Assembly (NCBI RefSeq): GCF_014646355.1
Contig: NZ_BMNH01000005.1
Location: 62,001-126,000 of the forward strand
Origin: Nonomuraea cavernae
GTDB lineage: Bacteria > Actinomycetota > Actinomycetes > Streptosporangiales > Streptosporangiaceae
Length of the DNA stretch: 64,000 nucleotides
Direction: 5' to 3'
Position numbers and translations under genes: made by a program. Within the stretch, counting starts at the first letter, position 1. Every line of letters starts with the position of its first letter. This document shows, one piece after another, positions 1 to 64,000 of this stretch. The notes below the pieces were generated by a model that made no database searches, had not been told where the DNA came from, and saw only the letters and a list, made by a program, of their open reading frames with translations.

Positions 1-961
1 GCGCGTGGCAGGCGGCGATGGCGGCCTGCAGCACGTAGGGGCCGAGGGGGCCGCCGGCCTGCCTGGCGCGCAGCAGGGCGGTGAAGCCGCGGCGGACGAG
101 CAGCAGGTCCCAGCGGCCGCGGTTCTGCTCGTGCAGCGCGATCGGCTGACCCTCCGGCCCGGTGCGGGCGGCTGACCGTGACGCCTGGAGCTCCATCAGG
201 GCGACCAGGCCGTGCACCTCGGCCTCGTCAGGCGCGAGCCGGGCCAGCAGGCGCCCCAGGCGCAGCGCCTCGTGGCAGAGGTCGTGACGGATCCAGTCGT
301 CGCCGGCGGTGGCCGTGTAGCCCTCGTTGAACACCAGATAGATGACCTCGAGCACCGACGACAGACGGACGGCCCGGTCCGGCCCCGCCGGGACCTCGAA
401 GGGCACCTTGAGGTCGGCGAGCGTGCGCTTGGCCCGGACCACGCGCTGCGCGACGGTCGGCTCGGCGACCAGGAACGCCCGCGCGATCTCCTCGGTACGC
501 AGGCCGCCGAGCAGCCGCAACGTCAGAGCCACCCGGGCGTCGTGGGACAGGGCCGGGTGGCAGGAGACGAACATCAGGCGCAGCACGTCGTCGCCCACGT
601 CGTCGTCCAGCGCCGCGTCGAGGTCGGCCTCGGCGGTGTCCGGCCGGACGGCGAGCTCGTGCGCGAGCTGCTCGTGTCTGACATCGAGGCGCTGGTCGCG
701 CCGCAGGTGGTCGATGGCGCGACGTTTGGCGACGGCCATGAGCCAGGCGCCCGGATTGCCGGGGGTGCCCGACGCGGGCCACTGTTCGAGGGCGGCGAGG
801 AGCGCGTCCTGTGCGAGCTCCTCGGCCAACCCCACGTCGCCCACCATCCGGACGAGCCCGGCGATGATCCTCGCCGACTCCATCCTCCAGACCGCGTCGA
901 CCGCGCGGTGGGTGTCTCCGGACGTCACGTGCTCGATGAGAGCATCCGCCCGGTCGCGCAC
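1..961 (-). CDS. ECF42-type RNA polymerase sigma factor (C-terminal end cut by window edge)
   Basis: Extracytoplasmic-function sigma factor of the group with a long C-terminal extension (ECF42, DUF6596-like). Reading leftward, the protein begins VRDRADALIEHVTSGD, continues through region 2 (LAEELAQDALLAALEQWP, then NPGAWLMAVAKRRAIDHLRR), and ends at the edge in the TPR-like tail (GPLGPYVLQAAIAACHA). The family is about 400 aa, so about 320 codons are present and roughly 80 are missing. The GTG start lies 12 bp after the stop of the YCII gene and the two form an operon. ECF42 genes in actinobacteria are typically paired with DGPF/YCII genes, which supports the call. No anti-sigma factor is visible; the extension is thought to do that job in this group. 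Confidence 0.9.
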   Translation of the reverse strand, partial: MRDRADALIEHVTSGDTHRAVDAVWRMESARIIAGLVRMVGDVGLAEELAQDALLAALEQWPASGTPGNPGAWLMAVAKRRAIDHLRRDQRLDVRHEQLAHELAVRPDTAEADLDAALDDDVGDDVLRLMFVSCHPALSHDARVALTLRLLGGLRTEEIARAFLVAEPTVAQRVVRAKRTLADLKVPFEVPAGPDRAVRLSSVLEVIYLVFNEGYTATAGDDWIRHDLCHEALRLGRLLARLAPDEAEVHGLVALMELQASRSAARTGPEGQPIALHEQNRGRWDLLLVRRGFTALLRARQAGGPLGPYVLQAAIAACHA

Positions 962-973
962 GCAACCCGCCGA

Positions 974-1306
974 TCAGTCCTCCGGGCCGAAGACCTGCTG
1001 GATGTTGCCCTCGCCGGAGCCGACGACCTTCCAGAAGCGCCGGGAGAGCTCGATGGCCTCCTCCTGCGAGCGCGCCTCGATCAGCGCGAAGCTGACGATC
1101 GCCTCCTTCGCCTCGGCGAACGGCCCGTCGGTGACGGTCATCGTCCCGTCGGTGGCCGTGACGTGGACGCCCACCGGGTCCAGGCCGCCGGTCGCCAGCA
1201 GCACCCCGGCCTGGGTCATCTCCTCCACGAGCTTGGCCATCTCCGCGTAGACCGCCTCGTCCGGGGCCGCCGCGCCGTTGGCCTTGGTCGTCATCAGGAA
1301 TCGCAT
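974..1306 (-). CDS. YCII-related DGPF-domain protein
   Basis: Protein of 110 aa with the ferredoxin-like YCII/DGPF fold. The signature DGPF is visible in TVTDGPFAEAKEAIVSF, followed by the usual RSQEEAIELSRRF helix. The start MRFLMTTKANG is typical of the family and is preceded by a GAGGAGAC ribosome site. It is the first gene of an operon with the ECF42 sigma factor downstream. The biochemical role of these partners is not established; the pairing suggests a signalling or small-molecule function linked to the sigma factor. Confidence 0.93.
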   Translation of the reverse strand: MRFLMTTKANGAAAPDEAVYAEMAKLVEEMTQAGVLLATGGLDPVGVHVTATDGTMTVTDGPFAEAKEAIVSFALIEARSQEEAIELSRRFWKVVGSGEGNIQQVFGPED

Positions 1307-1418
1307 CGTGGTGTCTCCTCGCGCTGGTCGGGGTGATCGGTCCGTGCCGATCTCTGGCTACGCATCGATCGGGCGCCGCGGAAATCGACACTAACCGTCC
1401 GACCAGGCGCTCCTCACC

Positions 1419-1465
1419 CGATGTGACAGGGAATGCAGTCTTCCGCGATGTGACAGGGAATGCAG
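1419..1465. repeat. Two 20-bp direct repeats in a 310-bp divergent intergenic region
   Basis: The gap 1307-1616 separates the leftward YCII/sigma operon from the rightward DUF998 gene. It holds two identical copies of CGATGTGACAGGGAATGCAG at 1419-1438 and 1446-1465, spaced 27 bp start to start. Their position suggests binding sites for a regulator of one or both promoters, but neither a regulator nor a clear -10/-35 pair can be assigned. I see nothing else in the gap apart from an AAAGGA ribosome site near 1605 for the next gene. Confidence 0.6.
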
Positions 1466-1616
1466 GCCGAAGCGCGTTCGCCCAGGTCGGAGGCGTGGAG
1501 GCGGGAGGTGTCGAGTCCGGACCGGTCCGTTCGACGCGTCAGCGAGGCCGGATGAAACCGGCCTCGGAACACGGGCAGCCGGCGGATCTCCCGCCCCCCG
1601 CGAAAGGACACACACC

Positions 1617-2267
1617 ATGACCACCGTCCAGCTCCACACCGCCACCCCGGCGACGCGCACCCTGCTCGCGGGCTCCGTCGTCGCCGCGCCGCTCTTCGCG
1701 GTCGTGTCGCTGACGCAGGCCTTCACCCGTGAGGGCTTCGACCTGCTGCGCCACCCCATCAGCATGCTGAGCACGGGCGACCTCGGCTGGCTCCAGATCG
1801 CCAACTTCCTGGTCAGCGGCGCCCTCACGGTCGCCGGGGCGATCGGGTTGCGCCGCGTTCTGCGCGGCACGCCCGGCGGGACGTGGGCGCCGAGGCTGGT
1901 CCTGGTCAACGGGGTGGCGATGGCCGCCGCCGGAGTCTTCGTCATGGACCCGGGCGACGGCTTCCCCGCCGGCACCCCGCTGGGCCAGACGGGCACGATG
2001 AGCTGGCTCGGCGTCATGCACATGGTCGCCGGCTCCATCGCGTTCACCGCGCTCATCGCCGCCTGCTTCGTCCTGGGCCGCCACTACTCCCGCGCCGGGC
2101 GTCCCGGGTTCGCCGCGGCCTCGCGGCTCGCCGGGCTGATCTTCGCCTTCGGTGACGGCTGGGCGATGGCGGGCGGGCGCGCCGGCTCCCTGACCCTGTG
2201 CGTCGGCGCGATCACCGCGATGGTGTGGATCGCCGTGGTCGCGGCGGACCAGCGGGCCAGGGCGTGA
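1617..2267 (+). CDS. DUF998 family integral membrane protein
   Basis: Protein of 216 aa with about six hydrophobic segments (for example TLLAGSVVAAPLFAVVSL, LVSGALTVAGAIGL, VNGVAMAAAGVFVMDPG, MVAGSIAFTALIAACFVLG, LCVGAITAMVWIAVVA). The N-terminal EGFDLLRHPISMLSTGDLGW is characteristic of DUF998 proteins. An AAAGGA site lies about 10 nt before the ATG. The family has no settled function. Transcribed alone, divergently from the YCII/sigma operon. Confidence 0.88.
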   Translation: MTTVQLHTATPATRTLLAGSVVAAPLFAVVSLTQAFTREGFDLLRHPISMLSTGDLGWLQIANFLVSGALTVAGAIGLRRVLRGTPGGTWAPRLVLVNGVAMAAAGVFVMDPGDGFPAGTPLGQTGTMSWLGVMHMVAGSIAFTALIAACFVLGRHYSRAGRPGFAAASRLAGLIFAFGDGWAMAGGRAGSLTLCVGAITAMVWIAVVAADQRARA

Positions 2268-2397
2268 GACAGGGGGTTCGCCGTCGCGCTCTGGGTGACG
2301 GAAGCGAAAAGCGCATTCCGGCGCGAGAAAGTAGGACTTATGATGATCGCTCTGTGTCCGCCTGAAAACGGACGACCGACCGGCAAAAGGGGATCGC

Positions 2398-3231
2398 GTG
2401 AGCGACCAGGACCGTGTGCCCGCCGGGATCGACGCCCGCGTCCCGAGCGTCGCCCGCATGTACGACTACTACCTCGGCGGCAAGGACAACTTCGCGTCCG
2501 ACCGGGAGGCGGCCGAGAAGGTCATCGAGATCGGCCGGCAGATGGGCAACGACGCGGGGGAGATCGCCCGGGCCAACCGCGCCTTCCTCGGCCGGGCCGT
2601 ACGCCGGCTGGCCGAGGCGGGAGTGCGCCAGTTCGTCGACCTCGGCGCCGGGCTGCCCACCCAGGACAACGTGCACCAGGTGGCGCGGCGGCACGCGCCC
2701 GACGCGCGGGTGGTCTACGTGGACAACGACCCCATCGTGCTGATCCACGCGCGGGCGCTGCTCGCCCGTGACCCCGAGACCATCGCCCTGCCCGGCGACC
2801 TCAGAGACCCTGACGCGATCATGGACGATCCGCAGCTCCGCGCGCACATCGACGTCAAGCGTCCGTACGCCGTGCTGATGGCCGCGGTGCTGCACTTCAT
2901 CCCCGACGACGCCGAGGCGGCTGGGATCGTCCGGCGGATCCGCGATCGGCTCACCCCCGGCAGCTACCTCGTGGTGTCGCACATCTTCCAGGGCAACGCC
3001 GCCGAGGACGTGGCCACGGCGGGCAAACAGGTCTACACGACCACGACCTCGGGCGGCATCACGGGCCGCGGGCCCGACCAGCTCTCCGGCTACTTCGACG
3101 GCCTCGACCTGCTTCCGCCCGGCGTGGTGCCGGTCGCCCACTGGGATCCGGAGAAGCCTCCGGCCTCGCCCGTCGACCTCAGCCGTCCGGGCATCCTGGC
3201 GGGCGTCGGCCGGGTCCCCGATGCCGGGTAG
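2398..3231 (+). CDS. SAM-dependent methyltransferase, PF04672 (DUF574) family
   Basis: Protein of 277 aa of the actinobacterial S-adenosyl methyltransferase family. Family hallmarks are the N-terminal RMYDYYLGGKDNFASDREAA, the SAM loop FVDLGAGLPTQDNVHQVA, the acidic strand end VVYVDNDPIVLIHARALL, and the later AVLHFIPDD. The GTG start is preceded by AAAAGGGGATCGC. Members are abundant in Streptomyces and Nonomuraea and have no defined substrate. Monocistronic as far as can be seen. Confidence 0.93.
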   Translation: MSDQDRVPAGIDARVPSVARMYDYYLGGKDNFASDREAAEKVIEIGRQMGNDAGEIARANRAFLGRAVRRLAEAGVRQFVDLGAGLPTQDNVHQVARRHAPDARVVYVDNDPIVLIHARALLARDPETIALPGDLRDPDAIMDDPQLRAHIDVKRPYAVLMAAVLHFIPDDAEAAGIVRRIRDRLTPGSYLVVSHIFQGNAAEDVATAGKQVYTTTTSGGITGRGPDQLSGYFDGLDLLPPGVVPVAHWDPEKPPASPVDLSRPGILAGVGRVPDAG

Positions 3232-3261
3232 AGTTCCCTCCCGTACTTGGTGAGGGGATAT

Positions 3262-3420
3262 GTGGTGTCGAAGATCTCGGTGATCGCGGCGGTGGCGGCC
3301 CTGGCCGCGCTGGTGCTCGCCTTCGTGGTCTCCGAGCCGCTGCTCGTCGCCGGGCTGTGCCTGTTCGCGCTGCTCTGCCTGGTCGGCTGGTACGTGCTGG
3401 AGCGCCGCGACCGATCCTGA
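3262..3420 (+). CDS. Small two-helix membrane protein (52 aa)
   Basis: Short frame starting GTG at 3262 (or GTG at 3265) after GGTGAGGGGATAT. It encodes VVSKISVIAAVAALAALV... followed by LLVAGLCLFALLCLVGWYVL and ends ERRDRS. Two hydrophobic helices with a basic C-terminus point to a small inner-membrane hairpin protein. Third-position GC is very high, as in real genes here, and the ribosome site is good. It follows the methyltransferase by 30 bp and could be cotranscribed. Function unknown. Confidence 0.65.
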   Translation: MVSKISVIAAVAALAALVLAFVVSEPLLVAGLCLFALLCLVGWYVLERRDRS

Positions 3421-3427
3421 TCGGCGA

Positions 3428-3501
3428 CCGGGGCCCCGGCCACCGCGTTCTGCGCGCCGCGATGGCCGGGTAGCGAGAGATACGCGGGCGGCGACCGCCC
3501 G
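3428..3501. terminator. Two GC-rich stem-loops between convergent genes
   Basis: The 100 bp between the small membrane gene and the convergent unrecognised gene contain a perfect palindrome CCGGGGCCCCGG (3428-3439) and a hairpin CGGGCGG-CGA-CCGCCCG (3485-3501). Neither is followed by a good T run. Their position between converging stops suggests a bidirectional terminator of the U-poor actinobacterial type. Confidence 0.4.
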
Positions 3502-3520
3502 GTTCAGTCGCGGGGCCCGG

Positions 3521-4705
3521 TCAGGTGGAGTTGACGTACTTGCGGGGCCGCAGGGCGTGCGCCCGGAGCGCCGCCAGCGAGGCCAGCTGCCCCACCCGGG
3601 TCATCCGGATCGCCAGCTCGTCGCCGAAGGCGAGTTCGAGCGCCGTGAGCTGCTCGACCAGCTCCGCGACCGGCTTGGTGACGTCGTCGAGCCCGGTCCG
3701 CGGGTGCCAGCCCTCGCCACCCACCACCTCGGCGACCCGCTCGCGCAACTGGGCGGGCGACATCAGCACACCGTCGGCGAGCAGCATGAGCGCCGCCTCG
3801 CGGGCCGACACCTCGAACTCGTGCTCGCCCCGCGCCAGCAGCAGCCTGGTGACCGCCTCCCACATGGCCTCAGGCGAGTCGAGCAGCCGCCTGCCCTCAC
3901 GGGTGAGGGTCAGGGTGGCGCCGTCGCGGCTGAGCGCCCCCAGCTCGCGCTCGGCCAGCTCGCGCAGCCGCAGCGCAGGCGCGGAGGGGGCCAGCCGCAT
4001 GGGGATGCTGGTCTCGGACGCGGCCAGCGCCAGCAGCCGGCGCAGGGCGGGGATCGGCTGGGCCTTCACCGGCGCGTGCAGCCGCACCTCGAACGGCTGG
4101 GCCAGCTCCCGCCTTGCGGGGCCGCGCCCCAGCACCCAGCGGTTGAGCCGCTCGCCGTGGACCCGGTGCAGCCAGTTGTCGCCGCCCAGGTCGGCCCGCG
4201 GCTGGGTGAGCCAGCGCCTGGTCAGCGCGACCCGGTCGACGTCGTCGCCCGAGATGATGGCCAGCTCCAGGGCGGCCGAGCAGGCGATGTGGGCGCCCAG
4301 CTCCTCGGGCCCCATGATCATGCTCCACTGCAGGTCGGGCACGTTGGGAGGGAGCACTCCCGTGGCCTCCAGCGCCTCCTGGTAGGCCGCGGTGCCCGCG
4401 TCCTCGCCGTCGCGGGCGTACGTGCGCAGAATCCGCGCGGTCGTCGGTGACTCGCACAGCGCGGCGTAGCGCTGCATGCCCCCGAGCTGGAGCAGGCGGC
4501 CGAGCGAGCGGGCGAGCCGCTCGTGGTCGCCGCCGACCTTGAGCGGCAGGGTGTACCAGAGGAACTCGCAGACGTCGAGTTGGGTGACCGTCTCCAGGGG
4601 CTCGCCGCCTGTCAACCACTCGACGGCGGTCCTGGCCTCGTCGGCCAGGTCTGGATCGGAGCGCTCCAACTCAGCTAGGAGAGCGGTGACGTCTGGTGCA
4701 CTCAT
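3521..4705 (-). CDS. Unrecognised conserved-looking actinobacterial protein, 394 aa
   Basis: I do not recognise this protein. It is soluble and largely helical, with no signal peptide or membrane segment. The N-terminal part contains TAVEWLTGGEPLETVTQLDVCEF. A central stretch reads LTLTREGRRLLDSPEAMWEA, which resembles the wing end of a winged-helix fold, but no clear DNA-binding motif follows. The ATG at 4705 (MSAPDVTALLAELE) is chosen over an in-frame start at 4774 because the extra 23 residues are basic and low quality. Codon bias is that of a real gene. Confidence 0.8.
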   Translation of the reverse strand: MSAPDVTALLAELERSDPDLADEARTAVEWLTGGEPLETVTQLDVCEFLWYTLPLKVGGDHERLARSLGRLLQLGGMQRYAALCESPTTARILRTYARDGEDAGTAAYQEALEATGVLPPNVPDLQWSMIMGPEELGAHIACSAALELAIISGDDVDRVALTRRWLTQPRADLGGDNWLHRVHGERLNRWVLGRGPARRELAQPFEVRLHAPVKAQPIPALRRLLALAASETSIPMRLAPSAPALRLRELAERELGALSRDGATLTLTREGRRLLDSPEAMWEAVTRLLLARGEHEFEVSAREAALMLLADGVLMSPAQLRERVAEVVGGEGWHPRTGLDDVTKPVAELVEQLTALELAFGDELAIRMTRVGQLASLAALRAHALRPRKYVNST

Positions 4706-4817
4706 GCCTCGAAGTTTGCCGTATCGACCCCGGGGCTGACGATGACCGAAACCGGTGCGTATTGGGTCTTGCACAGCAACTACCCTACGGAATCACTATG
4801 AGCGGACTGTAATCGGG

Positions 4818-6449
4818 CTAGATCCACCGTTTGTCGAACAGCATCCTGGCCTTCCACTCGGTGTAGGGGATGAGCTCGGCGGTCAGGATCGGGTGGAGCC
4901 ACCAGAAGTTGATCAACGCGAGGAGCGCGAACGCCCCGACGGCGGCGGCGCCCAGGGTGCGTCGCATGGGCAGGGGGCCGCCGAGGCTGTGCGTGGACGG
5001 TCCGATCAGCACCCCGGCGCAGAGTGTGATGGCCAGCACCATGAACGGCACCATCGGGATCGCGTAGAACAGGAACATCGTGCGGTTCTGGGCGATGGCG
5101 AAGTAGAACCAGGGCAGCCAGCCCATGGCGTAGGCCAGCAGGACGGCCCCGGCCCGCCAGTCGCGTGAGGCGACGTACCAGGCGATCAGCGCCACCAGCG
5201 CGGCGAGCGCGCCGAACCAGATCACCGGCGTGCCCACGCCCAGCACGGCCTCCGAGCAGTCCTTGGCCCCGCAGGTGTTGTCGCGGCCCTCGTAGTGGAA
5301 GGCCACGGGCCGCAGCAGCAGCGGCCACTGCCAGGGATCGGACATGTACGGATGGGAGGTCTCCAGCCCGTTGTGGAAGGAGAAGACCTGCCACTGGTAC
5401 TGGATCCACGACCGCATCGAGTCGAAGAGGAAGAACCCCGGCCCGGACGAGGTGGCCTGCTCCCACTTACGGCCGTAACCCTCGGCGCTGACGAACCAGC
5501 CGATCCAGGTCGCCATGTACGTCATGAACGGCGCCATGACGAAGGCCGCCAGCCCGGTGGGCACGTCCTTGGAGAAGGCGCCCAGGTAGGGGTGACGCAG
5601 GCCGACGGCCCGGCGGGCGCCGAAGTCCCACAGCAGCGACATGATCGCGAACGCGACCGCGAAGAACAGCCCCGACCACTTGACGCCCATCGCCAGCCCG
5701 AGGCAGACGCCCGCGGCGATGCGCCACGGGCGCAGGCCCAGGTAGGGGCCCTGCGGGGTGAGCGGGGAGGTCTCGTACCAGTCGACCAGCCGCTCGCGCG
5801 CCCGGTCGCGGTCGACCACCAGGCAGGCGAACGCGGCCAGCACCCAGAACATCAGGAAGATGTCGAGCAGCGCGGTCCGGGAGAGCACGAAGTGCAGCCC
5901 GTCGAGCGCGAGCAGGAACCCGGCGAAGCAGCCGAGCAGGGTCGAGCGGGTCATCCGGCGGGCAACGCGGGCCAGCACGAGGATCGACAGCGTGCCGATG
6001 ACCGCCGCGGCGAACCGCCAGCCGAACGGCGTCATGCCGAACAGCCACTCACCCGCGCCGATCATCCACTTGCCGACCGGCGGATGGACCACGTAGGAGG
6101 CGCACTTGTCGAGGGCGTCGGCGGCGCACTTCTGCCAGATGTCGGTGTCGCCGGCCAGGATCGCCTTGTCGGCGTCCTTGATCGTGACCCGCTCCACCAG
6201 CCACGTGATCAGGGAGTAGGCGTCCTTGGCGTAGTAGGTCTCGTCGAAGACGACGGCCTTCGGGTGGCCGAGGCCGGCGAAGCGCAGGACGCCGCCGAAG
6301 ATCGTGACGATGATCGGCCCGAGCCAGCCCCACAACAGGCTGCCGCGCATGGGCGGGACCATCCGGTCGCGCACGGATCGCGCCCGGGAATCGTTCTCGT
6401 CGGCCTTCGGCTTGCCGAAGGCTTGGTACGGGAAGTCGGTCACCGCCAT
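4818..6449 (-). CDS. pmt: Protein O-mannosyltransferase (GT39, PMT family)
   Basis: Integral membrane mannosyltransferase of 543 aa that transfers mannose from polyprenyl-phosphate-mannose to Ser/Thr of secreted proteins. The first extracytoplasmic loop carries the catalytic acidic pair in VVFDETYYAKDAYSL, and the second conserved block is HPPVGKWMIGAGEWLFG. Many transmembrane helices follow, and the protein ends NFWWLHPILTAELIPYTEWKARM. It is divergent from rsmI (78 bp between starts), the same arrangement as Rv1002c/Rv1003 of M. tuberculosis. A central 323-bp segment is almost identical to the second PMT gene at 7388-8974. Confidence 0.95.
   Translation of the reverse strand: MAVTDFPYQAFGKPKADENDSRARSVRDRMVPPMRGSLLWGWLGPIIVTIFGGVLRFAGLGHPKAVVFDETYYAKDAYSLITWLVERVTIKDADKAILAGDTDIWQKCAADALDKCASYVVHPPVGKWMIGAGEWLFGMTPFGWRFAAAVIGTLSILVLARVARRMTRSTLLGCFAGFLLALDGLHFVLSRTALLDIFLMFWVLAAFACLVVDRDRARERLVDWYETSPLTPQGPYLGLRPWRIAAGVCLGLAMGVKWSGLFFAVAFAIMSLLWDFGARRAVGLRHPYLGAFSKDVPTGLAAFVMAPFMTYMATWIGWFVSAEGYGRKWEQATSSGPGFFLFDSMRSWIQYQWQVFSFHNGLETSHPYMSDPWQWPLLLRPVAFHYEGRDNTCGAKDCSEAVLGVGTPVIWFGALAALVALIAWYVASRDWRAGAVLLAYAMGWLPWFYFAIAQNRTMFLFYAIPMVPFMVLAITLCAGVLIGPSTHSLGGPLPMRRTLGAAAVGAFALLALINFWWLHPILTAELIPYTEWKARMLFDKRWI
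5761..6083. repeat. Left arm of a 323-bp near-identical inverted repeat inside pmt
   Basis: Reverse complement of 7706-8028 with no indels and about 14 mismatches by hand alignment. It encodes the block from PPVGKWMIGAGEW to RERLVDWYETSP. The flanking parts of the two genes are far more divergent, so this block looks recently homogenised. Confidence 0.85.
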
Positions 6450-6527
6450 TCGGACATCGTACGGGCCTCAAGCCGGTGGTTACCCAAGAAACACGGCCCA
6501 ATCGGGATGCCCTGCCACAATGGTCCG

Positions 6528-7376
6528 GTGACGGATGAGGGCAGGTTGGTGCTGGCAGGGGCCCCGATAGGCCAGGTGGGCGATGTTTCGCCGAGACTGC
6601 GGGAGGCGCTGGCGAGCGCCGACGTGGTGGCCGCCGAGGACACCAGACGGCTGCGCAGGCTGGCCACGGAGCTGGGCGTGGAGATCGGCGGCCGGATCGT
6701 CTCCTACTACGACGCCAACGAGGCCGGGCGGGCCAAGGAGCTGCTCGAAAGCCTCAGGGAGGGCCGCACGGTGGTGGTCATCACCGACGCCGGGATGCCG
6801 GGCGTGTCCGACCCCGGCTACCGCCTGACCCACCTCGCGGTCGAGGCCGGCATCACGGTGACCGCGCTGCCGGGGCCGAGCGCCGTCACCACCGCCCTCG
6901 CGGTGTCCGGCCTGCCCAGCGACCGCTTCTGCTTCGAGGGTTTCCCGCCCCGCAAGGCGGGTGAGCGGGCCCGCCGCCTGGCGGCGCTGGCCGCCGAGGA
7001 GCGCACGATGGTCTTCTTCGAGGCGCCGCACCGGCTGCGCGACTCGCTGGCGGCGATGGCCGAGGCCTTCGGCCCCGACCGTCCGGCCGCCGTCTGCCGC
7101 GAGCTGACCAAGACCTACGAGGAGGTACGCCGGGGCGGCCTGGCCGAGCTGGCCGAATGGGCCGCGGCGGGCGTCAAGGGCGAGATCACGGTCGTGGTCG
7201 CCGGGCACGTCGCGGGCGAGACCGAGCCGGACGTGGCCGCGCTGGTGGCCGAGGTCGAGCGCCGCGTCGCCGCGGGCGAGCAGCGCAAGGCGGCCGTCGC
7301 CGAGGTCGCCAAGGGCTCGGGCATGCCCAAACGGGAGCTCTACGACGCGGTTCACAGGAGATCCCCCACGCCCTAA
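6528..7376 (+). CDS. rsmI: 16S rRNA (cytidine1402-2'-O)-methyltransferase RsmI
   Basis: Tetrapyrrole-methylase-fold enzyme of 282 aa that 2'-O-methylates C1402 of 16S rRNA. Diagnostic motifs are GAPIGQVGDVSPRL at the N-terminus, ADVVAAEDTRRLRRL, VVITDAGMPGVSDPGYRL, the GPSAVTTALAVSGLP segment and FFEAPHRLRDSL. The GTG start has no ribosome site; a CACAAT box ends 6 nt upstream, consistent with a leaderless mRNA. The second PMT gene begins 12 bp after the stop, so the two are probably cotranscribed. Confidence 0.96.
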   Translation: MTDEGRLVLAGAPIGQVGDVSPRLREALASADVVAAEDTRRLRRLATELGVEIGGRIVSYYDANEAGRAKELLESLREGRTVVVITDAGMPGVSDPGYRLTHLAVEAGITVTALPGPSAVTTALAVSGLPSDRFCFEGFPPRKAGERARRLAALAAEERTMVFFEAPHRLRDSLAAMAEAFGPDRPAAVCRELTKTYEEVRRGGLAELAEWAAAGVKGEITVVVAGHVAGETEPDVAALVAEVERRVAAGEQRKAAVAEVAKGSGMPKRELYDAVHRRSPTP

Positions 7377-7387
7377 GGTTTCCCATC

Positions 7388-8974
7388 GTGAGGAACTGGG
7401 GGGTTTCACCGCAAAGGCTTGTGCCGCCGATGCAGGGAAGCGCCCTGTGGGGCTGGATCGGCCCGCTCCTCGTCACGATCTTCGGCGGGGTCCTCCGCTT
7501 CGTCCGGCTGGACGAGCCCAGGGCGGTCGTCTTCGACGAGACCTTCTACATCAAGGACGCCTACTCCCTCATCACCTACGGGGTCGAGCGGGTCACCCTG
7601 GGCGACACCAAGAACCCCATCGCCGACCGGCGTCTCCTCGCGGGCGACACCGACATCTGGAAGCACTGTCCCGAGGCCGCCGACTGCGCCTCGTTCGTCA
7701 GCCACCCGCCGCTCGGCAAGTGGATGATCGGCGCGGGCGAGTGGCTGTTCGGCATGACGCCCTTCGGCTGGCGGTTCGCCGCGGCGGTCATCGGCACGCT
7801 GTCGATCCTGGTCCTGGCCCGCGTCGCCCGCCGGATGACCCGCTCGACCCTGCTCGGCTGCCTGGCCGGGTTCCTGCTCGCGCTCGACGGGCTGCACCTG
7901 GTCCTGTCCCGGACCGCGCTGCTCGACATCTTCCTGATGTTCTGGGTGCTGGCCGGGTTCGCCTGCCTGGTGGTCGACCGCGACCGGGCGCGCGAGCGGC
8001 TGGTCGACTGGTACGAGACCTCCCCGCTGTCCGCGTGCGGCCCCCGGCTCGGGCTCCGGCCCTGGCGGATCGCCGCCGGGGTGTGCCTGGGCGCCGCGTG
8101 CGCGGTGAAGTGGTCGGGAGTCTTCTTCCTGATCGCCTTCGCCGTGCTGAGCGTGGTGTGGGACCTGGGCGCCAGGCGGGCCGTCGGGCTCCGCCGGCCG
8201 TACCAGGGCGTTTTCTCGCTGGACGTGCCCGGCGCGGCCGCGGCCCTCGGCCTGGCCCCCGTGGTGACGTTCGTGGCGACGTGGACGGGATGGTTCGTCA
8301 CCGCCGACGGCTACGGGCGCGGCTGGGAGCAGGCCACCTCGTCGGGGCCGGTGTTCTTCGTGCTCGACTCGGCGCGGTCGTGGCTGAAGTATCAGACCGA
8401 GGTGCTCGGCTACCACACCGGCCTGGACGACTACCACCCGTACATGTCGGACCCCTGGACCTGGCCGCTGCTGTTCAGGCCGGTCTCCTTCCACTATCCG
8501 CCCGCCCTGCCGTCCTCGGTGTGCGGGGCCGACAAGTGCTCGCAGGCCGTGCTCGGCGTCGGCACCCCGGCGCTCTGGTACGCCGCCGGGCTGGCCCTGC
8601 TCGGCCTCGTCGCGTGGTACGTGGCCACCAGGGACTGGCGGGCGGGCGCGGTGCTGCTCGTGGCGGCGGCGGGCTGGCTGCCGTGGTTCTACTACGCCGT
8701 CGCCGACCACCGCACGATGTACCTCTTCTACATGATCCCCGTGGTGCCGTTCATGGTGCTGGCGCTCGTGCTGGTCGCGGGGCTGGCCATCGGGCGGCGG
8801 GACGCCCCGCCGGGACGCCGGGCCCTCGGCGCGGCGACCGTGGGAGCGCTGGCGCTCATCGTGCTGATCAACTTCGGGTGGCTCTACCCCGTGCTCGTCG
8901 CCGAGACGCTCACCCAGGCGGAGTGGTGGGCGCGGATGCTGATGCGCTCATGGGTCGTCCCCGCCCCCAAGTGA
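7388..8974 (+). CDS. Second protein O-mannosyltransferase (GT39) paralogue
   Basis: Membrane mannosyltransferase of 528 aa, paralogue of the gene at 4818-6449. The catalytic loop is VVFDETFYIKDAYSL and the second block is HPPLGKWMIGAGEWLFG; the end is EWWARMLMRSWVVPAPK. The GTG at 7388 (VRNWGVSPQRL) is chosen because the frame further upstream lies inside rsmI. It lacks the roughly 30 extra N-terminal residues of the first copy. It may differ from it in acceptor protein or sugar donor; the sequence does not say which. Confidence 0.9.
   Translation: MRNWGVSPQRLVPPMQGSALWGWIGPLLVTIFGGVLRFVRLDEPRAVVFDETFYIKDAYSLITYGVERVTLGDTKNPIADRRLLAGDTDIWKHCPEAADCASFVSHPPLGKWMIGAGEWLFGMTPFGWRFAAAVIGTLSILVLARVARRMTRSTLLGCLAGFLLALDGLHLVLSRTALLDIFLMFWVLAGFACLVVDRDRARERLVDWYETSPLSACGPRLGLRPWRIAAGVCLGAACAVKWSGVFFLIAFAVLSVVWDLGARRAVGLRRPYQGVFSLDVPGAAAALGLAPVVTFVATWTGWFVTADGYGRGWEQATSSGPVFFVLDSARSWLKYQTEVLGYHTGLDDYHPYMSDPWTWPLLFRPVSFHYPPALPSSVCGADKCSQAVLGVGTPALWYAAGLALLGLVAWYVATRDWRAGAVLLVAAAGWLPWFYYAVADHRTMYLFYMIPVVPFMVLALVLVAGLAIGRRDAPPGRRALGAATVGALALIVLINFGWLYPVLVAETLTQAEWWARMLMRSWVVPAPK
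7706..8028. repeat. Right arm of the 323-bp inverted repeat shared by the two PMT genes
   Basis: Partner of 5761-6083 in inverted orientation. The arms are separated by 1.6 kb that includes all of rsmI. Near identity extends to third codon positions, which is unusual for paralogues diverged elsewhere. Confidence 0.85.
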
Positions 8975-9047
8975 CGCCCCCAAGTGACAGGCCGGGTGTG
9001 CAGCGGGACACAGGTGAGGCCCAAGTGCGGCGGTCCAGGCTGGACGC

Positions 9048-9626
9048 ATGGATCTGGCCGACGCCCTCAACCTGCTGAACGTGGACCTGAACACCGGCTC
9101 CGGCTCGGGAAAGCCCTCGCGAGGGGGCGGCGGCGGCCGACTGCCCGGACGGGTCGGCATGACCGTCCTCCTGCTGTGCTGGCTGCTGCTCGGTGTGGTG
9201 CCGTTCGCGGTCGCCGTGCCCGACTTCCGGCTCGCGACCGGCGAGATCGGCACACCGGGCACCCTCACCGTGGTCTCCTGCACGGCTCTCGGCAAGGGCC
9301 GTTACGACTGTCGGGGACGGTTCGTCCCCGACGACGGCGGCGCCGCGACCATGGTGGCCGCCTCACCGGACTCGGCGGCGGGTGACGTCGGCCGGGCCCA
9401 GCTCACCCCCGAGGGCGACCGCGCGCTGCCGTCGGGCACGAAGGGCGTGCTGAGCGCGATGGCCATGCCCGCCCTCGGTCTCTGCGTGCTGGCCTTCCTG
9501 CCCTACTCCGTCATGTACGCGCTGCGCGTGCGGCGGGGCAGGAAGGCCGCCGTGGTCGGCGGCGGCGTGGTGACCGCGGCGTCGCTCGTCCTGCTCGTCG
9601 TGGCCGTCGTCGCCGCCTCCTCGTGA
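9048..9626 (+). CDS. Membrane protein with an extracytoplasmic domain, function unknown
   Basis: Protein of 192 aa that I cannot assign. A Gly/Ser-rich cytoplasmic start (residues 15-35) precedes a transmembrane helix (MTVLLLCWLLLGVVPFAVAV). An extracytoplasmic region of about 75 residues follows with two cysteines (VVSCTALGKGRYDCRG) that could pair as a disulfide. Two more C-terminal helices follow (MAMPALGLCVLAFLPYSV and VVTAASLVLLVVAVVAASS). It lies between the second PMT and the convergent GT-C gene. Being exported, it could be a mannosylation substrate, but that is only positional. Confidence 0.75.
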   Translation: MDLADALNLLNVDLNTGSGSGKPSRGGGGGRLPGRVGMTVLLLCWLLLGVVPFAVAVPDFRLATGEIGTPGTLTVVSCTALGKGRYDCRGRFVPDDGGAATMVAASPDSAAGDVGRAQLTPEGDRALPSGTKGVLSAMAMPALGLCVLAFLPYSVMYALRVRRGRKAAVVGGGVVTAASLVLLVVAVVAASS

Positions 9627-9651
9627 CCGAGGCCGTACGCCGCCGCGACGC

Positions 9652-11190
9652 TCAGGCGGGCACGGTGGTGGACTCGGACTCCGACGCGCCGGCGGGCCGT
9701 GCGCGGCGCCACGAGACGCGGCTCAGCGTGATGGCCGCCGCGACGCAGGCCAGCGGCACGGCCGGCAGCACGTAGCGGTAGTCGAACTCCGCCGTCGCCG
9801 CCGGCGCCAGCAGCAGCCCGAACGCGCCCAGCCATGGCAGCACCACCGGCCCGCCCAGCGTGCGCCAGCGGACCGCGATGCCGTACAGGCCGACCAGCAT
9901 GATGCCGCCCAGCACGATGCCGCGCAGGTAGAAGACCTGCTGGTAGCCGCTCATGATGTCGGCCCACGGCGAGACGATGCGCGTCTCGGGCGGGCCCTGC
10001 TCGTAGGCGAAGGCGTCGGTGTCGGTGCGGCCCTGGAACGACGGCCACGTGGGCAGCCGCTTCGGCCGCCCGGCGGCGTCGAGATCGTAGTAGGGCCTGA
10101 ACTCGTACATGTTGTAGGTCGCCTCGTCGGGGAAGCGCGGGCGGTCCCAGTGGAAGGCGCGGAAGAAGTCGCGCGCCACCACGCGCAGGTAGTCGCCGGG
10201 CTGCGACAGGATCGCGCGCGTCGCGAACGCGCTGGCCGCCTCGTTGGTGATCTCGGTGAACTTCTTGCCCGCGCCCCAGCGGTGCAGGACCTCACCGGTG
10301 CCGGCGCCGGCGCCGCCCTGGCCCCACAGATACCACTGCGCGTACTCCTTGCGCTGGTCGACCGGGTCGTTGATGCACAGCAGCAGGAGCTCGACCTCCT
10401 GGTACTTGTCGATGTTCATCCGGTCGCAGTCGGCGAAGATGGCCGTACGCATGTAAAGAATGAGCCCGTCGCTGTTGGTCATGGCGAATTTGCCCATGCT
10501 TGACGCGAACCAGCCCATGTACGTGAGGATCGGCAGCGAGCAGGTCACCACCACGGCCACGATCGGCTTCCAGCCGACCCGCTTGACCAGCAGGTAAACC
10601 ACCACGAGCGCGAGAATCGGCGCGCCGATCGAGCGGGTCAGCCAGGTCAGTGCCAGCAGCAGGCCGACCACCACGCCGACCTTCCACGACATCCTCCGGT
10701 GCCACAGCACCAGCGTGATCGCCGCCACGACGAGCAGCGTGAACATCGAGTCGGACATCACCAGCTGCTCCAGCTGGATCTGGTAGGCGTCGAACAGCAC
10801 CGGCGCCGCCGCCAGCGTGGCCCCCCACTTCGGCAGCCCGAACTTCCGGCGCAGCAGCGCGTAGATCAGCACGGCCGTGGCCAGGCCCATCAGGTGCTGG
10901 GTGAACACCACCAGCGTGAAGCTGTGGAACGGTTTGAGCGCCAGCAGCCAGAACCCGTAGCCGTCGGGCCTGATCGGGTGTGGCCTCGGGTGCAGCGCCA
11001 CCGAGACGTACTCGTAGGAGTCGTTGAACCACATCGCGGGGCCGTAGCCGAGCATGGTGATCAGCCGCAGCACCGCGCCCAGCGCGAAAGCGGCGGCGAA
11101 CAACCGGTGCCGACGTAGGAACAGCAGCACACGTGCCATCCGGCCAGGGGCGGAGTGGTCCACAGGGGCTATCTCCGCGGCGCTCACCAT
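9652..11190 (-). CDS. GT-C fold polytopic glycosyltransferase (ArnT/PMT-like)
   Basis: Membrane protein of 512 aa with about ten helices. The first large periplasmic loop contains the acidic motif FNDSYEYVSVALHP expected of polyprenyl-phosphate-sugar-dependent GT-C enzymes, and helices such as KVGVVVGLLLALTWLTRS follow. The C-terminal cytoplasmic tail is short and basic (RVSWRRARP). The ATG at 11190 (MVSAAEIAPVDHSAPGRM) is preferred because the upstream in-frame region overlaps the divergent GT2 gene. It probably transfers a sugar to an envelope acceptor; donor and acceptor are unknown. Confidence 0.75.
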   Translation of the reverse strand: MVSAAEIAPVDHSAPGRMARVLLFLRRHRLFAAAFALGAVLRLITMLGYGPAMWFNDSYEYVSVALHPRPHPIRPDGYGFWLLALKPFHSFTLVVFTQHLMGLATAVLIYALLRRKFGLPKWGATLAAAPVLFDAYQIQLEQLVMSDSMFTLLVVAAITLVLWHRRMSWKVGVVVGLLLALTWLTRSIGAPILALVVVYLLVKRVGWKPIVAVVVTCSLPILTYMGWFASSMGKFAMTNSDGLILYMRTAIFADCDRMNIDKYQEVELLLLCINDPVDQRKEYAQWYLWGQGGAGAGTGEVLHRWGAGKKFTEITNEAASAFATRAILSQPGDYLRVVARDFFRAFHWDRPRFPDEATYNMYEFRPYYDLDAAGRPKRLPTWPSFQGRTDTDAFAYEQGPPETRIVSPWADIMSGYQQVFYLRGIVLGGIMLVGLYGIAVRWRTLGGPVVLPWLGAFGLLLAPAATAEFDYRYVLPAVPLACVAAAITLSRVSWRRARPAGASESESTTVPA

Positions 11191-11289
11191 GCTGTAAAGA
11201 ATGCCAGTCGTTTTTAGGACTTGACCCGGCACACTCCGGGCACAGGGCATGATGGTGTGCTCTGGGAGCAGTGACTGAAGGGTTGAGAC

Positions 11290-12513
11290 GTGGAACTGAC
11301 GGTGGTCATGCCCTGCCTCAACGAGGCGGAAACCGTGGAAGTCTGTGTGCGCAAGGCATTGGCGTGCATGGAGGAGCACGGCATCGAGGGCGAAGTCCTG
11401 ATCGCCGACAACGGGAGCACGGACGGCTCGCAGCAGCTCGCCCGTGACGCCGGGGCCCGCGTGGTCCATGTCGACGAGAAGGGCTACGGCAACGCGCTCA
11501 TGGGCGGCATCCGTGCCGCGCGTGGCAAGTACGTCATCATGGGCGACGCCGACGACTCCTACGATTTCACCTCGTTGCTGCCGTTCGTCGAGCAGTTGCG
11601 TGACGGTGCCGACCTGGTGATGGGCAACCGCTTCAAGGGCGGCATCTCACCCGGCGCGATGCCGCCGCTGCACCGCTACCTGGGCAACCCGGTGCTGTCG
11701 TTCATCGGCCGGCTGTTCTTCCCGTCGGCCATCGGCGACTTCCACTGCGGGCTGCGTGGCTTCCGGCGCGACTCGATCCTGCGGCTGCAGCTGCAGACGG
11801 GCGGCATGGAGTTCGCCTCCGAGATGGTGGTCCGCTCCACGCTGTCGGGGCTCGACGTGCGCGAGGTGCCCACCACGCTCTCGCCCGACGGCCGCAGCCG
11901 CCCGCCCCACCTGCGCTCCTGGCGCGACGGCTGGCGCCACCTGCGCTTCCTGCTCCTCTACAGCCCCAAGTGGCTGTTCTTCTATCCGGGCCTGGTGCTG
12001 ATGCTCGTAGGGCTGGTCGCCGGCACCGCGCTGACCTTCGGCCCGGTGGAGATCGGCGAGCTGGCCTTCGACGTCGACACCCTGGTCGGGGCCTCGGCGG
12101 CGGTGGTGATCGGCTTCCAGGCGGCGCTGTTCGCGTTGTTCACCAAGGTCTACGCGGCCGAGGAGGGGTTCCTGCCGGAGTCCTCACGCGTCCGCAAGCT
12201 GATCGACATCGTGTCGCTGGAGAAGGGCCTGATCGCCGGCGGCCTGCTGGCGCTGGCCGGTCTCGTCGGCCTGGTGATGTCGCTGGCGCACTGGCAGGTG
12301 CGCAGCTTCGGCGCGCTCGATCCGCGCGAGTCGCTGCGGCTGGTCGTCCCCTCGGCCACGGCCCTCATCATGAGCTTCCAGACCATCTTCGCCGCCCTGT
12401 TCGTCAGCATCCTCGGCATCCGCCGGACCCGCGAGAGCTCCATCGACGTCGCGGCCAAGGCCGCCGAAGAGGCCGCCGAGGCCGTCTCCCGCGAAGACTC
12501 GCCCACCTACTGA
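11290..12513 (+). CDS. Polyprenyl-phosphate sugar synthase-like GT2 with membrane tail
   Basis: Glycosyltransferase of 407 aa. The GT2 domain (about 1-230) shows LTVVMPCLNEAETVEVCV, the nucleotide-binding EVLIADNGSTDGS and the DXD-like IMGDADDSYDF. It resembles bacterial dolichol-phosphate glucose/mannose synthases. The C-terminal half has four hydrophobic segments (YPGLVLMLVGLVAGTAL, SAAVVIGFQAALFALFTKV, GLLALAGLVGLVMSLA, IFAALFVSILGIRR). GTG start with GAAGGG upstream. It could make the lipid-linked donor used by the neighbouring PMT and GT-C proteins, an inference from proximity. Confidence 0.87.
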   Translation: MELTVVMPCLNEAETVEVCVRKALACMEEHGIEGEVLIADNGSTDGSQQLARDAGARVVHVDEKGYGNALMGGIRAARGKYVIMGDADDSYDFTSLLPFVEQLRDGADLVMGNRFKGGISPGAMPPLHRYLGNPVLSFIGRLFFPSAIGDFHCGLRGFRRDSILRLQLQTGGMEFASEMVVRSTLSGLDVREVPTTLSPDGRSRPPHLRSWRDGWRHLRFLLLYSPKWLFFYPGLVLMLVGLVAGTALTFGPVEIGELAFDVDTLVGASAAVVIGFQAALFALFTKVYAAEEGFLPESSRVRKLIDIVSLEKGLIAGGLLALAGLVGLVMSLAHWQVRSFGALDPRESLRLVVPSATALIMSFQTIFAALFVSILGIRRTRESSIDVAAKAAEEAAEAVSREDSPTY

Positions 12514-12561
12514 GCTTTCTCGGTCGCCCTGCCCACCGGCGCCGAAGGTTGCCTAAATCCG

Positions 12562-12591
12562 TTCGAGGCGGCTATCCGTGCGCCTTAGGCT
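12562..12591 (+). promoter_or_regulatory. Putative leaderless promoter of metG
   Basis: A TTCGAG -35-like box (12562-12567), an 18-bp spacer and TAGGCT (12586-12591) place the expected start site at the ATG at 12599. No ribosome site precedes that ATG. Confidence 0.45.
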
Positions 12592-12598
12592 TGGAGCT

Positions 12599-14380
12599 AT
12601 GTCCCAGCACATCTTGACCGCCGTCGCGTGGCCGTACGCCAACGGCCCCCGTCACATCGGGCACGTCTCAGGGTTCGGCGTGCCGTCCGACATCTTCAGC
12701 CGCTACCAGCGGATGGCGGGCAACAAGGTGCTGATGGTGTCCGGCACCGACGAGCACGGCACGCCCATCCAGGTCCAGGCCGACAAGGAGGGCGTGAGCG
12801 CCAGGGAGCTGGCCGACCGCTACAACCGGGTGATCGTCGAAGACCTGACCGGGCTGGGCCTGTCCTACGACCTCTTCACCCGTACGAGCACCGCCAACCA
12901 CTACGCCGTCACCCAGGCCGTCTTCAAGGGGCTCTACGACAACGGCTATATCTTCCCCAAGACCACCATGGGCGCCATCTCGCCCTCGACCGGGCGCACC
13001 CTGCCCGACCGCTACATCGAGGGCACCTGCCCCATCTGCGGCTACGACGGCGCCCGCGGCGACCAGTGCGACAACTGCGGCAACCAGCTCGACCCGATCG
13101 AGCTGATCAACCCCAAGAGCCGCATCAACGGCGAGACCCCGGTCTTCGCCGAGACCGAGCACTTCATGCTCGACCTGCCGGCCTTCGCCGAGGTGCTCGG
13201 CTCCTACCTGCAGTCCAAGCAGGGCGAGTGGCGGCCCAACGTGCTCAAGTTCGCCCTCAACCTGCTGGGCGACCTGCAGCCGCGGGCGATCAGCCGCGAC
13301 CTCGACTGGGGCGTGCCGATCCCGCTCGACGGCTGGCGCGACCAGCCCAACAAGCGGCTCTACGTCTGGTTCGACGCCGTCATCGGCTACCTTTCGGCCT
13401 CGATCGAGTGGGCCAGACGCTCCGGTGACCCCGACGCGTGGCGGCAGTGGTGGCAGAATCCCGACGCCCGGGGCTACTACTTCATGGGCAAGGACAACAT
13501 CGTCTTCCACGCCGAGATCTGGCCGGCGATGCTGTTCGGCTACAACGGCCAGGGCGCGCGAGACGGGCGGCCCGGGGCGCTGGGCAAGCTCGACGTGCCG
13601 TCCGAGGTGGTCTCCAGCGAGTTCCTGACGATGGAGGGCCGCAAGTTCTCCTCCTCCCGTCAGGTCGTCATCTACGTCCGCGACTTCCTGGCGCGCTATG
13701 ACGCCGACGCGCTGCGCTACTACATCGCCGTGGCGGGCCCCGAAAACCAGGACACCGACTTCACCTGGCAGGAGTTCGTCAACCGCAACAACGGCGAGCT
13801 GGTCGCGGCCTGGGGCAACCTGGTCAACCGGTCGATCTCGATGGCGGCCAAGAACTTCGGCCAGATCCCCGAGGCCGGCGCGCTGACCGACGCCGACCGG
13901 CGGCTGCTGGAGCGTTCGCGGGCGGCGTTCGGCCCGGTGGGCGCCGAGCTGGGCCGCTCGCGGTTCAAGAACGCCATCACCGAGGCCCTCGACGTGGTCC
14001 GCGACGCCAACCGCTACCTCGCCGAGCAGGAGCCGTGGAAGCTCAAGGACGACGCCGAGCGGCAGAAGTCCATCCTGCACGTCGCCCTCCAGGTGGTCGA
14101 CGACGCCAAGACGCTGCTGACGCCGTTCCTGCCCAGCTCGTCCAACAAGGTCCACGCCATGCTGGGCGGCGAGGGCGTCTGGTCGGGCATGCCGGAGATC
14201 CACGAGGTCGACGAGGACGGCGGCGCCTCCTACCCGGTGATCACCGGCGACTACCACGGCGAGGCCCGCTGGGAGCACCGGCCGATCAAGCCGGGCACCC
14301 CGCTGGCGACGCCGGTGCCGCTGTTCAAGAAACTCGACCCCAAGGTCGTCGACGAGGAGCTGGCCCGCCTGGCCGACTGA
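12599..14380 (+). CDS. metG: Methionine--tRNA ligase
   Basis: Class I aminoacyl-tRNA synthetase of 593 aa that charges tRNA-Met. The HIGH signature is PRHIGH at residues 17-22, and the KMSKS equivalent is GRKFSSSRQ. The zinc knuckle has [18 protein letters not shown], so the four-cysteine form is present. No C-terminal tRNA-binding (EMAP-like) domain follows, as expected for this shorter class. The ATG at 12599 is preferred to an in-frame GTG at 12578, because the latter lies inside the predicted promoter. Confidence 0.97.
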
Positions 14381-14436
14381 CACCGTGCGCGGCTCGGGCG
14401 ACTGGACGGGCGGCTCAGGCGCGGGGACGGGGACGC

Positions 14437-14442
14437 TAGTTT
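14437..14442 (+). promoter_or_regulatory. Putative -10 box for leaderless tatD
   Basis: TAGTTT ends 7 nt before the tatD GTG and a second TAnnnT box, TAGGCT (14442-14447), overlaps it. There is no ribosome site, so translation from the first nucleotide is likely. Confidence 0.4.
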
Positions 14443-14449
14443 AGGCTCC

Positions 14450-15304
14450 GTGAGCAAGATTCCCGCAGCTCCCGAGCCGCTTTCGGCTCCGGTCTTCGAC
14501 AGCCACTGCCACCTCGACATCATGGTGGGCAACCGGCAGGCCTCCTCGGGCGATCCGGTCGCCCAGGCCGCGCAGGCGGCCTCGTCCACCGTGCGCGGCA
14601 TCCTCGACGACGCCCGGGCCGTCGGGGTCACCCGGCTCGTCACCATCGGCTACGACCTGCCGTCCTCCCGGTGGGGCGCCGAGGCGGCGGCCGAGCACGA
14701 CGACGTCTACGCCGGGGTGGCCGTGCACCCCAACGAGGCGCACGCCGCCACCCCGGAGACGCTGGCCGAGATCGAGGCGCTGGCCGGGCTGCCCGAGGTG
14801 CGGGCGGTGGGGGAGACCGGGCTCGACTACTACCGTGACTGGGCGAGCCGTGACGACCAGCACGCGAGCTTCCGGGGGCACATCGAGATCGCCAAGCGCA
14901 CCGGCAAGGCGCTGGTGATCCACGACCGTGACGCGCACGACGACGTGCTGAAGGTGCTCGCGGCGCAGGGGGCGCCGCCGGTGGTGGTGTTCCACAGCTT
15001 CTCCGGCGACGCCGAGCTGGCCAAGAAATGCGCCGACGCCGGATATTTCATGTCATTTTCTGGGCCTGTCACGTACAAGAACGCCGGATACCTCCGCGAG
15101 GCCGCCCAGATCGCGCCGGTCGAGCTCATGCTGGTCGAGACCGACGCCCCCTACCTCCCGCCGGTGCCGCACCGGGGCAGGCCCAACGCCCCCTATCTCA
15201 TCCCGCTCACCCTGCGCTGCCTGGCCGAGGTCAAGGGAATGCGGCCCGACGAGCTGTGCGAGGCCATCAGCGCCAACGGGGTCACGGTCTTCGGCCCCTG
15301 GTGA
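14450..15304 (+). CDS. tatD: TatD family metal-dependent DNase
   Basis: TIM-barrel hydrolase of 284 aa. Metal ligands are visible in VFDSHCHLDIM, AVGETGLDYYRDWA (Glu), ALVIHDRDAHDD (His), VVFHSFSGD (His) and VETDAPYLPP (Asp), so the active site appears complete. Family members are 3'-5' deoxyribonucleases. The gene follows metG by 69 bp, the order seen in many actinobacteria, where rpfB and rsmA come next; here rpfB is absent. Confidence 0.95.
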   Translation: MSKIPAAPEPLSAPVFDSHCHLDIMVGNRQASSGDPVAQAAQAASSTVRGILDDARAVGVTRLVTIGYDLPSSRWGAEAAAEHDDVYAGVAVHPNEAHAATPETLAEIEALAGLPEVRAVGETGLDYYRDWASRDDQHASFRGHIEIAKRTGKALVIHDRDAHDDVLKVLAAQGAPPVVVFHSFSGDAELAKKCADAGYFMSFSGPVTYKNAGYLREAAQIAPVELMLVETDAPYLPPVPHRGRPNAPYLIPLTLRCLAEVKGMRPDELCEAISANGVTVFGPW

Positions 15305-15319
15305 CCGGCTCGCGGACCG

Positions 15320-16513
15320 TCAGCCGCCGAGCGACATCCCGAAGTCGGCGCCCTTCGCGGGCTGGAGCGGCCTCGGCTCCTCCGCGTTGCGCCCCGCCAC
15401 CAGGACCCTCCCGTACGGCGCGGCGTCGGGCTGGCCGATGTAGATCTTGTTGCCGCTGAAGGCCAGCGAATAGCCGAAGAGCTCACCCATGGAGGCGATC
15501 CGCCTGTCCTCGCCGCCGTCCTTGAGCGAGATCACCCGCACCCCGCCACCGTACGGCGCGCCGATGGCCAGCCTGCCGTCGGGGGCCGCGGCCAGCGAGA
15601 AGCCGAACGCCTGCCTGCCGCCCTGCCGTACGGTCCTGGTCGGGGTGAGCTTGGTGTCGAGTAACTGCACGTAACCGGGGCCCGGCGCGCTCACCGCGAG
15701 CCCCGAGCCTTCCACGTAGGCCACCGCGTAGCCGTACCTGTCGTAGGAGGCCCCGGTCGGTGAGTCCAGCTTCGTGCTGACGAGCTCTCCCGCCAGCACG
15801 TCGTTGATCACGACGACCGAGCCCGAGTCGATCTTCCCGCTGCTGACCTGGCGCCCGGTGCCGTCGTCGTTCTCGTACGGCACGCCGACGATCAGGGAGT
15901 TGCCCGCGCCCATCGCCAGCGACCAGCCGAACTGGTCGCTCACTTCGCTGTTGCCCCGGACGGTCTCCGACTCCTGGCTGATCCGGCGCAGCCTTCCCTC
16001 GCCCTTGCGCACGTAGACGGCGCCCACGTCGGACAACCGCGCCTCGTCCTCGTAAGGGGCGCCGATCGCCACCAGGTCTCCCCTGGCGGCCACCGACCAG
16101 CCGAAGTGCGCGCCACGCTGGATCTCGGTGGAGACGAGCCGGACCGGAGGCGCGGCCGCGCCGCCGTAGACGAGGTAGGCCGCGCCCGAGTCCTCGGCGC
16201 CCTGCAGGTCGGTGAAAGGGGCGCCGACGATCAGGTCGGCGCAGGCATCGGCGTCGACCCTGGCCAGGGTCACCGACCAGCCGAAACCGTCGCCCGGGTT
16301 CAGGCCGGGCACCGAGACGGACACGACCTTCTCGCCGGAGATCACATGCACGGCGCCCTTGTCGCCGTCGCCGAACGGGTCGCCGACGACCACGTCCTCG
16401 ACGCCGTCACCGTCGAAGTCGGCGGGACCCGAGCAGGCGACCGCCGACGCGGCGCCGCCGGGGACGAGCGCCGCCGCGGCCAGCAGCAGAGCCAGGAACG
16501 TCGATCGGATCAT
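15320..16513 (-). CDS. Secreted FG-GAP repeat protein
   Basis: Exported protein of 397 aa with a signal peptide (MIRSTFLALLLAAAALVPGGAASA). At least six FG-GAP blades follow; typical elements are DFDGDGVEDVVVGDP, GDGFGWSVTLARVDAD, HFGWSVAARGDLVAIGAP, DQFGWSLAMGAGNSLIVG and LFGYSLAFSGNKIYIG. This predicts an integrin-alpha-like beta-propeller, usually involved in binding and with Ca sites in the D-x-D-G-D loops. Its ATG overlaps the stop of the upstream receptor kinase by one base (TGATG), so the two are translationally coupled. Confidence 0.88.
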   Translation of the reverse strand: MIRSTFLALLLAAAALVPGGAASAVACSGPADFDGDGVEDVVVGDPFGDGDKGAVHVISGEKVVSVSVPGLNPGDGFGWSVTLARVDADACADLIVGAPFTDLQGAEDSGAAYLVYGGAAAPPVRLVSTEIQRGAHFGWSVAARGDLVAIGAPYEDEARLSDVGAVYVRKGEGRLRRISQESETVRGNSEVSDQFGWSLAMGAGNSLIVGVPYENDDGTGRQVSSGKIDSGSVVVINDVLAGELVSTKLDSPTGASYDRYGYAVAYVEGSGLAVSAPGPGYVQLLDTKLTPTRTVRQGGRQAFGFSLAAAPDGRLAIGAPYGGGVRVISLKDGGEDRRIASMGELFGYSLAFSGNKIYIGQPDAAPYGRVLVAGRNAEEPRPLQPAKGADFGMSLGG

Positions 16514-18477
16514 CACAGCTTGACCTCGACTTGCTTGCCGTCCTTGAGGAGGGTCGCGGTGAGCTCGACGGGCCTGCGGTAGAGAGGCATGTCGAAGACG
16601 AAGACGCGGTCGATGCGAGCTCCCGGCACGATCGCCTCCGGCAGCTGCACCGCGGGCGGCTCGTGGCGGGCGCCCTTGTCGTCCAGCAGGGTCACGACCG
16701 GGCTGCCGATCAGGTGCAGCGCGCCACCCGGGTTGATCATGGACCAGCGGACCACGCAGAGCTGGCCCTGGGTCTGCTGGACGTCCTGGTACTGCTTCAG
16801 GCCGCACTGCGGCGCCGTCGCGACGATCAGCTGGGGGTCGTCGAACGCGTTGCCGAGGGCGTACCTCCGGCCCACGTCGGTGGACGGCTGCCCGGTGGGG
16901 GCGGCGGCCAGCGACTGGGCCGGGCGTGGGGCGTTGCGGCTGGAGGTGACGATCAGCGTGCCCGCCGTGACGGCGATGGCCAGCACCGCCGCGGCCGCCG
17001 CGATCAGCCAGCGGGTGCCGCGCGGGCGCTGCTCCTGGGCCTCCCGGGCCTCTTGAGCCTCTTGGGCTTCTTGTGGCGGAATCGTGAGCAGCGAGTCGGG
17101 GGACTGTCCCGCGGGCGGCTGGTCCTGCCGTGGTCTTACCTCCCAGCGGGCCAGCTCCTCCCGGGCCGCCTGCTCCTCCCGCCGGGCGGCGTCCTCCAGG
17201 GGCGGCTGGGTCGGTGCCTGCCGCACAGGGGGGGTTTGCCGGCGCGCGGTGTCCTGGCGGGCGGGCGCATCCTGCTGGTGGGCCTGGGCCTGGGCCTGGG
17301 CCTGAGTTTGGGCCTGAGTTTGGGGCCGGCCCTGGGCCTGGCGGGGCTGGTCTTGCTGAGGTGTGCCCGGCTGGCTGCGCTGCTGGTCAGGCCGGGACCC
17401 GGCGTCGCCCTGGTCCTGGCGGGGCGGGGCGTCCTGCGGTAAGGACTGCGCGGATGGCGAGGACTGCGGGATCTGCTCCCGCAAGGTCGCACCCTTGCCG
17501 CCAGTGGGAGGCTTGGCCATGGTGTCGCTGGGCGGCGGGGTGGCGAACGTGGCTGTGATGTCGGGTTCGTCCACCACATTCTGCGGGGGTTCCCATTCGT
17601 TGAGCAGCTCTGTCGCCACCAGCGTGGGCGGGTCGGCAGCCGCGGGCGCCGGAACGCTGCCTCCGACCAGCGCGATCAGCAGATCCTGGGCCGAGGGCCG
17701 GGGACCTGGCTCCATCGACGTGGCGAGCCGTACGAGCTCGTTGAGAGGCGCGGGCAGCGCGCCCAGATCGGGCGGGGTGTGCAGCACCCGCGTGGCCATC
17801 GTGATGGGGTCGCCACGGCCGAAGGGGTGGCGGCCGTTGCCCGCGTAGGCGATCAGGCAGCCCCAGGCGAAGATGTCGGCCGCCGGGCTGACCGCCTGGC
17901 CGCGTACCTGCTCGGGAGCCCACCAGCCCGGGCTGCCGAGCAGCTCTCCGGACATCGTGAACCCGGTCTCCCGGTCGAGCGCCCTGGCGATGCCGAAGTC
18001 GATCACGCGCGGGCCGGAGAGGGAGAGGATGACGTTGGCCGGCTTAAGGTCGCGATGGACCAGCCCGGCCACGTGGATGGCGGCCAGCGCGGCCGCGACC
18101 CCCAAGGCGACGCCATGCAGCGGCCCCGGATCCAAGGCGCCATATTTCGAGATCTGGTCGGACAACGGGGTGCCCGCGATGTATTCGGTCACCATGTACG
18201 GTCGGCCGTCGCCGGTGTTGCCGTTGTCGAGCACCTGAGCGGTGCAGAATGACGCCACCCGGCGCGCGTTCTCCACCTCGGCGTGAAACCTGGCCGCGAA
18301 CCCCTCCTGGTTCGCGAATTCGGCCTTCACCACTTTGACCGCGACGAACCGCCCCGTAGGCGCACGAGCCAGGAACACCGTGCCCATGCCACCCTCGCCC
18401 AGTCGCCCGAGCAACCGGTAGGGGCCGATTTCCCGCAGATCCGTCGGGCGAAGCGGCGCGGCGCCCGTTGGCTCCAT
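16513..18477 (-). CDS. Receptor-type Ser/Thr protein kinase (PknB-like)
   Basis: Protein of 654 aa. The N-terminal Hanks-type kinase has the glycine loop GRLGEGGMGTVFLA, lysine in VAVKVVK, catalytic HRDLKPANV, the DFG in VIDFGIA and the activation end GSPGWWAPEQ, so it should be active. A 200-residue Pro/Gln/Ala-rich linker follows, with a QA repeat from a short tandem repeat near 17280-17345. One transmembrane helix (WLIAAAAAVLAIAVTAGTLI) leads to an extracytoplasmic domain of about 145 aa with two cysteines and no PASTA repeats. The start is fixed by AAGGGACG 8 nt before the ATG. Coupled to the FG-GAP gene. Confidence 0.93.
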   Translation of the reverse strand: MEPTGAAPLRPTDLREIGPYRLLGRLGEGGMGTVFLARAPTGRFVAVKVVKAEFANQEGFAARFHAEVENARRVASFCTAQVLDNGNTGDGRPYMVTEYIAGTPLSDQISKYGALDPGPLHGVALGVAAALAAIHVAGLVHRDLKPANVILSLSGPRVIDFGIARALDRETGFTMSGELLGSPGWWAPEQVRGQAVSPAADIFAWGCLIAYAGNGRHPFGRGDPITMATRVLHTPPDLGALPAPLNELVRLATSMEPGPRPSAQDLLIALVGGSVPAPAAADPPTLVATELLNEWEPPQNVVDEPDITATFATPPPSDTMAKPPTGGKGATLREQIPQSSPSAQSLPQDAPPRQDQGDAGSRPDQQRSQPGTPQQDQPRQAQGRPQTQAQTQAQAQAQAHQQDAPARQDTARRQTPPVRQAPTQPPLEDAARREEQAAREELARWEVRPRQDQPPAGQSPDSLLTIPPQEAQEAQEAREAQEQRPRGTRWLIAAAAAVLAIAVTAGTLIVTSSRNAPRPAQSLAAAPTGQPSTDVGRRYALGNAFDDPQLIVATAPQCGLKQYQDVQQTQGQLCVVRWSMINPGGALHLIGSPVVTLLDDKGARHEPPAVQLPEAIVPGARIDRVFVFDMPLYRRPVELTATLLKDGKQVEVKL

Positions 18478-18566
18478 GAGGGTCGTCCCTTCCTTTTCCA
18501 ACGCCATCCTCCCCTGTGGTGCCCCCGTCCGCCATCGCAGGTTCTTCGATGCGGGAGACTGGTTGG

Positions 18567-19409
18567 ATGATGAGGCTGTTGGGCCCTGCAGAAATACGTA
18601 TTTTGGCGGACAAGCTGGATCTGCGTCCGACAAAAAAGCTGGGCCAGAACTTCGTGATCGACGGGGGAACCGTCCGGCGCATCGTAAGGGTTGCAGACCT
18701 CACGACGGAAGATGTGGTGATCGAAGTGGGGCCGGGCCTCGGCTCGCTCACTCTCGCGCTCCTGCCGTCGGCCCGCCACGTGGTGGCCGTCGAGATCGAC
18801 CCCGTCCTGGCCGCCCAACTCCCCATCACGGTGGGCGAACGCGGTCTCGGAGACAGACTGACCGTCGTGGGCGCCGACGCGATGAAGATCGTGGCCGCCG
18901 ACCTCGGCGACCTCCAGCCCACGGCTCTGGTCGCCAACCTGCCGTACAACGTGGCGGTCCCGGTGCTGCTGCACCTGCTGGAGGTGTTGCCCTCGCTGCG
19001 CAAGGGCCTGGTCATGGTGCAGACCGAGGTGGCCGACCGGCTCGCGGCCGGTCCCGGTTCCAAGGTGTACGGCGTGCCGTCGGTCAAGGCCGCCTGGTAC
19101 GCCGACGTGCGCCGCGCGGGGCCCGTGGGGCGGACCGTGTTCTGGCCGGTGCCCAACGTGGACAGCGGCCTGGTCTCGCTGACACGCCGCGATCCGCCTG
19201 TCACCAGCGCGTCGAGGCAGGAGGTGTTCGCGGTCATCGACGCCGCGTTCGCCCAGCGCCGCAAGACCCTGCGGGCGGCGCTGGCCTCCTGGGCCGGCAG
19301 CCCGGCCCAGGCCGAGACGGCCCTGCGCGCGGCCGGGGTCGAACCCTCGGCTCGGGGTGAGCAACTGGACGTCGAGACATTCGCCCGCATCGCCGAACAC
19401 AAGCCGTAG
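18567..19409 (+). CDS. rsmA: 16S rRNA (adenine1518-N6/adenine1519-N6)-dimethyltransferase
   Basis: KsgA/Dim1 methyltransferase of about 280 aa that dimethylates A1518 and A1519 of 16S rRNA. Visible motifs are [29 protein letters not shown] (SAM motif I), [14 protein letters not shown], the catalytic [13 protein letters not shown] (NLPY) and [15 protein letters not shown]. The ATG pair at 18567/18570 follows GGGAGAC. It diverges from the kinase gene and precedes the accessory block that separates it from ispE. Confidence 0.96.
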
Positions 19410-19440
19410 CGGGTAAGGCGCTGGCCAGGGCGCGAGAGCG

Positions 19441-19531
19441 CGCCGGGTGCGCGCCGGGTGCGCGCCGGGTGCGCGCCGGGTGCGCGCCGGTTATCCACAG
19501 CCGCGGCGCGAACGTGCGCCCACTGTCCACA
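19441..19531. repeat. 11-bp tandem repeat followed by two DnaA-box-like nonamers
   Basis: Between rsmA and the NlpC/P60 gene, CGCCGGGTGCG is repeated four times plus a partial copy (19441-19490). It is followed directly by TTATCCACA (19491-19499), a perfect consensus DnaA box, and by CTGTCCACA (19523-19531), one base from the TTGTCCACA form used in high-GC actinobacteria. The boxes are in the same orientation, 32 bp apart. The rest of the 204-bp gap holds the GGAGG ribosome site of the next gene. Confidence 0.6.
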
Positions 19532-19613
19532 GAACCACGTTCGGGTCCCCGGCCGGATGGGCCGGCGGATGATCCTGAGGCCTCCACTCCTCTTTCGGCA
19601 CTGGAGGCCTTCC

Positions 19614-20966
19614 ATGAACACTCGCTTCTTCGCGCGGAGTTGCTGCACGTGGCTCACGCTCGGCGGAGGGCTGTTGGCCGGGCTCGCCGCGCTTGCGGGC
19701 CCGGCGGCGGCCGCCACTTCGTATCCTCTCGGCCAGCGGGTGGCCACCGCCTGTCTAGGCGTGATCACCCTGCCGGGTGCGTATGCCCGGCTGCTCGACG
19801 GCTCTCGCATGCCGAGACCTGACCGGTCGGCCCGACGCCCCCGGTCTCACACCCTCGCTCCGCCCAGGGCCGACGCCATGCCGGTGTCCTTCGCCGTCCG
19901 CCTCGAAGGCGAAGCCTCGGCCGATCCGCCTCTCAAGGTTCTCCTGACCCTGCCCGCCGAAGCATGCGCTCGTCAGGGGCGAGTGGCCGAGGCGCTGGTC
20001 CGCGCGGGCATCTCCCCCATCGGTCCGGCCGCTCCACCGGCGGTGACTGGAGCAGGGCCCACGATCAGGCCCGTCGTTCGTCAAGACGCACCATCGACCC
20101 GTCCCTGGTTCGTCTCCAGGCCGCCTGCGGAGACCTCTCCAAGCGCGGCCACATCGGAGGTTGTCAGGCCTTGGCACATCGAGGCCGGGGACGTCAGGCC
20201 CTGGCACGCGGGGATCGACGAGTTCAAGCTTCGGGACGGTGACTTCGGCGGCGCCATGAAGCTCTGGGCCGAGAGGCTCGGCGGGCTCAAGCCCCGGGAT
20301 GGGGAGCCTGGGGGGTGGGAGCCGCAGGTCGGGGAGCGTGGCGGCATCAGGGGCCGAGATGGAGGGCTCGCGGCGACCAAGGCTCGGGATGGCGAGCCGG
20401 CAGCCGGCGGCCCACGTGTCGGCGGGGAGCAAACCCCCAAGACTTCTACCGGCACGTCAGGGAGCCCCGAGGCCGGAAGGGGCGGCAAGGCCGGAGAGAG
20501 CGGCGATGCCACACAGGCAGGGAGAACCGGCAAGCGCGCGGGGACGACGGTGACCTTCAAGGGCGGTGTCGCGGCGGTCGCGGCCGTCGGCCAGGTGGGC
20601 ACCCCTTTCTCCTGGGGCGGCGGCTCTTCCACGGGCCCCACCAAGGGCATAGGCAGAGGAGCGTCCACGACCGGCTTCGACTGCAGCGGCCTGACCCTCT
20701 ACGCCTGGTCGAAGGCGGGTGTGCGGCTCGCCCACTACACAGGCTCCCAGTTCCGCCAGGGCCGCCGGATCGCCCTCGGCGACCTGCGCGAGGGAGACCT
20801 GGTCTTCTTCGGTGGCGGCGCCGGCGACCCGACGCACGTGGGCCTCTACCTGGGCGACGGCGTCATGGTCCACTCCCCGAAGACCGGTGACGTGGTCAGG
20901 AAGACCCGCTTCCTTGACTCGTCCTACTACCGCCCGATCTATCGCGGTGCCGTACGCCCAGGCTGA
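19614..20966 (+). CDS. Secreted NlpC/P60 (C40) peptidoglycan endopeptidase
   Basis: Exported protein of 450 aa with an N-terminal signal peptide (residues 1-34, ending AGPAAAA). A long low-complexity region (about 60-320) is rich in Pro, Gly and Arg, with irregular repeats such as LKPRDGEPGG and KARDGEPA. The C-terminal NlpC/P60 domain starts near AAVGQVGTPFSWGG, with catalytic Cys357 in GFDCSGLTLYAWSK and His in DPTHVGLYLGDG. It probably cuts peptide stems in the cell wall. GGAGG precedes the ATG; the linker may anchor or span the wall. Confidence 0.92.
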   Translation: MNTRFFARSCCTWLTLGGGLLAGLAALAGPAAAATSYPLGQRVATACLGVITLPGAYARLLDGSRMPRPDRSARRPRSHTLAPPRADAMPVSFAVRLEGEASADPPLKVLLTLPAEACARQGRVAEALVRAGISPIGPAAPPAVTGAGPTIRPVVRQDAPSTRPWFVSRPPAETSPSAATSEVVRPWHIEAGDVRPWHAGIDEFKLRDGDFGGAMKLWAERLGGLKPRDGEPGGWEPQVGERGGIRGRDGGLAATKARDGEPAAGGPRVGGEQTPKTSTGTSGSPEAGRGGKAGESGDATQAGRTGKRAGTTVTFKGGVAAVAAVGQVGTPFSWGGGSSTGPTKGIGRGASTTGFDCSGLTLYAWSKAGVRLAHYTGSQFRQGRRIALGDLREGDLVFFGGGAGDPTHVGLYLGDGVMVHSPKTGDVVRKTRFLDSSYYRPIYRGAVRPG

Positions 20967-21109
20967 GACCATACCGGCAGCCGGTTCCGCCCCAGGCCGC
21001 TCACGGTCCGGCGAATCCTTGGCGTGATTCGGGTGCGTCGGCGAGCACGACGGCCAGCGCTGGGTCCCGTCGGCGGCCTGTCGTGCCCGTCGATCAGGCC
21101 GGGAGGGTG

Positions 21110-21955
21110 TCAACTCCTGGCGCAGACCTCTGCCAGCGCTTTGACCAGCGGGGCCAGGAGGTCCTGGTCCTCGGGGCGGCTCGGCTCGTACTCCGTGATG
21201 CCCAGTCCGGCGACCTCATACCGCTCCGCCACAGCCGTGACCATGGCCAGGAGTTCATCGGGGTGAAACCCGTCGGGCTCAGGGCAGCCGACGCTCGTGA
21301 AGATGCGAGGGTCGAGCACGTCCAGATCGATGTGGACGTACACGGCCTTGCGGCCCGAGTCGGCGTGATCTTGCCCCGGGCTCTGCCGACTCCCGAGGAG
21401 GGGGCCGGCGATCGCGGCGGTGAGCGCGGCGGGGTCGGCGGCACGGATGTGCCGGATGCCGCTGGCCTCGATGAAGGCGGCCTCGGCCGGATCAAGGGCG
21501 CGCACCCCGGCGAGCACGATCTGGTGAGGTCGCACGGGCTGATCCGGGACGAGACCCTCGGGTCCTTCGCCGGTGAGGGCGCGCAGCACCATGCCGTGGA
21601 AGGCCCCGGATGGCGAGCTCGAAGGAGTGTTGAGATCCCCGTGCGCGTCGAACCACACGACCATCAATCGGTCCCCGTGCCGTCGCATCGCCTCGGTGAT
21701 CGGCTCCAGTTCGACCCCGCAGTCACCGCCGATGGTGACCACCAGTCCGTCGGCCTCGGACAGCGCCGAACGAACCTTGGAAGCGGTCGTGGGCAGAGAA
21801 TCGTCCACGTCCACGCGGAGGCGGCGGGCGGCGGGCACCATTTCGGCCAGCAGTCTTGCCCCGTCGTGGAGCCGTTCGGCCGTAGGCGAACCAGATCCTC
21901 GCCACTGCGACACCTCGATAAGCGTCATATCGGGCATAGCGGTCATGCTAGTCAT
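21110..21955 (-). CDS. Arginase/agmatinase-fold protein with altered metal ligand
   Basis: Ureohydrolase-fold protein of 281 aa. Metal-binding motifs are TIGGDCGVELEPI, WFDAHGDLNTP, the FHG loop and HIDLDVLDP. The first motif is normally GGDHS; here His is replaced by Cys, so one Mn ligand is changed. The Asp-rich motifs are intact, so metal binding may persist with altered chemistry. Substrate unknown (arginase, agmatinase or formiminoglutamase activity cannot be distinguished). It converges with the NlpC/P60 gene and is part of the accessory block between rsmA and ispE. Confidence 0.85.
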   Translation of the reverse strand: MTSMTAMPDMTLIEVSQWRGSGSPTAERLHDGARLLAEMVPAARRLRVDVDDSLPTTASKVRSALSEADGLVVTIGGDCGVELEPITEAMRRHGDRLMVVWFDAHGDLNTPSSSPSGAFHGMVLRALTGEGPEGLVPDQPVRPHQIVLAGVRALDPAEAAFIEASGIRHIRAADPAALTAAIAGPLLGSRQSPGQDHADSGRKAVYVHIDLDVLDPRIFTSVGCPEPDGFHPDELLAMVTAVAERYEVAGLGITEYEPSRPEDQDLLAPLVKALAEVCARS

Positions 21956-22087
21956 GGAATCTCGTGAAAGATCATGCTCGGCATGCCGCTGGTTTGCCGG
22001 TCCGGCCGTGACATCTCGTGTCGTGTCTGAGCGTGTGTCCAGGACCGTCGGGTCGGACGCGGCACGCGATGTGTTCCCGCGTGGCGG

Positions 22088-22543
22088 TCAGCCGAGCCAG
22101 CGGCCGTCGCGCATGAGGTCGCGTCCCCGCAGTTCGTTCGCCTCACGCCAGGCCTGGATGCGCCGCGGCCGGATCAGGAAATACTGGTAGGGCTCGTCGA
22201 GCTCGCGCGGGTCGAACCCTGTCCTCGCCGCGAACGCGTCGCCCGTCTCGGGGGCGAGGTCGGCGATGTCCACCGGCTCGGCGGTGCCTTCCACGACGAC
22301 GACGTCGCGGGTCGGCCCAAGGCTGAGTCGCACCCGGCGGTCCGCCAGCAGGTTGTGGCTCGTGACCGAGGCGCGCGGCGTCGAGATGAGGAACACGGTC
22401 CCGTCCCAGAGATACGAGAGCGGGATCAGGTGGACGCCGCCAGGGGAGCCCGACGTCGCGACCCAGAGATCGACCTCGCTCTCCAGTTTCGCGCGGGTGT
22501 CCCGCAGCCTCTCGTCAAGTCCACGCGGCGGCGCGCCTGTCAT
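22088..22543 (-). CDS. Pyridoxamine 5'-phosphate oxidase-like (split-barrel) protein
   Basis: Protein of 151 aa with the flavin/F420-binding split-barrel fold. It shows VDLWVATSGSPGGVHLIPLSYLWDG, then VFLISTPRASVTSHNLLADRRVRLSLG, and ends with the typical YFLIRPRRIQAWREANEL. AAAGGA lies upstream of the chosen ATG. The VHLIPLSYLWDG pattern suggests an F420- or FMN-dependent oxidoreductase of the PPOX class; the cofactor cannot be decided by eye. Confidence 0.82.
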   Translation of the reverse strand: MTGAPPRGLDERLRDTRAKLESEVDLWVATSGSPGGVHLIPLSYLWDGTVFLISTPRASVTSHNLLADRRVRLSLGPTRDVVVVEGTAEPVDIADLAPETGDAFAARTGFDPRELDEPYQYFLIRPRRIQAWREANELRGRDLMRDGRWLG

Positions 22544-22563
22544 CGGATTTCCTTTGCTGAAGA

Positions 22564-22619
22564 CCCCGGGCTTCAGCCCTGGGAAGGCCAACCTGCCGCG
22601 GAGCGGCGCGAGGGTTGGC
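22564..22619. repeat. Two adjacent stem-loops, possible IS200/IS605-type end remnant
   Basis: First hairpin: CCC-C-GGGCT (22564-22572) pairs with AGCCC-T-GGG (22575-22583), with one mismatch and a two-base loop. Second: GCCAACC (22587-22593) pairs with GGTTGGC (22613-22619) and encloses GCCGC-GGA-GCGGC. There is no T run on either strand. They sit between two leftward genes and could be a terminator, or a decayed transposon end; no transposase or TnpB is nearby. Confidence 0.5.
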
Positions 22620-22652
22620 GATTGGCCGTCAAGGACAGGTAGCAGTGACACG

Positions 22653-23285
22653 TCAGGGCAGGGTCGCCGGCGATGCGGCCTCCCAGGCGAACCCGTCGGG
22701 GTCGGTGAACGGCCCGGCATCGCCACCGATCATGAGCCGGTGCGATCCGGTGCCGTCGGGAGAGACGCCGGCGTCCTTGGCAAGGGCACGGCGCCTGTAA
22801 AGCGCCAGCTTGACGGGGCTCGACTCGCTGGCGAACTCGACGTACACGCGGCCGAAGCTCTTGGCCACGGCAAGGCCTCGGTCGGTGTAGAACCGCTTGC
22901 TCGCGGTCACGTCCGCGACTCCGAGCAGGAGCACGAGCTGGTCGATCTGCCGGGTGGCCGGGCCGGTGTCCTTCTTCGCCGAGGTCGCGACCTTCCAGAT
23001 CGTCCCGTCCGGGGCCTGTACGACGCCGCCGTAGCCCCAGAGCGACTTGGTGACCGGCTTCAGCGACGTGGCGCCGGCGTCGAGGGCGGCGTCGATGAGG
23101 CCGTTGACGGTGGACGGCTGGGAGACCGTGAGCGAGAGCGTGAACCCACGGAAGCCGGTGGTCGGTGCCTCCGAGGCCCGCAGGCGAATTTGCGTGTCCA
23201 GCCCGAAGGCCGTGGCGTAGAAGTGGCCGGCGGTCGTGGGGTCGGCCACGTCGAGGGTGACGGATGCGATGGATGCCATGGTCAT
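22653..23285 (-). CDS. VOC-superfamily (glyoxalase-fold) protein, two domains
   Basis: Protein of 210 aa with two glyoxalase/bleomycin-resistance modules. The first starts ASVTLDVADPTTAGHFYATAFG and the second QLVLLLGVADVTASKRFYTD, ending GPFTDPDGFAWEAA. The ATG at 23285 is chosen because it overlaps the stop of the upstream AraC gene by one base (TGATG), so translation is coupled. The MASIAS start at 23279 is an alternative. The AraC regulator probably controls it. Substrate unknown. Confidence 0.85.
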   Translation of the reverse strand: MTMASIASVTLDVADPTTAGHFYATAFGLDTQIRLRASEAPTTGFRGFTLSLTVSQPSTVNGLIDAALDAGATSLKPVTKSLWGYGGVVQAPDGTIWKVATSAKKDTGPATRQIDQLVLLLGVADVTASKRFYTDRGLAVAKSFGRVYVEFASESSPVKLALYRRRALAKDAGVSPDGTGSHRLMIGGDAGPFTDPDGFAWEAASPATLP

Positions 23286-23743
23286 CACGCTATTTGCGGC
23301 TCGGCGACCGGCGCTTCTTGATTCCTGATCGGTCTCGTCACCTGTTTGGCCACACACGGCGGCATCCCCGCCGCGGCGCTCATCGCGCGGCGCCGGTAGA
23401 CGCTGGGCGGCATGCCGACCAGCTCGGTGAAGCGGGTGCTGAAGGTGCCCAGCGATGAGCAGCCGACCGCGAAGCAGACCTCGGTGACGTTGAGGTCGCC
23501 ACGACGCAGCAGCGTCATCGCGCGCTCGATGCGCCGCGTCATCAGGTAGCTGTAGGGCGACTCGCCATAGGCCAGCCGGAACTCCCTGCTGAGGTGCCCG
23601 GCCGACATGTGAGCGCCGCGGGCGAGAGCCTCGACGTCCAGCGGCTGCGCGTAGTCCCGGTCGATCCGGTCGCGGACGCGGCGCAGCCGCGCGAGGTCAC
23701 TCAGGTGCGCGGTGCGTGCGCGCCCCCATGCGGGGTGACACAT
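23285..23743 (-). CDS. AraC-family transcriptional regulator (DNA-binding domain only)
   Basis: Short AraC/XylS protein of 152 aa consisting almost only of the two helix-turn-helix motifs. HTH1 is DVEALARGAHMSAGHLSREF and the second region reads NVTEVCFAVGCSSLGTFSTRF, followed by the signature VGMPPSVYRRRA. No effector-binding domain is present. It is translationally coupled to the downstream VOC gene. Its C-terminal tail (PCVAKQV...RNQEAPVAE) reappears in a decayed copy upstream of the next VOC gene. Confidence 0.92.
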   Translation of the reverse strand: MCHPAWGRARTAHLSDLARLRRVRDRIDRDYAQPLDVEALARGAHMSAGHLSREFRLAYGESPYSYLMTRRIERAMTLLRRGDLNVTEVCFAVGCSSLGTFSTRFTELVGMPPSVYRRRAMSAAAGMPPCVAKQVTRPIRNQEAPVAEPQIA

Positions 23744-23779
23744 GAGAACTCCTCTCGATGTCCGGAAGGCTCGGACGGC

Positions 23780-24190
23780 TCAGCGAAGCTCCTGGATGCG
23801 GACCAGGTTGCCCGCGGGATCGCGGAAGGCGCAGTCGCGGATGCCGTACGGCTGCTCGGTCGGCTCCTGGACGACCTCGGCGTCGCCGGCCTGGACCCTC
23901 TCGAAAGTGCCGTCGAGGTCCCGGGTGGCCAGCAGGATCCAGCCGTAGGTGCCCTTGGCCATCATCTCGACGATGGTGCGGCGCTCGTCCTCGGTGATCC
24001 CGGGGTCGGCGGCCGGCGGCGCCAGGAGGATGGACGTGTCGGGCTGGCCGGCGGGGCCGACCGTGATCCAGCGCATCTTGCCCTGGCCGACGTCGCTGCG
24101 GACCTCGAAGCCGAGGATGTCGCGGTAGAAGGCCAGGGACGCGTCCGGGTCGTCATGCGGCAGGAAGCTCGTGTGAATGGTGATGTCCAT
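23780..24190 (-). CDS. VOC-superfamily (glyoxalase-fold) protein, single domain
   Basis: Protein of 136 aa. It begins MDITIHTSFLPHDDPDASLA, continues FYRDILGFEVRSDVGQGKMRW and ends PYGIRDCAFRDPAGNLVRIQEL, a standard VOC pattern with a possible metal-binding Glu near the C-terminus. The ATG at 24190 follows the decayed tail of an AraC gene, which suggests this gene once had its own coupled regulator like the neighbouring VOC gene. The AraC gene at 23743 now lies downstream on the same strand. Confidence 0.87.
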   Translation of the reverse strand: MDITIHTSFLPHDDPDASLAFYRDILGFEVRSDVGQGKMRWITVGPAGQPDTSILLAPPAADPGITEDERRTIVEMMAKGTYGWILLATRDLDGTFERVQAGDAEVVQEPTEQPYGIRDCAFRDPAGNLVRIQELR

Positions 24191-24195
24191 GACGA

Positions 24196-24285
24196 TCAGG
24201 CTAGGTGCTGCTCCGTGACCTGCGCTTCTCGATTCCTGACCGATCCGGCCACCTGTTCGGCCATGCACGGGTCGCATCCCCGGCT
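24196..24285 (-). pseudogene. 3' remnant of a second AraC-family gene
   Basis: Directly upstream of the VOC start, the minus strand reads PCMAEQV...RNREAQVTE...LA-stop, matching the end of the intact AraC protein, PCVAKQV...RNQEAPVAE...IA-stop, including its stop codon. The DNA match covers about 60-85 bp with one single-base indel at its 5' end, and the rest of the gene is missing. It ends 6 bp before the VOC ATG. Confidence 0.7.
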
Positions 24286-24383
24286 GTCGCGCGTGCCGCA
24301 CTGGGAAGCCCGCGTGGCGGGGAAGCGGGTCCGTATAACATCGGATGTCCTTGAGCCGGCGGCGATGGAATGGCAGAAGATTG

Positions 24384-25286
24384 ATGAGTTCGGTGACCGT
24401 ACGGGTGCCCGCGAAGGTCAACGTGCAGCTGTCCGTGGGGCCGCTGCGCGAGGACGGCTACCACGACCTGGTCAACGTGTTCCACGCCGTGTCCATCTTC
24501 GACGAGGTGGTGGCGAACGAGTCCGAGTCGATCACCGTGTCAGTCGTGGGCGAGTGGGCCGACCAGGTGCCGGTCGATGACGGCAACCTGGCTGTTCAGG
24601 CCGCTCGGGCTCTGGCCAAGCACGCCGGCCGCGCCTATGGGGCGGACCTGGTGATCCGCAAGGCGATCCCGGTGGCGGGCGGCATGGCCGGGGGCAGCGC
24701 CGACGCGGCGGGTGCGCTGGTGGCGTGCAACGAGCTGTGGGGTCTCGGCCTGCCGTTCGAGGATCTCCTGGAGATCGCCGGCGACCTGGGGAGCGACGTG
24801 CCGTTCGCGCTGCTGGGTGGCACGGCGGTGGGCACCGGCCGGGGTGAGCAGCTCAGCGAGCTGCCGACGGGTGGTGTCTTCCACTGGGCGTTCGCGGTGG
24901 CCGACGGCGGGCTGTCCACCCCTCGGGTCTACGCCGAGTGCGACGCCCTGCGCGCGGCGGCGGGGGCCGAGGCGCCGTGGCCGCAGGCGGACGAGGCACT
25001 GCTGGCGGCTCTCCGTACGGGTGACGCCCCCGCGCTGGGCGCCCGTCTCGCCAACGACCTGCAGCCGGCCGCCCTCGCCCTCCGCCCCGAACTGGCCGGC
25101 ATCTTGGCGGCCGGTCGCGATGCGGGCGCGCTCGGCGGCCTCGTCTCCGGCTCCGGCCCGACCTGTGCCTTCCTCGCGGCCGACGAGGAGCACGCTCGGC
25201 GTCTCGCCGACGCGTTGTCCGAGTCGCCCTCCTGCCGCACCGCTCTGACCGCTCACGGCCCCGTCTCCGGCCCCCGCCCGGCCTAG
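24384..25286 (+). CDS. ispE: 4-diphosphocytidyl-2-C-methyl-D-erythritol kinase
   Basis: GHMP kinase of 300 aa in the MEP isoprenoid pathway, phosphorylating CDP-methylerythritol. Motifs are VRVPAKVNVQLSVGPLREDGYHDL at the start, the ATP loop PVAGGMAGGSADAAGALVACN, and GLVSGSGPTCAFLA near the C-terminus. The ATG at 24384 aligns with the usual N-terminus. A TATAAC box at 24334-24339 may be its -10. It normally follows rsmA directly; here 5 kb of accessory genes separate them. Confidence 0.95.
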   Translation: MSSVTVRVPAKVNVQLSVGPLREDGYHDLVNVFHAVSIFDEVVANESESITVSVVGEWADQVPVDDGNLAVQAARALAKHAGRAYGADLVIRKAIPVAGGMAGGSADAAGALVACNELWGLGLPFEDLLEIAGDLGSDVPFALLGGTAVGTGRGEQLSELPTGGVFHWAFAVADGGLSTPRVYAECDALRAAAGAEAPWPQADEALLAALRTGDAPALGARLANDLQPAALALRPELAGILAAGRDAGALGGLVSGSGPTCAFLAADEEHARRLADALSESPSCRTALTAHGPVSGPRPA

Positions 25287-25328
25287 CACCTTCCGTTCTG
25301 CCGGACCATGCCAGGCGCTGGTCGCGAC

Positions 25329-25408
25329 GTGAGTGGCCTCGGCAGGCCGGGGCGACCTCAACCAGCGAGGTGAGTGGCCTCGGCAGGCCGGGTGCCTCGA
25401 CCAGCGAG
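25329..25408. repeat. Tandem duplication of a 41/39-bp stem-loop unit between convergent genes
   Basis: Two units starting GTGAGTGGCCTCGGCAGG at 25329 and 25370, each with GGCCT-CGGC-AGGCC, a five-base-pair stem, and each ending ACCAGCGAG or CCAGCGAG. They lie between the stops of ispE and the convergent merR gene, so a duplicated bidirectional terminator is likely. Confidence 0.6.
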
Positions 25409-25410
25409 GT

Positions 25411-26178
25411 TCAGCTCAACCGGGCGTGCGCGTAGGCGAGCATGGCGTCGCGCATGTACCCGGACAGGCCCTCGGCGATCCGCTCATAGTTCGCACCGAA
25501 CCGCTCGTCGTCGACCTGCATCCGAGCCAGGTGCGTGTACTCCGCCGCGGTCGGCGACCAGAACCGGGTCAGGTGCCGGTAGTGAGCGTCGAGTTCGGCG
25601 AGAACCGTGGGGTCGTCGGTGGGGGTGCCGGCGGTCATGAACTCGGCCATCCGCATCATTCCCGCCGTCGCCTCCTGGCCCAGGCGGTCGATCTCCTCGG
25701 GAGGCAGGGTGTCCAGGAGCTCCTGTTGCCCGGACCGCTCCCAGTGCTCCGGCCACCGCTCGCGGGCCTCCGCGCCGTAGCGCACCCCGTCGAACCCCTC
25801 GAACAGGTTCTCCGGCCTACTGATTCTGGACATGCCGCCCTTCCCTTCGCTCTCCTGGAGTTCGGTGATGGTGCGGGTCACCATGCGGGCCACGGCGTCC
25901 AGCCGGTCGCGCTCCCGCAGCAGCCGCCGGTGGTGCTCACGCAACGCCTCCACCGGGTCGGTGTGCCGATCGATGATCTCCTTGATCTCGGCGAGACCGA
26001 GGTCGAGCTCACGCAGCACGAGGATCTGCTGCAACCGCAGTAGCTGGTCCTCCTCGTAGTGGCGATAGCCGTTCCCGCCGACCCAGGCGGGTGTCAGCAG
26101 CCCGATCTCGTCATAGTGGCGCAGAGTCCTCGACGTCACTCCCGACATCCGCGCCACCTGTGCGATCGACCATGCCAT
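25411..26178 (-). CDS. MerR-family regulator with TipAS-like effector domain
   Basis: Regulator of 255 aa. The N-terminal MerR winged helix shows WSIAQVARMSGVTSRTLRHY, then DEIGLLTPAWVGGNGYRHYEEDQ and a dimerisation helix. The C-terminal domain (about 115-255) resembles the antibiotic-binding TipAS fold: FEGFDGVRYGAEARERWPEHW, then MMRMAEFMTAGTP and YMRDAMLAYAHARL. TipA-type proteins bind thiopeptides or other drugs and activate their own promoter. It is divergent from the ABC-F gene, so a drug-response link is possible but not shown. Confidence 0.9.
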   Translation of the reverse strand: MAWSIAQVARMSGVTSRTLRHYDEIGLLTPAWVGGNGYRHYEEDQLLRLQQILVLRELDLGLAEIKEIIDRHTDPVEALREHHRRLLRERDRLDAVARMVTRTITELQESEGKGGMSRISRPENLFEGFDGVRYGAEARERWPEHWERSGQQELLDTLPPEEIDRLGQEATAGMMRMAEFMTAGTPTDDPTVLAELDAHYRHLTRFWSPTAAEYTHLARMQVDDERFGANYERIAEGLSGYMRDAMLAYAHARLS

Positions 26179-26323
26179 GGCCCGCTCACCCGTTCCCTGC
26201 CCATCACCGAGCCGGTTCTTCCGGCTCGTTCACGACGCTAGATGTTGACGCGACGGCAAGGTCAAGCACCGCTGCTCGACAGCGAGCCGGGAGGGCGCAG
26301 GGAGCCGATACCCTGGAAGCGCG

Positions 26324-28123
26324 ATGAATCTGGTCAATCTCGAGTCTGTCTCCCATGCCTACGGGCCCAAGCCGCTGCTCCACGACGTCTCCCTCGGCGT
26401 CGAGGCCGGAGAGCGGATCGGTGTCGTGGGCCGCAACGGCGGTGGCAAGACCACCCTGATGTCGCTGATCGCAGGGGATGCGAAGCCCGACAGCGGGCGG
26501 GTGACGCACACGCGGGGCCTGAGGGTGGGGTTCCTGTCGCAGCGCGACGACCTCGACCCCGACCGGACCGTCCGGGAGCTGGTGCTGGGCGGCAGGGCCG
26601 AGCACGAGTGGGCCGGCGACCAGGGCGTTCGCGAGCTTCTCGGCAGCCTGATCGGCGATCTCGACCTCGACGCGCGGGCGAGCGAGCTGTCGGGCGGGGA
26701 GCGCCGCCGTACGGCGCTGGCCCGGCTGCTGATCGACGAGCACGACCTGATCATGCTGGACGAGCCCACCAACCACCTCGACATCGAGGCCATCGCCTGG
26801 CTGGCGGCTCATCTGGCCGCCAGGAAGAGCGCGCTGGTGGTCGTGACGCACGACCGCTGGTTCCTCGACGCCGTGTCCACCCGCACCTGGGAGGTGGTCG
26901 ACGGGCGGGTCGAGCGCTATGAGGGTGGATACGCGGCTTACGTGCTGGCGAAGGCGGAGCGGGCGCGCATCGCCCAGGCGTCCGAGGAGCGCCGCCAGAA
27001 CCTCATGCGCAAGGAGATCGCCTGGCTGCGGCGCGGCCCGCCCGCGCGCACGTCCAAGCCGAAGTTCCGCATCGAGGCCGCTCAGGCGCTGATCGCCAAC
27101 GAGCCGCCGCCCCGTGAGAGCGTCGAGCTGGTGAAGTTCGCCACGGCGCGGCTCGGCAGGACCGTCTACGACCTGGAGGACGTGACCCTCCACGCCGGTG
27201 GGCCCGGCAGCGGGCCTCTGGTGCTCGACCGGACCACCTGGCAGTTCGGGCCGGGCGACCGCATCGGGCTGATCGGCGTCAACGGCTCCGGCAAGTCGTC
27301 GGTGCTCCGGCTGCTCGCCGACACGGTCCAGCCCGACTCCGGGCGCGTGGTCAGGGGCAAGACCGTGCGGATGGCGCATCTGTCGCAGGAGCTGGCCGAG
27401 CTCGACCCCACCCGGCGGGTGCTGGAGACGATCGAGGACGTACGCAAGTACATCCAGGTCGGCAAGAAGGAGTGGACCGCCTCCCAACTGCTCGAACGCC
27501 TGGGCTTCAAGGGTGACGCGCAGTGGAAGGTGATCGGCGACCTGTCGGGCGGCGAGCGACGGCGGCTGCAACTGCTCCGGCTGCTCATGGACGACCCCAA
27601 CGTGCTGCTGCTCGACGAGCCGACCAACGACCTCGACATCGAGACCCTCAACGAGCTCGAAGACCTGCTCGACGGCTGGCCGGGCACGCTGATCCTGGTC
27701 AGCCACGACCGCTACTTCCTGGAGCGGGTGACCGACCGCAGCGTCGCGCTCCTCGGCGACGGCAGGTTGTCGCTGCTGCCCGGCGGGGTCGACGAATACC
27801 TCCAGCGCCGGGCGGCGGGCGCCGCGCTCACGGCCCGGGTCGGTTCGGCCGTGCCCGCCGAGCGGGTGGCGGCCGAGGCGCCGGCCCAGCCCGCGGGGAT
27901 GTCGGCCAAGGAGGAGCGGGAGCTGCGCAAGGAGCTCAACCGTCTCGAACGCCAGCTCGACCGGCTCAGTGACAAGGAGGCCAAGCTGCACGCCGCGATG
28001 GCCGAGGCGGCGAGCGACTACGCCCGGCTCGGTTCTCTGGACGCCGAGCTGCGCGACCTCCTCAGCCAGAAGGACAGCATCGAGGCCGAGTGGCTGGAGG
28101 TCGCCGACAGCCTCGGCGACTGA
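26324..28123 (+). CDS. ABC-F family ATPase (Uup-like, with C-terminal coiled coil)
   Basis: Soluble protein of 599 aa with two ABC ATPase domains and no membrane segments. Walker A motifs are VVGRNGGGKTTLMSL and LIGVNGSGKSSVLRLL; signatures are ELSGGERRRTALARL and DLSGGERRRLQLLRL; Walker B ends are IMLDEPTNHLD and LLLDEPTNDLD. The interdomain linker (about 205-270) contains LMRKEIAWLRRGPPARTS. The C-terminal part (about 525-599) is a charged coiled coil, as in Uup. ABC-F proteins act on ribosomes. The ispE/abc-f neighbourhood is common in actinobacteria. GGAAG precedes the ATG. Confidence 0.94.
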   Translation: MNLVNLESVSHAYGPKPLLHDVSLGVEAGERIGVVGRNGGGKTTLMSLIAGDAKPDSGRVTHTRGLRVGFLSQRDDLDPDRTVRELVLGGRAEHEWAGDQGVRELLGSLIGDLDLDARASELSGGERRRTALARLLIDEHDLIMLDEPTNHLDIEAIAWLAAHLAARKSALVVVTHDRWFLDAVSTRTWEVVDGRVERYEGGYAAYVLAKAERARIAQASEERRQNLMRKEIAWLRRGPPARTSKPKFRIEAAQALIANEPPPRESVELVKFATARLGRTVYDLEDVTLHAGGPGSGPLVLDRTTWQFGPGDRIGLIGVNGSGKSSVLRLLADTVQPDSGRVVRGKTVRMAHLSQELAELDPTRRVLETIEDVRKYIQVGKKEWTASQLLERLGFKGDAQWKVIGDLSGGERRRLQLLRLLMDDPNVLLLDEPTNDLDIETLNELEDLLDGWPGTLILVSHDRYFLERVTDRSVALLGDGRLSLLPGGVDEYLQRRAAGAALTARVGSAVPAERVAAEAPAQPAGMSAKEERELRKELNRLERQLDRLSDKEAKLHAAMAEAASDYARLGSLDAELRDLLSQKDSIEAEWLEVADSLGD

Positions 28124-28135
28124 CCGCGCACCTCT

Positions 28136-28636
28136 TCAGGAGTCGAACGGTGTGAGGAGCGTGCGGAGGAGTGCGGCGAGGGTGCGCCGGTCGTCGGCGC
28201 CCAGGCCGGAGAGCAGCTCCCGCTCCCGCCGCAGCAGGTCGGAGAAGGCGGCGTCGACGCGCGCCTGCCCCGCCTCCGTCAGGGTGACCAGGACGCCGCG
28301 CCGATCCTCCGGGTCGGGCCGGCGGACGACGAGACCGGCCTGAGCGAGCCGGTCGATGCGGTTGGTCATCGTGCCCGACGTCACCAGGGTGGCGCGGAGC
28401 AGGCTACCCGGGCTCAGTTCGTACGGCTTGCCGGCCCGGCGCAGCGCGGTGAGCACGTCGAACTCCCAGGGCTCCAGGTCATGCTCGGCGAACGCGGCCC
28501 TCCTGGCCCGGTCGAGGTGCCTGGCCAGACGCGACACGCGGGAGAGCACCTGGAGCGGCTCGACGTCGAGGTCGGGGCGCTCCTCCCGCCAGGCCCGGAC
28601 GAGCCGGTCGACCTCGTCCTGCGGATCCTCGGTCAT
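28136..28636 (-). CDS. MarR-family transcriptional regulator
   Basis: Winged-helix regulator of 166 aa: LEPWEFDVLTALRRAGKPYELSPGSL, the recognition helix TLVTSGTMTNRIDRLAQAGLV and the wing RRPDPEDRRGVLVTLTEAG. The ATG at 28636 is favoured because TACACT lies 6 nt upstream on its strand (leaderless); an ATG at 28660 is possible. It is divergent from tam over a 55-bp region that contains a long inverted repeat, so it probably represses both genes. Confidence 0.93.
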   Translation of the reverse strand: MTEDPQDEVDRLVRAWREERPDLDVEPLQVLSRVSRLARHLDRARRAAFAEHDLEPWEFDVLTALRRAGKPYELSPGSLLRATLVTSGTMTNRIDRLAQAGLVVRRPDPEDRRGVLVTLTEAGQARVDAAFSDLLRRERELLSGLGADDRRTLAALLRTLLTPFDS

Positions 28637-28653
28637 GACCCAAGTGTACTGTC

Positions 28654-28696
28654 TTGACATCGAGATAACTATCTCGCTATCAATTATCTCTATGTC
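28654..28696. promoter_or_regulatory. tam promoter overlapped by a 41-bp inverted repeat (MarR operator candidate)
   Basis: A perfect TTGACA (28654-28659), an 18-bp spacer and TATCAA (28678-28683) give a strong promoter with the start site at or next to the tam ATG. Arms GACATCGAGATAA (28656-28668) and TTATCTCTATGTC (28684-28696) form an inverted repeat with one mismatch, and a smaller palindrome CGAGAT-AACT-ATCTCG (28661-28676) lies inside it. The stretch is AT-rich compared with its surroundings. Confidence 0.7.
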
Positions 28697-29462
28697 GAGA
28701 GATATCTGGGATCCAGCGACGTATGCCAGATTCGCCGACGAGCGGTCGAGGCCGTTCCACGATCTGATCGCCAGAGTGGAAGCGGACCGTCCCGATTATG
28801 TCGTGGACGCCGGCTGCGGCACCGGCGAACTCACCGTGGAGTTGGCCCGGCGCTGGCCGGAGGCGACCGTGGAGGGCTTCGACGCCTCGCCGGCCATGAT
28901 CCGGAAGGCGAGGGAGCCGGCGGCGAGGCCCAGGTTCGAGGTCGCGAACGTGACCACCTGGCATCCGGACCGGCCGGTGGACGTGATCGTCGCCAACGCC
29001 GTGCTCCAGTGGGTGCCCACGTACCGTGACGTGATCGAGCGCTGGGTGGAGGCGCTGAGCCCCGGGGGCTGGCTGGCCTTCCAGGTGCCCGGCAACTTCG
29101 ACGCCCCCAGCCACCGCGTCATCCGCGAGCTGTGCGCCTCGCCCACCTGGTCCGACCGGCTCGGCGACCTCGACCGCGACAACCCCGTCGACGATCCGGT
29201 CGGCTACCTCGACCTCCTGTACGGTCTCGGCTGCCGGCCCGACGCCTGGGAGACGACCTACACGCACGTGCTGCGGGGGGAGAACGCGGTGCTCGACTGG
29301 GTCTCGGGCACCGCGCTGCGGCCCGTCTTCGATCGGCTGGACCCGGCCGAGCGGGACAGGTTCGCCGCCGAGCTGGCCGGGCCGCTGCGCGAGGCCTATC
29401 CGAGCCGGGAGTACGGCACGCCGTTCCCGTTCCGGCGGATCTTCGTGGTGGCGCGGAAGTGA
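28692..29462 (+). CDS. tam: Trans-aconitate 2-methyltransferase-like enzyme
   Basis: Class I SAM methyltransferase of 256 aa. It starts MSRDIWDPATYARFADERSRPF (typical of Tam), with SAM motif I VVDAGCGTGELTVELARRWP, VEGFDASPAMIRKAR, and the family block VIVANAVLQWVPTYRDVIERW. A later segment reads FQVPGNFDAPSHRVIREL. Tam methylates trans-aconitate, an inhibitor of aconitase. The mRNA appears leaderless, starting inside the MarR operator, so the neighbouring MarR protein is the likely regulator. The -like reserve concerns the exact acid substrate. Confidence 0.87.
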   Translation: MSRDIWDPATYARFADERSRPFHDLIARVEADRPDYVVDAGCGTGELTVELARRWPEATVEGFDASPAMIRKAREPAARPRFEVANVTTWHPDRPVDVIVANAVLQWVPTYRDVIERWVEALSPGGWLAFQVPGNFDAPSHRVIRELCASPTWSDRLGDLDRDNPVDDPVGYLDLLYGLGCRPDAWETTYTHVLRGENAVLDWVSGTALRPVFDRLDPAERDRFAAELAGPLREAYPSREYGTPFPFRRIFVVARK

Positions 29463-29584
29463 GCATGGGGCCCGGTGCGTACGTCGCGGATCTCGTGGGC
29501 GATGGAATCGAGCTGCTGCGGCCGCGGTGATCATCCTGTTCCAGTGGCATGATTGTCCTCGAAACGGACCTTTTGCGAGGTGCT

Positions 29585-31060
29585 GTGGGCATCGAGATCG
29601 AGGACAAGTTCGACGTTCCGCCCGACTTCGAGATTCCGGATCTGAGCGGGCTGGCCGAGGTCGTCGGCCCGAAGAGCCACCGGCTGGTGGCGCTCTACTA
29701 CGACACCCCGGATCTCCGCCTGGCGGCGCGAGGCGTCACGCTCAGGCGCAGGCGCGGCGGCGACGACGCCGGCTGGCACCTGAAGCTGCCCAAGGCCAGG
29801 GGAGTCCGCCAGGAGATCGCCCGGCCGCTGACCCCGAGCACGAAGGTGGTGCCGCCGGAGCTCGCCGAGCTGGTGCGCGCCTACACGCGCGGCGCGGAGC
29901 TGCGCGCGGTCGCCGAGCTCGACACCCGCAGGAGCGTCACCCTGCTGCGTGACGGCGACACCAGGTTGATCGAGGTCGCCGACGACCAGGTCAAGGGCAC
30001 CGTGCTCGGCGAGGAGCGCAGGATCGCCCGATGGCGCGAGGTGGAGGCCGAGATCCTCGACGGCGACCGCGCCCTGCTGGCCAAGGTCGGCAAGCGCCTC
30101 AGGAAGGCGGGCGCCACCCCGTCCGACGCGGTCAGCAAGCTCGCCAGGCTCCTCGACCGGCCCCCTTCGCCCGTGGCGGACACCGAGCCGGGCAGCGCGG
30201 GCCGGGTCGTCGTCGACTACCTCGCGAGCCAGGTCGCCGCTCTCCTCTCCCAGGACCCCCGCGTACGGCGGGCCGAAGAGGACGCCGTGCACCAGATGCG
30301 CGTCGCCTCCCGCAGGCTGCGCAGCGCGCTGAAGGCGTTCAAGACGATCGTGACCGACACCCGCGAGGTCCAGGAGGAGCTCAGGTGGCTGGGCACGGTG
30401 CTCGGCGAGGCCCGGGACCTGGAGGTGATCAGGGCCAGGTTCGACGGGCTGCTGGACCGGTTGCCGCCCGAGCTGGTCGCCGGCCCGGTCCGGGGCAGGC
30501 TCGCCGACGACCTGCTCACCCGTGAGCGGGAGGCGTACGCGCGGATCAGGGACACCCTGAGCGGCCGGCGCTACTACGCCCTGCTGGACCGGCTCGACAC
30601 GCTGGTGACCGAGCCGCGGCTGGCCAAGGCGGCGGCGAAGCCGGCCCGCAAGACGCTCACGAAGGTGGCGACCGCCGGCTGGGACCGGGTGACCAAGGCG
30701 TACGACATCGCCCAGGAGACCGAGGATCCGGCGCAGCGGGTGATCGCCCTGCACGACGTGCGCAAGGCGGCCAAACGGGCCCGTTACACGGCGGAGGCGC
30801 TCGAACCCACCCTCGGCGACCAGTTGGGTGAGCTGGCCGAGCTGGCCGAGGGCGTACAGGAGGTGCTGGGCGCGCAGCGGGACGGCCTGGTCGCGCAGCA
30901 GACGCTCGCCGAGGAGGCGGAACGCGCCCGGCGGGCGGGGGAGGACACCTTCACCTACGGGCTGCTGATCGGCCTCGAACGCGCCGCCGCCGAGCGGGCT
31001 GACACGCGGTTCCCCAAAGTGTGGGCGCGGACCGTCAAAGCTGTTAGGAAGGTGATATGA
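29585..31060 (+). CDS. CYTH and CHAD domain protein
   Basis: Protein of about 491 aa. The N-terminal CYTH tunnel domain (about 1-200) starts VGIEIEDKFDVP, then HRLVALYYDTPDLRLAARGVTLRRR and WHLKLPK, the pattern of triphosphate-binding enzymes. The C-terminal CHAD domain (about 210-490) is helical with conserved His/Arg: VHQMRVASRRLRSALKAF and ALHDVRKAAKRARYTAE. CHAD domains bind polyphosphate. The GTG at 29585 follows GCGAGG and matches the family start; an ATG at 29549 is less likely. A ppk gene lies 2 kb away on the other strand. Confidence 0.9.
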   Translation: MGIEIEDKFDVPPDFEIPDLSGLAEVVGPKSHRLVALYYDTPDLRLAARGVTLRRRRGGDDAGWHLKLPKARGVRQEIARPLTPSTKVVPPELAELVRAYTRGAELRAVAELDTRRSVTLLRDGDTRLIEVADDQVKGTVLGEERRIARWREVEAEILDGDRALLAKVGKRLRKAGATPSDAVSKLARLLDRPPSPVADTEPGSAGRVVVDYLASQVAALLSQDPRVRRAEEDAVHQMRVASRRLRSALKAFKTIVTDTREVQEELRWLGTVLGEARDLEVIRARFDGLLDRLPPELVAGPVRGRLADDLLTREREAYARIRDTLSGRRYYALLDRLDTLVTEPRLAKAAAKPARKTLTKVATAGWDRVTKAYDIAQETEDPAQRVIALHDVRKAAKRARYTAEALEPTLGDQLGELAELAEGVQEVLGAQRDGLVAQQTLAEEAERARRAGEDTFTYGLLIGLERAAAERADTRFPKVWARTVKAVRKVI

Positions 31061-32247
31061 ATGACATTCCCATCGTGCCCTTCGCACGCAGCGACCCGCT
31101 GAGCGTCCCCGCGGCCTACCGCGAGCTGCGGGAGCGGGAGGGCATCGCCAAGGTCCGCACCCCGATGGGCGACGAGGTCTGGCTGGTCAGCGGCTACGAG
31201 GACACGCGCGCCCTGTTCGCCGACGGCCGGCTGAACCGCTCCCACCCCGAGCCCGGGAGCGCGGCCCGCGTCTCCGCCTCCGCCCTGATCGGCGGCCCGC
31301 AGGGCGACGCCGCGACCGAGAAGCCCGAGCACGACCGGATGCGCAGGTTGTTCGTGCCGTCGTTCTCGGCCCGCCGCATGAAGGCCCTCAGAGAGCACGT
31401 CGGCACCCTGGTCGACGAGCGGCTGGCCCATCTGGCGAAGCTGACACCGCCCGCCGACCTGCACGCCGAGCTCTCCTTCCCGCTTCCCGTGCTGGTCATC
31501 TGCGAGCTGCTCGGCGTGCCCTTCGAGGACCGCGACTACTTCAGCGGCGTCTCGGCCCGGATGGGCGACGCGACGGACGAGGCCCTCGGCCTGGCCGCCC
31601 GCGAGGAGATGGGCGCCTACATGGCCGATCTCATCGAACGCAAGCGGCACACCCCGGGAGAGGACGTCCTGTCCGACCTGGCCGGTGAGCTGGACGACGA
31701 CGGGAAGATCGCGCAGCTGGCCGGCGGGCTGCTGTTCGCCGGGCACGAGACGACGGTCAACCGCATCGACTACGGCGTGCTGCTCCTGGAGATGAACCCC
31801 GGCCAGCGCGCGCTGCTCAGCGCCGACCCGGGGCTGGCCGCCGCCGCCGTGGAGGAGATCCTCCGGCTGGCCGCGCCGAGCCTGCACGGCCTGCCGAGGT
31901 ACGCGCACGACGACATCGAGCTGAGCGGGGTCACGATCCGCAAGGGCGAGGCGGTGCTGCTCATGACCGGCGCGGCGAACAGGGACGAGCGCGTCTTCGC
32001 CGAGCCCGACGCCTTCGACCTGCGCCGGCCGTTGAGCGATCCGCATCTCAGCTTCGGCTGGGGACCCCGGTTCTGCATCGGGGCGAGCCTGGCCCGGGTC
32101 GAGCTGGAGGCCGTGTTCGGCAGGCTCTACCAGCGCTTCCCCGACCTGCGCGTGGCCGTGCCGGTGTCGGAGCTGCGGCGGTCGGAGGGGCGCATCACGG
32201 AGGGGTTCGCGGAGCTGCCCGTCACGTGGAGTGCCGCTCCACGCTGA
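31057..32247 (+). CDS. Cytochrome P450
   Basis: Class I type bacterial P450 of 396 aa. The haem-binding loop FGWGPRFCIGASLARVE carries Cys at about 340. The I-helix LLFAGHETTVNRI has the acid-alcohol pair region, EEILRL gives the ExxR motif, and HDRMRRLFVPSFSARRM is the C-helix. The His commonly found two residues before the Cys is Arg here, an accepted variant. Its ATG overlaps the stop of the CYTH-CHAD gene (ATGA) and TAGGAAGGTGAT precedes it. No ferredoxin gene is adjacent; substrate unknown. Confidence 0.95.
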   Translation: MNDIPIVPFARSDPLSVPAAYRELREREGIAKVRTPMGDEVWLVSGYEDTRALFADGRLNRSHPEPGSAARVSASALIGGPQGDAATEKPEHDRMRRLFVPSFSARRMKALREHVGTLVDERLAHLAKLTPPADLHAELSFPLPVLVICELLGVPFEDRDYFSGVSARMGDATDEALGLAAREEMGAYMADLIERKRHTPGEDVLSDLAGELDDDGKIAQLAGGLLFAGHETTVNRIDYGVLLLEMNPGQRALLSADPGLAAAAVEEILRLAAPSLHGLPRYAHDDIELSGVTIRKGEAVLLMTGAANRDERVFAEPDAFDLRRPLSDPHLSFGWGPRFCIGASLARVELEAVFGRLYQRFPDLRVAVPVSELRRSEGRITEGFAELPVTWSAAPR

Positions 32248-33055
32248 TCACCCGCTCGCCGATCCGGTGCACCACGGCGAACGCGCCCTTGCGTAGCCGC
32301 GTCTCCTCGCCGGTCAGCGCGCGGATCAGGCCGGGCAGCACCTTGCGGTGGCTGCACACGGCCGCCGGCCGGCGCAGCGACCGCACCAGCGCGGGCGTCT
32401 TGCCCGGGTCCTGGCTCTCCTCGCCGAGCAGCGGCTCCAGACCGATCTCCATGCCGTACGGCTCCAGCGTCTGGACGCAACGCAGGCTCGGCGAGCTGAG
32501 CAGCGTCTCGGGCCGGTAGGCCGGCAGCACGTTGGCCAGGGTCGCCGCCTGAGCTCGGCCGTCGGGGTCGAGCGGCCGGAGCGCGTCGTCGCCGCCCCAC
32601 TCCTGCCGGGCGCCCGCGCTCGCGTGCCGTACGAGGACGAGGGGGACGGTGTCGAGCGGCGCGGCAGAAACGGCGCGCAGCAGGCCCGCGTCCCACTCGT
32701 AGCTGAGCAGCGCGGCGGCCTCGTCGGCCGGCAGCCAGCGCAGCTCGTCCACCTCGTCGCCCGGGACGAAGTCGTCCCGCGCCAGCACGCGGCCCACCCA
32801 GTAGTCGACCCGTTTCGTCCGGCCCTGGCGCAGGTAGTGGGCAGGCGGCAAGGGGCGGCCGAGCGACACGCTCAGGCCCGTCTCCTCGCGCACCTCGCGC
32901 AGCGCGGCGGCGATCACGTGCTCGCCGGGCAGCAGCTTGCCCTTGGGGAAGGTCCAGTCGTCGTAGCGCGGCCGGTGGATGACGGCCACCTCCGGACGGC
33001 TCTCGTCGCCCCGCCACACCACGGCTCCCGCGGCCCGCAGCGGATCAGTCGTCAA
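32222..33055 (-). CDS. mutT1: MutT1-type Nudix hydrolase fused to histidine phosphatase
   Basis: Protein of 277 aa with a Nudix domain (about 1-135) and a histidine-phosphatase domain (about 138-277). The Nudix box is [20 protein letters not shown] followed by TGL. The phosphatase begins [12 protein letters not shown], with a second His in [11 protein letters not shown]. This matches mycobacterial MutT1, which removes 8-oxo-(d)GTP and diadenosine polyphosphates and also sits next to ppk. TTG start; the start overlaps the end of ppk by 11 bp, and the 3' end overlaps the convergent P450 gene by 26 bp. Confidence 0.93.
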
Positions 33056-35105
33056 CGGTCCTCCAGCGGTGGGTGCCGATGAGGTGACTCTGCAGGTCCT
33101 CGCCGGGGTGGCGGGCCCACGTGCCGTCGGCGTTCAGCCACCACGTGTTCGTGGTGTCGGCCATGGCCAGGTCCATCAGCCCGATCAGGTACGCCTTGTG
33201 CTGCTGGGCGGTCACCTTGACCAGGGCCTCCACGCGGCGGTCGAGGTTGCGGCGCATGAGGTCGGCACTGCCGATCCACACCTCCGGCCGCCTGCCCAGG
33301 CCGAACTCGTAGACGCGGGAGTGCTCCAGGAACCGCCCCAGGACCGACCTGACCCGGATGTTCTCCGACAGGCCGGGCACTCCGGGGCGCAGGATGCAGA
33401 CGCCGCGTACCCACAGGTCCACCGGCACGCCGGCGCGGGAGGCGCGGTAGAGCGCGTCGATGACCGGCTCGTCCACCAGCGAGTTGGTCTTGATCCTGAT
33501 CCGGGCGGGGCGACCGGCCCGCTGGTGCGCGATCTCCCGCTCGATCCGGGCCAGCAGCCCGGCGCGCAGCGAGTGCGGCGCGACCAGCAGCCGGCGGTAG
33601 GCCGAGTGGTGGGAGTAGCCGGTCAGGTGGATGAACAGGTCGGTGACGTCCTCGCCGACCAGCGGATCGGCGGTGAGCAGGCCGAAGTCCTCGTACTGCC
33701 GGGCGGTCTTGGGGTTGTAGTTGCCGGTGCCGATGTGGCAGTAGCGGCGCAGCTCTCCGGAGGGCTCCTGGCGGACCACCAGGGCCAGCTTGCAGTGCGT
33801 CTTCAGGCCGACCACGCCGTAGACCACGTGGCACCCGGCGCGCTCCAGCTTGCGGGCCCAGCTGATGTTCGCGTGCTCGTCGAAGCGGGCCTTGATCTCG
33901 ACGACGACCACCACCTGCTTGCCCGCCTCGGCCGCGTCGATCAGGGCGTCGACGATCGGCGACTCGCCGCTGGTCCGGTAGAGGGTCTGCTTGATCGCCA
34001 GCACTCTGGGGTCGGCGGCGGCCGTCTCGATGAACTTCTGCACGCTGGTCGAGAACGAGTCGTACGGGTGGTGGACGAGCACGTCGCGCTCGCGCAGCAG
34101 GCCGAACAGGTCCTCGTCGGCGCCCACCGCCTCGGCGGGCACGAAGGGCCGGTAGCCGAGCTCGCCGCGTTCGAGGTCGGCGATGGCGTGCAGGCCGGTC
34201 AGGTCGAGCGGGCCGGCGATGCGGTAGATCTCGTACGGCGCGACGCCCAGCTCCTCCACCAGGAGGTCCAGCACCTCGGGGGAGATCGTGTCCTCGACCT
34301 CCAGCCGGACCGGCGAGCCGAAGCGCCGCCTGAGCAGCTCCTTCTCCAGGGCCTGCATGAGGTTCTCGGTGACGTCCTCGTCGACGTCGAGGTCCTCGTT
34401 CCTGGTCACGCGGAAGACGTGATGCTGGACGATCTCCATGCCCTTGAAGAGCTGCCCGAGATGCGCCGCGATGACGTCCTCCAGCGGGACGAACCGGTCC
34501 TTCGACACGGGGACGAACCGGGGCAGCTGCGAGGGCACCTTCACCCGCGCGAACACCGTCTGGTCGTCGGCCGGATTCCGCACGACGACCGCCAGATTGA
34601 GGCTGAGCCCGGAAATATACGGAAACGGGTGGGCAGGGTCGACGGCGAGCGGCGTCAGGACCGGCCGGACCCGCTCCCTGAACAGCTTGCGCAGCTCCGT
34701 GCGCTCCTCGCGGCCCAGGTCGTCCCATCTGACGATCGCGATGCCCTCGGCGGCGAGCTGGGGGGAGATCTGCTCGTGGAAGGCGGCCGCGTGCCGCCTG
34801 GCCAGCCCGTCGGCGATCGTCGCGATCCGCGTCAGCTCCTCGCGCGGTTTGAGCCCGCTCTTGGTCCGCAGCAGCAGACCGGTCGCCATGCGACGTTTCA
34901 GCCCCGCGACGCGGACCCGGAAGAACTCGTCCAGGTTGCTCGCGAAGATGGCCAGGAACCGTACCCGTTCGAGAAGTGGTACGGAGGGGTCCTCGGCCAG
35001 TTCGAGCACGCGCTCGTTGAACTGCAGCCAGCTCTCCTCGCGGTTGAGGAACCTCTCCTGAGGCAGGGCCGGCTCGCCGTTCCGATCGAGCATTTCGACG
35101 GACAT
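33045..35105 (-). CDS. ppk: Polyphosphate kinase 1
   Basis: PPK1 of 686 aa, making polyphosphate from ATP. The N domain starts [20 protein letters not shown], then [20 protein letters not shown]. The autophosphorylated His lies in [20 protein letters not shown] and the second conserved His region in [20 protein letters not shown]. The length is normal. The mutT1 gene overlaps its 3' end, so they form one operon. A near-palindrome CATATCCGGAATATG (35103-35117) contains the start codon. Confidence 0.96.
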
Positions 35106-35157
35106 ATCCGGAATATGCCCCGTCAGATTGAACGGAACGTTAACTGCGCCGCAACGG

Positions 35158-36150
35158 CTACTCCTGCTGGTCAGGCTGGCCGGGCCGGGCGGCGAGCCGA
35201 GCCTCCCGCTGACGCAGCTTGTCCTCGCGCTCGCGGGCCTTCTCGGTCTCCTTCCGGAGGCGTTCGCGCTCCTTCTCCGCCTCCTTCTGCAGGCGTTCGC
35301 GCTCTTTCTCCGCCTCCTTCTGCAGGCGTTCGCGCTCCTTCTCGGCTTCCTTCAACAGGCGTTCGCGCTCCTTCAGCTCACGAGCGCGGAGCTTCTCGGC
35401 CTCGCGGAGGTCGCGCTGGCGAACCTTCTCCGCCTTCTCCAGCTCCCGCTCCCTGGCCTTCTCCAGCTCGCGTAGCTCCTTGTCGCTGGAACGGGGCTTG
35501 GCGGCGGCCGAGTGCGTCCGGGTGGTGACGGTGATGGCCGGCTGCGGATTGAGGTTGGTCAGGCCGTTCCACGCCAGGTTCACCAGGTGCGCGGCCACCT
35601 CCTCGCGCCCCGGCTTGCGCACGTCGAGCCACCACTGCCCGGTCAGCGCCACCATGCCGACCAGCATCTGGGCGTACATGGGCGCCAGCTTGGGGTCGTA
35701 GCCGCGGCCGGCGAACTCGTCGGCGAGCACGTCCTCGACCTGACTGGCGATCTCGCTGATCAGGCTGGCGAACGTGCCCGTGCCCGACGCGGCGTGCGAG
35801 TCGCGCACCAGGATGCGGAAACCCTCGCTGCTCTCCTCGATGTAGCGCAGCAGCGCGAGCGCCGCCCGCTCCAGCTTGATCAGCGAGTGGCTGGCGGACA
35901 GCGCCTCGGTGATCATGCCGAGCAGCTTCTGCATCTCGCGGTCGACGACCACCGCGTAGACGCCCTCCTTGCCGCCGAAATGCTCGTACACCACCGGTTT
36001 CGACACCTGGGCGGTCGCCGCTATCTCCTCGATCGAGGTCCCGTCGAACCCCTTTTCAGCGAACAGCGTGCGGCTGATGTGGATCAGCTGCTCTCTTCGC
36101 TCTCTTCCGGACATGCGCCTACGAGATCGGGATTCGGTCACGGTTTCCAT
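35158..36150 (-). CDS. TetR-family regulator with long charged helical tail
   Basis: Regulator of 330 aa. The TetR HTH is in [19 protein letters not shown] and [21 protein letters not shown], followed by a normal TetR ligand domain (to about residue 215). The unusual part is a C-terminal extension of about 110 residues of alternating Lys/Arg/Glu, with 11-residue units [11 protein letters not shown] repeated three times and partial copies around. This predicts a single long helix or coiled coil. It lies 43 bp downstream of the desaturase and probably controls it. The ATG at 36150 is chosen; MSGRERR at 36114 is possible. Confidence 0.9.
35262..35375. repeat. 33-bp in-frame tandem repeats in the tetR tail
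   Basis: On the plus strand the unit reads TGCAGGCGTTCGCGCTC followed by TTTCTCCGCCTCCTTC. Three close copies and degenerate flanking copies cover this stretch. They encode the 11-residue [11 protein letters not shown] repeats. Confidence 0.75.
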
Positions 36151-36193
36151 AATGGCGCTGCCGGGCGCGGGACCGGTCACCAAGGTGCCGGGG

Positions 36194-37132
36194 TCAGGCA
36201 ACCCGCTTCGCCGCCAGCCGCTCCGGCGTGGGCCAGCGCACGTCGTGGGCCCAGCCGAGCTTCTCGAACATCCTGATGACGCCCGCGCTCAGGTCGATCT
36301 GCCCCTTCAGCACGCCGTGCCTGGCGCAGGTGGGGTCGGAGTGGTGCAGGTTGTGCCACGACTCGCCGAACGACGGGATGGCCAGCCACCACACGTTCCG
36401 CGACTTGTCGCGGACCTGGAACTCCTCCTCGCCGAACACGTGGCAGATCGAGTTGATCGACCACGTCACGTGGTGCAGCAGGCCGATGCGGACGAGGGTG
36501 CCCCAGAAGAACGCGGTCAGCGCGCCCTGCCACGACCAGGTGAGCAGCCCGCCGAGGATGCCGGGCAGCACGAGCGAGGTGACGGCCAGCGCCGGGAACG
36601 CCTTGTGCAGCCTGACGACGTCCGGGTCCTTGCACAGGTCGGGCGCGTACTTGTCGCGGTTGGTGCGCTCGGCGTCGAACATCCAGCCCATGTGCGCGTA
36701 GAGCAGGCCCTTGGACATCGACTTGAAGCCGGGGCCGAAGCGCCACGGGGAGTGCGGGTCGCCCTCCTTGTCGGAGAACTTGTGGTGCTTGCGGTGGGTG
36801 GCCACCCAGTCGAGCACGGACATCTCCAGTGAGAGGCTGCCCGCGATGCCCAGCGCGATCTTCAGCGGGCGCTTGGCCTTGAACGATCCGTGGGTGAAGT
36901 AGCGGTGCAGCCCGACGGTCACGCCGAGTCCGGTGACGACGTAGAAGACGAACGCGATCGCGATGTCCGTCCAGCCGAGCCCCCATCCCCAGGCGACCGG
37001 CACGGCTGCCGCGATGGCGATCAGGGGCAGTCCGACCACCAGTGCGAAGGTGACGAGCTCGGTCTTGGTGCGGACTTCTGGGTCGGCATCGGGTTTGGGC
37101 GTCGGCGTCGGACGCTCGGAGAGAACGGTCAT
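36194..37132 (-). CDS. Membrane acyl-CoA/acyl-lipid delta-9 desaturase
   Basis: Di-iron desaturase of 312 aa. The three histidine boxes are HRYFTH (about 76-81), HRKHH and HNLHH, and the HHVTWSINSICH segment is typical of stearoyl-CoA desaturases. Hydrophobic helices surround the boxes. It introduces a cis double bond into fatty acyl chains and so sets membrane fluidity, resembling DesA3/Ole1. Upstream lies a palindromic operator and downstream a TetR gene, an arrangement that suggests feedback by acyl-CoA. GAGAGGTAG precedes the ATG. Confidence 0.94.
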   Translation of the reverse strand: MTVLSERPTPTPKPDADPEVRTKTELVTFALVVGLPLIAIAAAVPVAWGWGLGWTDIAIAFVFYVVTGLGVTVGLHRYFTHGSFKAKRPLKIALGIAGSLSLEMSVLDWVATHRKHHKFSDKEGDPHSPWRFGPGFKSMSKGLLYAHMGWMFDAERTNRDKYAPDLCKDPDVVRLHKAFPALAVTSLVLPGILGGLLTWSWQGALTAFFWGTLVRIGLLHHVTWSINSICHVFGEEEFQVRDKSRNVWWLAIPSFGESWHNLHHSDPTCARHGVLKGQIDLSAGVIRMFEKLGWAHDVRWPTPERLAAKRVA

Positions 37133-37182
37133 GGGCTACCTCTCACGGCATGTATGGGGATGATTGTCCGGCTACGCAACCG

Positions 37183-37204
37183 TAACCTACGCCATCGTAA
37201 GTTA
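37183..37204. promoter_or_regulatory. Palindromic operator upstream of the desaturase gene
   Basis: TAACCTACG and CGTAAGTTA are 9-bp inverted arms (one mismatch) around CCAT. On the minus strand TAGGTT inside the palindrome can act as the -10, so binding would block transcription. The 314-bp gap 37133-37446 also holds AT-richer sequence near 37205-37300 and the tRNA promoter region; no gene is seen in it. Confidence 0.65.
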
Positions 37205-37446
37205 GGAAGACCTAAGCCACGAATATGAGATAGGTGACGCTCCGCCTTGCGATGAGAGTCGGATTCGTGGCTTGCCGGTGGTCCGGTTTTCTGCTAGCCG
37301 ACTGCCCTACCCATCGAGGGCGGGGCCAATCGGAGGAGCCGATCGGCCGTGACATGACGGTGATCCGATGCGACGCGAATCCCGGCGCGCGCCGACGCGC
37401 GGGATCGGTATCGTAGATGTGTCGGACGCGGCCAGTGTCCGATTGA

Positions 37447-37518
37447 TCCCGGATCGTCTAATCGGCAGGACAAGTGGTTTTGGTCCACTTTGTAGGGGTT
37501 CGAGTCCTCTTCCGGGAG
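37447..37518 (+). tRNA. tRNA-Gln (anticodon UUG)
   Basis: Cloverleaf: acceptor TCCCGGA pairs with TCCGGGA, D arm GTCT-AATCGGCA-GGAC, anticodon stem AGTGG/CCACT with loop TTTTGGT (anticodon TTG), and T arm AGGGG-TTCGAGT-CCTCT, discriminator G. The CCA end is not encoded. It decodes CAA. tRNA-Gln upstream of glmU is a familiar actinobacterial arrangement. Confidence 0.95.
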
Positions 37519-37643
37519 CTCTGAGATTCTCCCCCGGCGCGAATGAGCCGGGCCCAGGCAGGTATCCTCACGGTGTCGGGAGGGTTGCCGTGCGGTGGTC
37601 GTACGAATGCCCTGATCTGTCCAGCCACAGGGAGCCTCAGTCC

Positions 37644-39095
37644 GTGAGTGTGCCGCGCCCGGCAGCCGTCATCGTCCTCGCCGCGGGCGAGGGCACCCGG
37701 ATGAAGAGTCAGACCCCCAAGGTCCTGCACGAGGTGTGCGGCCTCGCGCTGGTCGACCACATGCTCGCCGCGGCCCGCGACCTCGGGCCCGAACGGCTCA
37801 TCGTGGTCATCGGCCACGCCCGCGAACGCGTCGGCGCCCACCTGGCCGAGTCCAGCCCCGACGCGCGCGCCGTCGTCCAGGCCGAGCAGCGCGGCACCGG
37901 CCACGCCGTGCGCACCGTGCTGGAGGAGGTCGGCGAGATCGACGGCACGGTCCTCGTCACCTACGGCGACGTGCCGCTGCTGCGCACCGAGACCCTCGCC
38001 GAGCTGCTCCAGCGGCACGAGGGTGACGGCAACGCGGTCACCGTGCTCACCGCCGAGGTGCCCGATCCGACTGGCTACGGGCGGATCATCCGTGACTCCG
38101 CGGGCGCCGTGCTGGAGATCGTCGAAGAGAAGGACGCCAGCGCCGAGCAGCGGGCCGTCAAGGAGATGAACTCCGGCATCTACGCCTTCGACGGGCGACT
38201 GCTGGCCGACGCCGTCAAGCGGGTGTCGACCGACAACGCCCAGGGTGAGGAGTATCTCACCGACGTGCTGTCCATCCTGCGCGAGGACGGCCACCGGGTG
38301 GGCGCGCACGTCGCGGGCGACTACGCCGAGGTCGAGGGCGTCAACGACCGGGTCCAGCTGGCCTTCGTCCGTCAGGTGCTCAACCGGCGGCTGCTGGAGC
38401 GGCACATGCGCGCCGGGGTCACGGTCGTCGACCCGTCCAGCACCTGGATCGACGTCGGCGTACGCATCGAGCCCGACGCGGTCGTCCACCCCGGCACCCA
38501 ACTGCACGGTCACACGGTCATCGAGGCCGGCGCCGAGGTCGGGCCGGGCACCACGCTGACCGACACCCGGGTCGGCCCCGGCGCGGTCGTGCGCAACGCG
38601 GTCTGCGACGACGCCGTCATCGGACCACGGGCCAGCGTCGGCCCCTACGCCTACCTGCGGCCCGGCACCGTGCTCGGTCAGGCGGCCAAGGCCGGTACGT
38701 TCGTCGAGATGAAGAACACCCAGGTCGGCGACCGTTCCAAGGTGCCGCACCTGTCCTACGCGGGCGACGCCACCATCGGCGACGACGCCAACATCGGCGC
38801 CGCCGTGATCTTCGTCAACTACGACGGGGTCGCCAAGCATCGCAGCATCGTGGGCGACGGCGCCTTCGTCGGCTGCGACACCATGCTCGTCGGCCCGGTG
38901 ACGGTCGGCGACGGCGCCTACACGGCGGCGGGCTCGATCATCGACGGCGACGTGCCCCCCGGCGCGATCGGCGTGGCGCGCGCCCGGCAACGCAACATCG
39001 AGAAATGGGTCTTGCGCAGGCGCGCGGGCACGAAGTCGGCGGCGGCCGCCGAGCGGGCGCTGGCCGAGCAAGAACAGCAGGAGAGTGGCAAATGA
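37644..39095 (+). CDS. glmU: Bifunctional UDP-GlcNAc pyrophosphorylase / GlcN-1-P acetyltransferase
   Basis: Protein of 483 aa making UDP-GlcNAc for the cell wall. The N-terminal uridylyltransferase has VIVLAAGEGTRMKSQTPKVL, EQRGTGHAVRT and VTYGDVPLL. The C-terminal left-handed beta-helix shows hexapeptide repeats (IGPRASVGPYAYLRPGTVLG) and KNTQVGDRSKVPHLSYAGDA, with acetyl-CoA-binding NYDGVAKHR. The GTG at 37644 follows AGGGAG. The C-terminal Ala/Glu/Gln tail is common in actinobacteria. First protein gene of the glmU-prs-rplY-pth series. Confidence 0.97.
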   Translation: MSVPRPAAVIVLAAGEGTRMKSQTPKVLHEVCGLALVDHMLAAARDLGPERLIVVIGHARERVGAHLAESSPDARAVVQAEQRGTGHAVRTVLEEVGEIDGTVLVTYGDVPLLRTETLAELLQRHEGDGNAVTVLTAEVPDPTGYGRIIRDSAGAVLEIVEEKDASAEQRAVKEMNSGIYAFDGRLLADAVKRVSTDNAQGEEYLTDVLSILREDGHRVGAHVAGDYAEVEGVNDRVQLAFVRQVLNRRLLERHMRAGVTVVDPSSTWIDVGVRIEPDAVVHPGTQLHGHTVIEAGAEVGPGTTLTDTRVGPGAVVRNAVCDDAVIGPRASVGPYAYLRPGTVLGQAAKAGTFVEMKNTQVGDRSKVPHLSYAGDATIGDDANIGAAVIFVNYDGVAKHRSIVGDGAFVGCDTMLVGPVTVGDGAYTAAGSIIDGDVPPGAIGVARARQRNIEKWVLRRRAGTKSAAAAERALAEQEQQESGK

Positions 39096-39159
39096 CCGGG
39101 CATGTTGAGGTCATCAACAGGCACCGCACCGAGGTCATGAGACCGACGAAGGAGAACTC

Positions 39160-40137
39160 ATGACCAGCATCAAGCAGCCGGGCGAGAAGAACCTCATGCT
39201 CTTCTCCGGCCGCGCCCACCCCGAGCTGGCCGAGGAGGTCGCCGAGCACATCGGCGTCTCGCTCACCCCCACCAAGCTGATCGACTTCGCCAACGGCGAG
39301 ATCTACGCCCGCTACCTCGAGTCGGTCCGCGGCTGCGACGCCTTCGTGATCCAGAGCCACACCGTCCCCATCAACAAGTGGATCATGGAACAGCTCATCA
39401 TGGTCGACGCGCTCAAGCGGGCCTCCGCCAAGCGCATCACCGTGGTCATGCCGTTCTTCGGCTACGCCAGGCAGGACAAGAAGAGCCGCGGTCGCGAGCC
39501 CATCACGGCCAGGCTGATGGCCGACCTGTTCAAGACCGCCGGCGCCGACCGGCTGATGTCCATCGACCTGCACACCTCGCAGATCCAGGGCTTCTTCGAC
39601 GGCCCCGTCGACCACCTGTTCGCGATGCCGGTGCTCGAGAGCTACCTCAAGAACCGGCTCGACCTGGCCAACACCACCGTCGTGTCGCCCGACACCGGGC
39701 GCGTGCGGCTGTCGGAGCGCTGGGCCGACACGCTCGGCACCCCGCTCGCCTTCATCCACAAGCGGCGCGACCTCGACGTCGCCAACTCGGTGAAGGTCAG
39801 CGAAGTGGTCGGCAAGGTACGCGGACGCACCTGCGTGCTGATCGACGACATGATCGACACCGCGGGCACGATCTGCAAGGCGGCCGACGCCCTCTACGAG
39901 CAGGGCGCCACCAACGTCATCACCGCGGCTACCCACGCGATCTTCTCCGACCCGGCGGTCGACCGGCTGAAGAACTCCCGCATCAGCGAGGTCGTGGTGA
40001 CCAACACGCTGCCGCTGACGCAGGCCGCCCGGTTCGACAAGCTGACCGTCCTCTCCATCGCCCCGTTGATCGCCCGGGCCATCACCGAGGTCTTCACCGA
40101 CGGCTCGGTCACCAGCCTGTTCGAGGGCGACACGTGA
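39160..40137 (+). CDS. prs: Ribose-phosphate pyrophosphokinase
   Basis: PRPP synthetase of 325 aa, making PRPP from ribose-5-phosphate and ATP. It shows LMLFSGRAHPELAEEVAEHI, ATP-binding FGYARQDKKSRGREPITARL, the metal/ADP region SIDLHTSQIQGFF and the PRPP-binding loop VLIDDMIDTAGTICKAADAL. AAGGAGA precedes the ATG. Standard length and order after glmU. Confidence 0.97.
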   Translation: MTSIKQPGEKNLMLFSGRAHPELAEEVAEHIGVSLTPTKLIDFANGEIYARYLESVRGCDAFVIQSHTVPINKWIMEQLIMVDALKRASAKRITVVMPFFGYARQDKKSRGREPITARLMADLFKTAGADRLMSIDLHTSQIQGFFDGPVDHLFAMPVLESYLKNRLDLANTTVVSPDTGRVRLSERWADTLGTPLAFIHKRRDLDVANSVKVSEVVGKVRGRTCVLIDDMIDTAGTICKAADALYEQGATNVITAATHAIFSDPAVDRLKNSRISEVVVTNTLPLTQAARFDKLTVLSIAPLIARAITEVFTDGSVTSLFEGDT

Positions 40138-40253
40138 CCGGCGGAGGCCGCCGCCCGAGCCGGTAGACTGGCCAGGTTGCGCTCGTAACGCCTTCCGCTA
40201 GGGCGGGTGAGGGGGAGCGCCCAACATCCGATCTCGCATCCCTAGGAGATGTC

Positions 40254-40880
40254 GTGTCCGAAGTACGTATCGCCGCCGAGCCCCGCACGGAGTTCGGCAA
40301 GGGCGCCGCTCGCAAGATCCGCCGCGCCGACAAGGTGCCCGCCGTTCTCTACGGGCACGGCATCGAGCCCAAGCACCTGACCCTGCCCGGTCACGAGGTG
40401 CTCCTCGCGCTCCGCACGGCCAACGTGCTGATCCGCCTCCACGGTGACGGCGTCGACGAGCTCGCGCTGCCCAAGGGCGTCCAGCGCGACCCGATCAAGG
40501 GCTTCGTCGAGCACGTCGACCTGCTCCTGGTCAAGCGCGGCGAGAAGGTCACCGTCGAGATCCCGGTCACCACGGTCGGCGACGTCAACTCCGAGGGCCT
40601 GCTCGACCAGCAGCTCGTCTCGATCGCCGTCGAGGCCGAGGCCACCCACATCCCGACCGGTGTCGAGGTCGACGTCGAGGGCCTGGTGATCGGCACCGTC
40701 GTCACCGCCGGCGACCTCAAGCTGCCCAAGGGCACCACGCTGATCGCCGACTCCGAGGCCGTGGTCCTCCACGTCATCGCCAAGCCGGTCGAGGCGCCGG
40801 CCGAGGAGGAGGGTGTCGAGGGCGAGGCCGCCGAGGCCGCCGAGGTCGCGGGCGCCGAAGAGGCCGCCTCCGCCGAATAG
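40254..40880 (+). CDS. rplY: 50S ribosomal protein L25/general stress protein Ctc
   Basis: Long (CTC-type) L25 of 208 aa that binds 5S rRNA. It begins VSEVRIAAEPRTEFGKGAARKIRRADKV (written in part) with the typical PAVLYGHGIEPKHLTLPG, and the C-terminal TL5-like domain ends in an acidic Glu/Ala tail. GTG start after TAGGAGATGTC. The upstream 116 bp include TAGACT near 40164, a possible -10 giving its own promoter. Confidence 0.95.
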   Translation: MSEVRIAAEPRTEFGKGAARKIRRADKVPAVLYGHGIEPKHLTLPGHEVLLALRTANVLIRLHGDGVDELALPKGVQRDPIKGFVEHVDLLLVKRGEKVTVEIPVTTVGDVNSEGLLDQQLVSIAVEAEATHIPTGVEVDVEGLVIGTVVTAGDLKLPKGTTLIADSEAVVLHVIAKPVEAPAEEEGVEGEAAEAAEVAGAEEAASAE

Positions 40881-40892
40881 CCATCGGGCGAC

Positions 40893-40924
40893 GGGGCAGC
40901 CGATCCGATCGGCTGCCCCGTTTC
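40893..40924 (+). terminator. Rho-independent terminator after rplY
   Basis: Perfect 12-bp stem GGGGCAGCCGAT/ATCGGCTGCCCC around a CCG loop, followed by GTTTCT. Confidence 0.85.
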
Positions 40925-40930
40925 TCTTAA

Positions 40931-40968
40931 AGGTCGCTCGAAGGTCGCTGAGGTCGCTTGAGGTCGCT
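40931..40968 (+). repeat. Four AGGTCGCT direct repeats before pth
   Basis: Copies start at 40931, 40942, 40951 and 40961, about one helical turn apart. They lie between the rplY terminator and the pth ribosome site (GAGGAAAC), where the pth promoter would be expected. Possible activator sites or simple slippage. Confidence 0.6.
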
Positions 40969-40978
40969 GAGAGGAAAC

Positions 40979-41563
40979 ATGGACCGCTGGTTGATCGTCG
41001 GACTGGGCAACCCGGGTGCCGAATACGCGGGCAACCGGCACAACGCCGGCTTCATGACTCTCGACGAGCTGGCCGCCAGGGCCGGTGGGCGGTTCAAGGT
41101 CCACAAGAGCCGGGCCGAGGTGCTGGAGACCCGCGCCGCGGTGCTGGCCAAGCCGCTGACCTACATGAACCTGTCCGGCGGCCCCGTCAAGGCGCTGTCC
41201 GACTTCTACAAGCTCGCCCCCGACCGGCTGATCGTGGTGCACGACGAGCTCGACGTCCCCTACGGCGCGCTGCGGGCCAAGCTCGGCGGCGGCGACAACG
41301 GCCACAACGGCCTCAAGTCGATCACCAAGTCCCTCGGCACCCGCGACTACCTGCGCGTCCGCTTCGGCATCGGCCGTCCGCCCGGCCGCATGGACCCCGC
41401 CGCCTACGTGCTGAAGGACTTCGGCACCGCCGAGCGCAAGGATCTGCCGTTCCTGGTCGACCGCGCGGCCGACGTGGTGGAGTCGCTGATGGAACGCGGG
41501 CTCGAAGTCACCCAGAACGAGTTTCATCGGGCCGATCTCAAGATTTCCGGCCCTCCTCGCTGA
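40979..41563 (+). CDS. pth: Peptidyl-tRNA hydrolase
   Basis: Enzyme of 194 aa that releases peptides from stalled peptidyl-tRNA. Motifs: [21 protein letters not shown] with catalytic His, [27 protein letters not shown] with catalytic Asp, and [15 protein letters not shown] after GAGGAAAC. In related genomes mfd lies close downstream; here a 19-kb polysaccharide block intervenes. Confidence 0.97.
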
Positions 41564-41653
41564 TCACCGCATACAGCCGTTCGGCTGCCTCGGCGGTCGC
41601 ATACCGCTACCATCTGGTGACTGTCTGCTATCCGATGGTCACGTGGAGGCGCG

Positions 41654-43114
41654 TTGAGCGACGGCGAAGGGCTGATGACCGTCGTCAGTTTCGATCCTGA
41701 CGCGTCCTGGCGGGTCAGCCCGCGCCTGCCCGGCTGGGTGCGCGCCTACCGTGCGCGGGCCGTGGTGATCGACTTCCTCGGCGGCGCCGCCGGGGCCAGC
41801 GCCGCCTTCTTCGGGCGGTTCGGTGAGATCACCCCCTACGTCACGCCGTACATCCTGGTGAGCGCGGCGATGCCGCTGGTGTGGGTGTGCGCGGTCGCGC
41901 TCAACCGGGCGTACGAGCCCCGCATGATCGGCATCGGCTCGGAGGAGTTCCGCCGCGTCCTGCAGTGCGGCGTCGCGCTGACCGCCGCGATGGCCATCGG
42001 CTCCTACCTGACCAAGACCGACATCGCCCGCGGCTACGTCGTGCTGGCCCTGCCGCTGGTGACACTCCTCACCCTGGTCTTCCGCTACGCGCTGCGCCGC
42101 TCGCTGCACCGGCGCAGGGCGCGCGGGGCCTGCATGCGCAAGGTGGTGGCGGTGGGCCACGCCGCCTCGATCGGCGAGCTCGTGGAGCTCTTCCGCAAGG
42201 AGCGTCACCACGGCATGGAGATCGTCGCGGCCTGCCTGCCGCGCGACGTGCCTGGCGACCTGGTCGCCGGCGTGCCGGTCGCCGGTGACTTCAGCGACGT
42301 GCCGATCGTCGTCGACCAGCTCGACGCCGACACCGTGGCCGTGCTCGCCTGCCCCGAGATGGACGGCGTGGCGCTGCGCCGGCTCGCGTGGCGGCTTGAG
42401 CGCACGCACACCGAGCTGGTCGTGGCCCCGGCCCTGATGGAGGTGGCGGGGCCGCGCACCACGATCAGGCCCGCCGCCGGGCTGCCCCTCCTGCATGTCG
42501 AGCACCCCGAGCTGGCCGGCGCCCGGCAACTGGTCAAGAACGTCTTCGACCGGCTGGTCGCCGCCGTGCTGCTGGTCGCGCTGGCCCCGCTGCTCCTCGT
42601 GATCGTCGCCGCGGTGCGCGCCACCAGCCCGGGGCCCGCGCTGTTCCGGCAGACCAGGGTGGGCAAGGACGGCCGGCCGTTCACGATCGTGAAGTTCCGC
42701 ACCATGCGACTCGGCGCCGAGCACCAGAAGTTCGCCCTGGTCAACGAAGGTGACGGCGTGCTGTTCAAGATCCGGGACGATCCGCGGGTGACGGCCTTCG
42801 GCGCGCTGCTGCGGCGCCACTCGCTCGACGAGCTGCCGCAGCTGATCAACGTGGTCTGCGGGCACATGTCCCTGGTCGGGCCGCGCCCGCCGCTGCCCGA
42901 GGAGGTCGCCCGCTACGGCGACGACGTGCGCCGGCGACTTCTGGTGCGGCCGGGGCTCACCGGGCTCTGGCAGGTCAGCGGCAGATCCGACCTGTCCTGG
43001 GAGGAATCCGTACGTCTCGACCTGCGTTACGTTGAAAACTGGTCCCTCACGCTCGACCTCCAGATCCTGTGGAAGACTTGGTCGGCTGTCGCCCGCGGGC
43101 AAGGAGCATATTGA
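41654..43114 (+). CDS. Polyprenyl-phosphate hexose-1-phosphate transferase (priming enzyme)
   Basis: Polyisoprenyl-phosphate sugar-1-P transferase of 486 aa that starts a polysaccharide repeat unit on undecaprenyl phosphate. It has an N-terminal four-helix membrane part, a central Rossmann-like region (KVVAVGHAASIGELVEL) and the C-terminal catalytic domain. That domain shows NVFDRLVAAVLLVALAPLLL, PALFRQTRVGKDGRPFTIVK, DELPQLINVVCGHMSLVGPR and RPGLTGLWQVSGRSDLSW. This is the WbaP/CpsE architecture. TTG start with GGAGG upstream. Its stop overlaps the cysQ start by one base. Confidence 0.93.
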   Translation: MSDGEGLMTVVSFDPDASWRVSPRLPGWVRAYRARAVVIDFLGGAAGASAAFFGRFGEITPYVTPYILVSAAMPLVWVCAVALNRAYEPRMIGIGSEEFRRVLQCGVALTAAMAIGSYLTKTDIARGYVVLALPLVTLLTLVFRYALRRSLHRRRARGACMRKVVAVGHAASIGELVELFRKERHHGMEIVAACLPRDVPGDLVAGVPVAGDFSDVPIVVDQLDADTVAVLACPEMDGVALRRLAWRLERTHTELVVAPALMEVAGPRTTIRPAAGLPLLHVEHPELAGARQLVKNVFDRLVAAVLLVALAPLLLVIVAAVRATSPGPALFRQTRVGKDGRPFTIVKFRTMRLGAEHQKFALVNEGDGVLFKIRDDPRVTAFGALLRRHSLDELPQLINVVCGHMSLVGPRPPLPEEVARYGDDVRRRLLVRPGLTGLWQVSGRSDLSWEESVRLDLRYVENWSLTLDLQILWKTWSAVARGQGAY

Positions 43115-43878
43115 TGATGATTCGCGACGATCACGCTCTCGCCGCCGACCTGGCGACAGAAGCGGGCGAGCTGTTGCTGGGCATCCGTGAGCGTGACGGC
43201 TTCGGCGACCCCTCCGCGCTGCGAGCCGAGGGCGACCGCGCCTCCCACGTCCTGCTGATGGAGTCACTCGCACGGCTGCGGCCGAGCGACAGTGTCCTGT
43301 CCGAGGAGGCCACCCGCGAGGAGCGGCTGGACCCGCGCAGGCTCGCCGCCTCCCGCGTGTGGATCGTCGACCCGCTCGACGGCACCCGCGAGTTCGCCGA
43401 GGAGGGCAGGGCCGACTGGGCCGTCCACGTGGCGCTCTGGGAGCAGGGCGGGCTGGCCGCCGGAGCGGTGGCGCTGCCCGCTCAGGGACGCGTCCTCACC
43501 ACGGCCGAGCCGCCCAAGTCGCCCACGTTCGAGGGCGGCCGGTTCCGCATCGCGGTGAGCCGTACCCGGCCGCCCGAGTTCGTGCAACGGCTCGCCGCTC
43601 TCGTGGGCGCCGACCTGGTGCCGATCGGGTCGGCGGGCGCCAAGATCTCGGCCGTGCTGACCGGCGAGGTCGAGGCGTACGTGCACGCCGGAGGCCAGTA
43701 CGAGTGGGATTCGGCCGCGCCCGTGGCCGTCGCGCAGGCGGCCGGGGCCCACGCCAGCCGGATCGACGGCTCGCCGCTGACCTACAACCAAGCAGACCCG
43801 TCCCTACCCGATATCCTGGTTTCCCTACCTGACTTGGCGTCAACCCTGCTCGCCGGGATTCGGGACCTGCACCGCTAG
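43114..43878 (+). CDS. cysQ: 3'(2'),5'-bisphosphate nucleotidase (PAP phosphatase)
   Basis: Inositol-monophosphatase-fold enzyme of 254 aa. Metal sites are LSEEATRE and the signature WIVDPLDGTREFAEEGRADW; a C-terminal motif reads GGQYEWDSAAPVAVAQAAG. It hydrolyses PAP, the by-product of sulfotransferases, to AMP. Position between the priming transferase and cysD, together with sulfotransferases nearby, supports this over inositol phosphatase. Starts at TGATG, coupled to the upstream gene; AAGGAGC precedes it. Confidence 0.92.
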   Translation: MMIRDDHALAADLATEAGELLLGIRERDGFGDPSALRAEGDRASHVLLMESLARLRPSDSVLSEEATREERLDPRRLAASRVWIVDPLDGTREFAEEGRADWAVHVALWEQGGLAAGAVALPAQGRVLTTAEPPKSPTFEGGRFRIAVSRTRPPEFVQRLAALVGADLVPIGSAGAKISAVLTGEVEAYVHAGGQYEWDSAAPVAVAQAAGAHASRIDGSPLTYNQADPSLPDILVSLPDLASTLLAGIRDLHR

Positions 43879-43897
43879 AACGCCGGAGGAAGCTCTC

Positions 43898-44812
43898 ATG
43901 CTCCAGCGCGACTACACGACGTCGCAGCTCGACGTGCTCGAAGCCGAAGCCATTCACATCATGCGCGAAGTGGCCGCGGAGTTCGAGCGTCCGTGTCTGC
44001 TCTTCTCCGGCGGCAAGGACTCCATCGTCATGCTGCGCATCGCGGAGAAGGCCTTCTGGCCGGCGCCCATCCCCTTCCCGCTGATGCACGTCGACACCGG
44101 GCACAACTTCGACGAGGTCATCGAGTTTCGCGACCGGCGCGTCCAGGAGCTGGGCGCGCGGCTGATCGTGGCGAGCGTGCAGGCCTCGATCGACGCCGGG
44201 CGGGTGGTCGAGGACACCGGACGACGCGCCTCGCGCAACCGGCTGCAGACCACCACGCTGCTCGACGCGATCGAGGACCACGAGTTCGACGCCGTCTTCG
44301 GCGGCGCCCGGCGCGACGAGGAGAAGGCCCGGGCCAAGGAGCGGGTGTTCTCCTTCCGTGACGACTTCGGCCAGTGGGACCCCAAGAACCAGCGCCCCGA
44401 GCTGTGGAACCTCTACAACGCCCGGATCCGCAAGGGCGAGCACATCCGGGTGTTCCCGCTGTCCAACTGGACCGAGCTCGACGTGTGGGACTACATCCGG
44501 CGCGAGGGCATCGAGATCCCGTCGATCTACTTCGCCCACACCCGCAAGGTCTTCGAGCGCGACGGCATGCTGCTGCCCGACGCCGACGTCGTCCACCGCG
44601 GCGACGACGAGCCGCTCATCGAGGCGGTGGTGCGCTATCGCACAGTGGGCGACATGACCTGCACCGGCGCCGTGCAGTCCACGGCCGCCACGGTGGAGGA
44701 GATCATCGAGGAGATCGCGGCCACCCGGATCACCGAGCGCGGGGCCACCAGGGCCGACGACCGCGCGTCGGAGGCCGCCATGGAGGATCGCAAGCGGGAA
44801 GGTTACTTCTAA
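43898..44812 (+). CDS. cysD: Sulfate adenylyltransferase subunit 2
   Basis: ATP sulfurylase catalytic subunit of 304 aa. The PP-loop ATP site is CLLFSGGKDSIVMLRIAEKA; other typical segments are FPLMHVDTGHNFDEVIEFRD, FGGARRDEEKARAKERVFSF and FPLSNWTELDVWDYI. It makes APS from sulfate and ATP with GTPase CysN. It follows cysQ by 19 bp and cysN follows by 4 bp. Confidence 0.97.
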   Translation: MLQRDYTTSQLDVLEAEAIHIMREVAAEFERPCLLFSGGKDSIVMLRIAEKAFWPAPIPFPLMHVDTGHNFDEVIEFRDRRVQELGARLIVASVQASIDAGRVVEDTGRRASRNRLQTTTLLDAIEDHEFDAVFGGARRDEEKARAKERVFSFRDDFGQWDPKNQRPELWNLYNARIRKGEHIRVFPLSNWTELDVWDYIRREGIEIPSIYFAHTRKVFERDGMLLPDADVVHRGDDEPLIEAVVRYRTVGDMTCTGAVQSTAATVEEIIEEIAATRITERGATRADDRASEAAMEDRKREGYF

Positions 44813-44816
44813 ACCG

Positions 44817-46079
44817 ATGGACATTCTGCGTTTCGCCACGGCGGGAAGTGTCGACGACGGCAAGTCCACGCTGATCGGGCGCCTGCTCTTCGACTCCAAG
44901 GCGATCTTCGAGGACCAGTTGGAGGCGGTCGAGCGCACCTCGCGCGACCGCGGCACCGAATACACCGACCTGTCGCTGCTCACCGACGGCCTGCGGGCCG
45001 AGCGTGAGCAGGGCATCACCATCGACGTGGCCTACCGCTACTTCGCCACCCCGCGCCGCAAGTTCATCATCGCCGACACGCCGGGGCACATCCAGTACAC
45101 CCGCAACATGGTCACCGGCGCCTCCACGGCCGACCTGGCGATCATCCTCATCGACGCGCGCAAGGGCGTTCTGGAGCAGTCGCGCCGCCACGCGTTCCTG
45201 ACCTCGCTGCTCCGGGTCCCGCACCTGGTGCTCGCGGTCAACAAGATGGACCTGGTCGACTACTCCCAGGAGCGCTTCGAGGAGATCCGCGAGGAGTTCA
45301 CCGCCTTCGCCTCCAAGCTCAACATCGGCGACCTGACGTTCATCCCGATCTCCGCGCTCAACGGCGACAACGTGGTGTCCCGCTCCGAGAGCATGCCGTG
45401 GTACAACGGCTCCTCGCTGCTCCACCACCTGGAGAACGTCCACATCGCCTCCGACCGCAACCTGGTCGACGTCCGCTTCCCGGTCCAGTACGTGATCCGC
45501 CCGCAGAAGGCGACCGATCACGCCTTCCACGACTACCGCGGCTACGCCGGCCAGGTCGCCGGCGGGGTGCTGAAGCCCGGCGACGAGGTCGTCCACCTCC
45601 CCTCGGGCCTGGCCACCAGGATCGCCTCGATCGACACCTTCGACGGGCCGGTGGAGGAGGCGTTCCCCCCGATGTCGGTCACCCTGCGCTTCGAGGACGA
45701 CATCGACATCTCCCGGGGCGACATGATCGCCCGCCCCAACAACCAGCCGCAGGTGGCCCAGGAGCTGGAGGCGATGGTCTGCTGGATGGGCGACAGCGTC
45801 AAACTGGCCCCGCGTTCCAAGCTCACCATCAAGCACACCACCCGTACGGCCCGCGCCCTGGTGCGTGACCTCCACTACCGCCTCGACGTCAACACGCTCC
45901 ACCGCGACGAGGAGGCCACCTCGCTGGGCCTCAACGAGATCGGCAGGGTGTCGCTCCGGGTCACCCAGCCGTTGTTCGTGGACGACTACGCGCGCAACCG
46001 GCTCACCGGCGGCTTCATCCTCGTCGACGAGGCCACGAACGGCACGGTCGGCGCCGGCATGATCACCGACGTCCGCTGA
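44817..46079 (+). CDS. cysN: Sulfate adenylyltransferase subunit 1 (GTPase)
   Basis: EF-Tu-like GTPase of 420 aa. G1 is TAGSVDDGKSTLIGRLLFDS, G3 is IADTPGHIQYTRNM and G4 is AVNKMDLVDYSQERF. It ends after the beta-barrel domains with no fused APS kinase, so it is not a CysNC; the kinase is a separate gene at 58692-59906. It couples GTP hydrolysis to APS formation by CysD. A strong terminator follows. Confidence 0.97.
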   Translation: MDILRFATAGSVDDGKSTLIGRLLFDSKAIFEDQLEAVERTSRDRGTEYTDLSLLTDGLRAEREQGITIDVAYRYFATPRRKFIIADTPGHIQYTRNMVTGASTADLAIILIDARKGVLEQSRRHAFLTSLLRVPHLVLAVNKMDLVDYSQERFEEIREEFTAFASKLNIGDLTFIPISALNGDNVVSRSESMPWYNGSSLLHHLENVHIASDRNLVDVRFPVQYVIRPQKATDHAFHDYRGYAGQVAGGVLKPGDEVVHLPSGLATRIASIDTFDGPVEEAFPPMSVTLRFEDDIDISRGDMIARPNNQPQVAQELEAMVCWMGDSVKLAPRSKLTIKHTTRTARALVRDLHYRLDVNTLHRDEEATSLGLNEIGRVSLRVTQPLFVDDYARNRLTGGFILVDEATNGTVGAGMITDVR

Positions 46080-46089
46080 CCCGATCACC

Positions 46090-46126
46090 CTGACGGCCCC
46101 CGCCTCGCCGGGGGCCGTCAGCGTTT
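46090..46126 (+). terminator. Rho-independent terminator after cysN
   Basis: Stem CTGACGGCCCCCG/CGGGGGCCGTCAG (13 bp, 46090-46121) with a six-base loop, followed by CGTTT. Confidence 0.85.
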
Positions 46127-46228
46127 CCCCACGTCGGCAGGTAGATCCTTAAACCGTTCACGAATCACGCAATTACTCTGCGCGCTAGAGTCTGTACGTT
46201 CCGTGTTCATCTTCCTGAGGCGTCATCT

Positions 46229-47143
46229 GTGATCGACCCTTCGACCGCCACCCGGGTGGTCTTCCTGGGCGGCCTCGGCCGCAGTGGCAGCACCTTGCTC
46301 GAACGGCTGCTCGGTGAGCTGCCCGGAGTTGCTCCCCTCGGCGAGGTGGTCCATCTGTGGGCCCGTGGTGTGCTGGCCGGCGAGCCGTGCGGCTGCGGCG
46401 AGCCGTTGCCCGACTGCCCGTTCTGGCGAAAGGTCGGCGAGCGGGCCTTCGGAGGATGGACCGGCTCGCTGGCCGAGCGAATGCTGACCCTGCGGCAGCG
46501 GGTCGATCGCACCCATAGGGTGCTCCGCATCGGCCACCCCGACCTGGCCGAATACGTCCAGGCCTATCACCGCGTCTACGACGCCGCGGCCGAGGTGGCC
46601 GACGCCCGCCTGGTGATCGACTCCAGCAAGCACGCCTCCCTGGCCCACTGCCTGGCGGCGGACGGCTCCGACCCGCACGTGATCCAGGTGGTGCGCGACC
46701 CGCGGGCCGTGGCCCACTCGTGGCGCAGGACCGTGGCGCGGCCCGAGGACGGCCGCCCGATGGCCCGCTGGGGCCCCGGCCGCACCGCGCTCCACTGGAC
46801 GGCCCAGAACCTCGCCCTCGACCTGCTCGCCCGCCGCGGCGTCCAGGTGACCCGGGTTCGCTACGAGGACCTGCTCGCCGCCCCGCGCGCCACGCTGGCG
46901 TCCCTGGCGGAGCGCCTGGGCCTGCGGACCGAGCTGCCGTTCATCACCGACACGACCGCCCACCGCACCACGGCCCACCTCACCACCGCCCACACCGCCT
47001 CCGGCAACCCGATGCGCTTCACGGTGGGCCGGGTCGAGCTGGCCCTGGACGACACCTGGCGCTCCGCGCCCCGTCAGGGCCTGGTCACCGCGCTCACCTG
47101 GCCGCTCAGAGCCCGCTACGGCTATCGCGGGATCGCGGTGTGA
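46229..47143 (+). CDS. PAPS-dependent sulfotransferase (first of three)
   Basis: Sulfotransferase-fold protein of 304 aa. The 5'-phosphosulfate loop is FLGGLGRSGSTLLERLLG (about 12-29) and the 3'-phosphate motif VIQVVRDPRAVAHSW. A Cys-rich insert (CGCGEPLPDCPFW) is a feature of a bacterial subgroup. A Thr/His/Ala repeat (TTAHRTTAHLTTAHTA) sits before the C-terminus. GTG start after TGAGG. It has its own promoter region beyond the cysN terminator and is followed by two glycosyltransferases, so a sugar is the probable acceptor. Confidence 0.88.
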   Translation: MIDPSTATRVVFLGGLGRSGSTLLERLLGELPGVAPLGEVVHLWARGVLAGEPCGCGEPLPDCPFWRKVGERAFGGWTGSLAERMLTLRQRVDRTHRVLRIGHPDLAEYVQAYHRVYDAAAEVADARLVIDSSKHASLAHCLAADGSDPHVIQVVRDPRAVAHSWRRTVARPEDGRPMARWGPGRTALHWTAQNLALDLLARRGVQVTRVRYEDLLAAPRATLASLAERLGLRTELPFITDTTAHRTTAHLTTAHTASGNPMRFTVGRVELALDDTWRSAPRQGLVTALTWPLRARYGYRGIAV

Positions 47144-47166
47144 CTCCTCGATCAGGAAGAAAGACG

Positions 47167-48198
47167 ATGCGACCATCTGTCGGCGTGGTGATCCCCACCC
47201 GGGGAGACCGGCCCCAGCAGCTCCGCGCCGCCGTCCTGGCGGCGGCGAGCCAGGACCACCCCGGCGAGACCTCCGTCGTCGTCGTGGCCGACGGCGTCGC
47301 TCCCGAGGCGGTCGCTGCCCAGCTGGCGGGTCTGGAAGCCGGGGCGTTCGCCGAGCGTGTGACGGGCTTGGAGGCTGGGGCGTTCGCCGAGCGTGTGACG
47401 GGGTTGGAGATCGGGGCGCTCGCGGGGCGTGGGTCGGGGTTGGAGGTCGGGGCGGTCGCCGGGCAGGAGTCCGGCCGGATCCGCGTCCTGGCCAACACCC
47501 TCACCCCTGGCCTGCCGGGCGCCCGCAACACCGGCATCGCAGCGTGCGACACCGAGCTGGTCGCGTTCTGCGACGACGACGACCTGTGGCTGCCGGGCAA
47601 GCTCGCCGCCCAGGTCGCCGCGCTGGAGAGCGGCGACGCCGAGTTCGCCAGCTGTGGCATCGAGGTCGAGTACGGCCGCCGCCGGGTGCCGCGACTGGCC
47701 GGGACGAGCACGGTCACCCGCGACGACCTGGTCCGCTCCCGCATGGTCATGGTGCACGCGTCCACGTTCCTGTTCCGGCGCGGTGCCCTCTGGGCGGACG
47801 AGAGCGCCCCCGGAGGCCAGAACGAAGACTGGGACCTCGCCCTGCGCGCCGCCAAACGGCGGCCAGTCGTCAACGTCGACCGGCCGCTCGTCCGGGTCCG
47901 CTGGGGATCGTCCCACTACGTCACTCGCTGGGCTGACCGCATCGCCGGGCTGGAGTGGATGCTCGCCCGGCACCCCGAGCTGGCCGCCGACCGGCGTGGC
48001 GCGGCCCGGGTCTACGGCCAGCTCGCCTTCCACCACGCCGCGCTCGGTCACCGGAGGCAGGCTGGGCGGTGGGCGGTGCGCGCCTTCACCGCCCGCGCCG
48101 GGGAGCCGCGCGTGCCGCTGGCGCTCGCCGTGGCGACCGGGCTCGTTTCCGCGCCCGCAGTGCTCGCCCTGCTGCACGACCGGGGGCACGGCATTTGA
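47167..48198 (+). CDS. GT2 glycosyltransferase with internal repeat insertion
   Basis: Family 2 glycosyltransferase of 343 aa: VGVVIPTRGDRPQQLRAAVL at the start, nucleotide-binding TLTPGLPGARNTGIAA, the DXD region VAFCDDDDLWLPGKL, and the base region GGQNEDWDLALRA. Between the second and third strands lies an insertion of four 12-residue repeats (GLEAGAFAERVT and variants). No membrane helix. It probably extends the lipid-linked repeat unit. The stop overlaps the next gene (TTGA). Confidence 0.87.
   Translation: MRPSVGVVIPTRGDRPQQLRAAVLAAASQDHPGETSVVVVADGVAPEAVAAQLAGLEAGAFAERVTGLEAGAFAERVTGLEIGALAGRGSGLEVGAVAGQESGRIRVLANTLTPGLPGARNTGIAACDTELVAFCDDDDLWLPGKLAAQVAALESGDAEFASCGIEVEYGRRRVPRLAGTSTVTRDDLVRSRMVMVHASTFLFRRGALWADESAPGGQNEDWDLALRAAKRRPVVNVDRPLVRVRWGSSHYVTRWADRIAGLEWMLARHPELAADRRGAARVYGQLAFHHAALGHRRQAGRWAVRAFTARAGEPRVPLALAVATGLVSAPAVLALLHDRGHGI
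47329..47472 (+). repeat. Four 36-bp in-frame tandem repeats inside the GT2 gene
   Basis: Units at 47329, 47365, 47401 and 47437 encode GLEAGAFAERVT twice, then GLEIGALAGRGS and GLEVGAVAGQES. The first two are nearly identical in DNA. Confidence 0.85.
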
Positions 48199-49277
48199 CC
48201 AGCTCGCCACAGATCGCGCCGACGTCCGACGAGCCGCCGCCCGTGTCCGCCCAGTCGCCACTCGCCGCCGAAACGCCGTCGGCTCCGCCGGCCGCCTCGC
48301 CTGGTTCGTCAGCAGCTCTGCCGGCAATGTCGCCAGCAGTGCCACCAGTAGGGCCAGCGGCAGTGCCGTCGGCAGGGTCACCAACAGTGCCGTCGGTAGG
48401 GTCACCAGCAGTGTCGGCAGCAGGACCGTCAGCAGTGTCGGCAGTAGGGCCACCAGCAGTGCCGTCGGCAGTGTCGGCAGTGGGGTCGGCGGGCCGGGCG
48501 GTGGGACGGGTGGCCGTCGCCGGCGTCATGGTCGATCCGCTGACCGAGTCGCAGGTGGTCGAGCGGGTCGCCGCCGCGCTGGAGGCCGGGCGCGGCGGCC
48601 GGATCGTCACACCGAACGTGGACATCTGCCGGTCGGCCGCCCGCGACCCCGCCCTCAGAGAGCTGGTCAATACCGCCGACCTGGTCGTGGCCGACGGCAT
48701 GCCGCTCGTGTGGGCCGCACGGCTGCTGGGCACCCCGCTGCCCGAGCGCGTCACCGGGGCCGATCTGATCTGGTCGCTCAGCAAGCTGGCCGCCCGCCGG
48801 GGCTGGCCGATCTACCTGCTGGGCGGGCCGCCCGGCGTCGCCGTCGCCGCGGCTCGGGAGCTCACCGGCTGCTACCCGCGGCTGCAGGTCTGCGGGGTCG
48901 AGTCGCCGCCCTACTCCTTCGACCAGACCGGCCCTGGCCGGGAGCGCGTGCTGCGCAGGGTCGTGGCGGCCAGGCCCGGACTGGTGTTCGTCGGACTCGG
49001 CTTCCCCCGGCAGGATCTCCTGGTCGCGCGGTTGCGTGAGCGGCTGCCCGGGGCGTGGTTCGTGGGCTGCGGGTCGGCCATCGCGTTCGCCTCCGGAGCG
49101 GTGCCCAGAGCGCCCGGCTGGATGCGGCGTTCAGGGCTGGAGTGGTCGTTCCGGCTGTTGAGTGAGCCGGGGCGGCTGGCCCGCCGCTATCTGGTGGACG
49201 ACCTGCCGTTCGCGCTGCGACTGCTCGGCGGCTGCCTGGTCGAGTGGCTTCGCGGGGCCCGGCGGCGTCGGCTGTAG
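48195..49277 (+). CDS. WecG/TagA/CpsF family glycosyltransferase with low-complexity N-terminus
   Basis: Protein of 360 aa from a TTG overlapping the previous stop. Residues 1-100 are Pro/Ala/Val/Ser repeats (PAVSAAGPSAVSAVGPPAV), encoded by irregular 18-bp DNA repeats. The GT26 domain follows: VAGVMVDPLTESQVVERV, TPNVDICRSAARD, LVVADGMPLVWAARL, YLLGGPPGVAVAAA and VGLGFPRQDLLVAR. The family transfers N-acetylmannosamine-type sugars to lipid-linked acceptors. The true start may be internal (GTG near 48500), which would remove the repeats. Confidence 0.85.
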   Translation: MTSSPQIAPTSDEPPPVSAQSPLAAETPSAPPAASPGSSAALPAMSPAVPPVGPAAVPSAGSPTVPSVGSPAVSAAGPSAVSAVGPPAVPSAVSAVGSAGRAVGRVAVAGVMVDPLTESQVVERVAAALEAGRGGRIVTPNVDICRSAARDPALRELVNTADLVVADGMPLVWAARLLGTPLPERVTGADLIWSLSKLAARRGWPIYLLGGPPGVAVAAARELTGCYPRLQVCGVESPPYSFDQTGPGRERVLRRVVAARPGLVFVGLGFPRQDLLVARLRERLPGAWFVGCGSAIAFASGAVPRAPGWMRRSGLEWSFRLLSEPGRLARRYLVDDLPFALRLLGGCLVEWLRGARRRRL

Positions 49278-49280
49278 ACC

Positions 49281-49340
49281 GCAAGTCACCGTAGGTCACC
49301 GCAAGTCACCGTAGGTCACCGCAAGTCGCCGTGAGTCACC
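49281..49340. repeat. Six 10-bp tandem repeats downstream of wecG-like gene
   Basis: Alternating GCAAGTCACC and GTAGGTCACC units, with decayed last copies GCAAGTCGCC and GTGAGTCACC. They fill the gap between the wecG-like gene and the convergent tetR gene. No spacers, so not a CRISPR array. Confidence 0.8.
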
Positions 49341-49344
49341 GCGT

Positions 49345-49938
49345 TCATCGCGTGATGGCGGCCAGCATGAGACGCCGTGCGCGCGCCGGCGCGGTGGCGT
49401 CGCCGAGTAGCTGAATCTCCTGGTTGGCCGCCATCGCGATCCCTGTCAGGGCCGTCACGAGATCGTCCGCGTCCAGCGTCGTGGTGATGTCGCCCGCTTC
49501 CTGCGCGATCACGATCTGCTCGCGCAGGAAGGCCCGCCATCGGGTCACCGTGGCGAGGAGGAAGCTCCGCAACTCGCCTGGCCGGCCGTCCAGCTCACAG
49601 GACGCGGCGGTAATGAAGCAACCGTTGGGAAATGGGCTGCTATCCAGGTAGCCGCACCACAGATCGATCATCACGCGCAGGCGCGGCAGGCCCGACTCCA
49701 CCTCCATGCTCGGCGCAACGACGGCGGCGATGAACATGTCGGCTGCCTTGGTCAGAACGGCGAACTGCAGTCCGGCGCGGGAGCCGAAGGGGCCGACGAT
49801 GCCCGCCTTGCTCATGCCGAGAGCTTCGGCCAGGGTGCCGATGGTCAGCGCGGAGAGGCCGTCGGTGGAGGCCTTCGTCACGCCGGTGGCCACGATGCGT
49901 TCGCGGGTCAGCTGAGCCGCCTCGGCAGATCTCCTCAT
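49345..49938 (-). CDS. TetR-family transcriptional regulator
   Basis: Regulator of 197 aa: RERIVATGVTKASTDGLSA, then LTIGTLAEALGMSKAGIVGPF as the HTH, and a C-terminal domain with DLWCGYLDSSPFPNGCFIT typical of the TetR_C group with a GCF motif. The ATG at 49938 is used. It is divergent from the metallo-hydrolase gene and the region between contains two palindromic sites, so it likely represses both genes. Confidence 0.92.
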   Translation of the reverse strand: MRRSAEAAQLTRERIVATGVTKASTDGLSALTIGTLAEALGMSKAGIVGPFGSRAGLQFAVLTKAADMFIAAVVAPSMEVESGLPRLRVMIDLWCGYLDSSPFPNGCFITAASCELDGRPGELRSFLLATVTRWRAFLREQIVIAQEAGDITTTLDADDLVTALTGIAMAANQEIQLLGDATAPARARRLMLAAITR

Positions 49939-49949
49939 GGTTGACGAGC

Positions 49950-49997
49950 TTAGCAAACGATCGTACGCTAACCAGCCAACGAACGATCGTACGCTAA
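49950..49997. promoter_or_regulatory. Two repeated operator sites between tetR and the metallo-hydrolase gene
   Basis: AACGATCGTACGCTAA occurs at 49956-49971 and 49982-49997. The first copy is part of a palindrome with TTAGC (49950-49954) and GCTAA arms around ACGATCGT. Spacing of 26 bp suggests two dimers on the same face. Confidence 0.7.
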
Positions 49998-50010
49998 AGG
50001 AGTCCGGAAG

Positions 50011-50805
50011 ATGCGTGTTCGGTGGCTGGGCTGGGCCGGGGTGGAACTGGAGGCGCAGGGTCACAGCGTGGTGATCGACCTGCTCGGCCGCCCGGAGGGA
50101 GTGTTGGAGGGCACCCCGTTGTCGGCGCCTATGCCGACGGTCGTCCGGCCGCGTACCGAGGGGGACGTGATCGCCGGGCTGTGCACGCACCTGCATCGAG
50201 ACCACACCGATGCCGCGGCACTGGCCGAAGCGCTCCGCCCTGATGGCCAGGTGTTGCATCCCGCGTCCTTCGGTGGCGACGACCACGAGAACCTGTGGAC
50301 GCTCAAGGCCGACCGCGAGCTCGACGAATGGAACCTGTCCCGGCGCCCGATGGGGCTGTGGGAGACCGTCACGATCGGCCCCTTCACGATCGCGGCCGTT
50401 CCAGCCGTCGACACTCTGGGTGATCCGCAGGTGTCCTGGGCCGTCGAAGCCGGCGGAAAGCGCGTGCTACACCTGGGCGACAGCATGTTCCATGGCTACT
50501 GGTGGCGCGCCGCCCACCGGTTCGGGCCGTTCGACGCGGTGCTCACCCCCATCAACGGCCCGATCGTGTGCTTCCCGCACTGTCAGCCCCCGAGCCCCTA
50601 TCCGGCCTCGCTCGACGCCGGCCAGGCGGCCGTGGCGGCGCGCCTGCTGGGAGCGAAAATCGCGGTGCCGATCCACTACGACGGATTCCAGATCGACGGC
50701 TTCTATGACACGCGGCCCGATGAGCTTTCCCGTTTTCTGGACGCGGCCTCGGCCGAGACCTATGAGGTCGCCGCCCTCAAGCAGGGCGAGGACATCACCG
50801 TCTAG
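50011..50805 (+). CDS. Metallo-beta-lactamase-fold hydrolase (UlaG-like)
   Basis: Protein of 264 aa: VRWLGWAGVELEAQGHSVVI at the start and the metal motif CTHLHRDHTDAAALAEAL, with a further ligand in VLHLGDSMFHGYWW and HYDGFQIDGFYDTRP near the end. Similar to L-ascorbate-6-phosphate lactonase-type MBL proteins. AAGGAG precedes the ATG, next to the TetR operators. Substrate unknown, and a link to the polysaccharide genes on either side is not evident. Confidence 0.88.
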   Translation: MRVRWLGWAGVELEAQGHSVVIDLLGRPEGVLEGTPLSAPMPTVVRPRTEGDVIAGLCTHLHRDHTDAAALAEALRPDGQVLHPASFGGDDHENLWTLKADRELDEWNLSRRPMGLWETVTIGPFTIAAVPAVDTLGDPQVSWAVEAGGKRVLHLGDSMFHGYWWRAAHRFGPFDAVLTPINGPIVCFPHCQPPSPYPASLDAGQAAVAARLLGAKIAVPIHYDGFQIDGFYDTRPDELSRFLDAASAETYEVAALKQGEDITV

Positions 50806-50832
50806 ACCTATGGCCCGCAGCATCGGCGGCGA

Positions 50833-51729
50833 TCAGGTGGTGAGCTCGCGTACCCGCGACACCTGGGCGGGGGTGAGGCCGCGGGCGGCTGTTTCCAGGG
50901 CGCGGCGCGAGTCCATCGGGCGAAAGGCGGTGCGTGACAGACCCGACCAGGCGAACCCTCGCTCGGCCGTCGCGGCGCCGGTGCACGCCAGGCCCACCCG
51001 GCGCTCGACGGCGGCCGACCAGGTCAGGCCCGCGTAGTCGTACAGGCGCCGGAAACCGGGCACCGGGTCACGCGCCAGGTCCTCGTAGGCGGTGACCAGG
51101 ACGGCCGGGGTGCGGGCCAGGATCCGGTGGGTCACCCGCCACAGCGCGGCGGCCTTGGCGACGCGGTCCTGGGAGCCGACGAGGGCGCGGAGCTCCAGCA
51201 GCTCGGGATGGTCGCGGACGAGCAGGGGTTGTTCGAGCAGCTCGTGGAAGTAGACGGTCCAGCCCAGCCGCTGCCAGCTGGCCACGAACGACACCGGATC
51301 ACGTTCCAGGGCGATCACCCGGCAGCCGAGCCGCGAGGCGAACCAGCCGGCCGACAGCACCGCGAACGGGTCGTCGAGCAGAGCCCGCCGCCCGGCCACT
51401 CGGCCCCAGGTGAAGGCGGTGCCGTACCTCAGCAGGCGGGCGAGATCGTACGGCGAGCGGTTGGCGCGGAGCTCGGACAGGAAGCGGTAGCGCAGCGCGG
51501 TCGTGTCGCGGAAGGCGGGCAGCCAGCCGGCCGAGTTGTCGTCGCAGATGTACTGGAACCGGTGCGTGACCTCGGCCCGCAGCACGCCGGGGCAGCGGCC
51601 GGGCGGGTGCTGGGGGTTGAGCGGCTCGTTGACGTAGACGAGCTCGCCGCCGGCCGCCAGCATCTTGCCCGTCCAGCTCGTGCCGCTCCGGGGCAGGCCC
51701 GTCACCAGGATCGGCGGTCGTCCGGTCAT
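50833..51729 (-). CDS. Sulfotransferase family protein (second of three)
   Basis: Protein of 298 aa. The 5'-phosphosulfate loop ILVTGLPRSGTSWTGKML is at residues 7-24, and VIALERDPVSFVASW is the 3'-phosphate motif. The central part (FQYICDDNSAGWLPAFRDTT) is probably acceptor binding. Last gene of the leftward operon; its ATG overlaps the stop of the flippase gene (ATGA). Confidence 0.87.
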   Translation of the reverse strand: MTGRPPILVTGLPRSGTSWTGKMLAAGGELVYVNEPLNPQHPPGRCPGVLRAEVTHRFQYICDDNSAGWLPAFRDTTALRYRFLSELRANRSPYDLARLLRYGTAFTWGRVAGRRALLDDPFAVLSAGWFASRLGCRVIALERDPVSFVASWQRLGWTVYFHELLEQPLLVRDHPELLELRALVGSQDRVAKAAALWRVTHRILARTPAVLVTAYEDLARDPVPGFRRLYDYAGLTWSAAVERRVGLACTGAATAERGFAWSGLSRTAFRPMDSRRALETAARGLTPAQVSRVRELTT

Positions 51730-52982
51730 GCCGCCGACCACGAGCGGATCCGCAGGGCGGCAAGGCTGTGGCGACCGAAGGGCCGCAGGCCGTAGCGGTG
51801 GTGGAGCTGCCAGAGCGGCAGCAGGTTCTTCGCCAGCATGCCGCCCGACCAGCCCAGCGCCGCGCCGAGCGCGCCGTGCGCGGGGATGAGCGCGATGTCG
51901 AGCGCGATCGTGATGGCGGTCGCCGCGACGAGGTTGAGCAGGCTGGCCGTGGTGTGCCCGGCGGCCGTGAGCACCACGTCGACCGTCCCGCAGGCCGTCG
52001 CGACCATCATCGTGGTGGCCAGCACCAGGGCCACGGGGGCGGCGGAGCCGTACTCTGAGCCGAGCAGGCGCAGCAGCCACGGCGCCAGGGCGGCGTATCC
52101 GAGCCAGACCGGCCAGGTGAGCAGCACCAGCCAGACGGTCGTGGCCTGGTAGAGCTCGCGGGCGCGCGCCAGCTCGCCGTCGGCCAGCGCGCGCACCAGG
52201 CGTGGTTGCACGGCCTGCGCCAGGCCCTGGTTGGCGAGCTGGCCGACCACCTTGAAGCGGGTGGCCGCGGTGTAGACGGCGGCCTGCGCCGGGCCGCCGA
52301 GCAGGGCGACGATCACGATGTCCAGCCGCTGGAACACCGCCTGGATCGCGCCCGCCACCGACCGGGGAGCCGTGTAGCGCCACAGCTCGCGGCCGGTGCC
52401 CGCCAGCTGGCGGGTGCGCGGCACCCGGCCGCGCAGGCAGCCCGCGGCCAGCAGCAGCACGGGAAGGTACGGCAGCGCCCAGGCGACGGGCAGCCAGCCG
52501 GGGGCCGCGACGACGGCCGCGACGGACACGAGCAGGAGCTGGCCGGCGGGCAGCAGCATGCCGTCGAGCAGCACGGTGGGGCGCATGGCGCCGAACCCCC
52601 GGGTGGCGGCCAGCAGGATGTCGGCGGCGACCATCGCGGGCAGCGCCAGGGCGAGGAGGCCGAGGTGGGGGAGGAGGGCGACGGTCGCGACCATGGCCAC
52701 GGCCACACTCGGGACCAGGGCCGCCCGGATATATCCGGAAATGCCCTGATAATCGGACGACCTGGCTCGGGCGATGAAGTACACCAGACCGTTGCCCGCG
52801 TCGAGCTTGGCCACCCCGGCCGCCATCAGCGCCAGCGCCGTGGCGGTGAAGAAGGCACCGGCCTGCTCGGCGCTGAACGCCCGGGTGACCACCACGACCA
52901 GCAGGAACTGGGCCAGCGCGCTGGTGGTGGCCCCGGTCACCCCGGCGGCGCCGCCCCTCGCCAGCCCCGTCAGCGCCGCCAC
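51726..52982 (-). CDS. Wzx-like polysaccharide flippase (MOP superfamily)
   Basis: Membrane protein of 418 aa with about 12 helices, starting GGAAGVTGATTSALAQFLLV. Typical segments are GVAKLDAGNGLVYFIA, GLAQAVQPRLVRALADGE and VLTAAGHTTASLLNLVAA. It would move the lipid-linked repeat unit across the membrane. GTG start; the start overlaps the end of the upstream sulfotransferase by 13 bp and the stop overlaps the next sulfotransferase by 4. Confidence 0.88.
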   Translation of the reverse strand: MAALTGLARGGAAGVTGATTSALAQFLLVVVVTRAFSAEQAGAFFTATALALMAAGVAKLDAGNGLVYFIARARSSDYQGISGYIRAALVPSVAVAMVATVALLPHLGLLALALPAMVAADILLAATRGFGAMRPTVLLDGMLLPAGQLLLVSVAAVVAAPGWLPVAWALPYLPVLLLAAGCLRGRVPRTRQLAGTGRELWRYTAPRSVAGAIQAVFQRLDIVIVALLGGPAQAAVYTAATRFKVVGQLANQGLAQAVQPRLVRALADGELARARELYQATTVWLVLLTWPVWLGYAALAPWLLRLLGSEYGSAAPVALVLATTMMVATACGTVDVVLTAAGHTTASLLNLVAATAITIALDIALIPAHGALGAALGWSGGMLAKNLLPLWQLHHRYGLRPFGRHSLAALRIRSWSAA

Positions 52983-53824
52983 GACGGGTCACCGCCCAGC
53001 CAGCGGACCAGGTGCGTGTCGTACACCTCGAAATGGTCGCTCAGCGCCTGACGCACCGAGTCGGGCAGCGGCTTGGGCCGCGACCGCCCGTTGTGCCGCT
53101 CGAACTCCGGATAGCCCAGCCGCGGCATCCCCAGGAAGTCGAGCACCTCGTCGTAGACGTGCTCGGGCTCGGCGAAGAACCGGTGGCTGTCGAGGACCAG
53201 GATCCGCTCGCGGCCGAACAGCGGCTCCAGCCGGTCGAGCTGCTCGGCGTAGCGGCCGCGCGCCAGGTAGGCGTGGTGGCGGTGGGAGTGGTGGACGGAG
53301 TGGGGATGTGCCCGCAGGCTCTCCTCGGCCCCGGTCAGCCGCTGGGCCTCCAGCTCGACCGCGTACTCGAAGTGCGACTCGGTCTCGAACCCCCTGGCCA
53401 GCTCGTGGGCGTGGGCCGAGCAGGCCCGCTCGACCGGGTCGCGCACCAGCACGATCAGCTTCGCCCCGGGCAGGTCGGCGGCGATGCGCTCACCGGCCAG
53501 CGGATGGAACAGGTAGTAGGGCGACGACTCGAAGGCCAGCGGCCGGACACCGTACCGGCTGGTCAGCAGCTCGGCGCTCATCCGCAGCTGGAAGTGCGCC
53601 TGGTACCAGGACAGCGGACGGGAGTAGCCGACGTCGAAGTAGTGGACGCCCTTGTGCAGCACCGGCTTGAGCAGCAGCGGATGCTGCGCGAGCGCCCGGT
53701 AGAGCGAGGTGGTGCCGCACCGCTGCGCCCCTGCGATCAGGAACGACGGCAGGAGCCGCGAGGCCGACGTGATCCGTCCCGCCGCCCGGGAGATGGACAG
53801 CACCGACTGCTTCAGGGCCTTCAC
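52970..53824 (-). CDS. Sulfotransferase, heparan-sulfate-type (third of three)
   Basis: Protein of 284 aa. The 5'-phosphosulfate loop is FLIAGAQRCGTTSLYRAL (about 28-45), followed by LHKGVHYFDVGYSRPLSWYQ and the 3'-phosphate motif KLIVLVRDPVERACSAHAHE. The C-terminal part, FFAEPEHVYDEVLDFLG, is as in NDST/HS-sulfotransferases. These modify carbohydrates, consistent with a polysaccharide substrate. GTG start overlaps the upstream gene stop (GTGA). Confidence 0.92.
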   Translation of the reverse strand: MKALKQSVLSISRAAGRITSASRLLPSFLIAGAQRCGTTSLYRALAQHPLLLKPVLHKGVHYFDVGYSRPLSWYQAHFQLRMSAELLTSRYGVRPLAFESSPYYLFHPLAGERIAADLPGAKLIVLVRDPVERACSAHAHELARGFETESHFEYAVELEAQRLTGAEESLRAHPHSVHHSHRHHAYLARGRYAEQLDRLEPLFGRERILVLDSHRFFAEPEHVYDEVLDFLGMPRLGYPEFERHNGRSRPKPLPDSVRQALSDHFEVYDTHLVRWLGGDPSWRR

Positions 53825-54720
53825 GTGAGCAACTCCTGGTGGTCGAGGAGCGGGTTGAGCCAGACGTCGGGGGAGCCGAGCGGGGAGTGGCCGTCGGCGG
53901 CGTGCCGGTCGGCCAGCGCGATGAGGTAGTGCAGCGCGGTCAGCCGGGCCTGCGCGGCCGACAGCCCGAACGGCGCGAGCACGCCGACGGACTGCGCGAG
54001 GCAGGCGCGCGCGGCCGTCGCCGGGCTCATCCGGCGCAGCGCGCGCTGGAAGAGGTGGTGCAGGGCGTCGAACCCGCAGGGCACGCCGACCGCGTAGCGC
54101 TCCCAGTCCCAGACGAGCAACCGGCCGTCGGCGGAGGGGGAGATGTTCCACGGAGACAGGTCGCCGTGCCAGGCCGCGCCCGCCGGGCCGCCGGTCGCGG
54201 CGATCTCCCTGATCGCGTCGGTGAGCAACGCCGCGGGGACCCGGCCCCGTCTGACCGGCAGTGGAGACAGCGCCAGCACCTCCAGGTCGCGCCAGCGGCC
54301 GTGGTGCAGCACCGTCGGCACGACGACGGTCTTGAACGCCTGGTCGGCCATCCTCCGCAATGCGGCGGCCTCGTGTGCGACCAGCTCGCGGGCCCGCGCG
54401 GTGTCGCCGATCTTCACGTACGCCAGGCGCTCGCCGCCCGACCAGGCCTCCAGGATCGGTTTGCGGTTGGCCCGCCGGGCGGGGCGTACGTGGAGCACGG
54501 TCTCGATCGGGGCGCCCAGGACGTCGCTCAGGTGGGCGGCGATCGACCCGTCGGCGGCAAGTACGAGCTTGCGGCCGGGATGCCACCACCGGCGGGGCGC
54601 CAGGCGGCGCGGCAGCAGCCGGTGCGGCAGCACGCTGTAGGCCCGGGGCGAGCCGGAGCCGGGATGGAGCAGCCGCACGGTCTCGTCGAGATAGCGCAGC
54701 CGGATCTTCGCGTCGTTCAC
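53821..54720 (-). CDS. APH-fold phosphotransferase
   Basis: Protein of 299 aa with the aminoglycoside/choline kinase fold: RLAYVKIGDTARARELVAHE (Lys and Glu of the N lobe), AAWHGDLSPWNI (catalytic Asp) and LLVWDWERYAVG (metal Asp). It could phosphorylate a sugar or other small molecule of the polysaccharide pathway; being inside the operon it is unlikely to be drug resistance. GTG start with GGAGGAACC upstream, overlapping the polymerase stop by 4 bases. Confidence 0.82.
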   Translation of the reverse strand: MNDAKIRLRYLDETVRLLHPGSGSPRAYSVLPHRLLPRRLAPRRWWHPGRKLVLAADGSIAAHLSDVLGAPIETVLHVRPARRANRKPILEAWSGGERLAYVKIGDTARARELVAHEAAALRRMADQAFKTVVVPTVLHHGRWRDLEVLALSPLPVRRGRVPAALLTDAIREIAATGGPAGAAWHGDLSPWNISPSADGRLLVWDWERYAVGVPCGFDALHHLFQRALRRMSPATAARACLAQSVGVLAPFGLSAAQARLTALHYLIALADRHAADGHSPLGSPDVWLNPLLDHQELLT

Positions 54721-55985
54721 GGACGGTTCCTCCACAGAAGGGCGAAGGAGATGAGGTAGAGGATGAGTGGCGTGACGAGCCCGTCGTAGATGAACATGTA
54801 GAGCAGCACGAGGGCCATCACCAGCACTCCCGCGAGCCCGACCGGGCTGCGGTCGCTCCAGTGACGGCGGATCGCGCCGACGAAGAACGCCACGTACAGG
54901 GCCGCTCCCGCGAAGCCCTGGGTGATCATCAGCAGCCAGAGCTGCCCGTCGCTGCCCAGCGGCGGGTGGCCGCAGCCGCCGCACCACGCCGTCTTGCCCG
55001 TGGTGATCGTGCGGTGGTTGCCCATCGCGTTGCGGGTGTTGCCGTAGCCGATCAGGGGGGAGTGGCCGGCGGCGCTGATCGTCGCCGACACGGTGAAGGC
55101 CCTGATGTCATTGGAGTGGGGGTTGTCCAGCCGCTGGGCGACCAGCGCGGCGAGCGGGCTGAACGCGAACACCAGCGCTCCCGTCACGGCCGCCGCGCAC
55201 ACCGCGAGCCTCGTCCGGCCGCCGACCCGGACGACCAGGTAGAGGGCGCCCAGCCCGAGCCCGATCCACAGCCCCCGGTTGAGGGAGTAGACGATCGGGA
55301 TGGCGGCCAGGCCCATGAGCACGACCGCCACGGCCCTGCGCTGCCGCCCCCCGTGGACCCACCAGCCGACCACGAACCAGATCAGCAGCACCGACACGTT
55401 GCTGCCCCAGGCGTTGGCCCATTCGAACGGCGCCTCCGGGCGGGGGGAGGCGTAGCCGAGCACCTTCTGCGTCTGCGCGGCGGTGGGGTGGATCAGGTTC
55501 TGGACGAACGAGTTGCCGCCGATCCAGTCGGGCAGCGCCAGCTCCAGCGGCGAGGTGAACGAGAAGCTCGGGAAGAACACCCCGAGCAGCCCGCCCGCCA
55601 CCGTCGTCACGAACAGCACTCCGAGCATCCGCACCAGCCGCAGCTGGGGCAGCTCCCGCTCGCTCAGGTTGCCCAGGTAGAGGACCATGACCAGCATCGA
55701 CACGTAGAGCGCGAGTCGCATCAGGTAGCCGATGACGCGGCCCGCCCCGAACTCGCCGTAGGTGTCGGGCGGCATCTCCGACAGCATCAGCGCGCTCAGC
55801 CCGTAGCCGGCCAGCAGCAGCAGCCAGAGCCCGAACCCACGCGGCACCCTGATCGGTCTGCGCCGCCAGAGGATGACCGCCATCGGCACCGCCAGCACGA
55901 TCACCGCGAGCCCGCCGAACCCCAGGCCCCACCACACGGGATAGCCCACGAGCAGCGCGGCGATGGGCCAGGCGGGCCCTTTCAC
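54717..55985 (-). CDS. O-antigen polymerase/ligase (Wzy-like) membrane protein
   Basis: Protein of 422 aa with about ten helices and a large extracytoplasmic loop, the plan of Wzy/WaaL proteins. Indicators are VYSLNRGLWIGLGLGALYLVV, a conserved loop-end segment in this superfamily, SPLIGYGNTRN and IYDGLVTPLILYLISFALL. It would join repeat units outside the membrane. GTG start overlaps the upstream stop by 4 bases. Confidence 0.85.
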   Translation of the reverse strand: MKGPAWPIAALLVGYPVWWGLGFGGLAVIVLAVPMAVILWRRRPIRVPRGFGLWLLLLAGYGLSALMLSEMPPDTYGEFGAGRVIGYLMRLALYVSMLVMVLYLGNLSERELPQLRLVRMLGVLFVTTVAGGLLGVFFPSFSFTSPLELALPDWIGGNSFVQNLIHPTAAQTQKVLGYASPRPEAPFEWANAWGSNVSVLLIWFVVGWWVHGGRQRRAVAVVLMGLAAIPIVYSLNRGLWIGLGLGALYLVVRVGGRTRLAVCAAAVTGALVFAFSPLAALVAQRLDNPHSNDIRAFTVSATISAAGHSPLIGYGNTRNAMGNHRTITTGKTAWCGGCGHPPLGSDGQLWLLMITQGFAGAALYVAFFVGAIRRHWSDRSPVGLAGVLVMALVLLYMFIYDGLVTPLILYLISFALLWRNRP

Positions 55986-57292
55986 GTCAGCGTGCCCGGC
56001 GGACGCGGCATCGCCTGCATGGGGGAGGTCTCGGGGTTGAGGCCGGGATCGAGCTCGGCGCCGGCCACGAGCTTGCCGAGGGAGGAGTGGGAGCGCGTGG
56101 TCACGGTCGGGGGGAACACCGGCTCGCGGTCGGCGGTGAGGACGCCGATGATCGGCACGTGCTGCCTGGCCAGCGGGCGGACCGCCGCCCTGACGTCCGC
56201 CGAGGTGGCGCGGCCGAGCCCGACGACCAGCACCGCGGCGTCGGCCCTGGCCAGGTCGCCCACGTCGGAGCCGTCGAGCACGGTCAGCAGCGTGGCGTCG
56301 GCGAGCGGCGCGGCCACGGCCGCGGCCGCGAATCCGATGGGCACCGCCCTGACCAGGAGCCGTTTGCCCTGGCAGCCGGCGATCACGGTGGAGGCCAGGT
56401 CGTGCAGCGCGCCGTGGTCGGGGCGGTGCGGCAGGTCGGCGATGACCGGCAGCCCGGTCAGCCGCTCGACGTCGGCGGCGGTGCGCAGCAGGGTGTCGAA
56501 CCGGTCGCGCAGGGCGGCCCCCGCGGCGCCGAGAAGGAGCCCCAGCATCAGCCCGGTGCCGAGGTAGAGCGGCAGGCTGGGGGAGCTGGGGCGCTCGGGC
56601 GGGACGGCCTGGCTGAGGATCGAGCCCGGGGACACGGTGAGCGTCTTGAGGGCGTCGTACTTGGTGGTCAGGTTGTAGGCCTGCCGGTTGAGCACGCTCT
56701 GCCGGTGCTGGGCGAGGGTGTGCTCGGCGGTGCCGGCGGGCAGCGTGGGGAGCTCTCGGACCACGGTGTCGAGGTCGGTGTTGACCTGCTTGAGCTTGGC
56801 CAGCATGGCCTTCTGCTGGAGCGTGATGGCCGCCTGTGCGCTCTCGGCGCGAACCGCCAGGTAGGCGTCGGCATAGGCCTGCGACTGGGCCGCCGCGGTG
56901 GCCGGGTCGGAGGCCGTCACGGAGATCGACAGCACCGCCGAGTTGGGCGGCACGGTCACCTCGACCGGCTCGGGCTCGGTGGTGCGCAGCAGCTCGGCCG
57001 CCTTGGCGGTCACCACGGCCGACTGCGCGACCTGTGCCTCGGTGTCGAGGTTGAGCGGCTCACGCTGCCGGGCGGTCACCTGGTTGCTCTGCTCCTGCGC
57101 GCCGACCGCCGTGACCAGGACCTGCGTGGTCGCGGTGTAGGCGGACGGCACGACGCACAGCAGGACCAGGCCCGCCAGGCCGCCGGCCAGGACGAAGCCC
57201 AGGAAGTGCTGCCAGCGCCTGCGCAGCAGGGCGAAGTGCTCGCCGAGACCGGTGCCGGAGCGGTGGGCCGGGAAGTCCGGCGACAGGCTCAT
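55982..57292 (-). CDS. Wzz-like chain-length protein with degenerate BY-kinase domain
   Basis: Protein of 436 aa. The first helix (about 31-49) follows HFALLRRRWQHFLG, a coiled-coil extracytoplasmic part follows, and the second helix (about 241-261) comes after PPERPSSPSL, the Pro-rich motif of Wzz. The cytoplasmic part looks like a tyrosine-autokinase fold (LPVIADLPH, ADAAVLVVGL, VPIIGVLTADR), but the Walker A is replaced by RAVPIGFAAAAV, with no GKS/T. So it should set chain length but not phosphorylate. First gene of the six-gene operon. Confidence 0.87.
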   Translation of the reverse strand: MSLSPDFPAHRSGTGLGEHFALLRRRWQHFLGFVLAGGLAGLVLLCVVPSAYTATTQVLVTAVGAQEQSNQVTARQREPLNLDTEAQVAQSAVVTAKAAELLRTTEPEPVEVTVPPNSAVLSISVTASDPATAAAQSQAYADAYLAVRAESAQAAITLQQKAMLAKLKQVNTDLDTVVRELPTLPAGTAEHTLAQHRQSVLNRQAYNLTTKYDALKTLTVSPGSILSQAVPPERPSSPSLPLYLGTGLMLGLLLGAAGAALRDRFDTLLRTAADVERLTGLPVIADLPHRPDHGALHDLASTVIAGCQGKRLLVRAVPIGFAAAAVAAPLADATLLTVLDGSDVGDLARADAAVLVVGLGRATSADVRAAVRPLARQHVPIIGVLTADREPVFPPTVTTRSHSSLGKLVAGAELDPGLNPETSPMQAMPRPPGTLT

Positions 57293-57583
57293 GAGGCTCC
57301 CAGGGGTGTGCGCGATGTCATCGTGTGGCGACTCAGCGTCACATGTCGAGGCGCCCGCCCACTATAGGCCGGGCAGATATGGCCCAAGCTTATTACGGAA
57401 GATTTTCTCCGCTCTCGTCTGCGATTCGCCCTTCGAAAATACGAAATCGGAGGGAATTTCTGGTCGGATTGCAGCCGGCCTCATCAGCCAGAACACCCAC
57501 ACCGGCTGACGTCAAGGGAACGGCGTGGCATGGTTCAGCATTGACAGGGCGGGGGTCCTGGGAAAAGGGGGCGGAGGGTGCTG
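57293..57583. promoter_or_regulatory. AT-richer divergent promoter region of the polysaccharide operon and hydrolase
   Basis: This 291-bp gap is less GC-rich than the surroundings, especially 57380-57470, and must hold the promoters for the leftward wzz operon and the rightward lipoprotein gene. No gene and no confident -35/-10 pair or operator was recognised. GGAGGG at 57573-57578 is the ribosome site of the lipoprotein gene. Confidence 0.5.
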
Positions 57584-58681
57584 ATGCTAAAAGACATTTC
57601 GTTTATGTCCAACAAAAAGGGCATGATTCTGCTGGTCGGGTCGGTAGGGCTGGTCGTGAGCCTCGTCATGGGGCTGACCGGGTGTTCGGGCCCGGCGGAC
57701 ACCCGTGAGGGGACGGCGTCCCCGGTCGACCCCAAGCCCAGGAAGGGCAAGGCCGCCTGTACGGTCACCGACAAGCTCATCCCGTCCTGCGGCGCCTGGT
57801 GGGGCATGGCGCCCGAGATCTTCACCGGCGTGCCCGTGGACCAGGCCATCCGCAGCGCCGAGCAGCGCATGGGCACCCACGCCGACGTGGTGCACGTCTA
57901 TCACCGCACCAGCGAGCTGTTCCCCACCGACCGGGAGATCCGGCTGGCCCGCGACCCCGCCCGCCCGAGGCTGCTGCTGGTCAACTGGAAGCCGTCGTTC
58001 GACCACACCTGGGCGGAGATCGCCGGGGGAGCTCTCGACCACCGGATCGACCGGCTGGCCGCCTACATCCGGCGTACGTTCCCCGAGCGGTTCTTCCTCA
58101 CCATCCACCACGAGCCCGAGAACGACGTCCGCGCCGGTCAGGGCTCGGGCATGCAGGCGGCCGACTACGCGGCCATGTACCGCCACGTCGTGCTCCGGCT
58201 GCGCGAGAAGGGCGTGAAGAACGCGGTCACGGTCATGACCTACATGGGCGCCCCCAACTGGGCGGCCAAGGCCTGGTTCGAGGAGCTCTACCCGGGCGAC
58301 GACGTGGTCGACTGGGTGGCGATGGACCCCTACGCCGACAGTGACGTGCGCGACTTCGCCGGCCTGGTCAACAAGACCCGGCCCGACTTCCCGCGCTGGC
58401 CCGGCTTCTACCGGTGGATGCAGCTGCGCTTCCCCGGCAAGCCGGTCATGGTGGCCGAGTGGGGCGTGTTCGAGGACGCCGGCTCGCCCAAGGGCGCCTT
58501 CTACCACTCCGTACGCGCCCAGATCCGCAACTATCCGCAGATCAAGGCCCTGATCTACTTCGACTCACCCCAGGCGCCGCGCGGCAACACCAGCTTCGAC
58601 ACCGAGCCGATGACCGGCAGGGCGTTCACCACGCTGGCGCGCGACCCGCACTTCCGCTCGACCCGGGTGCCGCTGCCCTGA
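57584..58681 (+). CDS. Lipoprotein glycoside hydrolase, GH26-like
   Basis: Exported lipoprotein of 365 aa: basic start, helix MILLVGSVGLVVSLVMG, lipobox LTGC with Cys34. The TIM-barrel catalytic region shows FLTIHHEPENDV with a likely acid/base Glu177 and PVMVAEWGVFED with a likely nucleophile Glu292, the pattern of GH26 mannanase-type enzymes. It would cut or edit the polysaccharide made by the operon on the other side of its promoter. The ATG at 57584 has the best ribosome-site spacing; GTG 57578 is in frame. Confidence 0.8.
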   Translation: MLKDISFMSNKKGMILLVGSVGLVVSLVMGLTGCSGPADTREGTASPVDPKPRKGKAACTVTDKLIPSCGAWWGMAPEIFTGVPVDQAIRSAEQRMGTHADVVHVYHRTSELFPTDREIRLARDPARPRLLLVNWKPSFDHTWAEIAGGALDHRIDRLAAYIRRTFPERFFLTIHHEPENDVRAGQGSGMQAADYAAMYRHVVLRLREKGVKNAVTVMTYMGAPNWAAKAWFEELYPGDDVVDWVAMDPYADSDVRDFAGLVNKTRPDFPRWPGFYRWMQLRFPGKPVMVAEWGVFEDAGSPKGAFYHSVRAQIRNYPQIKALIYFDSPQAPRGNTSFDTEPMTGRAFTTLARDPHFRSTRVPLP

Positions 58682-58691
58682 CCCCCGCCGG

Positions 58692-59906
58692 TCAGCGCAC
58701 CCAGCCGCCGGACCGCAGCGCGCCCAGCACCTGGGAGACCGCCGCCTCGATCGACAGGTGGGTGGTGTCGATGACCAGGTCGGCGTCGTCCGGCTCCTCG
58801 TAGGGGTCGGAGACGCCGGTGAACTCAGGGATGAGCCCGGCCCGGGCCTTGGCGTACAGGCCCTTGCGGTCGCGGCGCTCACACTCCTCCAGCGGGGTGG
58901 AGACGTGCACGAGCAGGAAGTCGGCGCCGACCGACTCGACCATCTCGCGCACCTCCGCGCGGGTGGCCTCGTAGGGGGCGATGGGCGCGCAGATGGCCAG
59001 GCCGCCGTGACGGGCAGCCTCGGCGGCCACGAAGCCGATGCGCCGGATGTTGAGGTCGCGGTCGGCCTTGGAGAACGTCAGGCCCTTGGACAGCAGGGCG
59101 CGCACCACGTCGCCGTCGAGGTAGGTGACCGTGCGGGTGCCGAGCTCCAGCAGCGCGTCACGCAGGCCGCGGGCGACCGTCGACTTGCCCGAGCCGGACA
59201 GCCCGGTGAAGAACACCACGAGACCGCGCCGGTGCGGGGGGCCGGGTATGCGCACCGGCTCGGGCCCGGCCAGGTGCTCGGTCGCGCCGTAGGCGGTGGC
59301 GACGTGCTCGCGCAGCTCCAGGTCGATCTCGGGCTCCTCGCGCGGCGCGAGCGGCACCGGGACGACGAGGGTGCCCTCGGGCAGGTGGTCCCTGGCCCGC
59401 AGCGCCGCTCTGACCACCGACGGGCCCTGCTCGCCGTACGAGAGGGGGAGCAGCACGATCGCCGCGTCGAGCTCCTTGGCGGTGGCGATGATCTCGGTGA
59501 GGTCGTCGAGCGGCCCGCGCATCGTGACGACCAGCGCCGGGCGCCCGCCGAGGGCCTCGCGCACCTGGGACGGGGTGCGGTGCAGCCGGGCGAACGGGCC
59601 GTGCTCCGGCGCGCCGAGGCCGCGGACCGGACCGGCGGTCAGGCCGTCGGGCTCGTGCTCGGTCACGGTGAGAACGGCGAGCGGCACGCCCTCGGGGTCG
59701 AGCAGCGTGACCTCGTCGCCGGGGGAGACGTCGGCGGGCAGACGCAGCGTGACCGGCGCCGGCCAGGGCGTGCCGTCGGCGAGGATGCCGCGCTCGGCGA
59801 CCGTGTGCAGGTCGTCGTGGCCCAGGAACCCGGTCAGGGGCTGGAACGCTCCGGACAGCAGCAGCTCGAGATCGGCCAGTTCGTGCGCGTCGGGGGTGTG
59901 CTCCAC
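58692..59906 (-). CDS. cysC: APS kinase with degenerate ATP-sulfurylase-like N-terminus
   Basis: Protein of 404 aa. Residues 1-220 resemble the PUA-like and catalytic parts of Sat-type ATP sulfurylase (LELLLSGAFQPLTGFLGHDD, WPAPVTLRLPADV), but the catalytic RNPxHxxH element is not found. Residues 228-404 are a complete APS kinase: GLSGSGKST at 235-243, TVTYLDGDVVRALLSKGLTF, NIRRIGFVAAEAARHGG and KGLYAKARAGLIPEFTGVSD. It makes PAPS from the APS supplied by CysDN. GTG start. It converges on the hydrolase gene. Confidence 0.92.
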   Translation of the reverse strand: MEHTPDAHELADLELLLSGAFQPLTGFLGHDDLHTVAERGILADGTPWPAPVTLRLPADVSPGDEVTLLDPEGVPLAVLTVTEHEPDGLTAGPVRGLGAPEHGPFARLHRTPSQVREALGGRPALVVTMRGPLDDLTEIIATAKELDAAIVLLPLSYGEQGPSVVRAALRARDHLPEGTLVVPVPLAPREEPEIDLELREHVATAYGATEHLAGPEPVRIPGPPHRRGLVVFFTGLSGSGKSTVARGLRDALLELGTRTVTYLDGDVVRALLSKGLTFSKADRDLNIRRIGFVAAEAARHGGLAICAPIAPYEATRAEVREMVESVGADFLLVHVSTPLEECERRDRKGLYAKARAGLIPEFTGVSDPYEEPDDADLVIDTTHLSIEAAVSQVLGALRSGGWVR

Positions 59907-59952
59907 GTTCGAATCCCAAGTGCTCCGGTTAGATGACCGTCATAGTGTGTCA

Positions 59953-60669
59953 CTAGATGAGACGTGCGAAGTGGTTCTGCGGCTTCCTGATGACCATGGT
60001 GATCTCGTCGTGTGACGAGGGATAACGGCCGCGGCTCAGCCTGTCGGCCAGCGTGACGGCCGTGCGGCCGAGCCGGCCCAGGGCGGGGCCGCTGGTCCTG
60101 GTCTCGTCGTCGGTGATCAGCAGGCCGCGGCTGAGGCAGAAGGCGTGGATGCCGTCGTACGAGGTCAGTGGCTCGTAGACGGCGGGCAGCGGGCCGGGTG
60201 TGCCGTCCGCCACCAGGTGGCGCCAGAGCGCGCGCCGCAGCCACCCCGGCGTGAGGCGGTCGCACAGGCCGTAGGCCGACCTGCGGTCGCGCATCCGCAG
60301 CAGCACCAGGCCGCCGGGCCGCAACGCCTGGAGCAGCCGGTCGAAGACCAGCTCCGCGTGGTGGATGCGTTCGAGCAGGAACGACAGCTGGATCACGTCC
60401 ACCGACCGGGGCGGCACCGGCGCGGACCGCAGGTCGCCCAGCGACCAGGTGGCCAGGTCGGCCCGCTCCTCGACGACGCTCCTGATCACCGGCAGGTCCT
60501 CGTCGACCCCGGTGAGCCGGGTCTCGATCCGGTCGAGGGCCAGCGGCTCGTCGTGGGCGCATCCGGCGATCAGCAGGTCGAGCCGCCTGCCCAGCTGACC
60601 GGCCCACTGCTCGCGGATCCGCTGATCGAAGAGGCCGCCTTCCGGCGCGACCGACCGCACTTCAGACAT
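59953..60669 (-). CDS. Class I SAM-dependent methyltransferase-like protein
   Basis: Protein of 238 aa with a Rossmann methyltransferase plan. RRLDLLIAGCAHDEPLALDR holds a weak motif I, SVDVIQLSFLLERIHHAELVF is motif IV, and LLQALRPGGLVLLRMRDRRS is motif VI. It starts MSEVRSVAPEGGLFDQRIRE and ends ITMVIRKPQ. It lies upstream of cysC on the same strand (46-bp gap) and may methylate a sugar of the polymer; that is inferred from position only. Confidence 0.75.
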   Translation of the reverse strand: MSEVRSVAPEGGLFDQRIREQWAGQLGRRLDLLIAGCAHDEPLALDRIETRLTGVDEDLPVIRSVVEERADLATWSLGDLRSAPVPPRSVDVIQLSFLLERIHHAELVFDRLLQALRPGGLVLLRMRDRRSAYGLCDRLTPGWLRRALWRHLVADGTPGPLPAVYEPLTSYDGIHAFCLSRGLLITDDETRTSGPALGRLGRTAVTLADRLSRGRYPSSHDEITMVIRKPQNHFARLI

Positions 60670-60855
60670 GTCACTTAGAGTAGTCGGATCATCGCGAGTG
60701 GTGAGGGATTTCCCCTGCCGGCGTTCGTCGGCCTTCTGTGGCGGGGTATGCGGTCGCGCGGGGCGAGGTGGACAGTACCCTGGAGAACTGACACCCCCGC
60801 GACCTTCCCGGCCGGGGGTAATCGTGTTGCCGTCGTGGGGCTGTGGGCGTATCTG

Positions 60856-64000
<3,145 letters not shown>

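What the first reader, a model, noticed from the sequence alone, without database searches (positions are those of the whole stretch)
41654..60669. A sulfated surface-polysaccharide system with its own PAPS supply
Seen: a priming hexose-1-P transferase, two glycosyltransferases, a Wzx-like flippase, a Wzy-like polymerase, a Wzz-like regulator, three sulfotransferases, cysD, cysN, an APS kinase, cysQ and a GH26-like lipoprotein in about 19 kb. Known: CysDN plus APS kinase make PAPS; sulfotransferases use it and leave PAP, which CysQ removes. No APS/PAPS reductase or sulfite reductase is present, so the PAPS is probably for sulfation. Inference: the locus makes a Wzy-type, multiply sulfated glycan on the cell surface. 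I know of sulfolipids and sulfated antibiotics in actinobacteria but not of a locus like this.
Basis: partly seen in the sequence, partly recalled or inferred. Interest (0 to 1): 0.88.

Follow-up and report, generated by a model that had tools for sequence, protein, structure and literature searches.

The report
Sulfated-glycan locus tied to PAPS supply
This soil actinomycete carries a cluster of genes predicted to build, sulfate and export a surface polysaccharide next to its only recognised enzyme for making activated sulfate (PAPS); it resembles the wps-1 cluster that a 2026 paper showed is needed for normal sporangia in Actinoplanes, although sulfate in the polymer has still to be shown.

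Summary
The reported genes are really there. The locus also holds a kinase-like gene and a methyltransferase; a TetR/MBL pair inside it has no counterpart in 56 fetched relatives. Best reading: a Wzx/Wzy pathway whose lipid-linked repeat units are sulfated in the cytoplasm by three sulfotransferases, one of heparan-sulfate type. Domains and core gene order match Actinoplanes missouriensis wps-1 plus AMIS_7390 (PMC13390465): a new member of a known kind.

Two points sharpen it. The locus APS kinase is the only convincing one in this genome and in 14 of 19 genomes of the genus, about 3-4 kb from wzy in all 19. CysH looks like an APS reductase, so PAPS should serve sulfation only; this would explain the unexplained AMIS_7390 phenotype. 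But "own" supply is too strong: 10 of 19 have a single CysD, at this locus in 7 of the 10, so CysDN is probably shared with cysteine synthesis.

The cluster is kept across Streptosporangiaceae; the Wzy-kinase-sulfotransferase core recurs elsewhere in the class (50 of 63 Wzy places). Two genomes have Wzx/Wzy beside APS kinase without a recognised sulfotransferase. Glycan structure and sulfation are unproven.

The parts
41654..43114 (+). Polyprenyl-phosphate hexose-1-phosphate transferase (initiating enzyme)
   Evidence: PF02397 223 bits, TIGR03025 409 bits above cut-off
43114..43878 (+). CysQ-like 3'-phosphoadenosine-5'-phosphate phosphatase; start overlaps the end of the gene before it
   Evidence: PF00459 113 bits; TIGR01331 110 bits, below cut-off
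43898..44812 (+). CysD, ATP sulfurylase small subunit
   Evidence: TIGR02039 457 bits above cut-off; in 28 of 56 fetched loci and in 10 of 10 genomes re-examined
44817..46079 (+). CysN, ATP sulfurylase GTPase subunit, no fused kinase
   Evidence: TIGR02034 581 bits above cut-off
46229..47143 (+). Sulfotransferase ST1 (perhaps the counterpart of WpsB; orthology not tested)
   Evidence: PF13469 57 bits; N-terminal phosphate-binding motif in 37 of 37 and RDPR-like motif in 33 of 37 relatives; best solved relatives 26-35 bits
47167..48198 (+). GT2 glycosyltransferase (as WpsA)
   Evidence: PF00535 58 bits
48510..49277 (+). WecG/TagA/CpsF (GT26) glycosyltransferase (as WpsC); start uncertain, low-complexity DNA upstream
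   Evidence: PF03808 190 bits; sequence
49345..49938 (-). TetR-family regulator; insertion, not part of the conserved set
   Evidence: PF16925 104 bits; 0 of 56 loci
50011..50805 (+). MBL-fold hydrolase; insertion, not part of the conserved set
   Evidence: PF12706 61 bits; 0 of 56 loci
50833..51729 (-). Sulfotransferase ST2
   Evidence: PF13469 40 bits; RSGT[ST] and RDP motifs in 51 of 51 relatives; no solved relative better than E 0.012
51726..52982 (-). Wzx-type flippase (as WpsG)
   Evidence: PF01554 30 bits above cut-off; 8 hydrophobic segments
52970..53824 (-). Sulfotransferase ST3, heparan-sulfate 3-OST/NDST type (as WpsH)
   Evidence: PF00685 44 bits; profile to 3-OST-3 E 2e-17; model closest to 3RNL, NDST1, 3-OST; Glu of ESSPYY aligned to Glu of EKTPSYF
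53821..54720 (-). Kinase-like protein (as WpsI), HGDxxPWN and WDWE motifs
   Evidence: No Pfam family; both motifs in 54 of 56 relatives; model nearest to WbdD, then a lanthipeptide synthetase, fructosamine-3-kinase and APH(3'), modest TM
54717..55985 (-). Wzy-type polymerase (as WpsJ)
   Evidence: PF04932 25.6 bits, below cut-off; 8 hydrophobic segments; 56 named loci
55982..57292 (-). Wzz-type chain-length regulator (as WpsK)
   Evidence: PF02706 27 bits above cut-off
57605..58681 (+). GH26-type glycoside hydrolase, lipobox-like LTGC (as WpsE)
   Evidence: PF02156 22 bits; profile to endoglucanase H 99.7 bits over 280 positions; acid motifs in 52 and 51 of 53
58692..59906 (-). APS kinase with degenerate ATP-sulfurylase-like N-terminal domain (as AMIS_7390)
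   Evidence: PF01583 189 bits; P-loop in 52 of 52, RNPxHxxH in 0 of 52 relatives; sole convincing APS kinase of the genome
59953..60669 (-). SAM-dependent methyltransferase (possible counterpart of WpsF; orthology not tested)
   Evidence: PF13489 28 bits, just above cut-off; 49 of 56 loci
39160..41563 (+). Left flank: prs, ribosomal L25, pth
   Evidence: PF13793, PF01386, PF01195; same flank in L054 and L087
60748..64000 (+). Right flank: mfd (runs off the window; start not fixed)
   Evidence: UvrB_inter, CarD_TRCF_RID and TRCF domains; in 48 of 56 loci

Best explanation
The locus is a wps-1-type cluster for a sulfated Wzx/Wzy-dependent exopolysaccharide, joined to the cell's PAPS-making genes. 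Proposed steps: the PGT puts hexose-1-phosphate on undecaprenyl phosphate; the GT26 and GT2 enzymes extend the repeat unit (shown: domains; inferred: order and sugars). CysDN makes APS and the APS kinase makes PAPS (shown: families and motifs). Three sulfotransferases without hydrophobic segments sulfate the lipid-linked repeat unit in the cytoplasm, one of them with a heparan-sulfate-type fold (shown: motifs, predicted fold; inferred: acceptor and place). CysQ removes the product PAP. A kinase-like enzyme and a methyltransferase may add further groups (inferred). Wzx exports, Wzy polymerises, Wzz sets the length, and a surface lipoprotein of GH26 type trims the polymer (inferred). Because this is the only APS kinase in most of the genus and CysH looks like an APS reductase, PAPS is predicted to be used only for sulfation, while APS from the same CysDN can also feed cysteine. 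By analogy with Actinoplanes the polymer probably belongs to the spore or sheath coat.
For: Domains and motifs. The minus-strand genes Wzz-Wzy-Kin-ST3-Wzx-ST2 overlap end to start (ORF coordinates; starts as set). Order Wzz-Wzy-Kin-ST3-Wzx in 47 of 56 named loci; ST1-3, CysD, CysN, Wzx, Wzy and APS kinase all within one fetched locus in 25 of 56. Ten loci that seemed to lack the cys half although over 5 kb of flank was left have PGT-CysQ-CysD-CysN-ST1-GT2 after all in 10 of 10 genomes, on a contig of the same length as the Wzy contig in 9 of 10. In a 296-genome class sample, 50 of 63 Wzy places have kinase and ST3 within 12 kb. ST3 model: separate heparan-sulfate sulfotransferase domains TM 0.63-0.73 by target length, SULT-type and other entries about 0.3-0.5. 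APS kinase within 15 kb of wzy in 19 of 19 genomes of the genus (this one included), the only one found in 14. Genetics of the published counterpart: all wps-1 genes but wpsD, and AMIS_7390, are needed for normal sporangia or spore release; the wpsB mutant's sporangia look normal but release about tenfold fewer spores (PMC13390465).
Against: No chemistry: no sulfate has been shown in this polymer or in that of Actinoplanes (the paper says verification is awaited). ST1 and ST2 have no close solved relative and could act on another acceptor. The Wzy hit is below the Pfam cut-off. 11 of 63 Wzy places have neither kinase nor ST3 nearby; at two of them (G102, G183), near APS kinase and mfd, no sulfotransferase was recognised in the ORFs scanned. 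Wzx was not detected inside two loci, L019 and L059. The APS-reductase call for CysH is narrow: TIGR02055 235.7 against 235.3, while the PAPS-reductase-named NF002537 also passes its cut-off (260 against 154) and the closest solved chain, 7LHR, is deposited as PAPS reductase. AMIS_7390 is not activated with wps-1 on day 3. I had no A. missouriensis sequence, so the link to wps-1 rests on domains and order.
Confidence: 0.82

Rival explanations
1. The cys genes are the cell's ordinary sulfate-activation genes and sit beside a glycan cluster by historical accident; the sulfotransferases merely draw on the common pool.
For: 10 of 19 genomes of the genus have one CysD, 7 of them at this locus, so this CysDN very probably also feeds cysteine; CysDN is much more conserved than the glycan genes (88-98% identity in the loci where found, 81-82% in L054); G183 keeps CysQ-CysD-CysN and APS kinase around Wzx/Wzy without ST3 or kinase; 8 of 12 sulfotransferase-family matches of this genome lie elsewhere.
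Against: An APS kinase is not needed for cysteine if CysH is an APS reductase (narrow call), yet it is kept within 4 kb of wzy in 19 of 19 genomes; CysQ and ST1 share the block with CysDN; deletion of the Actinoplanes counterpart AMIS_7390 has a severe sporangium defect.
Confidence: 0.2
2. The sulfated glycan is not a free polysaccharide but is attached to the wall, a secondary polymer or a surface protein.
For: A WecG/TagA/CpsF-type transferase (190 bits) is common in wall-polymer and capsule pathways (recalled).
Against: Wzz-Wzy-Wzx is the standard set of an exopolysaccharide or capsule; mutants of the counterpart have squashed sporangia, read by its authors as a matrix defect (PMC13390465). 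No ligase was looked for outside the window.
Confidence: 0.2
3. The sulfotransferases modify a secreted small molecule or a lipid, as in sulfated glycopeptides or mycobacterial sulfolipids.
For: ST1's best solved relatives are polyketide/olefin-synthase, tyrosylprotein and curacin sulfotransferases, at 26-35 bits.
Against: No small-molecule biosynthetic enzyme recognised among the locus genes scanned; the set stays with Wzx/Wzy over nine named genera; ST3 is of heparan-sulfate type.
Confidence: 0.06

Closest known systems
wps-1 cluster plus AMIS_7390 of Actinoplanes missouriensis (PMC13390465; seen: outline and abstract, sections on wps-1 and single-gene deletions, the discussion, and passages)
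   Same: GT2, GT26, GH26, methyltransferase, Wzx, heparan-sulfate-type sulfotransferase, kinase-like, Wzy, Wzz; core order wpsG-H-I-J-K = Wzx-ST-kinase-Wzy-Wzz, next to a Sat/APS-kinase family gene.
   Different: Here a third sulfotransferase, CysDN, CysQ and the initiating PGT are in the locus, no DUF4262 gene was recognised, and a TetR/MBL pair is inserted. The paper does not connect AMIS_7390 to PAPS for the sulfotransferases and calls its phenotype unexpected. Sequence homology was not tested.
Sulfated capsule locus of Vibrio sp. KMM 8419 (PMC11641403; passages seen)
   Same: cysC, cysN, cysD and sulfotransferases inside a polysaccharide cluster; the authors call this combination a hallmark of sulfated polysaccharide synthesis.
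   Different: Export there is by an ABC transporter and Wzy is absent; the cys genes are second copies, whereas here the APS kinase is the only one recognised.
Synechan locus of Synechocystis (PMC8205485; search listing and start of abstract only)
   Same: Bacterial sulfated exopolysaccharide.
   Different: Cyanobacterial; its genes were not compared here.
Heparan sulfate 3-O-sulfotransferases and NDST sulfotransferase domain
   Same: Predicted fold and aligned Glu of ST3.
   Different: 19-24% identity (28% to the bacterial 3RNL); acceptor unknown.
Bifunctional SAT/APS kinase (3CR8, 2GKS)
   Same: PUA-like N-terminal part and APS kinase domain.
   Different: RNPxHxxH in 0 of 52 relatives and part of the sulfurylase domain is missing from the alignment, so only APS kinase activity is expected.

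Membership tests
wps-1-type cluster | Contiguous Wzx - heparan-sulfate-type sulfotransferase - kinase-like - Wzy - Wzz | tested here: met
   Window 51726-57292 and 47 of 56 named loci
wps-1-type cluster | GT2, second sulfotransferase and GT26 together | tested here: met
   ST1-GT2-GT26 at 46229-49277
wps-1-type cluster | GH26 gene, methyltransferase gene and adjacent Sat/APS-kinase family gene | tested here: met
   57605-60669
wps-1-type cluster | Sequence homology to WpsA-K of A. missouriensis | not tested
wps-1-type cluster | Required for sporangium/spore coat | not testable with these tools
   Needs gene deletion; shown only for A. missouriensis (PMC13390465)
Wzx/Wzy-dependent pathway | Initiating PGT, glycosyltransferases, Wzx, Wzy, Wzz | tested here: met
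   All present; Wzy by a sub-threshold Pfam hit, hydrophobic segments and conservation
Sulfated-polysaccharide cluster (PAPS genes plus sulfotransferases in a polysaccharide locus) | PAPS synthesis and sulfotransferase genes within the cluster | tested here: met
Sulfated-polysaccharide cluster (PAPS genes plus sulfotransferases in a polysaccharide locus) | Sulfate ester in the polymer | not testable with these tools
   Needs chemistry
Dedicated (duplicate) PAPS supply | Cluster cys genes are extra copies | tested here: not met
   APS kinase single in 14 of 19, CysD single in 10 of 19 genomes of the genus; in this genome CysDN has a second copy, the APS kinase has not
Bifunctional ATP sulfurylase/APS kinase | ATP sulfurylase motif RNPxHxxH (motif recalled) | tested here: not met
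   0 of 52 relatives and not in the window protein; NF004040 343 bits against cut-off 669
APS reductase (CysH on C16) | Cys-Cys and CxxC for a 4Fe-4S cluster (recalled); TIGR02055 | tested here: met
   LCCYLRK and GCAPCT; 235.7 bits against cut-off 235.3, TIGR02057 PAPS reductase 170 below 254, but NF002537 (PAPS reductase by name) also passes

The most novel reading that the evidence does not exclude
In this order of actinomycetes PAPS exists only for sulfation, and its synthesis is held next to one conserved glycan locus: the cell makes a heparinoid-like spore or sheath polymer, sulfated at fixed sites on every repeat unit before export and perhaps also phosphorylated by a WbdD-like kinase, as a family-wide structural component also in genera without sporangia.
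Probability: 0.22. Interest if true: 0.75.

Novelty: new member of a known kind. Interest (0 to 1): 0.52.

Why it matters
Sulfated polysaccharides are described as uncommon in bacteria and were only recently predicted for an actinomycete (PMC13390465). The locus shows that the prediction extends over a whole family, including spore-chain formers such as Nonomuraea (spore form recalled), and gives a simple, testable account of an unexplained result in the Actinoplanes study: AMIS_7390 would be the PAPS-making step. It also offers bacterial sulfotransferases of heparan-sulfate type with a defined genetic context, useful for making sulfated glycans without animal tissue.

Tried and rejected
Small-molecule sulfation was put at 6%. 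A bifunctional ATP sulfurylase/APS kinase was considered for 58692-59906 and rejected. A dedicated duplicate PAPS supply was rejected after counting copies in 19 genomes of the genus. The TetR and MBL genes were set aside (0 of 56 loci). The apparent loss of the cys half in ten loci (nine Microbispora, one Planotetraspora) turned out to be a matter of flank length. The kinase-like gene has no Pfam family, a sequence match of only E 0.024 to WbdD and fold matches of TM at most 0.50, so its substrate is left open. An attempt to reach A. missouriensis through the family of G183 searched 22 genomes that already had handles.

Literature: seven searches. (Streptosporangiaceae or actinobacteria with sulfotransferase terms) held no paper; (Nonomuraea, sulfated, exopolysaccharide) listed four papers on other subjects by title, not opened; some searches listed the papers named. 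Two papers were opened (PMC13390465, PMC11641403), neither in full.

Limits and dropped rows: I used the 65 ST3 rows of 136 bits or more and left out the weaker rows, whose listing was itself cut; all 63 Wzy and 55 kinase rows; and 49 APS-kinase rows that I picked (G046's, on another contig than its Wzy, was left out). Searches scored only the best few candidates per genome, and at most 86 per genome, so copy numbers of APS kinase in relatives are lower bounds; all 107 candidates of this genome were scored. Profiles used relatives within 0.7-1.4 of the window protein's length. The 56 named loci were found with Wzy peptide patterns and so are not a census of the family.


Full report
What is there. 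The window carries, between prs-L25-pth (39160-41563) and mfd (from about 60.75 kb, plus strand), a plus-strand block PGT-CysQ-CysD-CysN-ST1-GT2-GT26, a minus-strand block Wzz-Wzy-kinase-ST3-Wzx-ST2 whose genes overlap end to start, a GH26-type lipoprotein, an APS kinase and a methyltransferase. A TetR/MBL pair at 49345-50805 lies inside the locus but matches nothing in 56 relatives.

Host. The nearest named relatives are Nonomuraea species (Wzy up to 88%, Mfd up to 93% identical) and other Streptosporangiaceae, so the window is from a Nonomuraea or close kin (inference). The genome is 8.1 Mb in 81 contigs, 99.6% complete.

Conservation. A scan of named genomes with Wzy gave 56 loci. Of 56, the kinase is in 56, ST3 54, Wzz 53, GH26 53, APS kinase 52, ST2 51, Wzx 50, methyltransferase 49, mfd 48, GT26 40, GT2 38, ST1 37, CysN 31, CysD 28, CysQ 22, PGT 11; many misses lie at a contig or flank end. 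Order Wzz-Wzy-kinase-ST3-Wzx is identical in 47 of 56; the other nine lack one or more of the five, in L019 and L059 Wzx within the locus. Ten loci had no cys half although more than 5 kb of flank was left; in all ten genomes it was found, as PGT-CysQ-CysD-CysN-ST1-GT2, on a contig of the same length as the Wzy contig in 9 of 10.

Wider spread. In 296 genomes of the class, 58 carry 63 Wzy places; 50 of 63 have kinase and ST3 within 12 kb, one kinase only, one ST3 only, 11 neither; APS kinase lies within 16 kb in 17. The eleven score 126-221 bits, against up to 823. Two of them lie near mfd: G183 has PGT, CysQ, CysD, CysN, GT2, Wzy, Wzx, Wzz and APS kinase; G102 has GT2, Wzy, Wzx, Wzz and APS kinase, with no CysDN in the stretch fetched. 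Both carry GT11, GDP-mannose-dehydratase-type and epimerase genes, and no sulfotransferase family among the ORFs scanned (14 of each); one protein of about 268 aa in each has no Pfam family and could be anything.

PAPS supply. The locus enzyme is the only convincing APS kinase of the genome; the other hit is a 47-position stretch of 21.6 bits, just over Pfam's 21.1 cut-off, probably a generic P-loop (inference). CysH on C16, next to a sulfite/nitrite-reductase-family gene (PF01077), has LCCYLRK and GCAPCT. It passes TIGR02055 (APS reductase) by 235.7 to 235.3 and fails TIGR02057 (PAPS reductase, 170 against 254), but also passes NF002537, named PAPS reductase, and its closest solved chain 7LHR is deposited under that name. 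That Cys-Cys/CxxC marks APS reductases is recalled knowledge. A second cysDN stands on C1. Over 19 genomes of the genus, this one included, an APS kinase is within 4 kb of wzy in 19 and is the only one in 14; CysD is single in 10 (7 at the locus, 3 on another contig), double in 8 and not found in one. So APS made here very probably feeds both cysteine and PAPS, while PAPS probably has no use but sulfation. Of 12 sulfotransferase-family matches in this genome, 4 belong to the three locus genes and 8, about 7 genes, lie on C1, C8, C11, C15 and C19; the PAPS is thus not for this glycan alone.

The sulfotransferases. Motifs are kept: ST1 37 of 37 and 33 of 37, ST2 51 of 51 twice, ST3 54 of 54 and 52 of 54; none has a hydrophobic segment, so sulfation should precede export (inference). 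ST3 is the best defined: profile matches to heparan-sulfate 3-O-sulfotransferase 3 (E 2e-17) and NDST (8e-16), a model with mean pLDDT 77.5 nearest to the bacterial 3RNL, then NDST1 and 3-OST, and a Glu (in ES[SA]PYYxFHP, 51 of 54) aligned to the Glu of EKTPSYF, the catalytic base by recall. ST1 and ST2 have no informative solved relative.

Other parts. The APS kinase carries a PUA-like, degenerate sulfurylase domain: RNPxHxxH in 0 of 52 relatives, RGP[LI]D in 50. The GH26 protein matches endoglucanase H over 280 profile positions and keeps its two acid motifs in 52 and 51 of 53. The kinase-like protein has HGDxxPWN and WDWE in 54 of 56 and a model (pLDDT 79.8) nearest to WbdD, with fructosamine-3-kinase and APH(3') further down, at modest TM.

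Comparison with the literature. PMC13390465 describes wpsA-K and AMIS_7390 in Actinoplanes missouriensis with the same domains and core order, shows that all but wpsD are needed for normal sporangia or spore release, predicts a sulfated polysaccharide and calls the AMIS_7390 defect unexpected. The present data suggest why: its counterpart is the PAPS-making kinase. The paper states that bacterial sulfated polysaccharides are known only from cyanobacteria; PMC11641403 (passages) reports one from Vibrio, with second copies of cysC, cysN and cysD in the cluster, an ABC transporter and no Wzy. The kind is therefore known; this is a new member with the PAPS genes in the locus.

Verdict. Real, conserved, most likely a sulfated Wzx/Wzy polysaccharide system (82%). 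New member of a known kind; interest 0.52, mainly for the family-wide conservation and the single APS kinase.

Noticed in passing
G000 C8:205000-219000 (L080): A second, paralogous cluster in the same genome: GH26-like, RCC1-repeat protein, Wzx, Wzz, GT2, second Wzz-like, ST3-like sulfotransferase, kinase-like, Wzy.
   Followed up: partly
window 49345-50805: TetR-family regulator and MBL-fold hydrolase inserted between the two halves of the locus, with no match in 56 relatives.
   Followed up: no
window 48300-48510: Low-complexity repeat just before the GT26 gene, making its start uncertain.
   Followed up: no
L076-L079 (G102, G183): Wzx/Wzy cluster near mfd with APS kinase (in G183 also CysQ and CysDN) but GT11, GDP-mannose-dehydratase-type and epimerase genes and no recognised sulfotransferase: what the PAPS serves there is unclear.
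   Followed up: partly
L054: A Streptosporangiales MAG with the set in one orientation and prs-L25-pth-PGT-CysQ-CysD-CysN contiguous, its GH26 only 29% identical.
   Followed up: no
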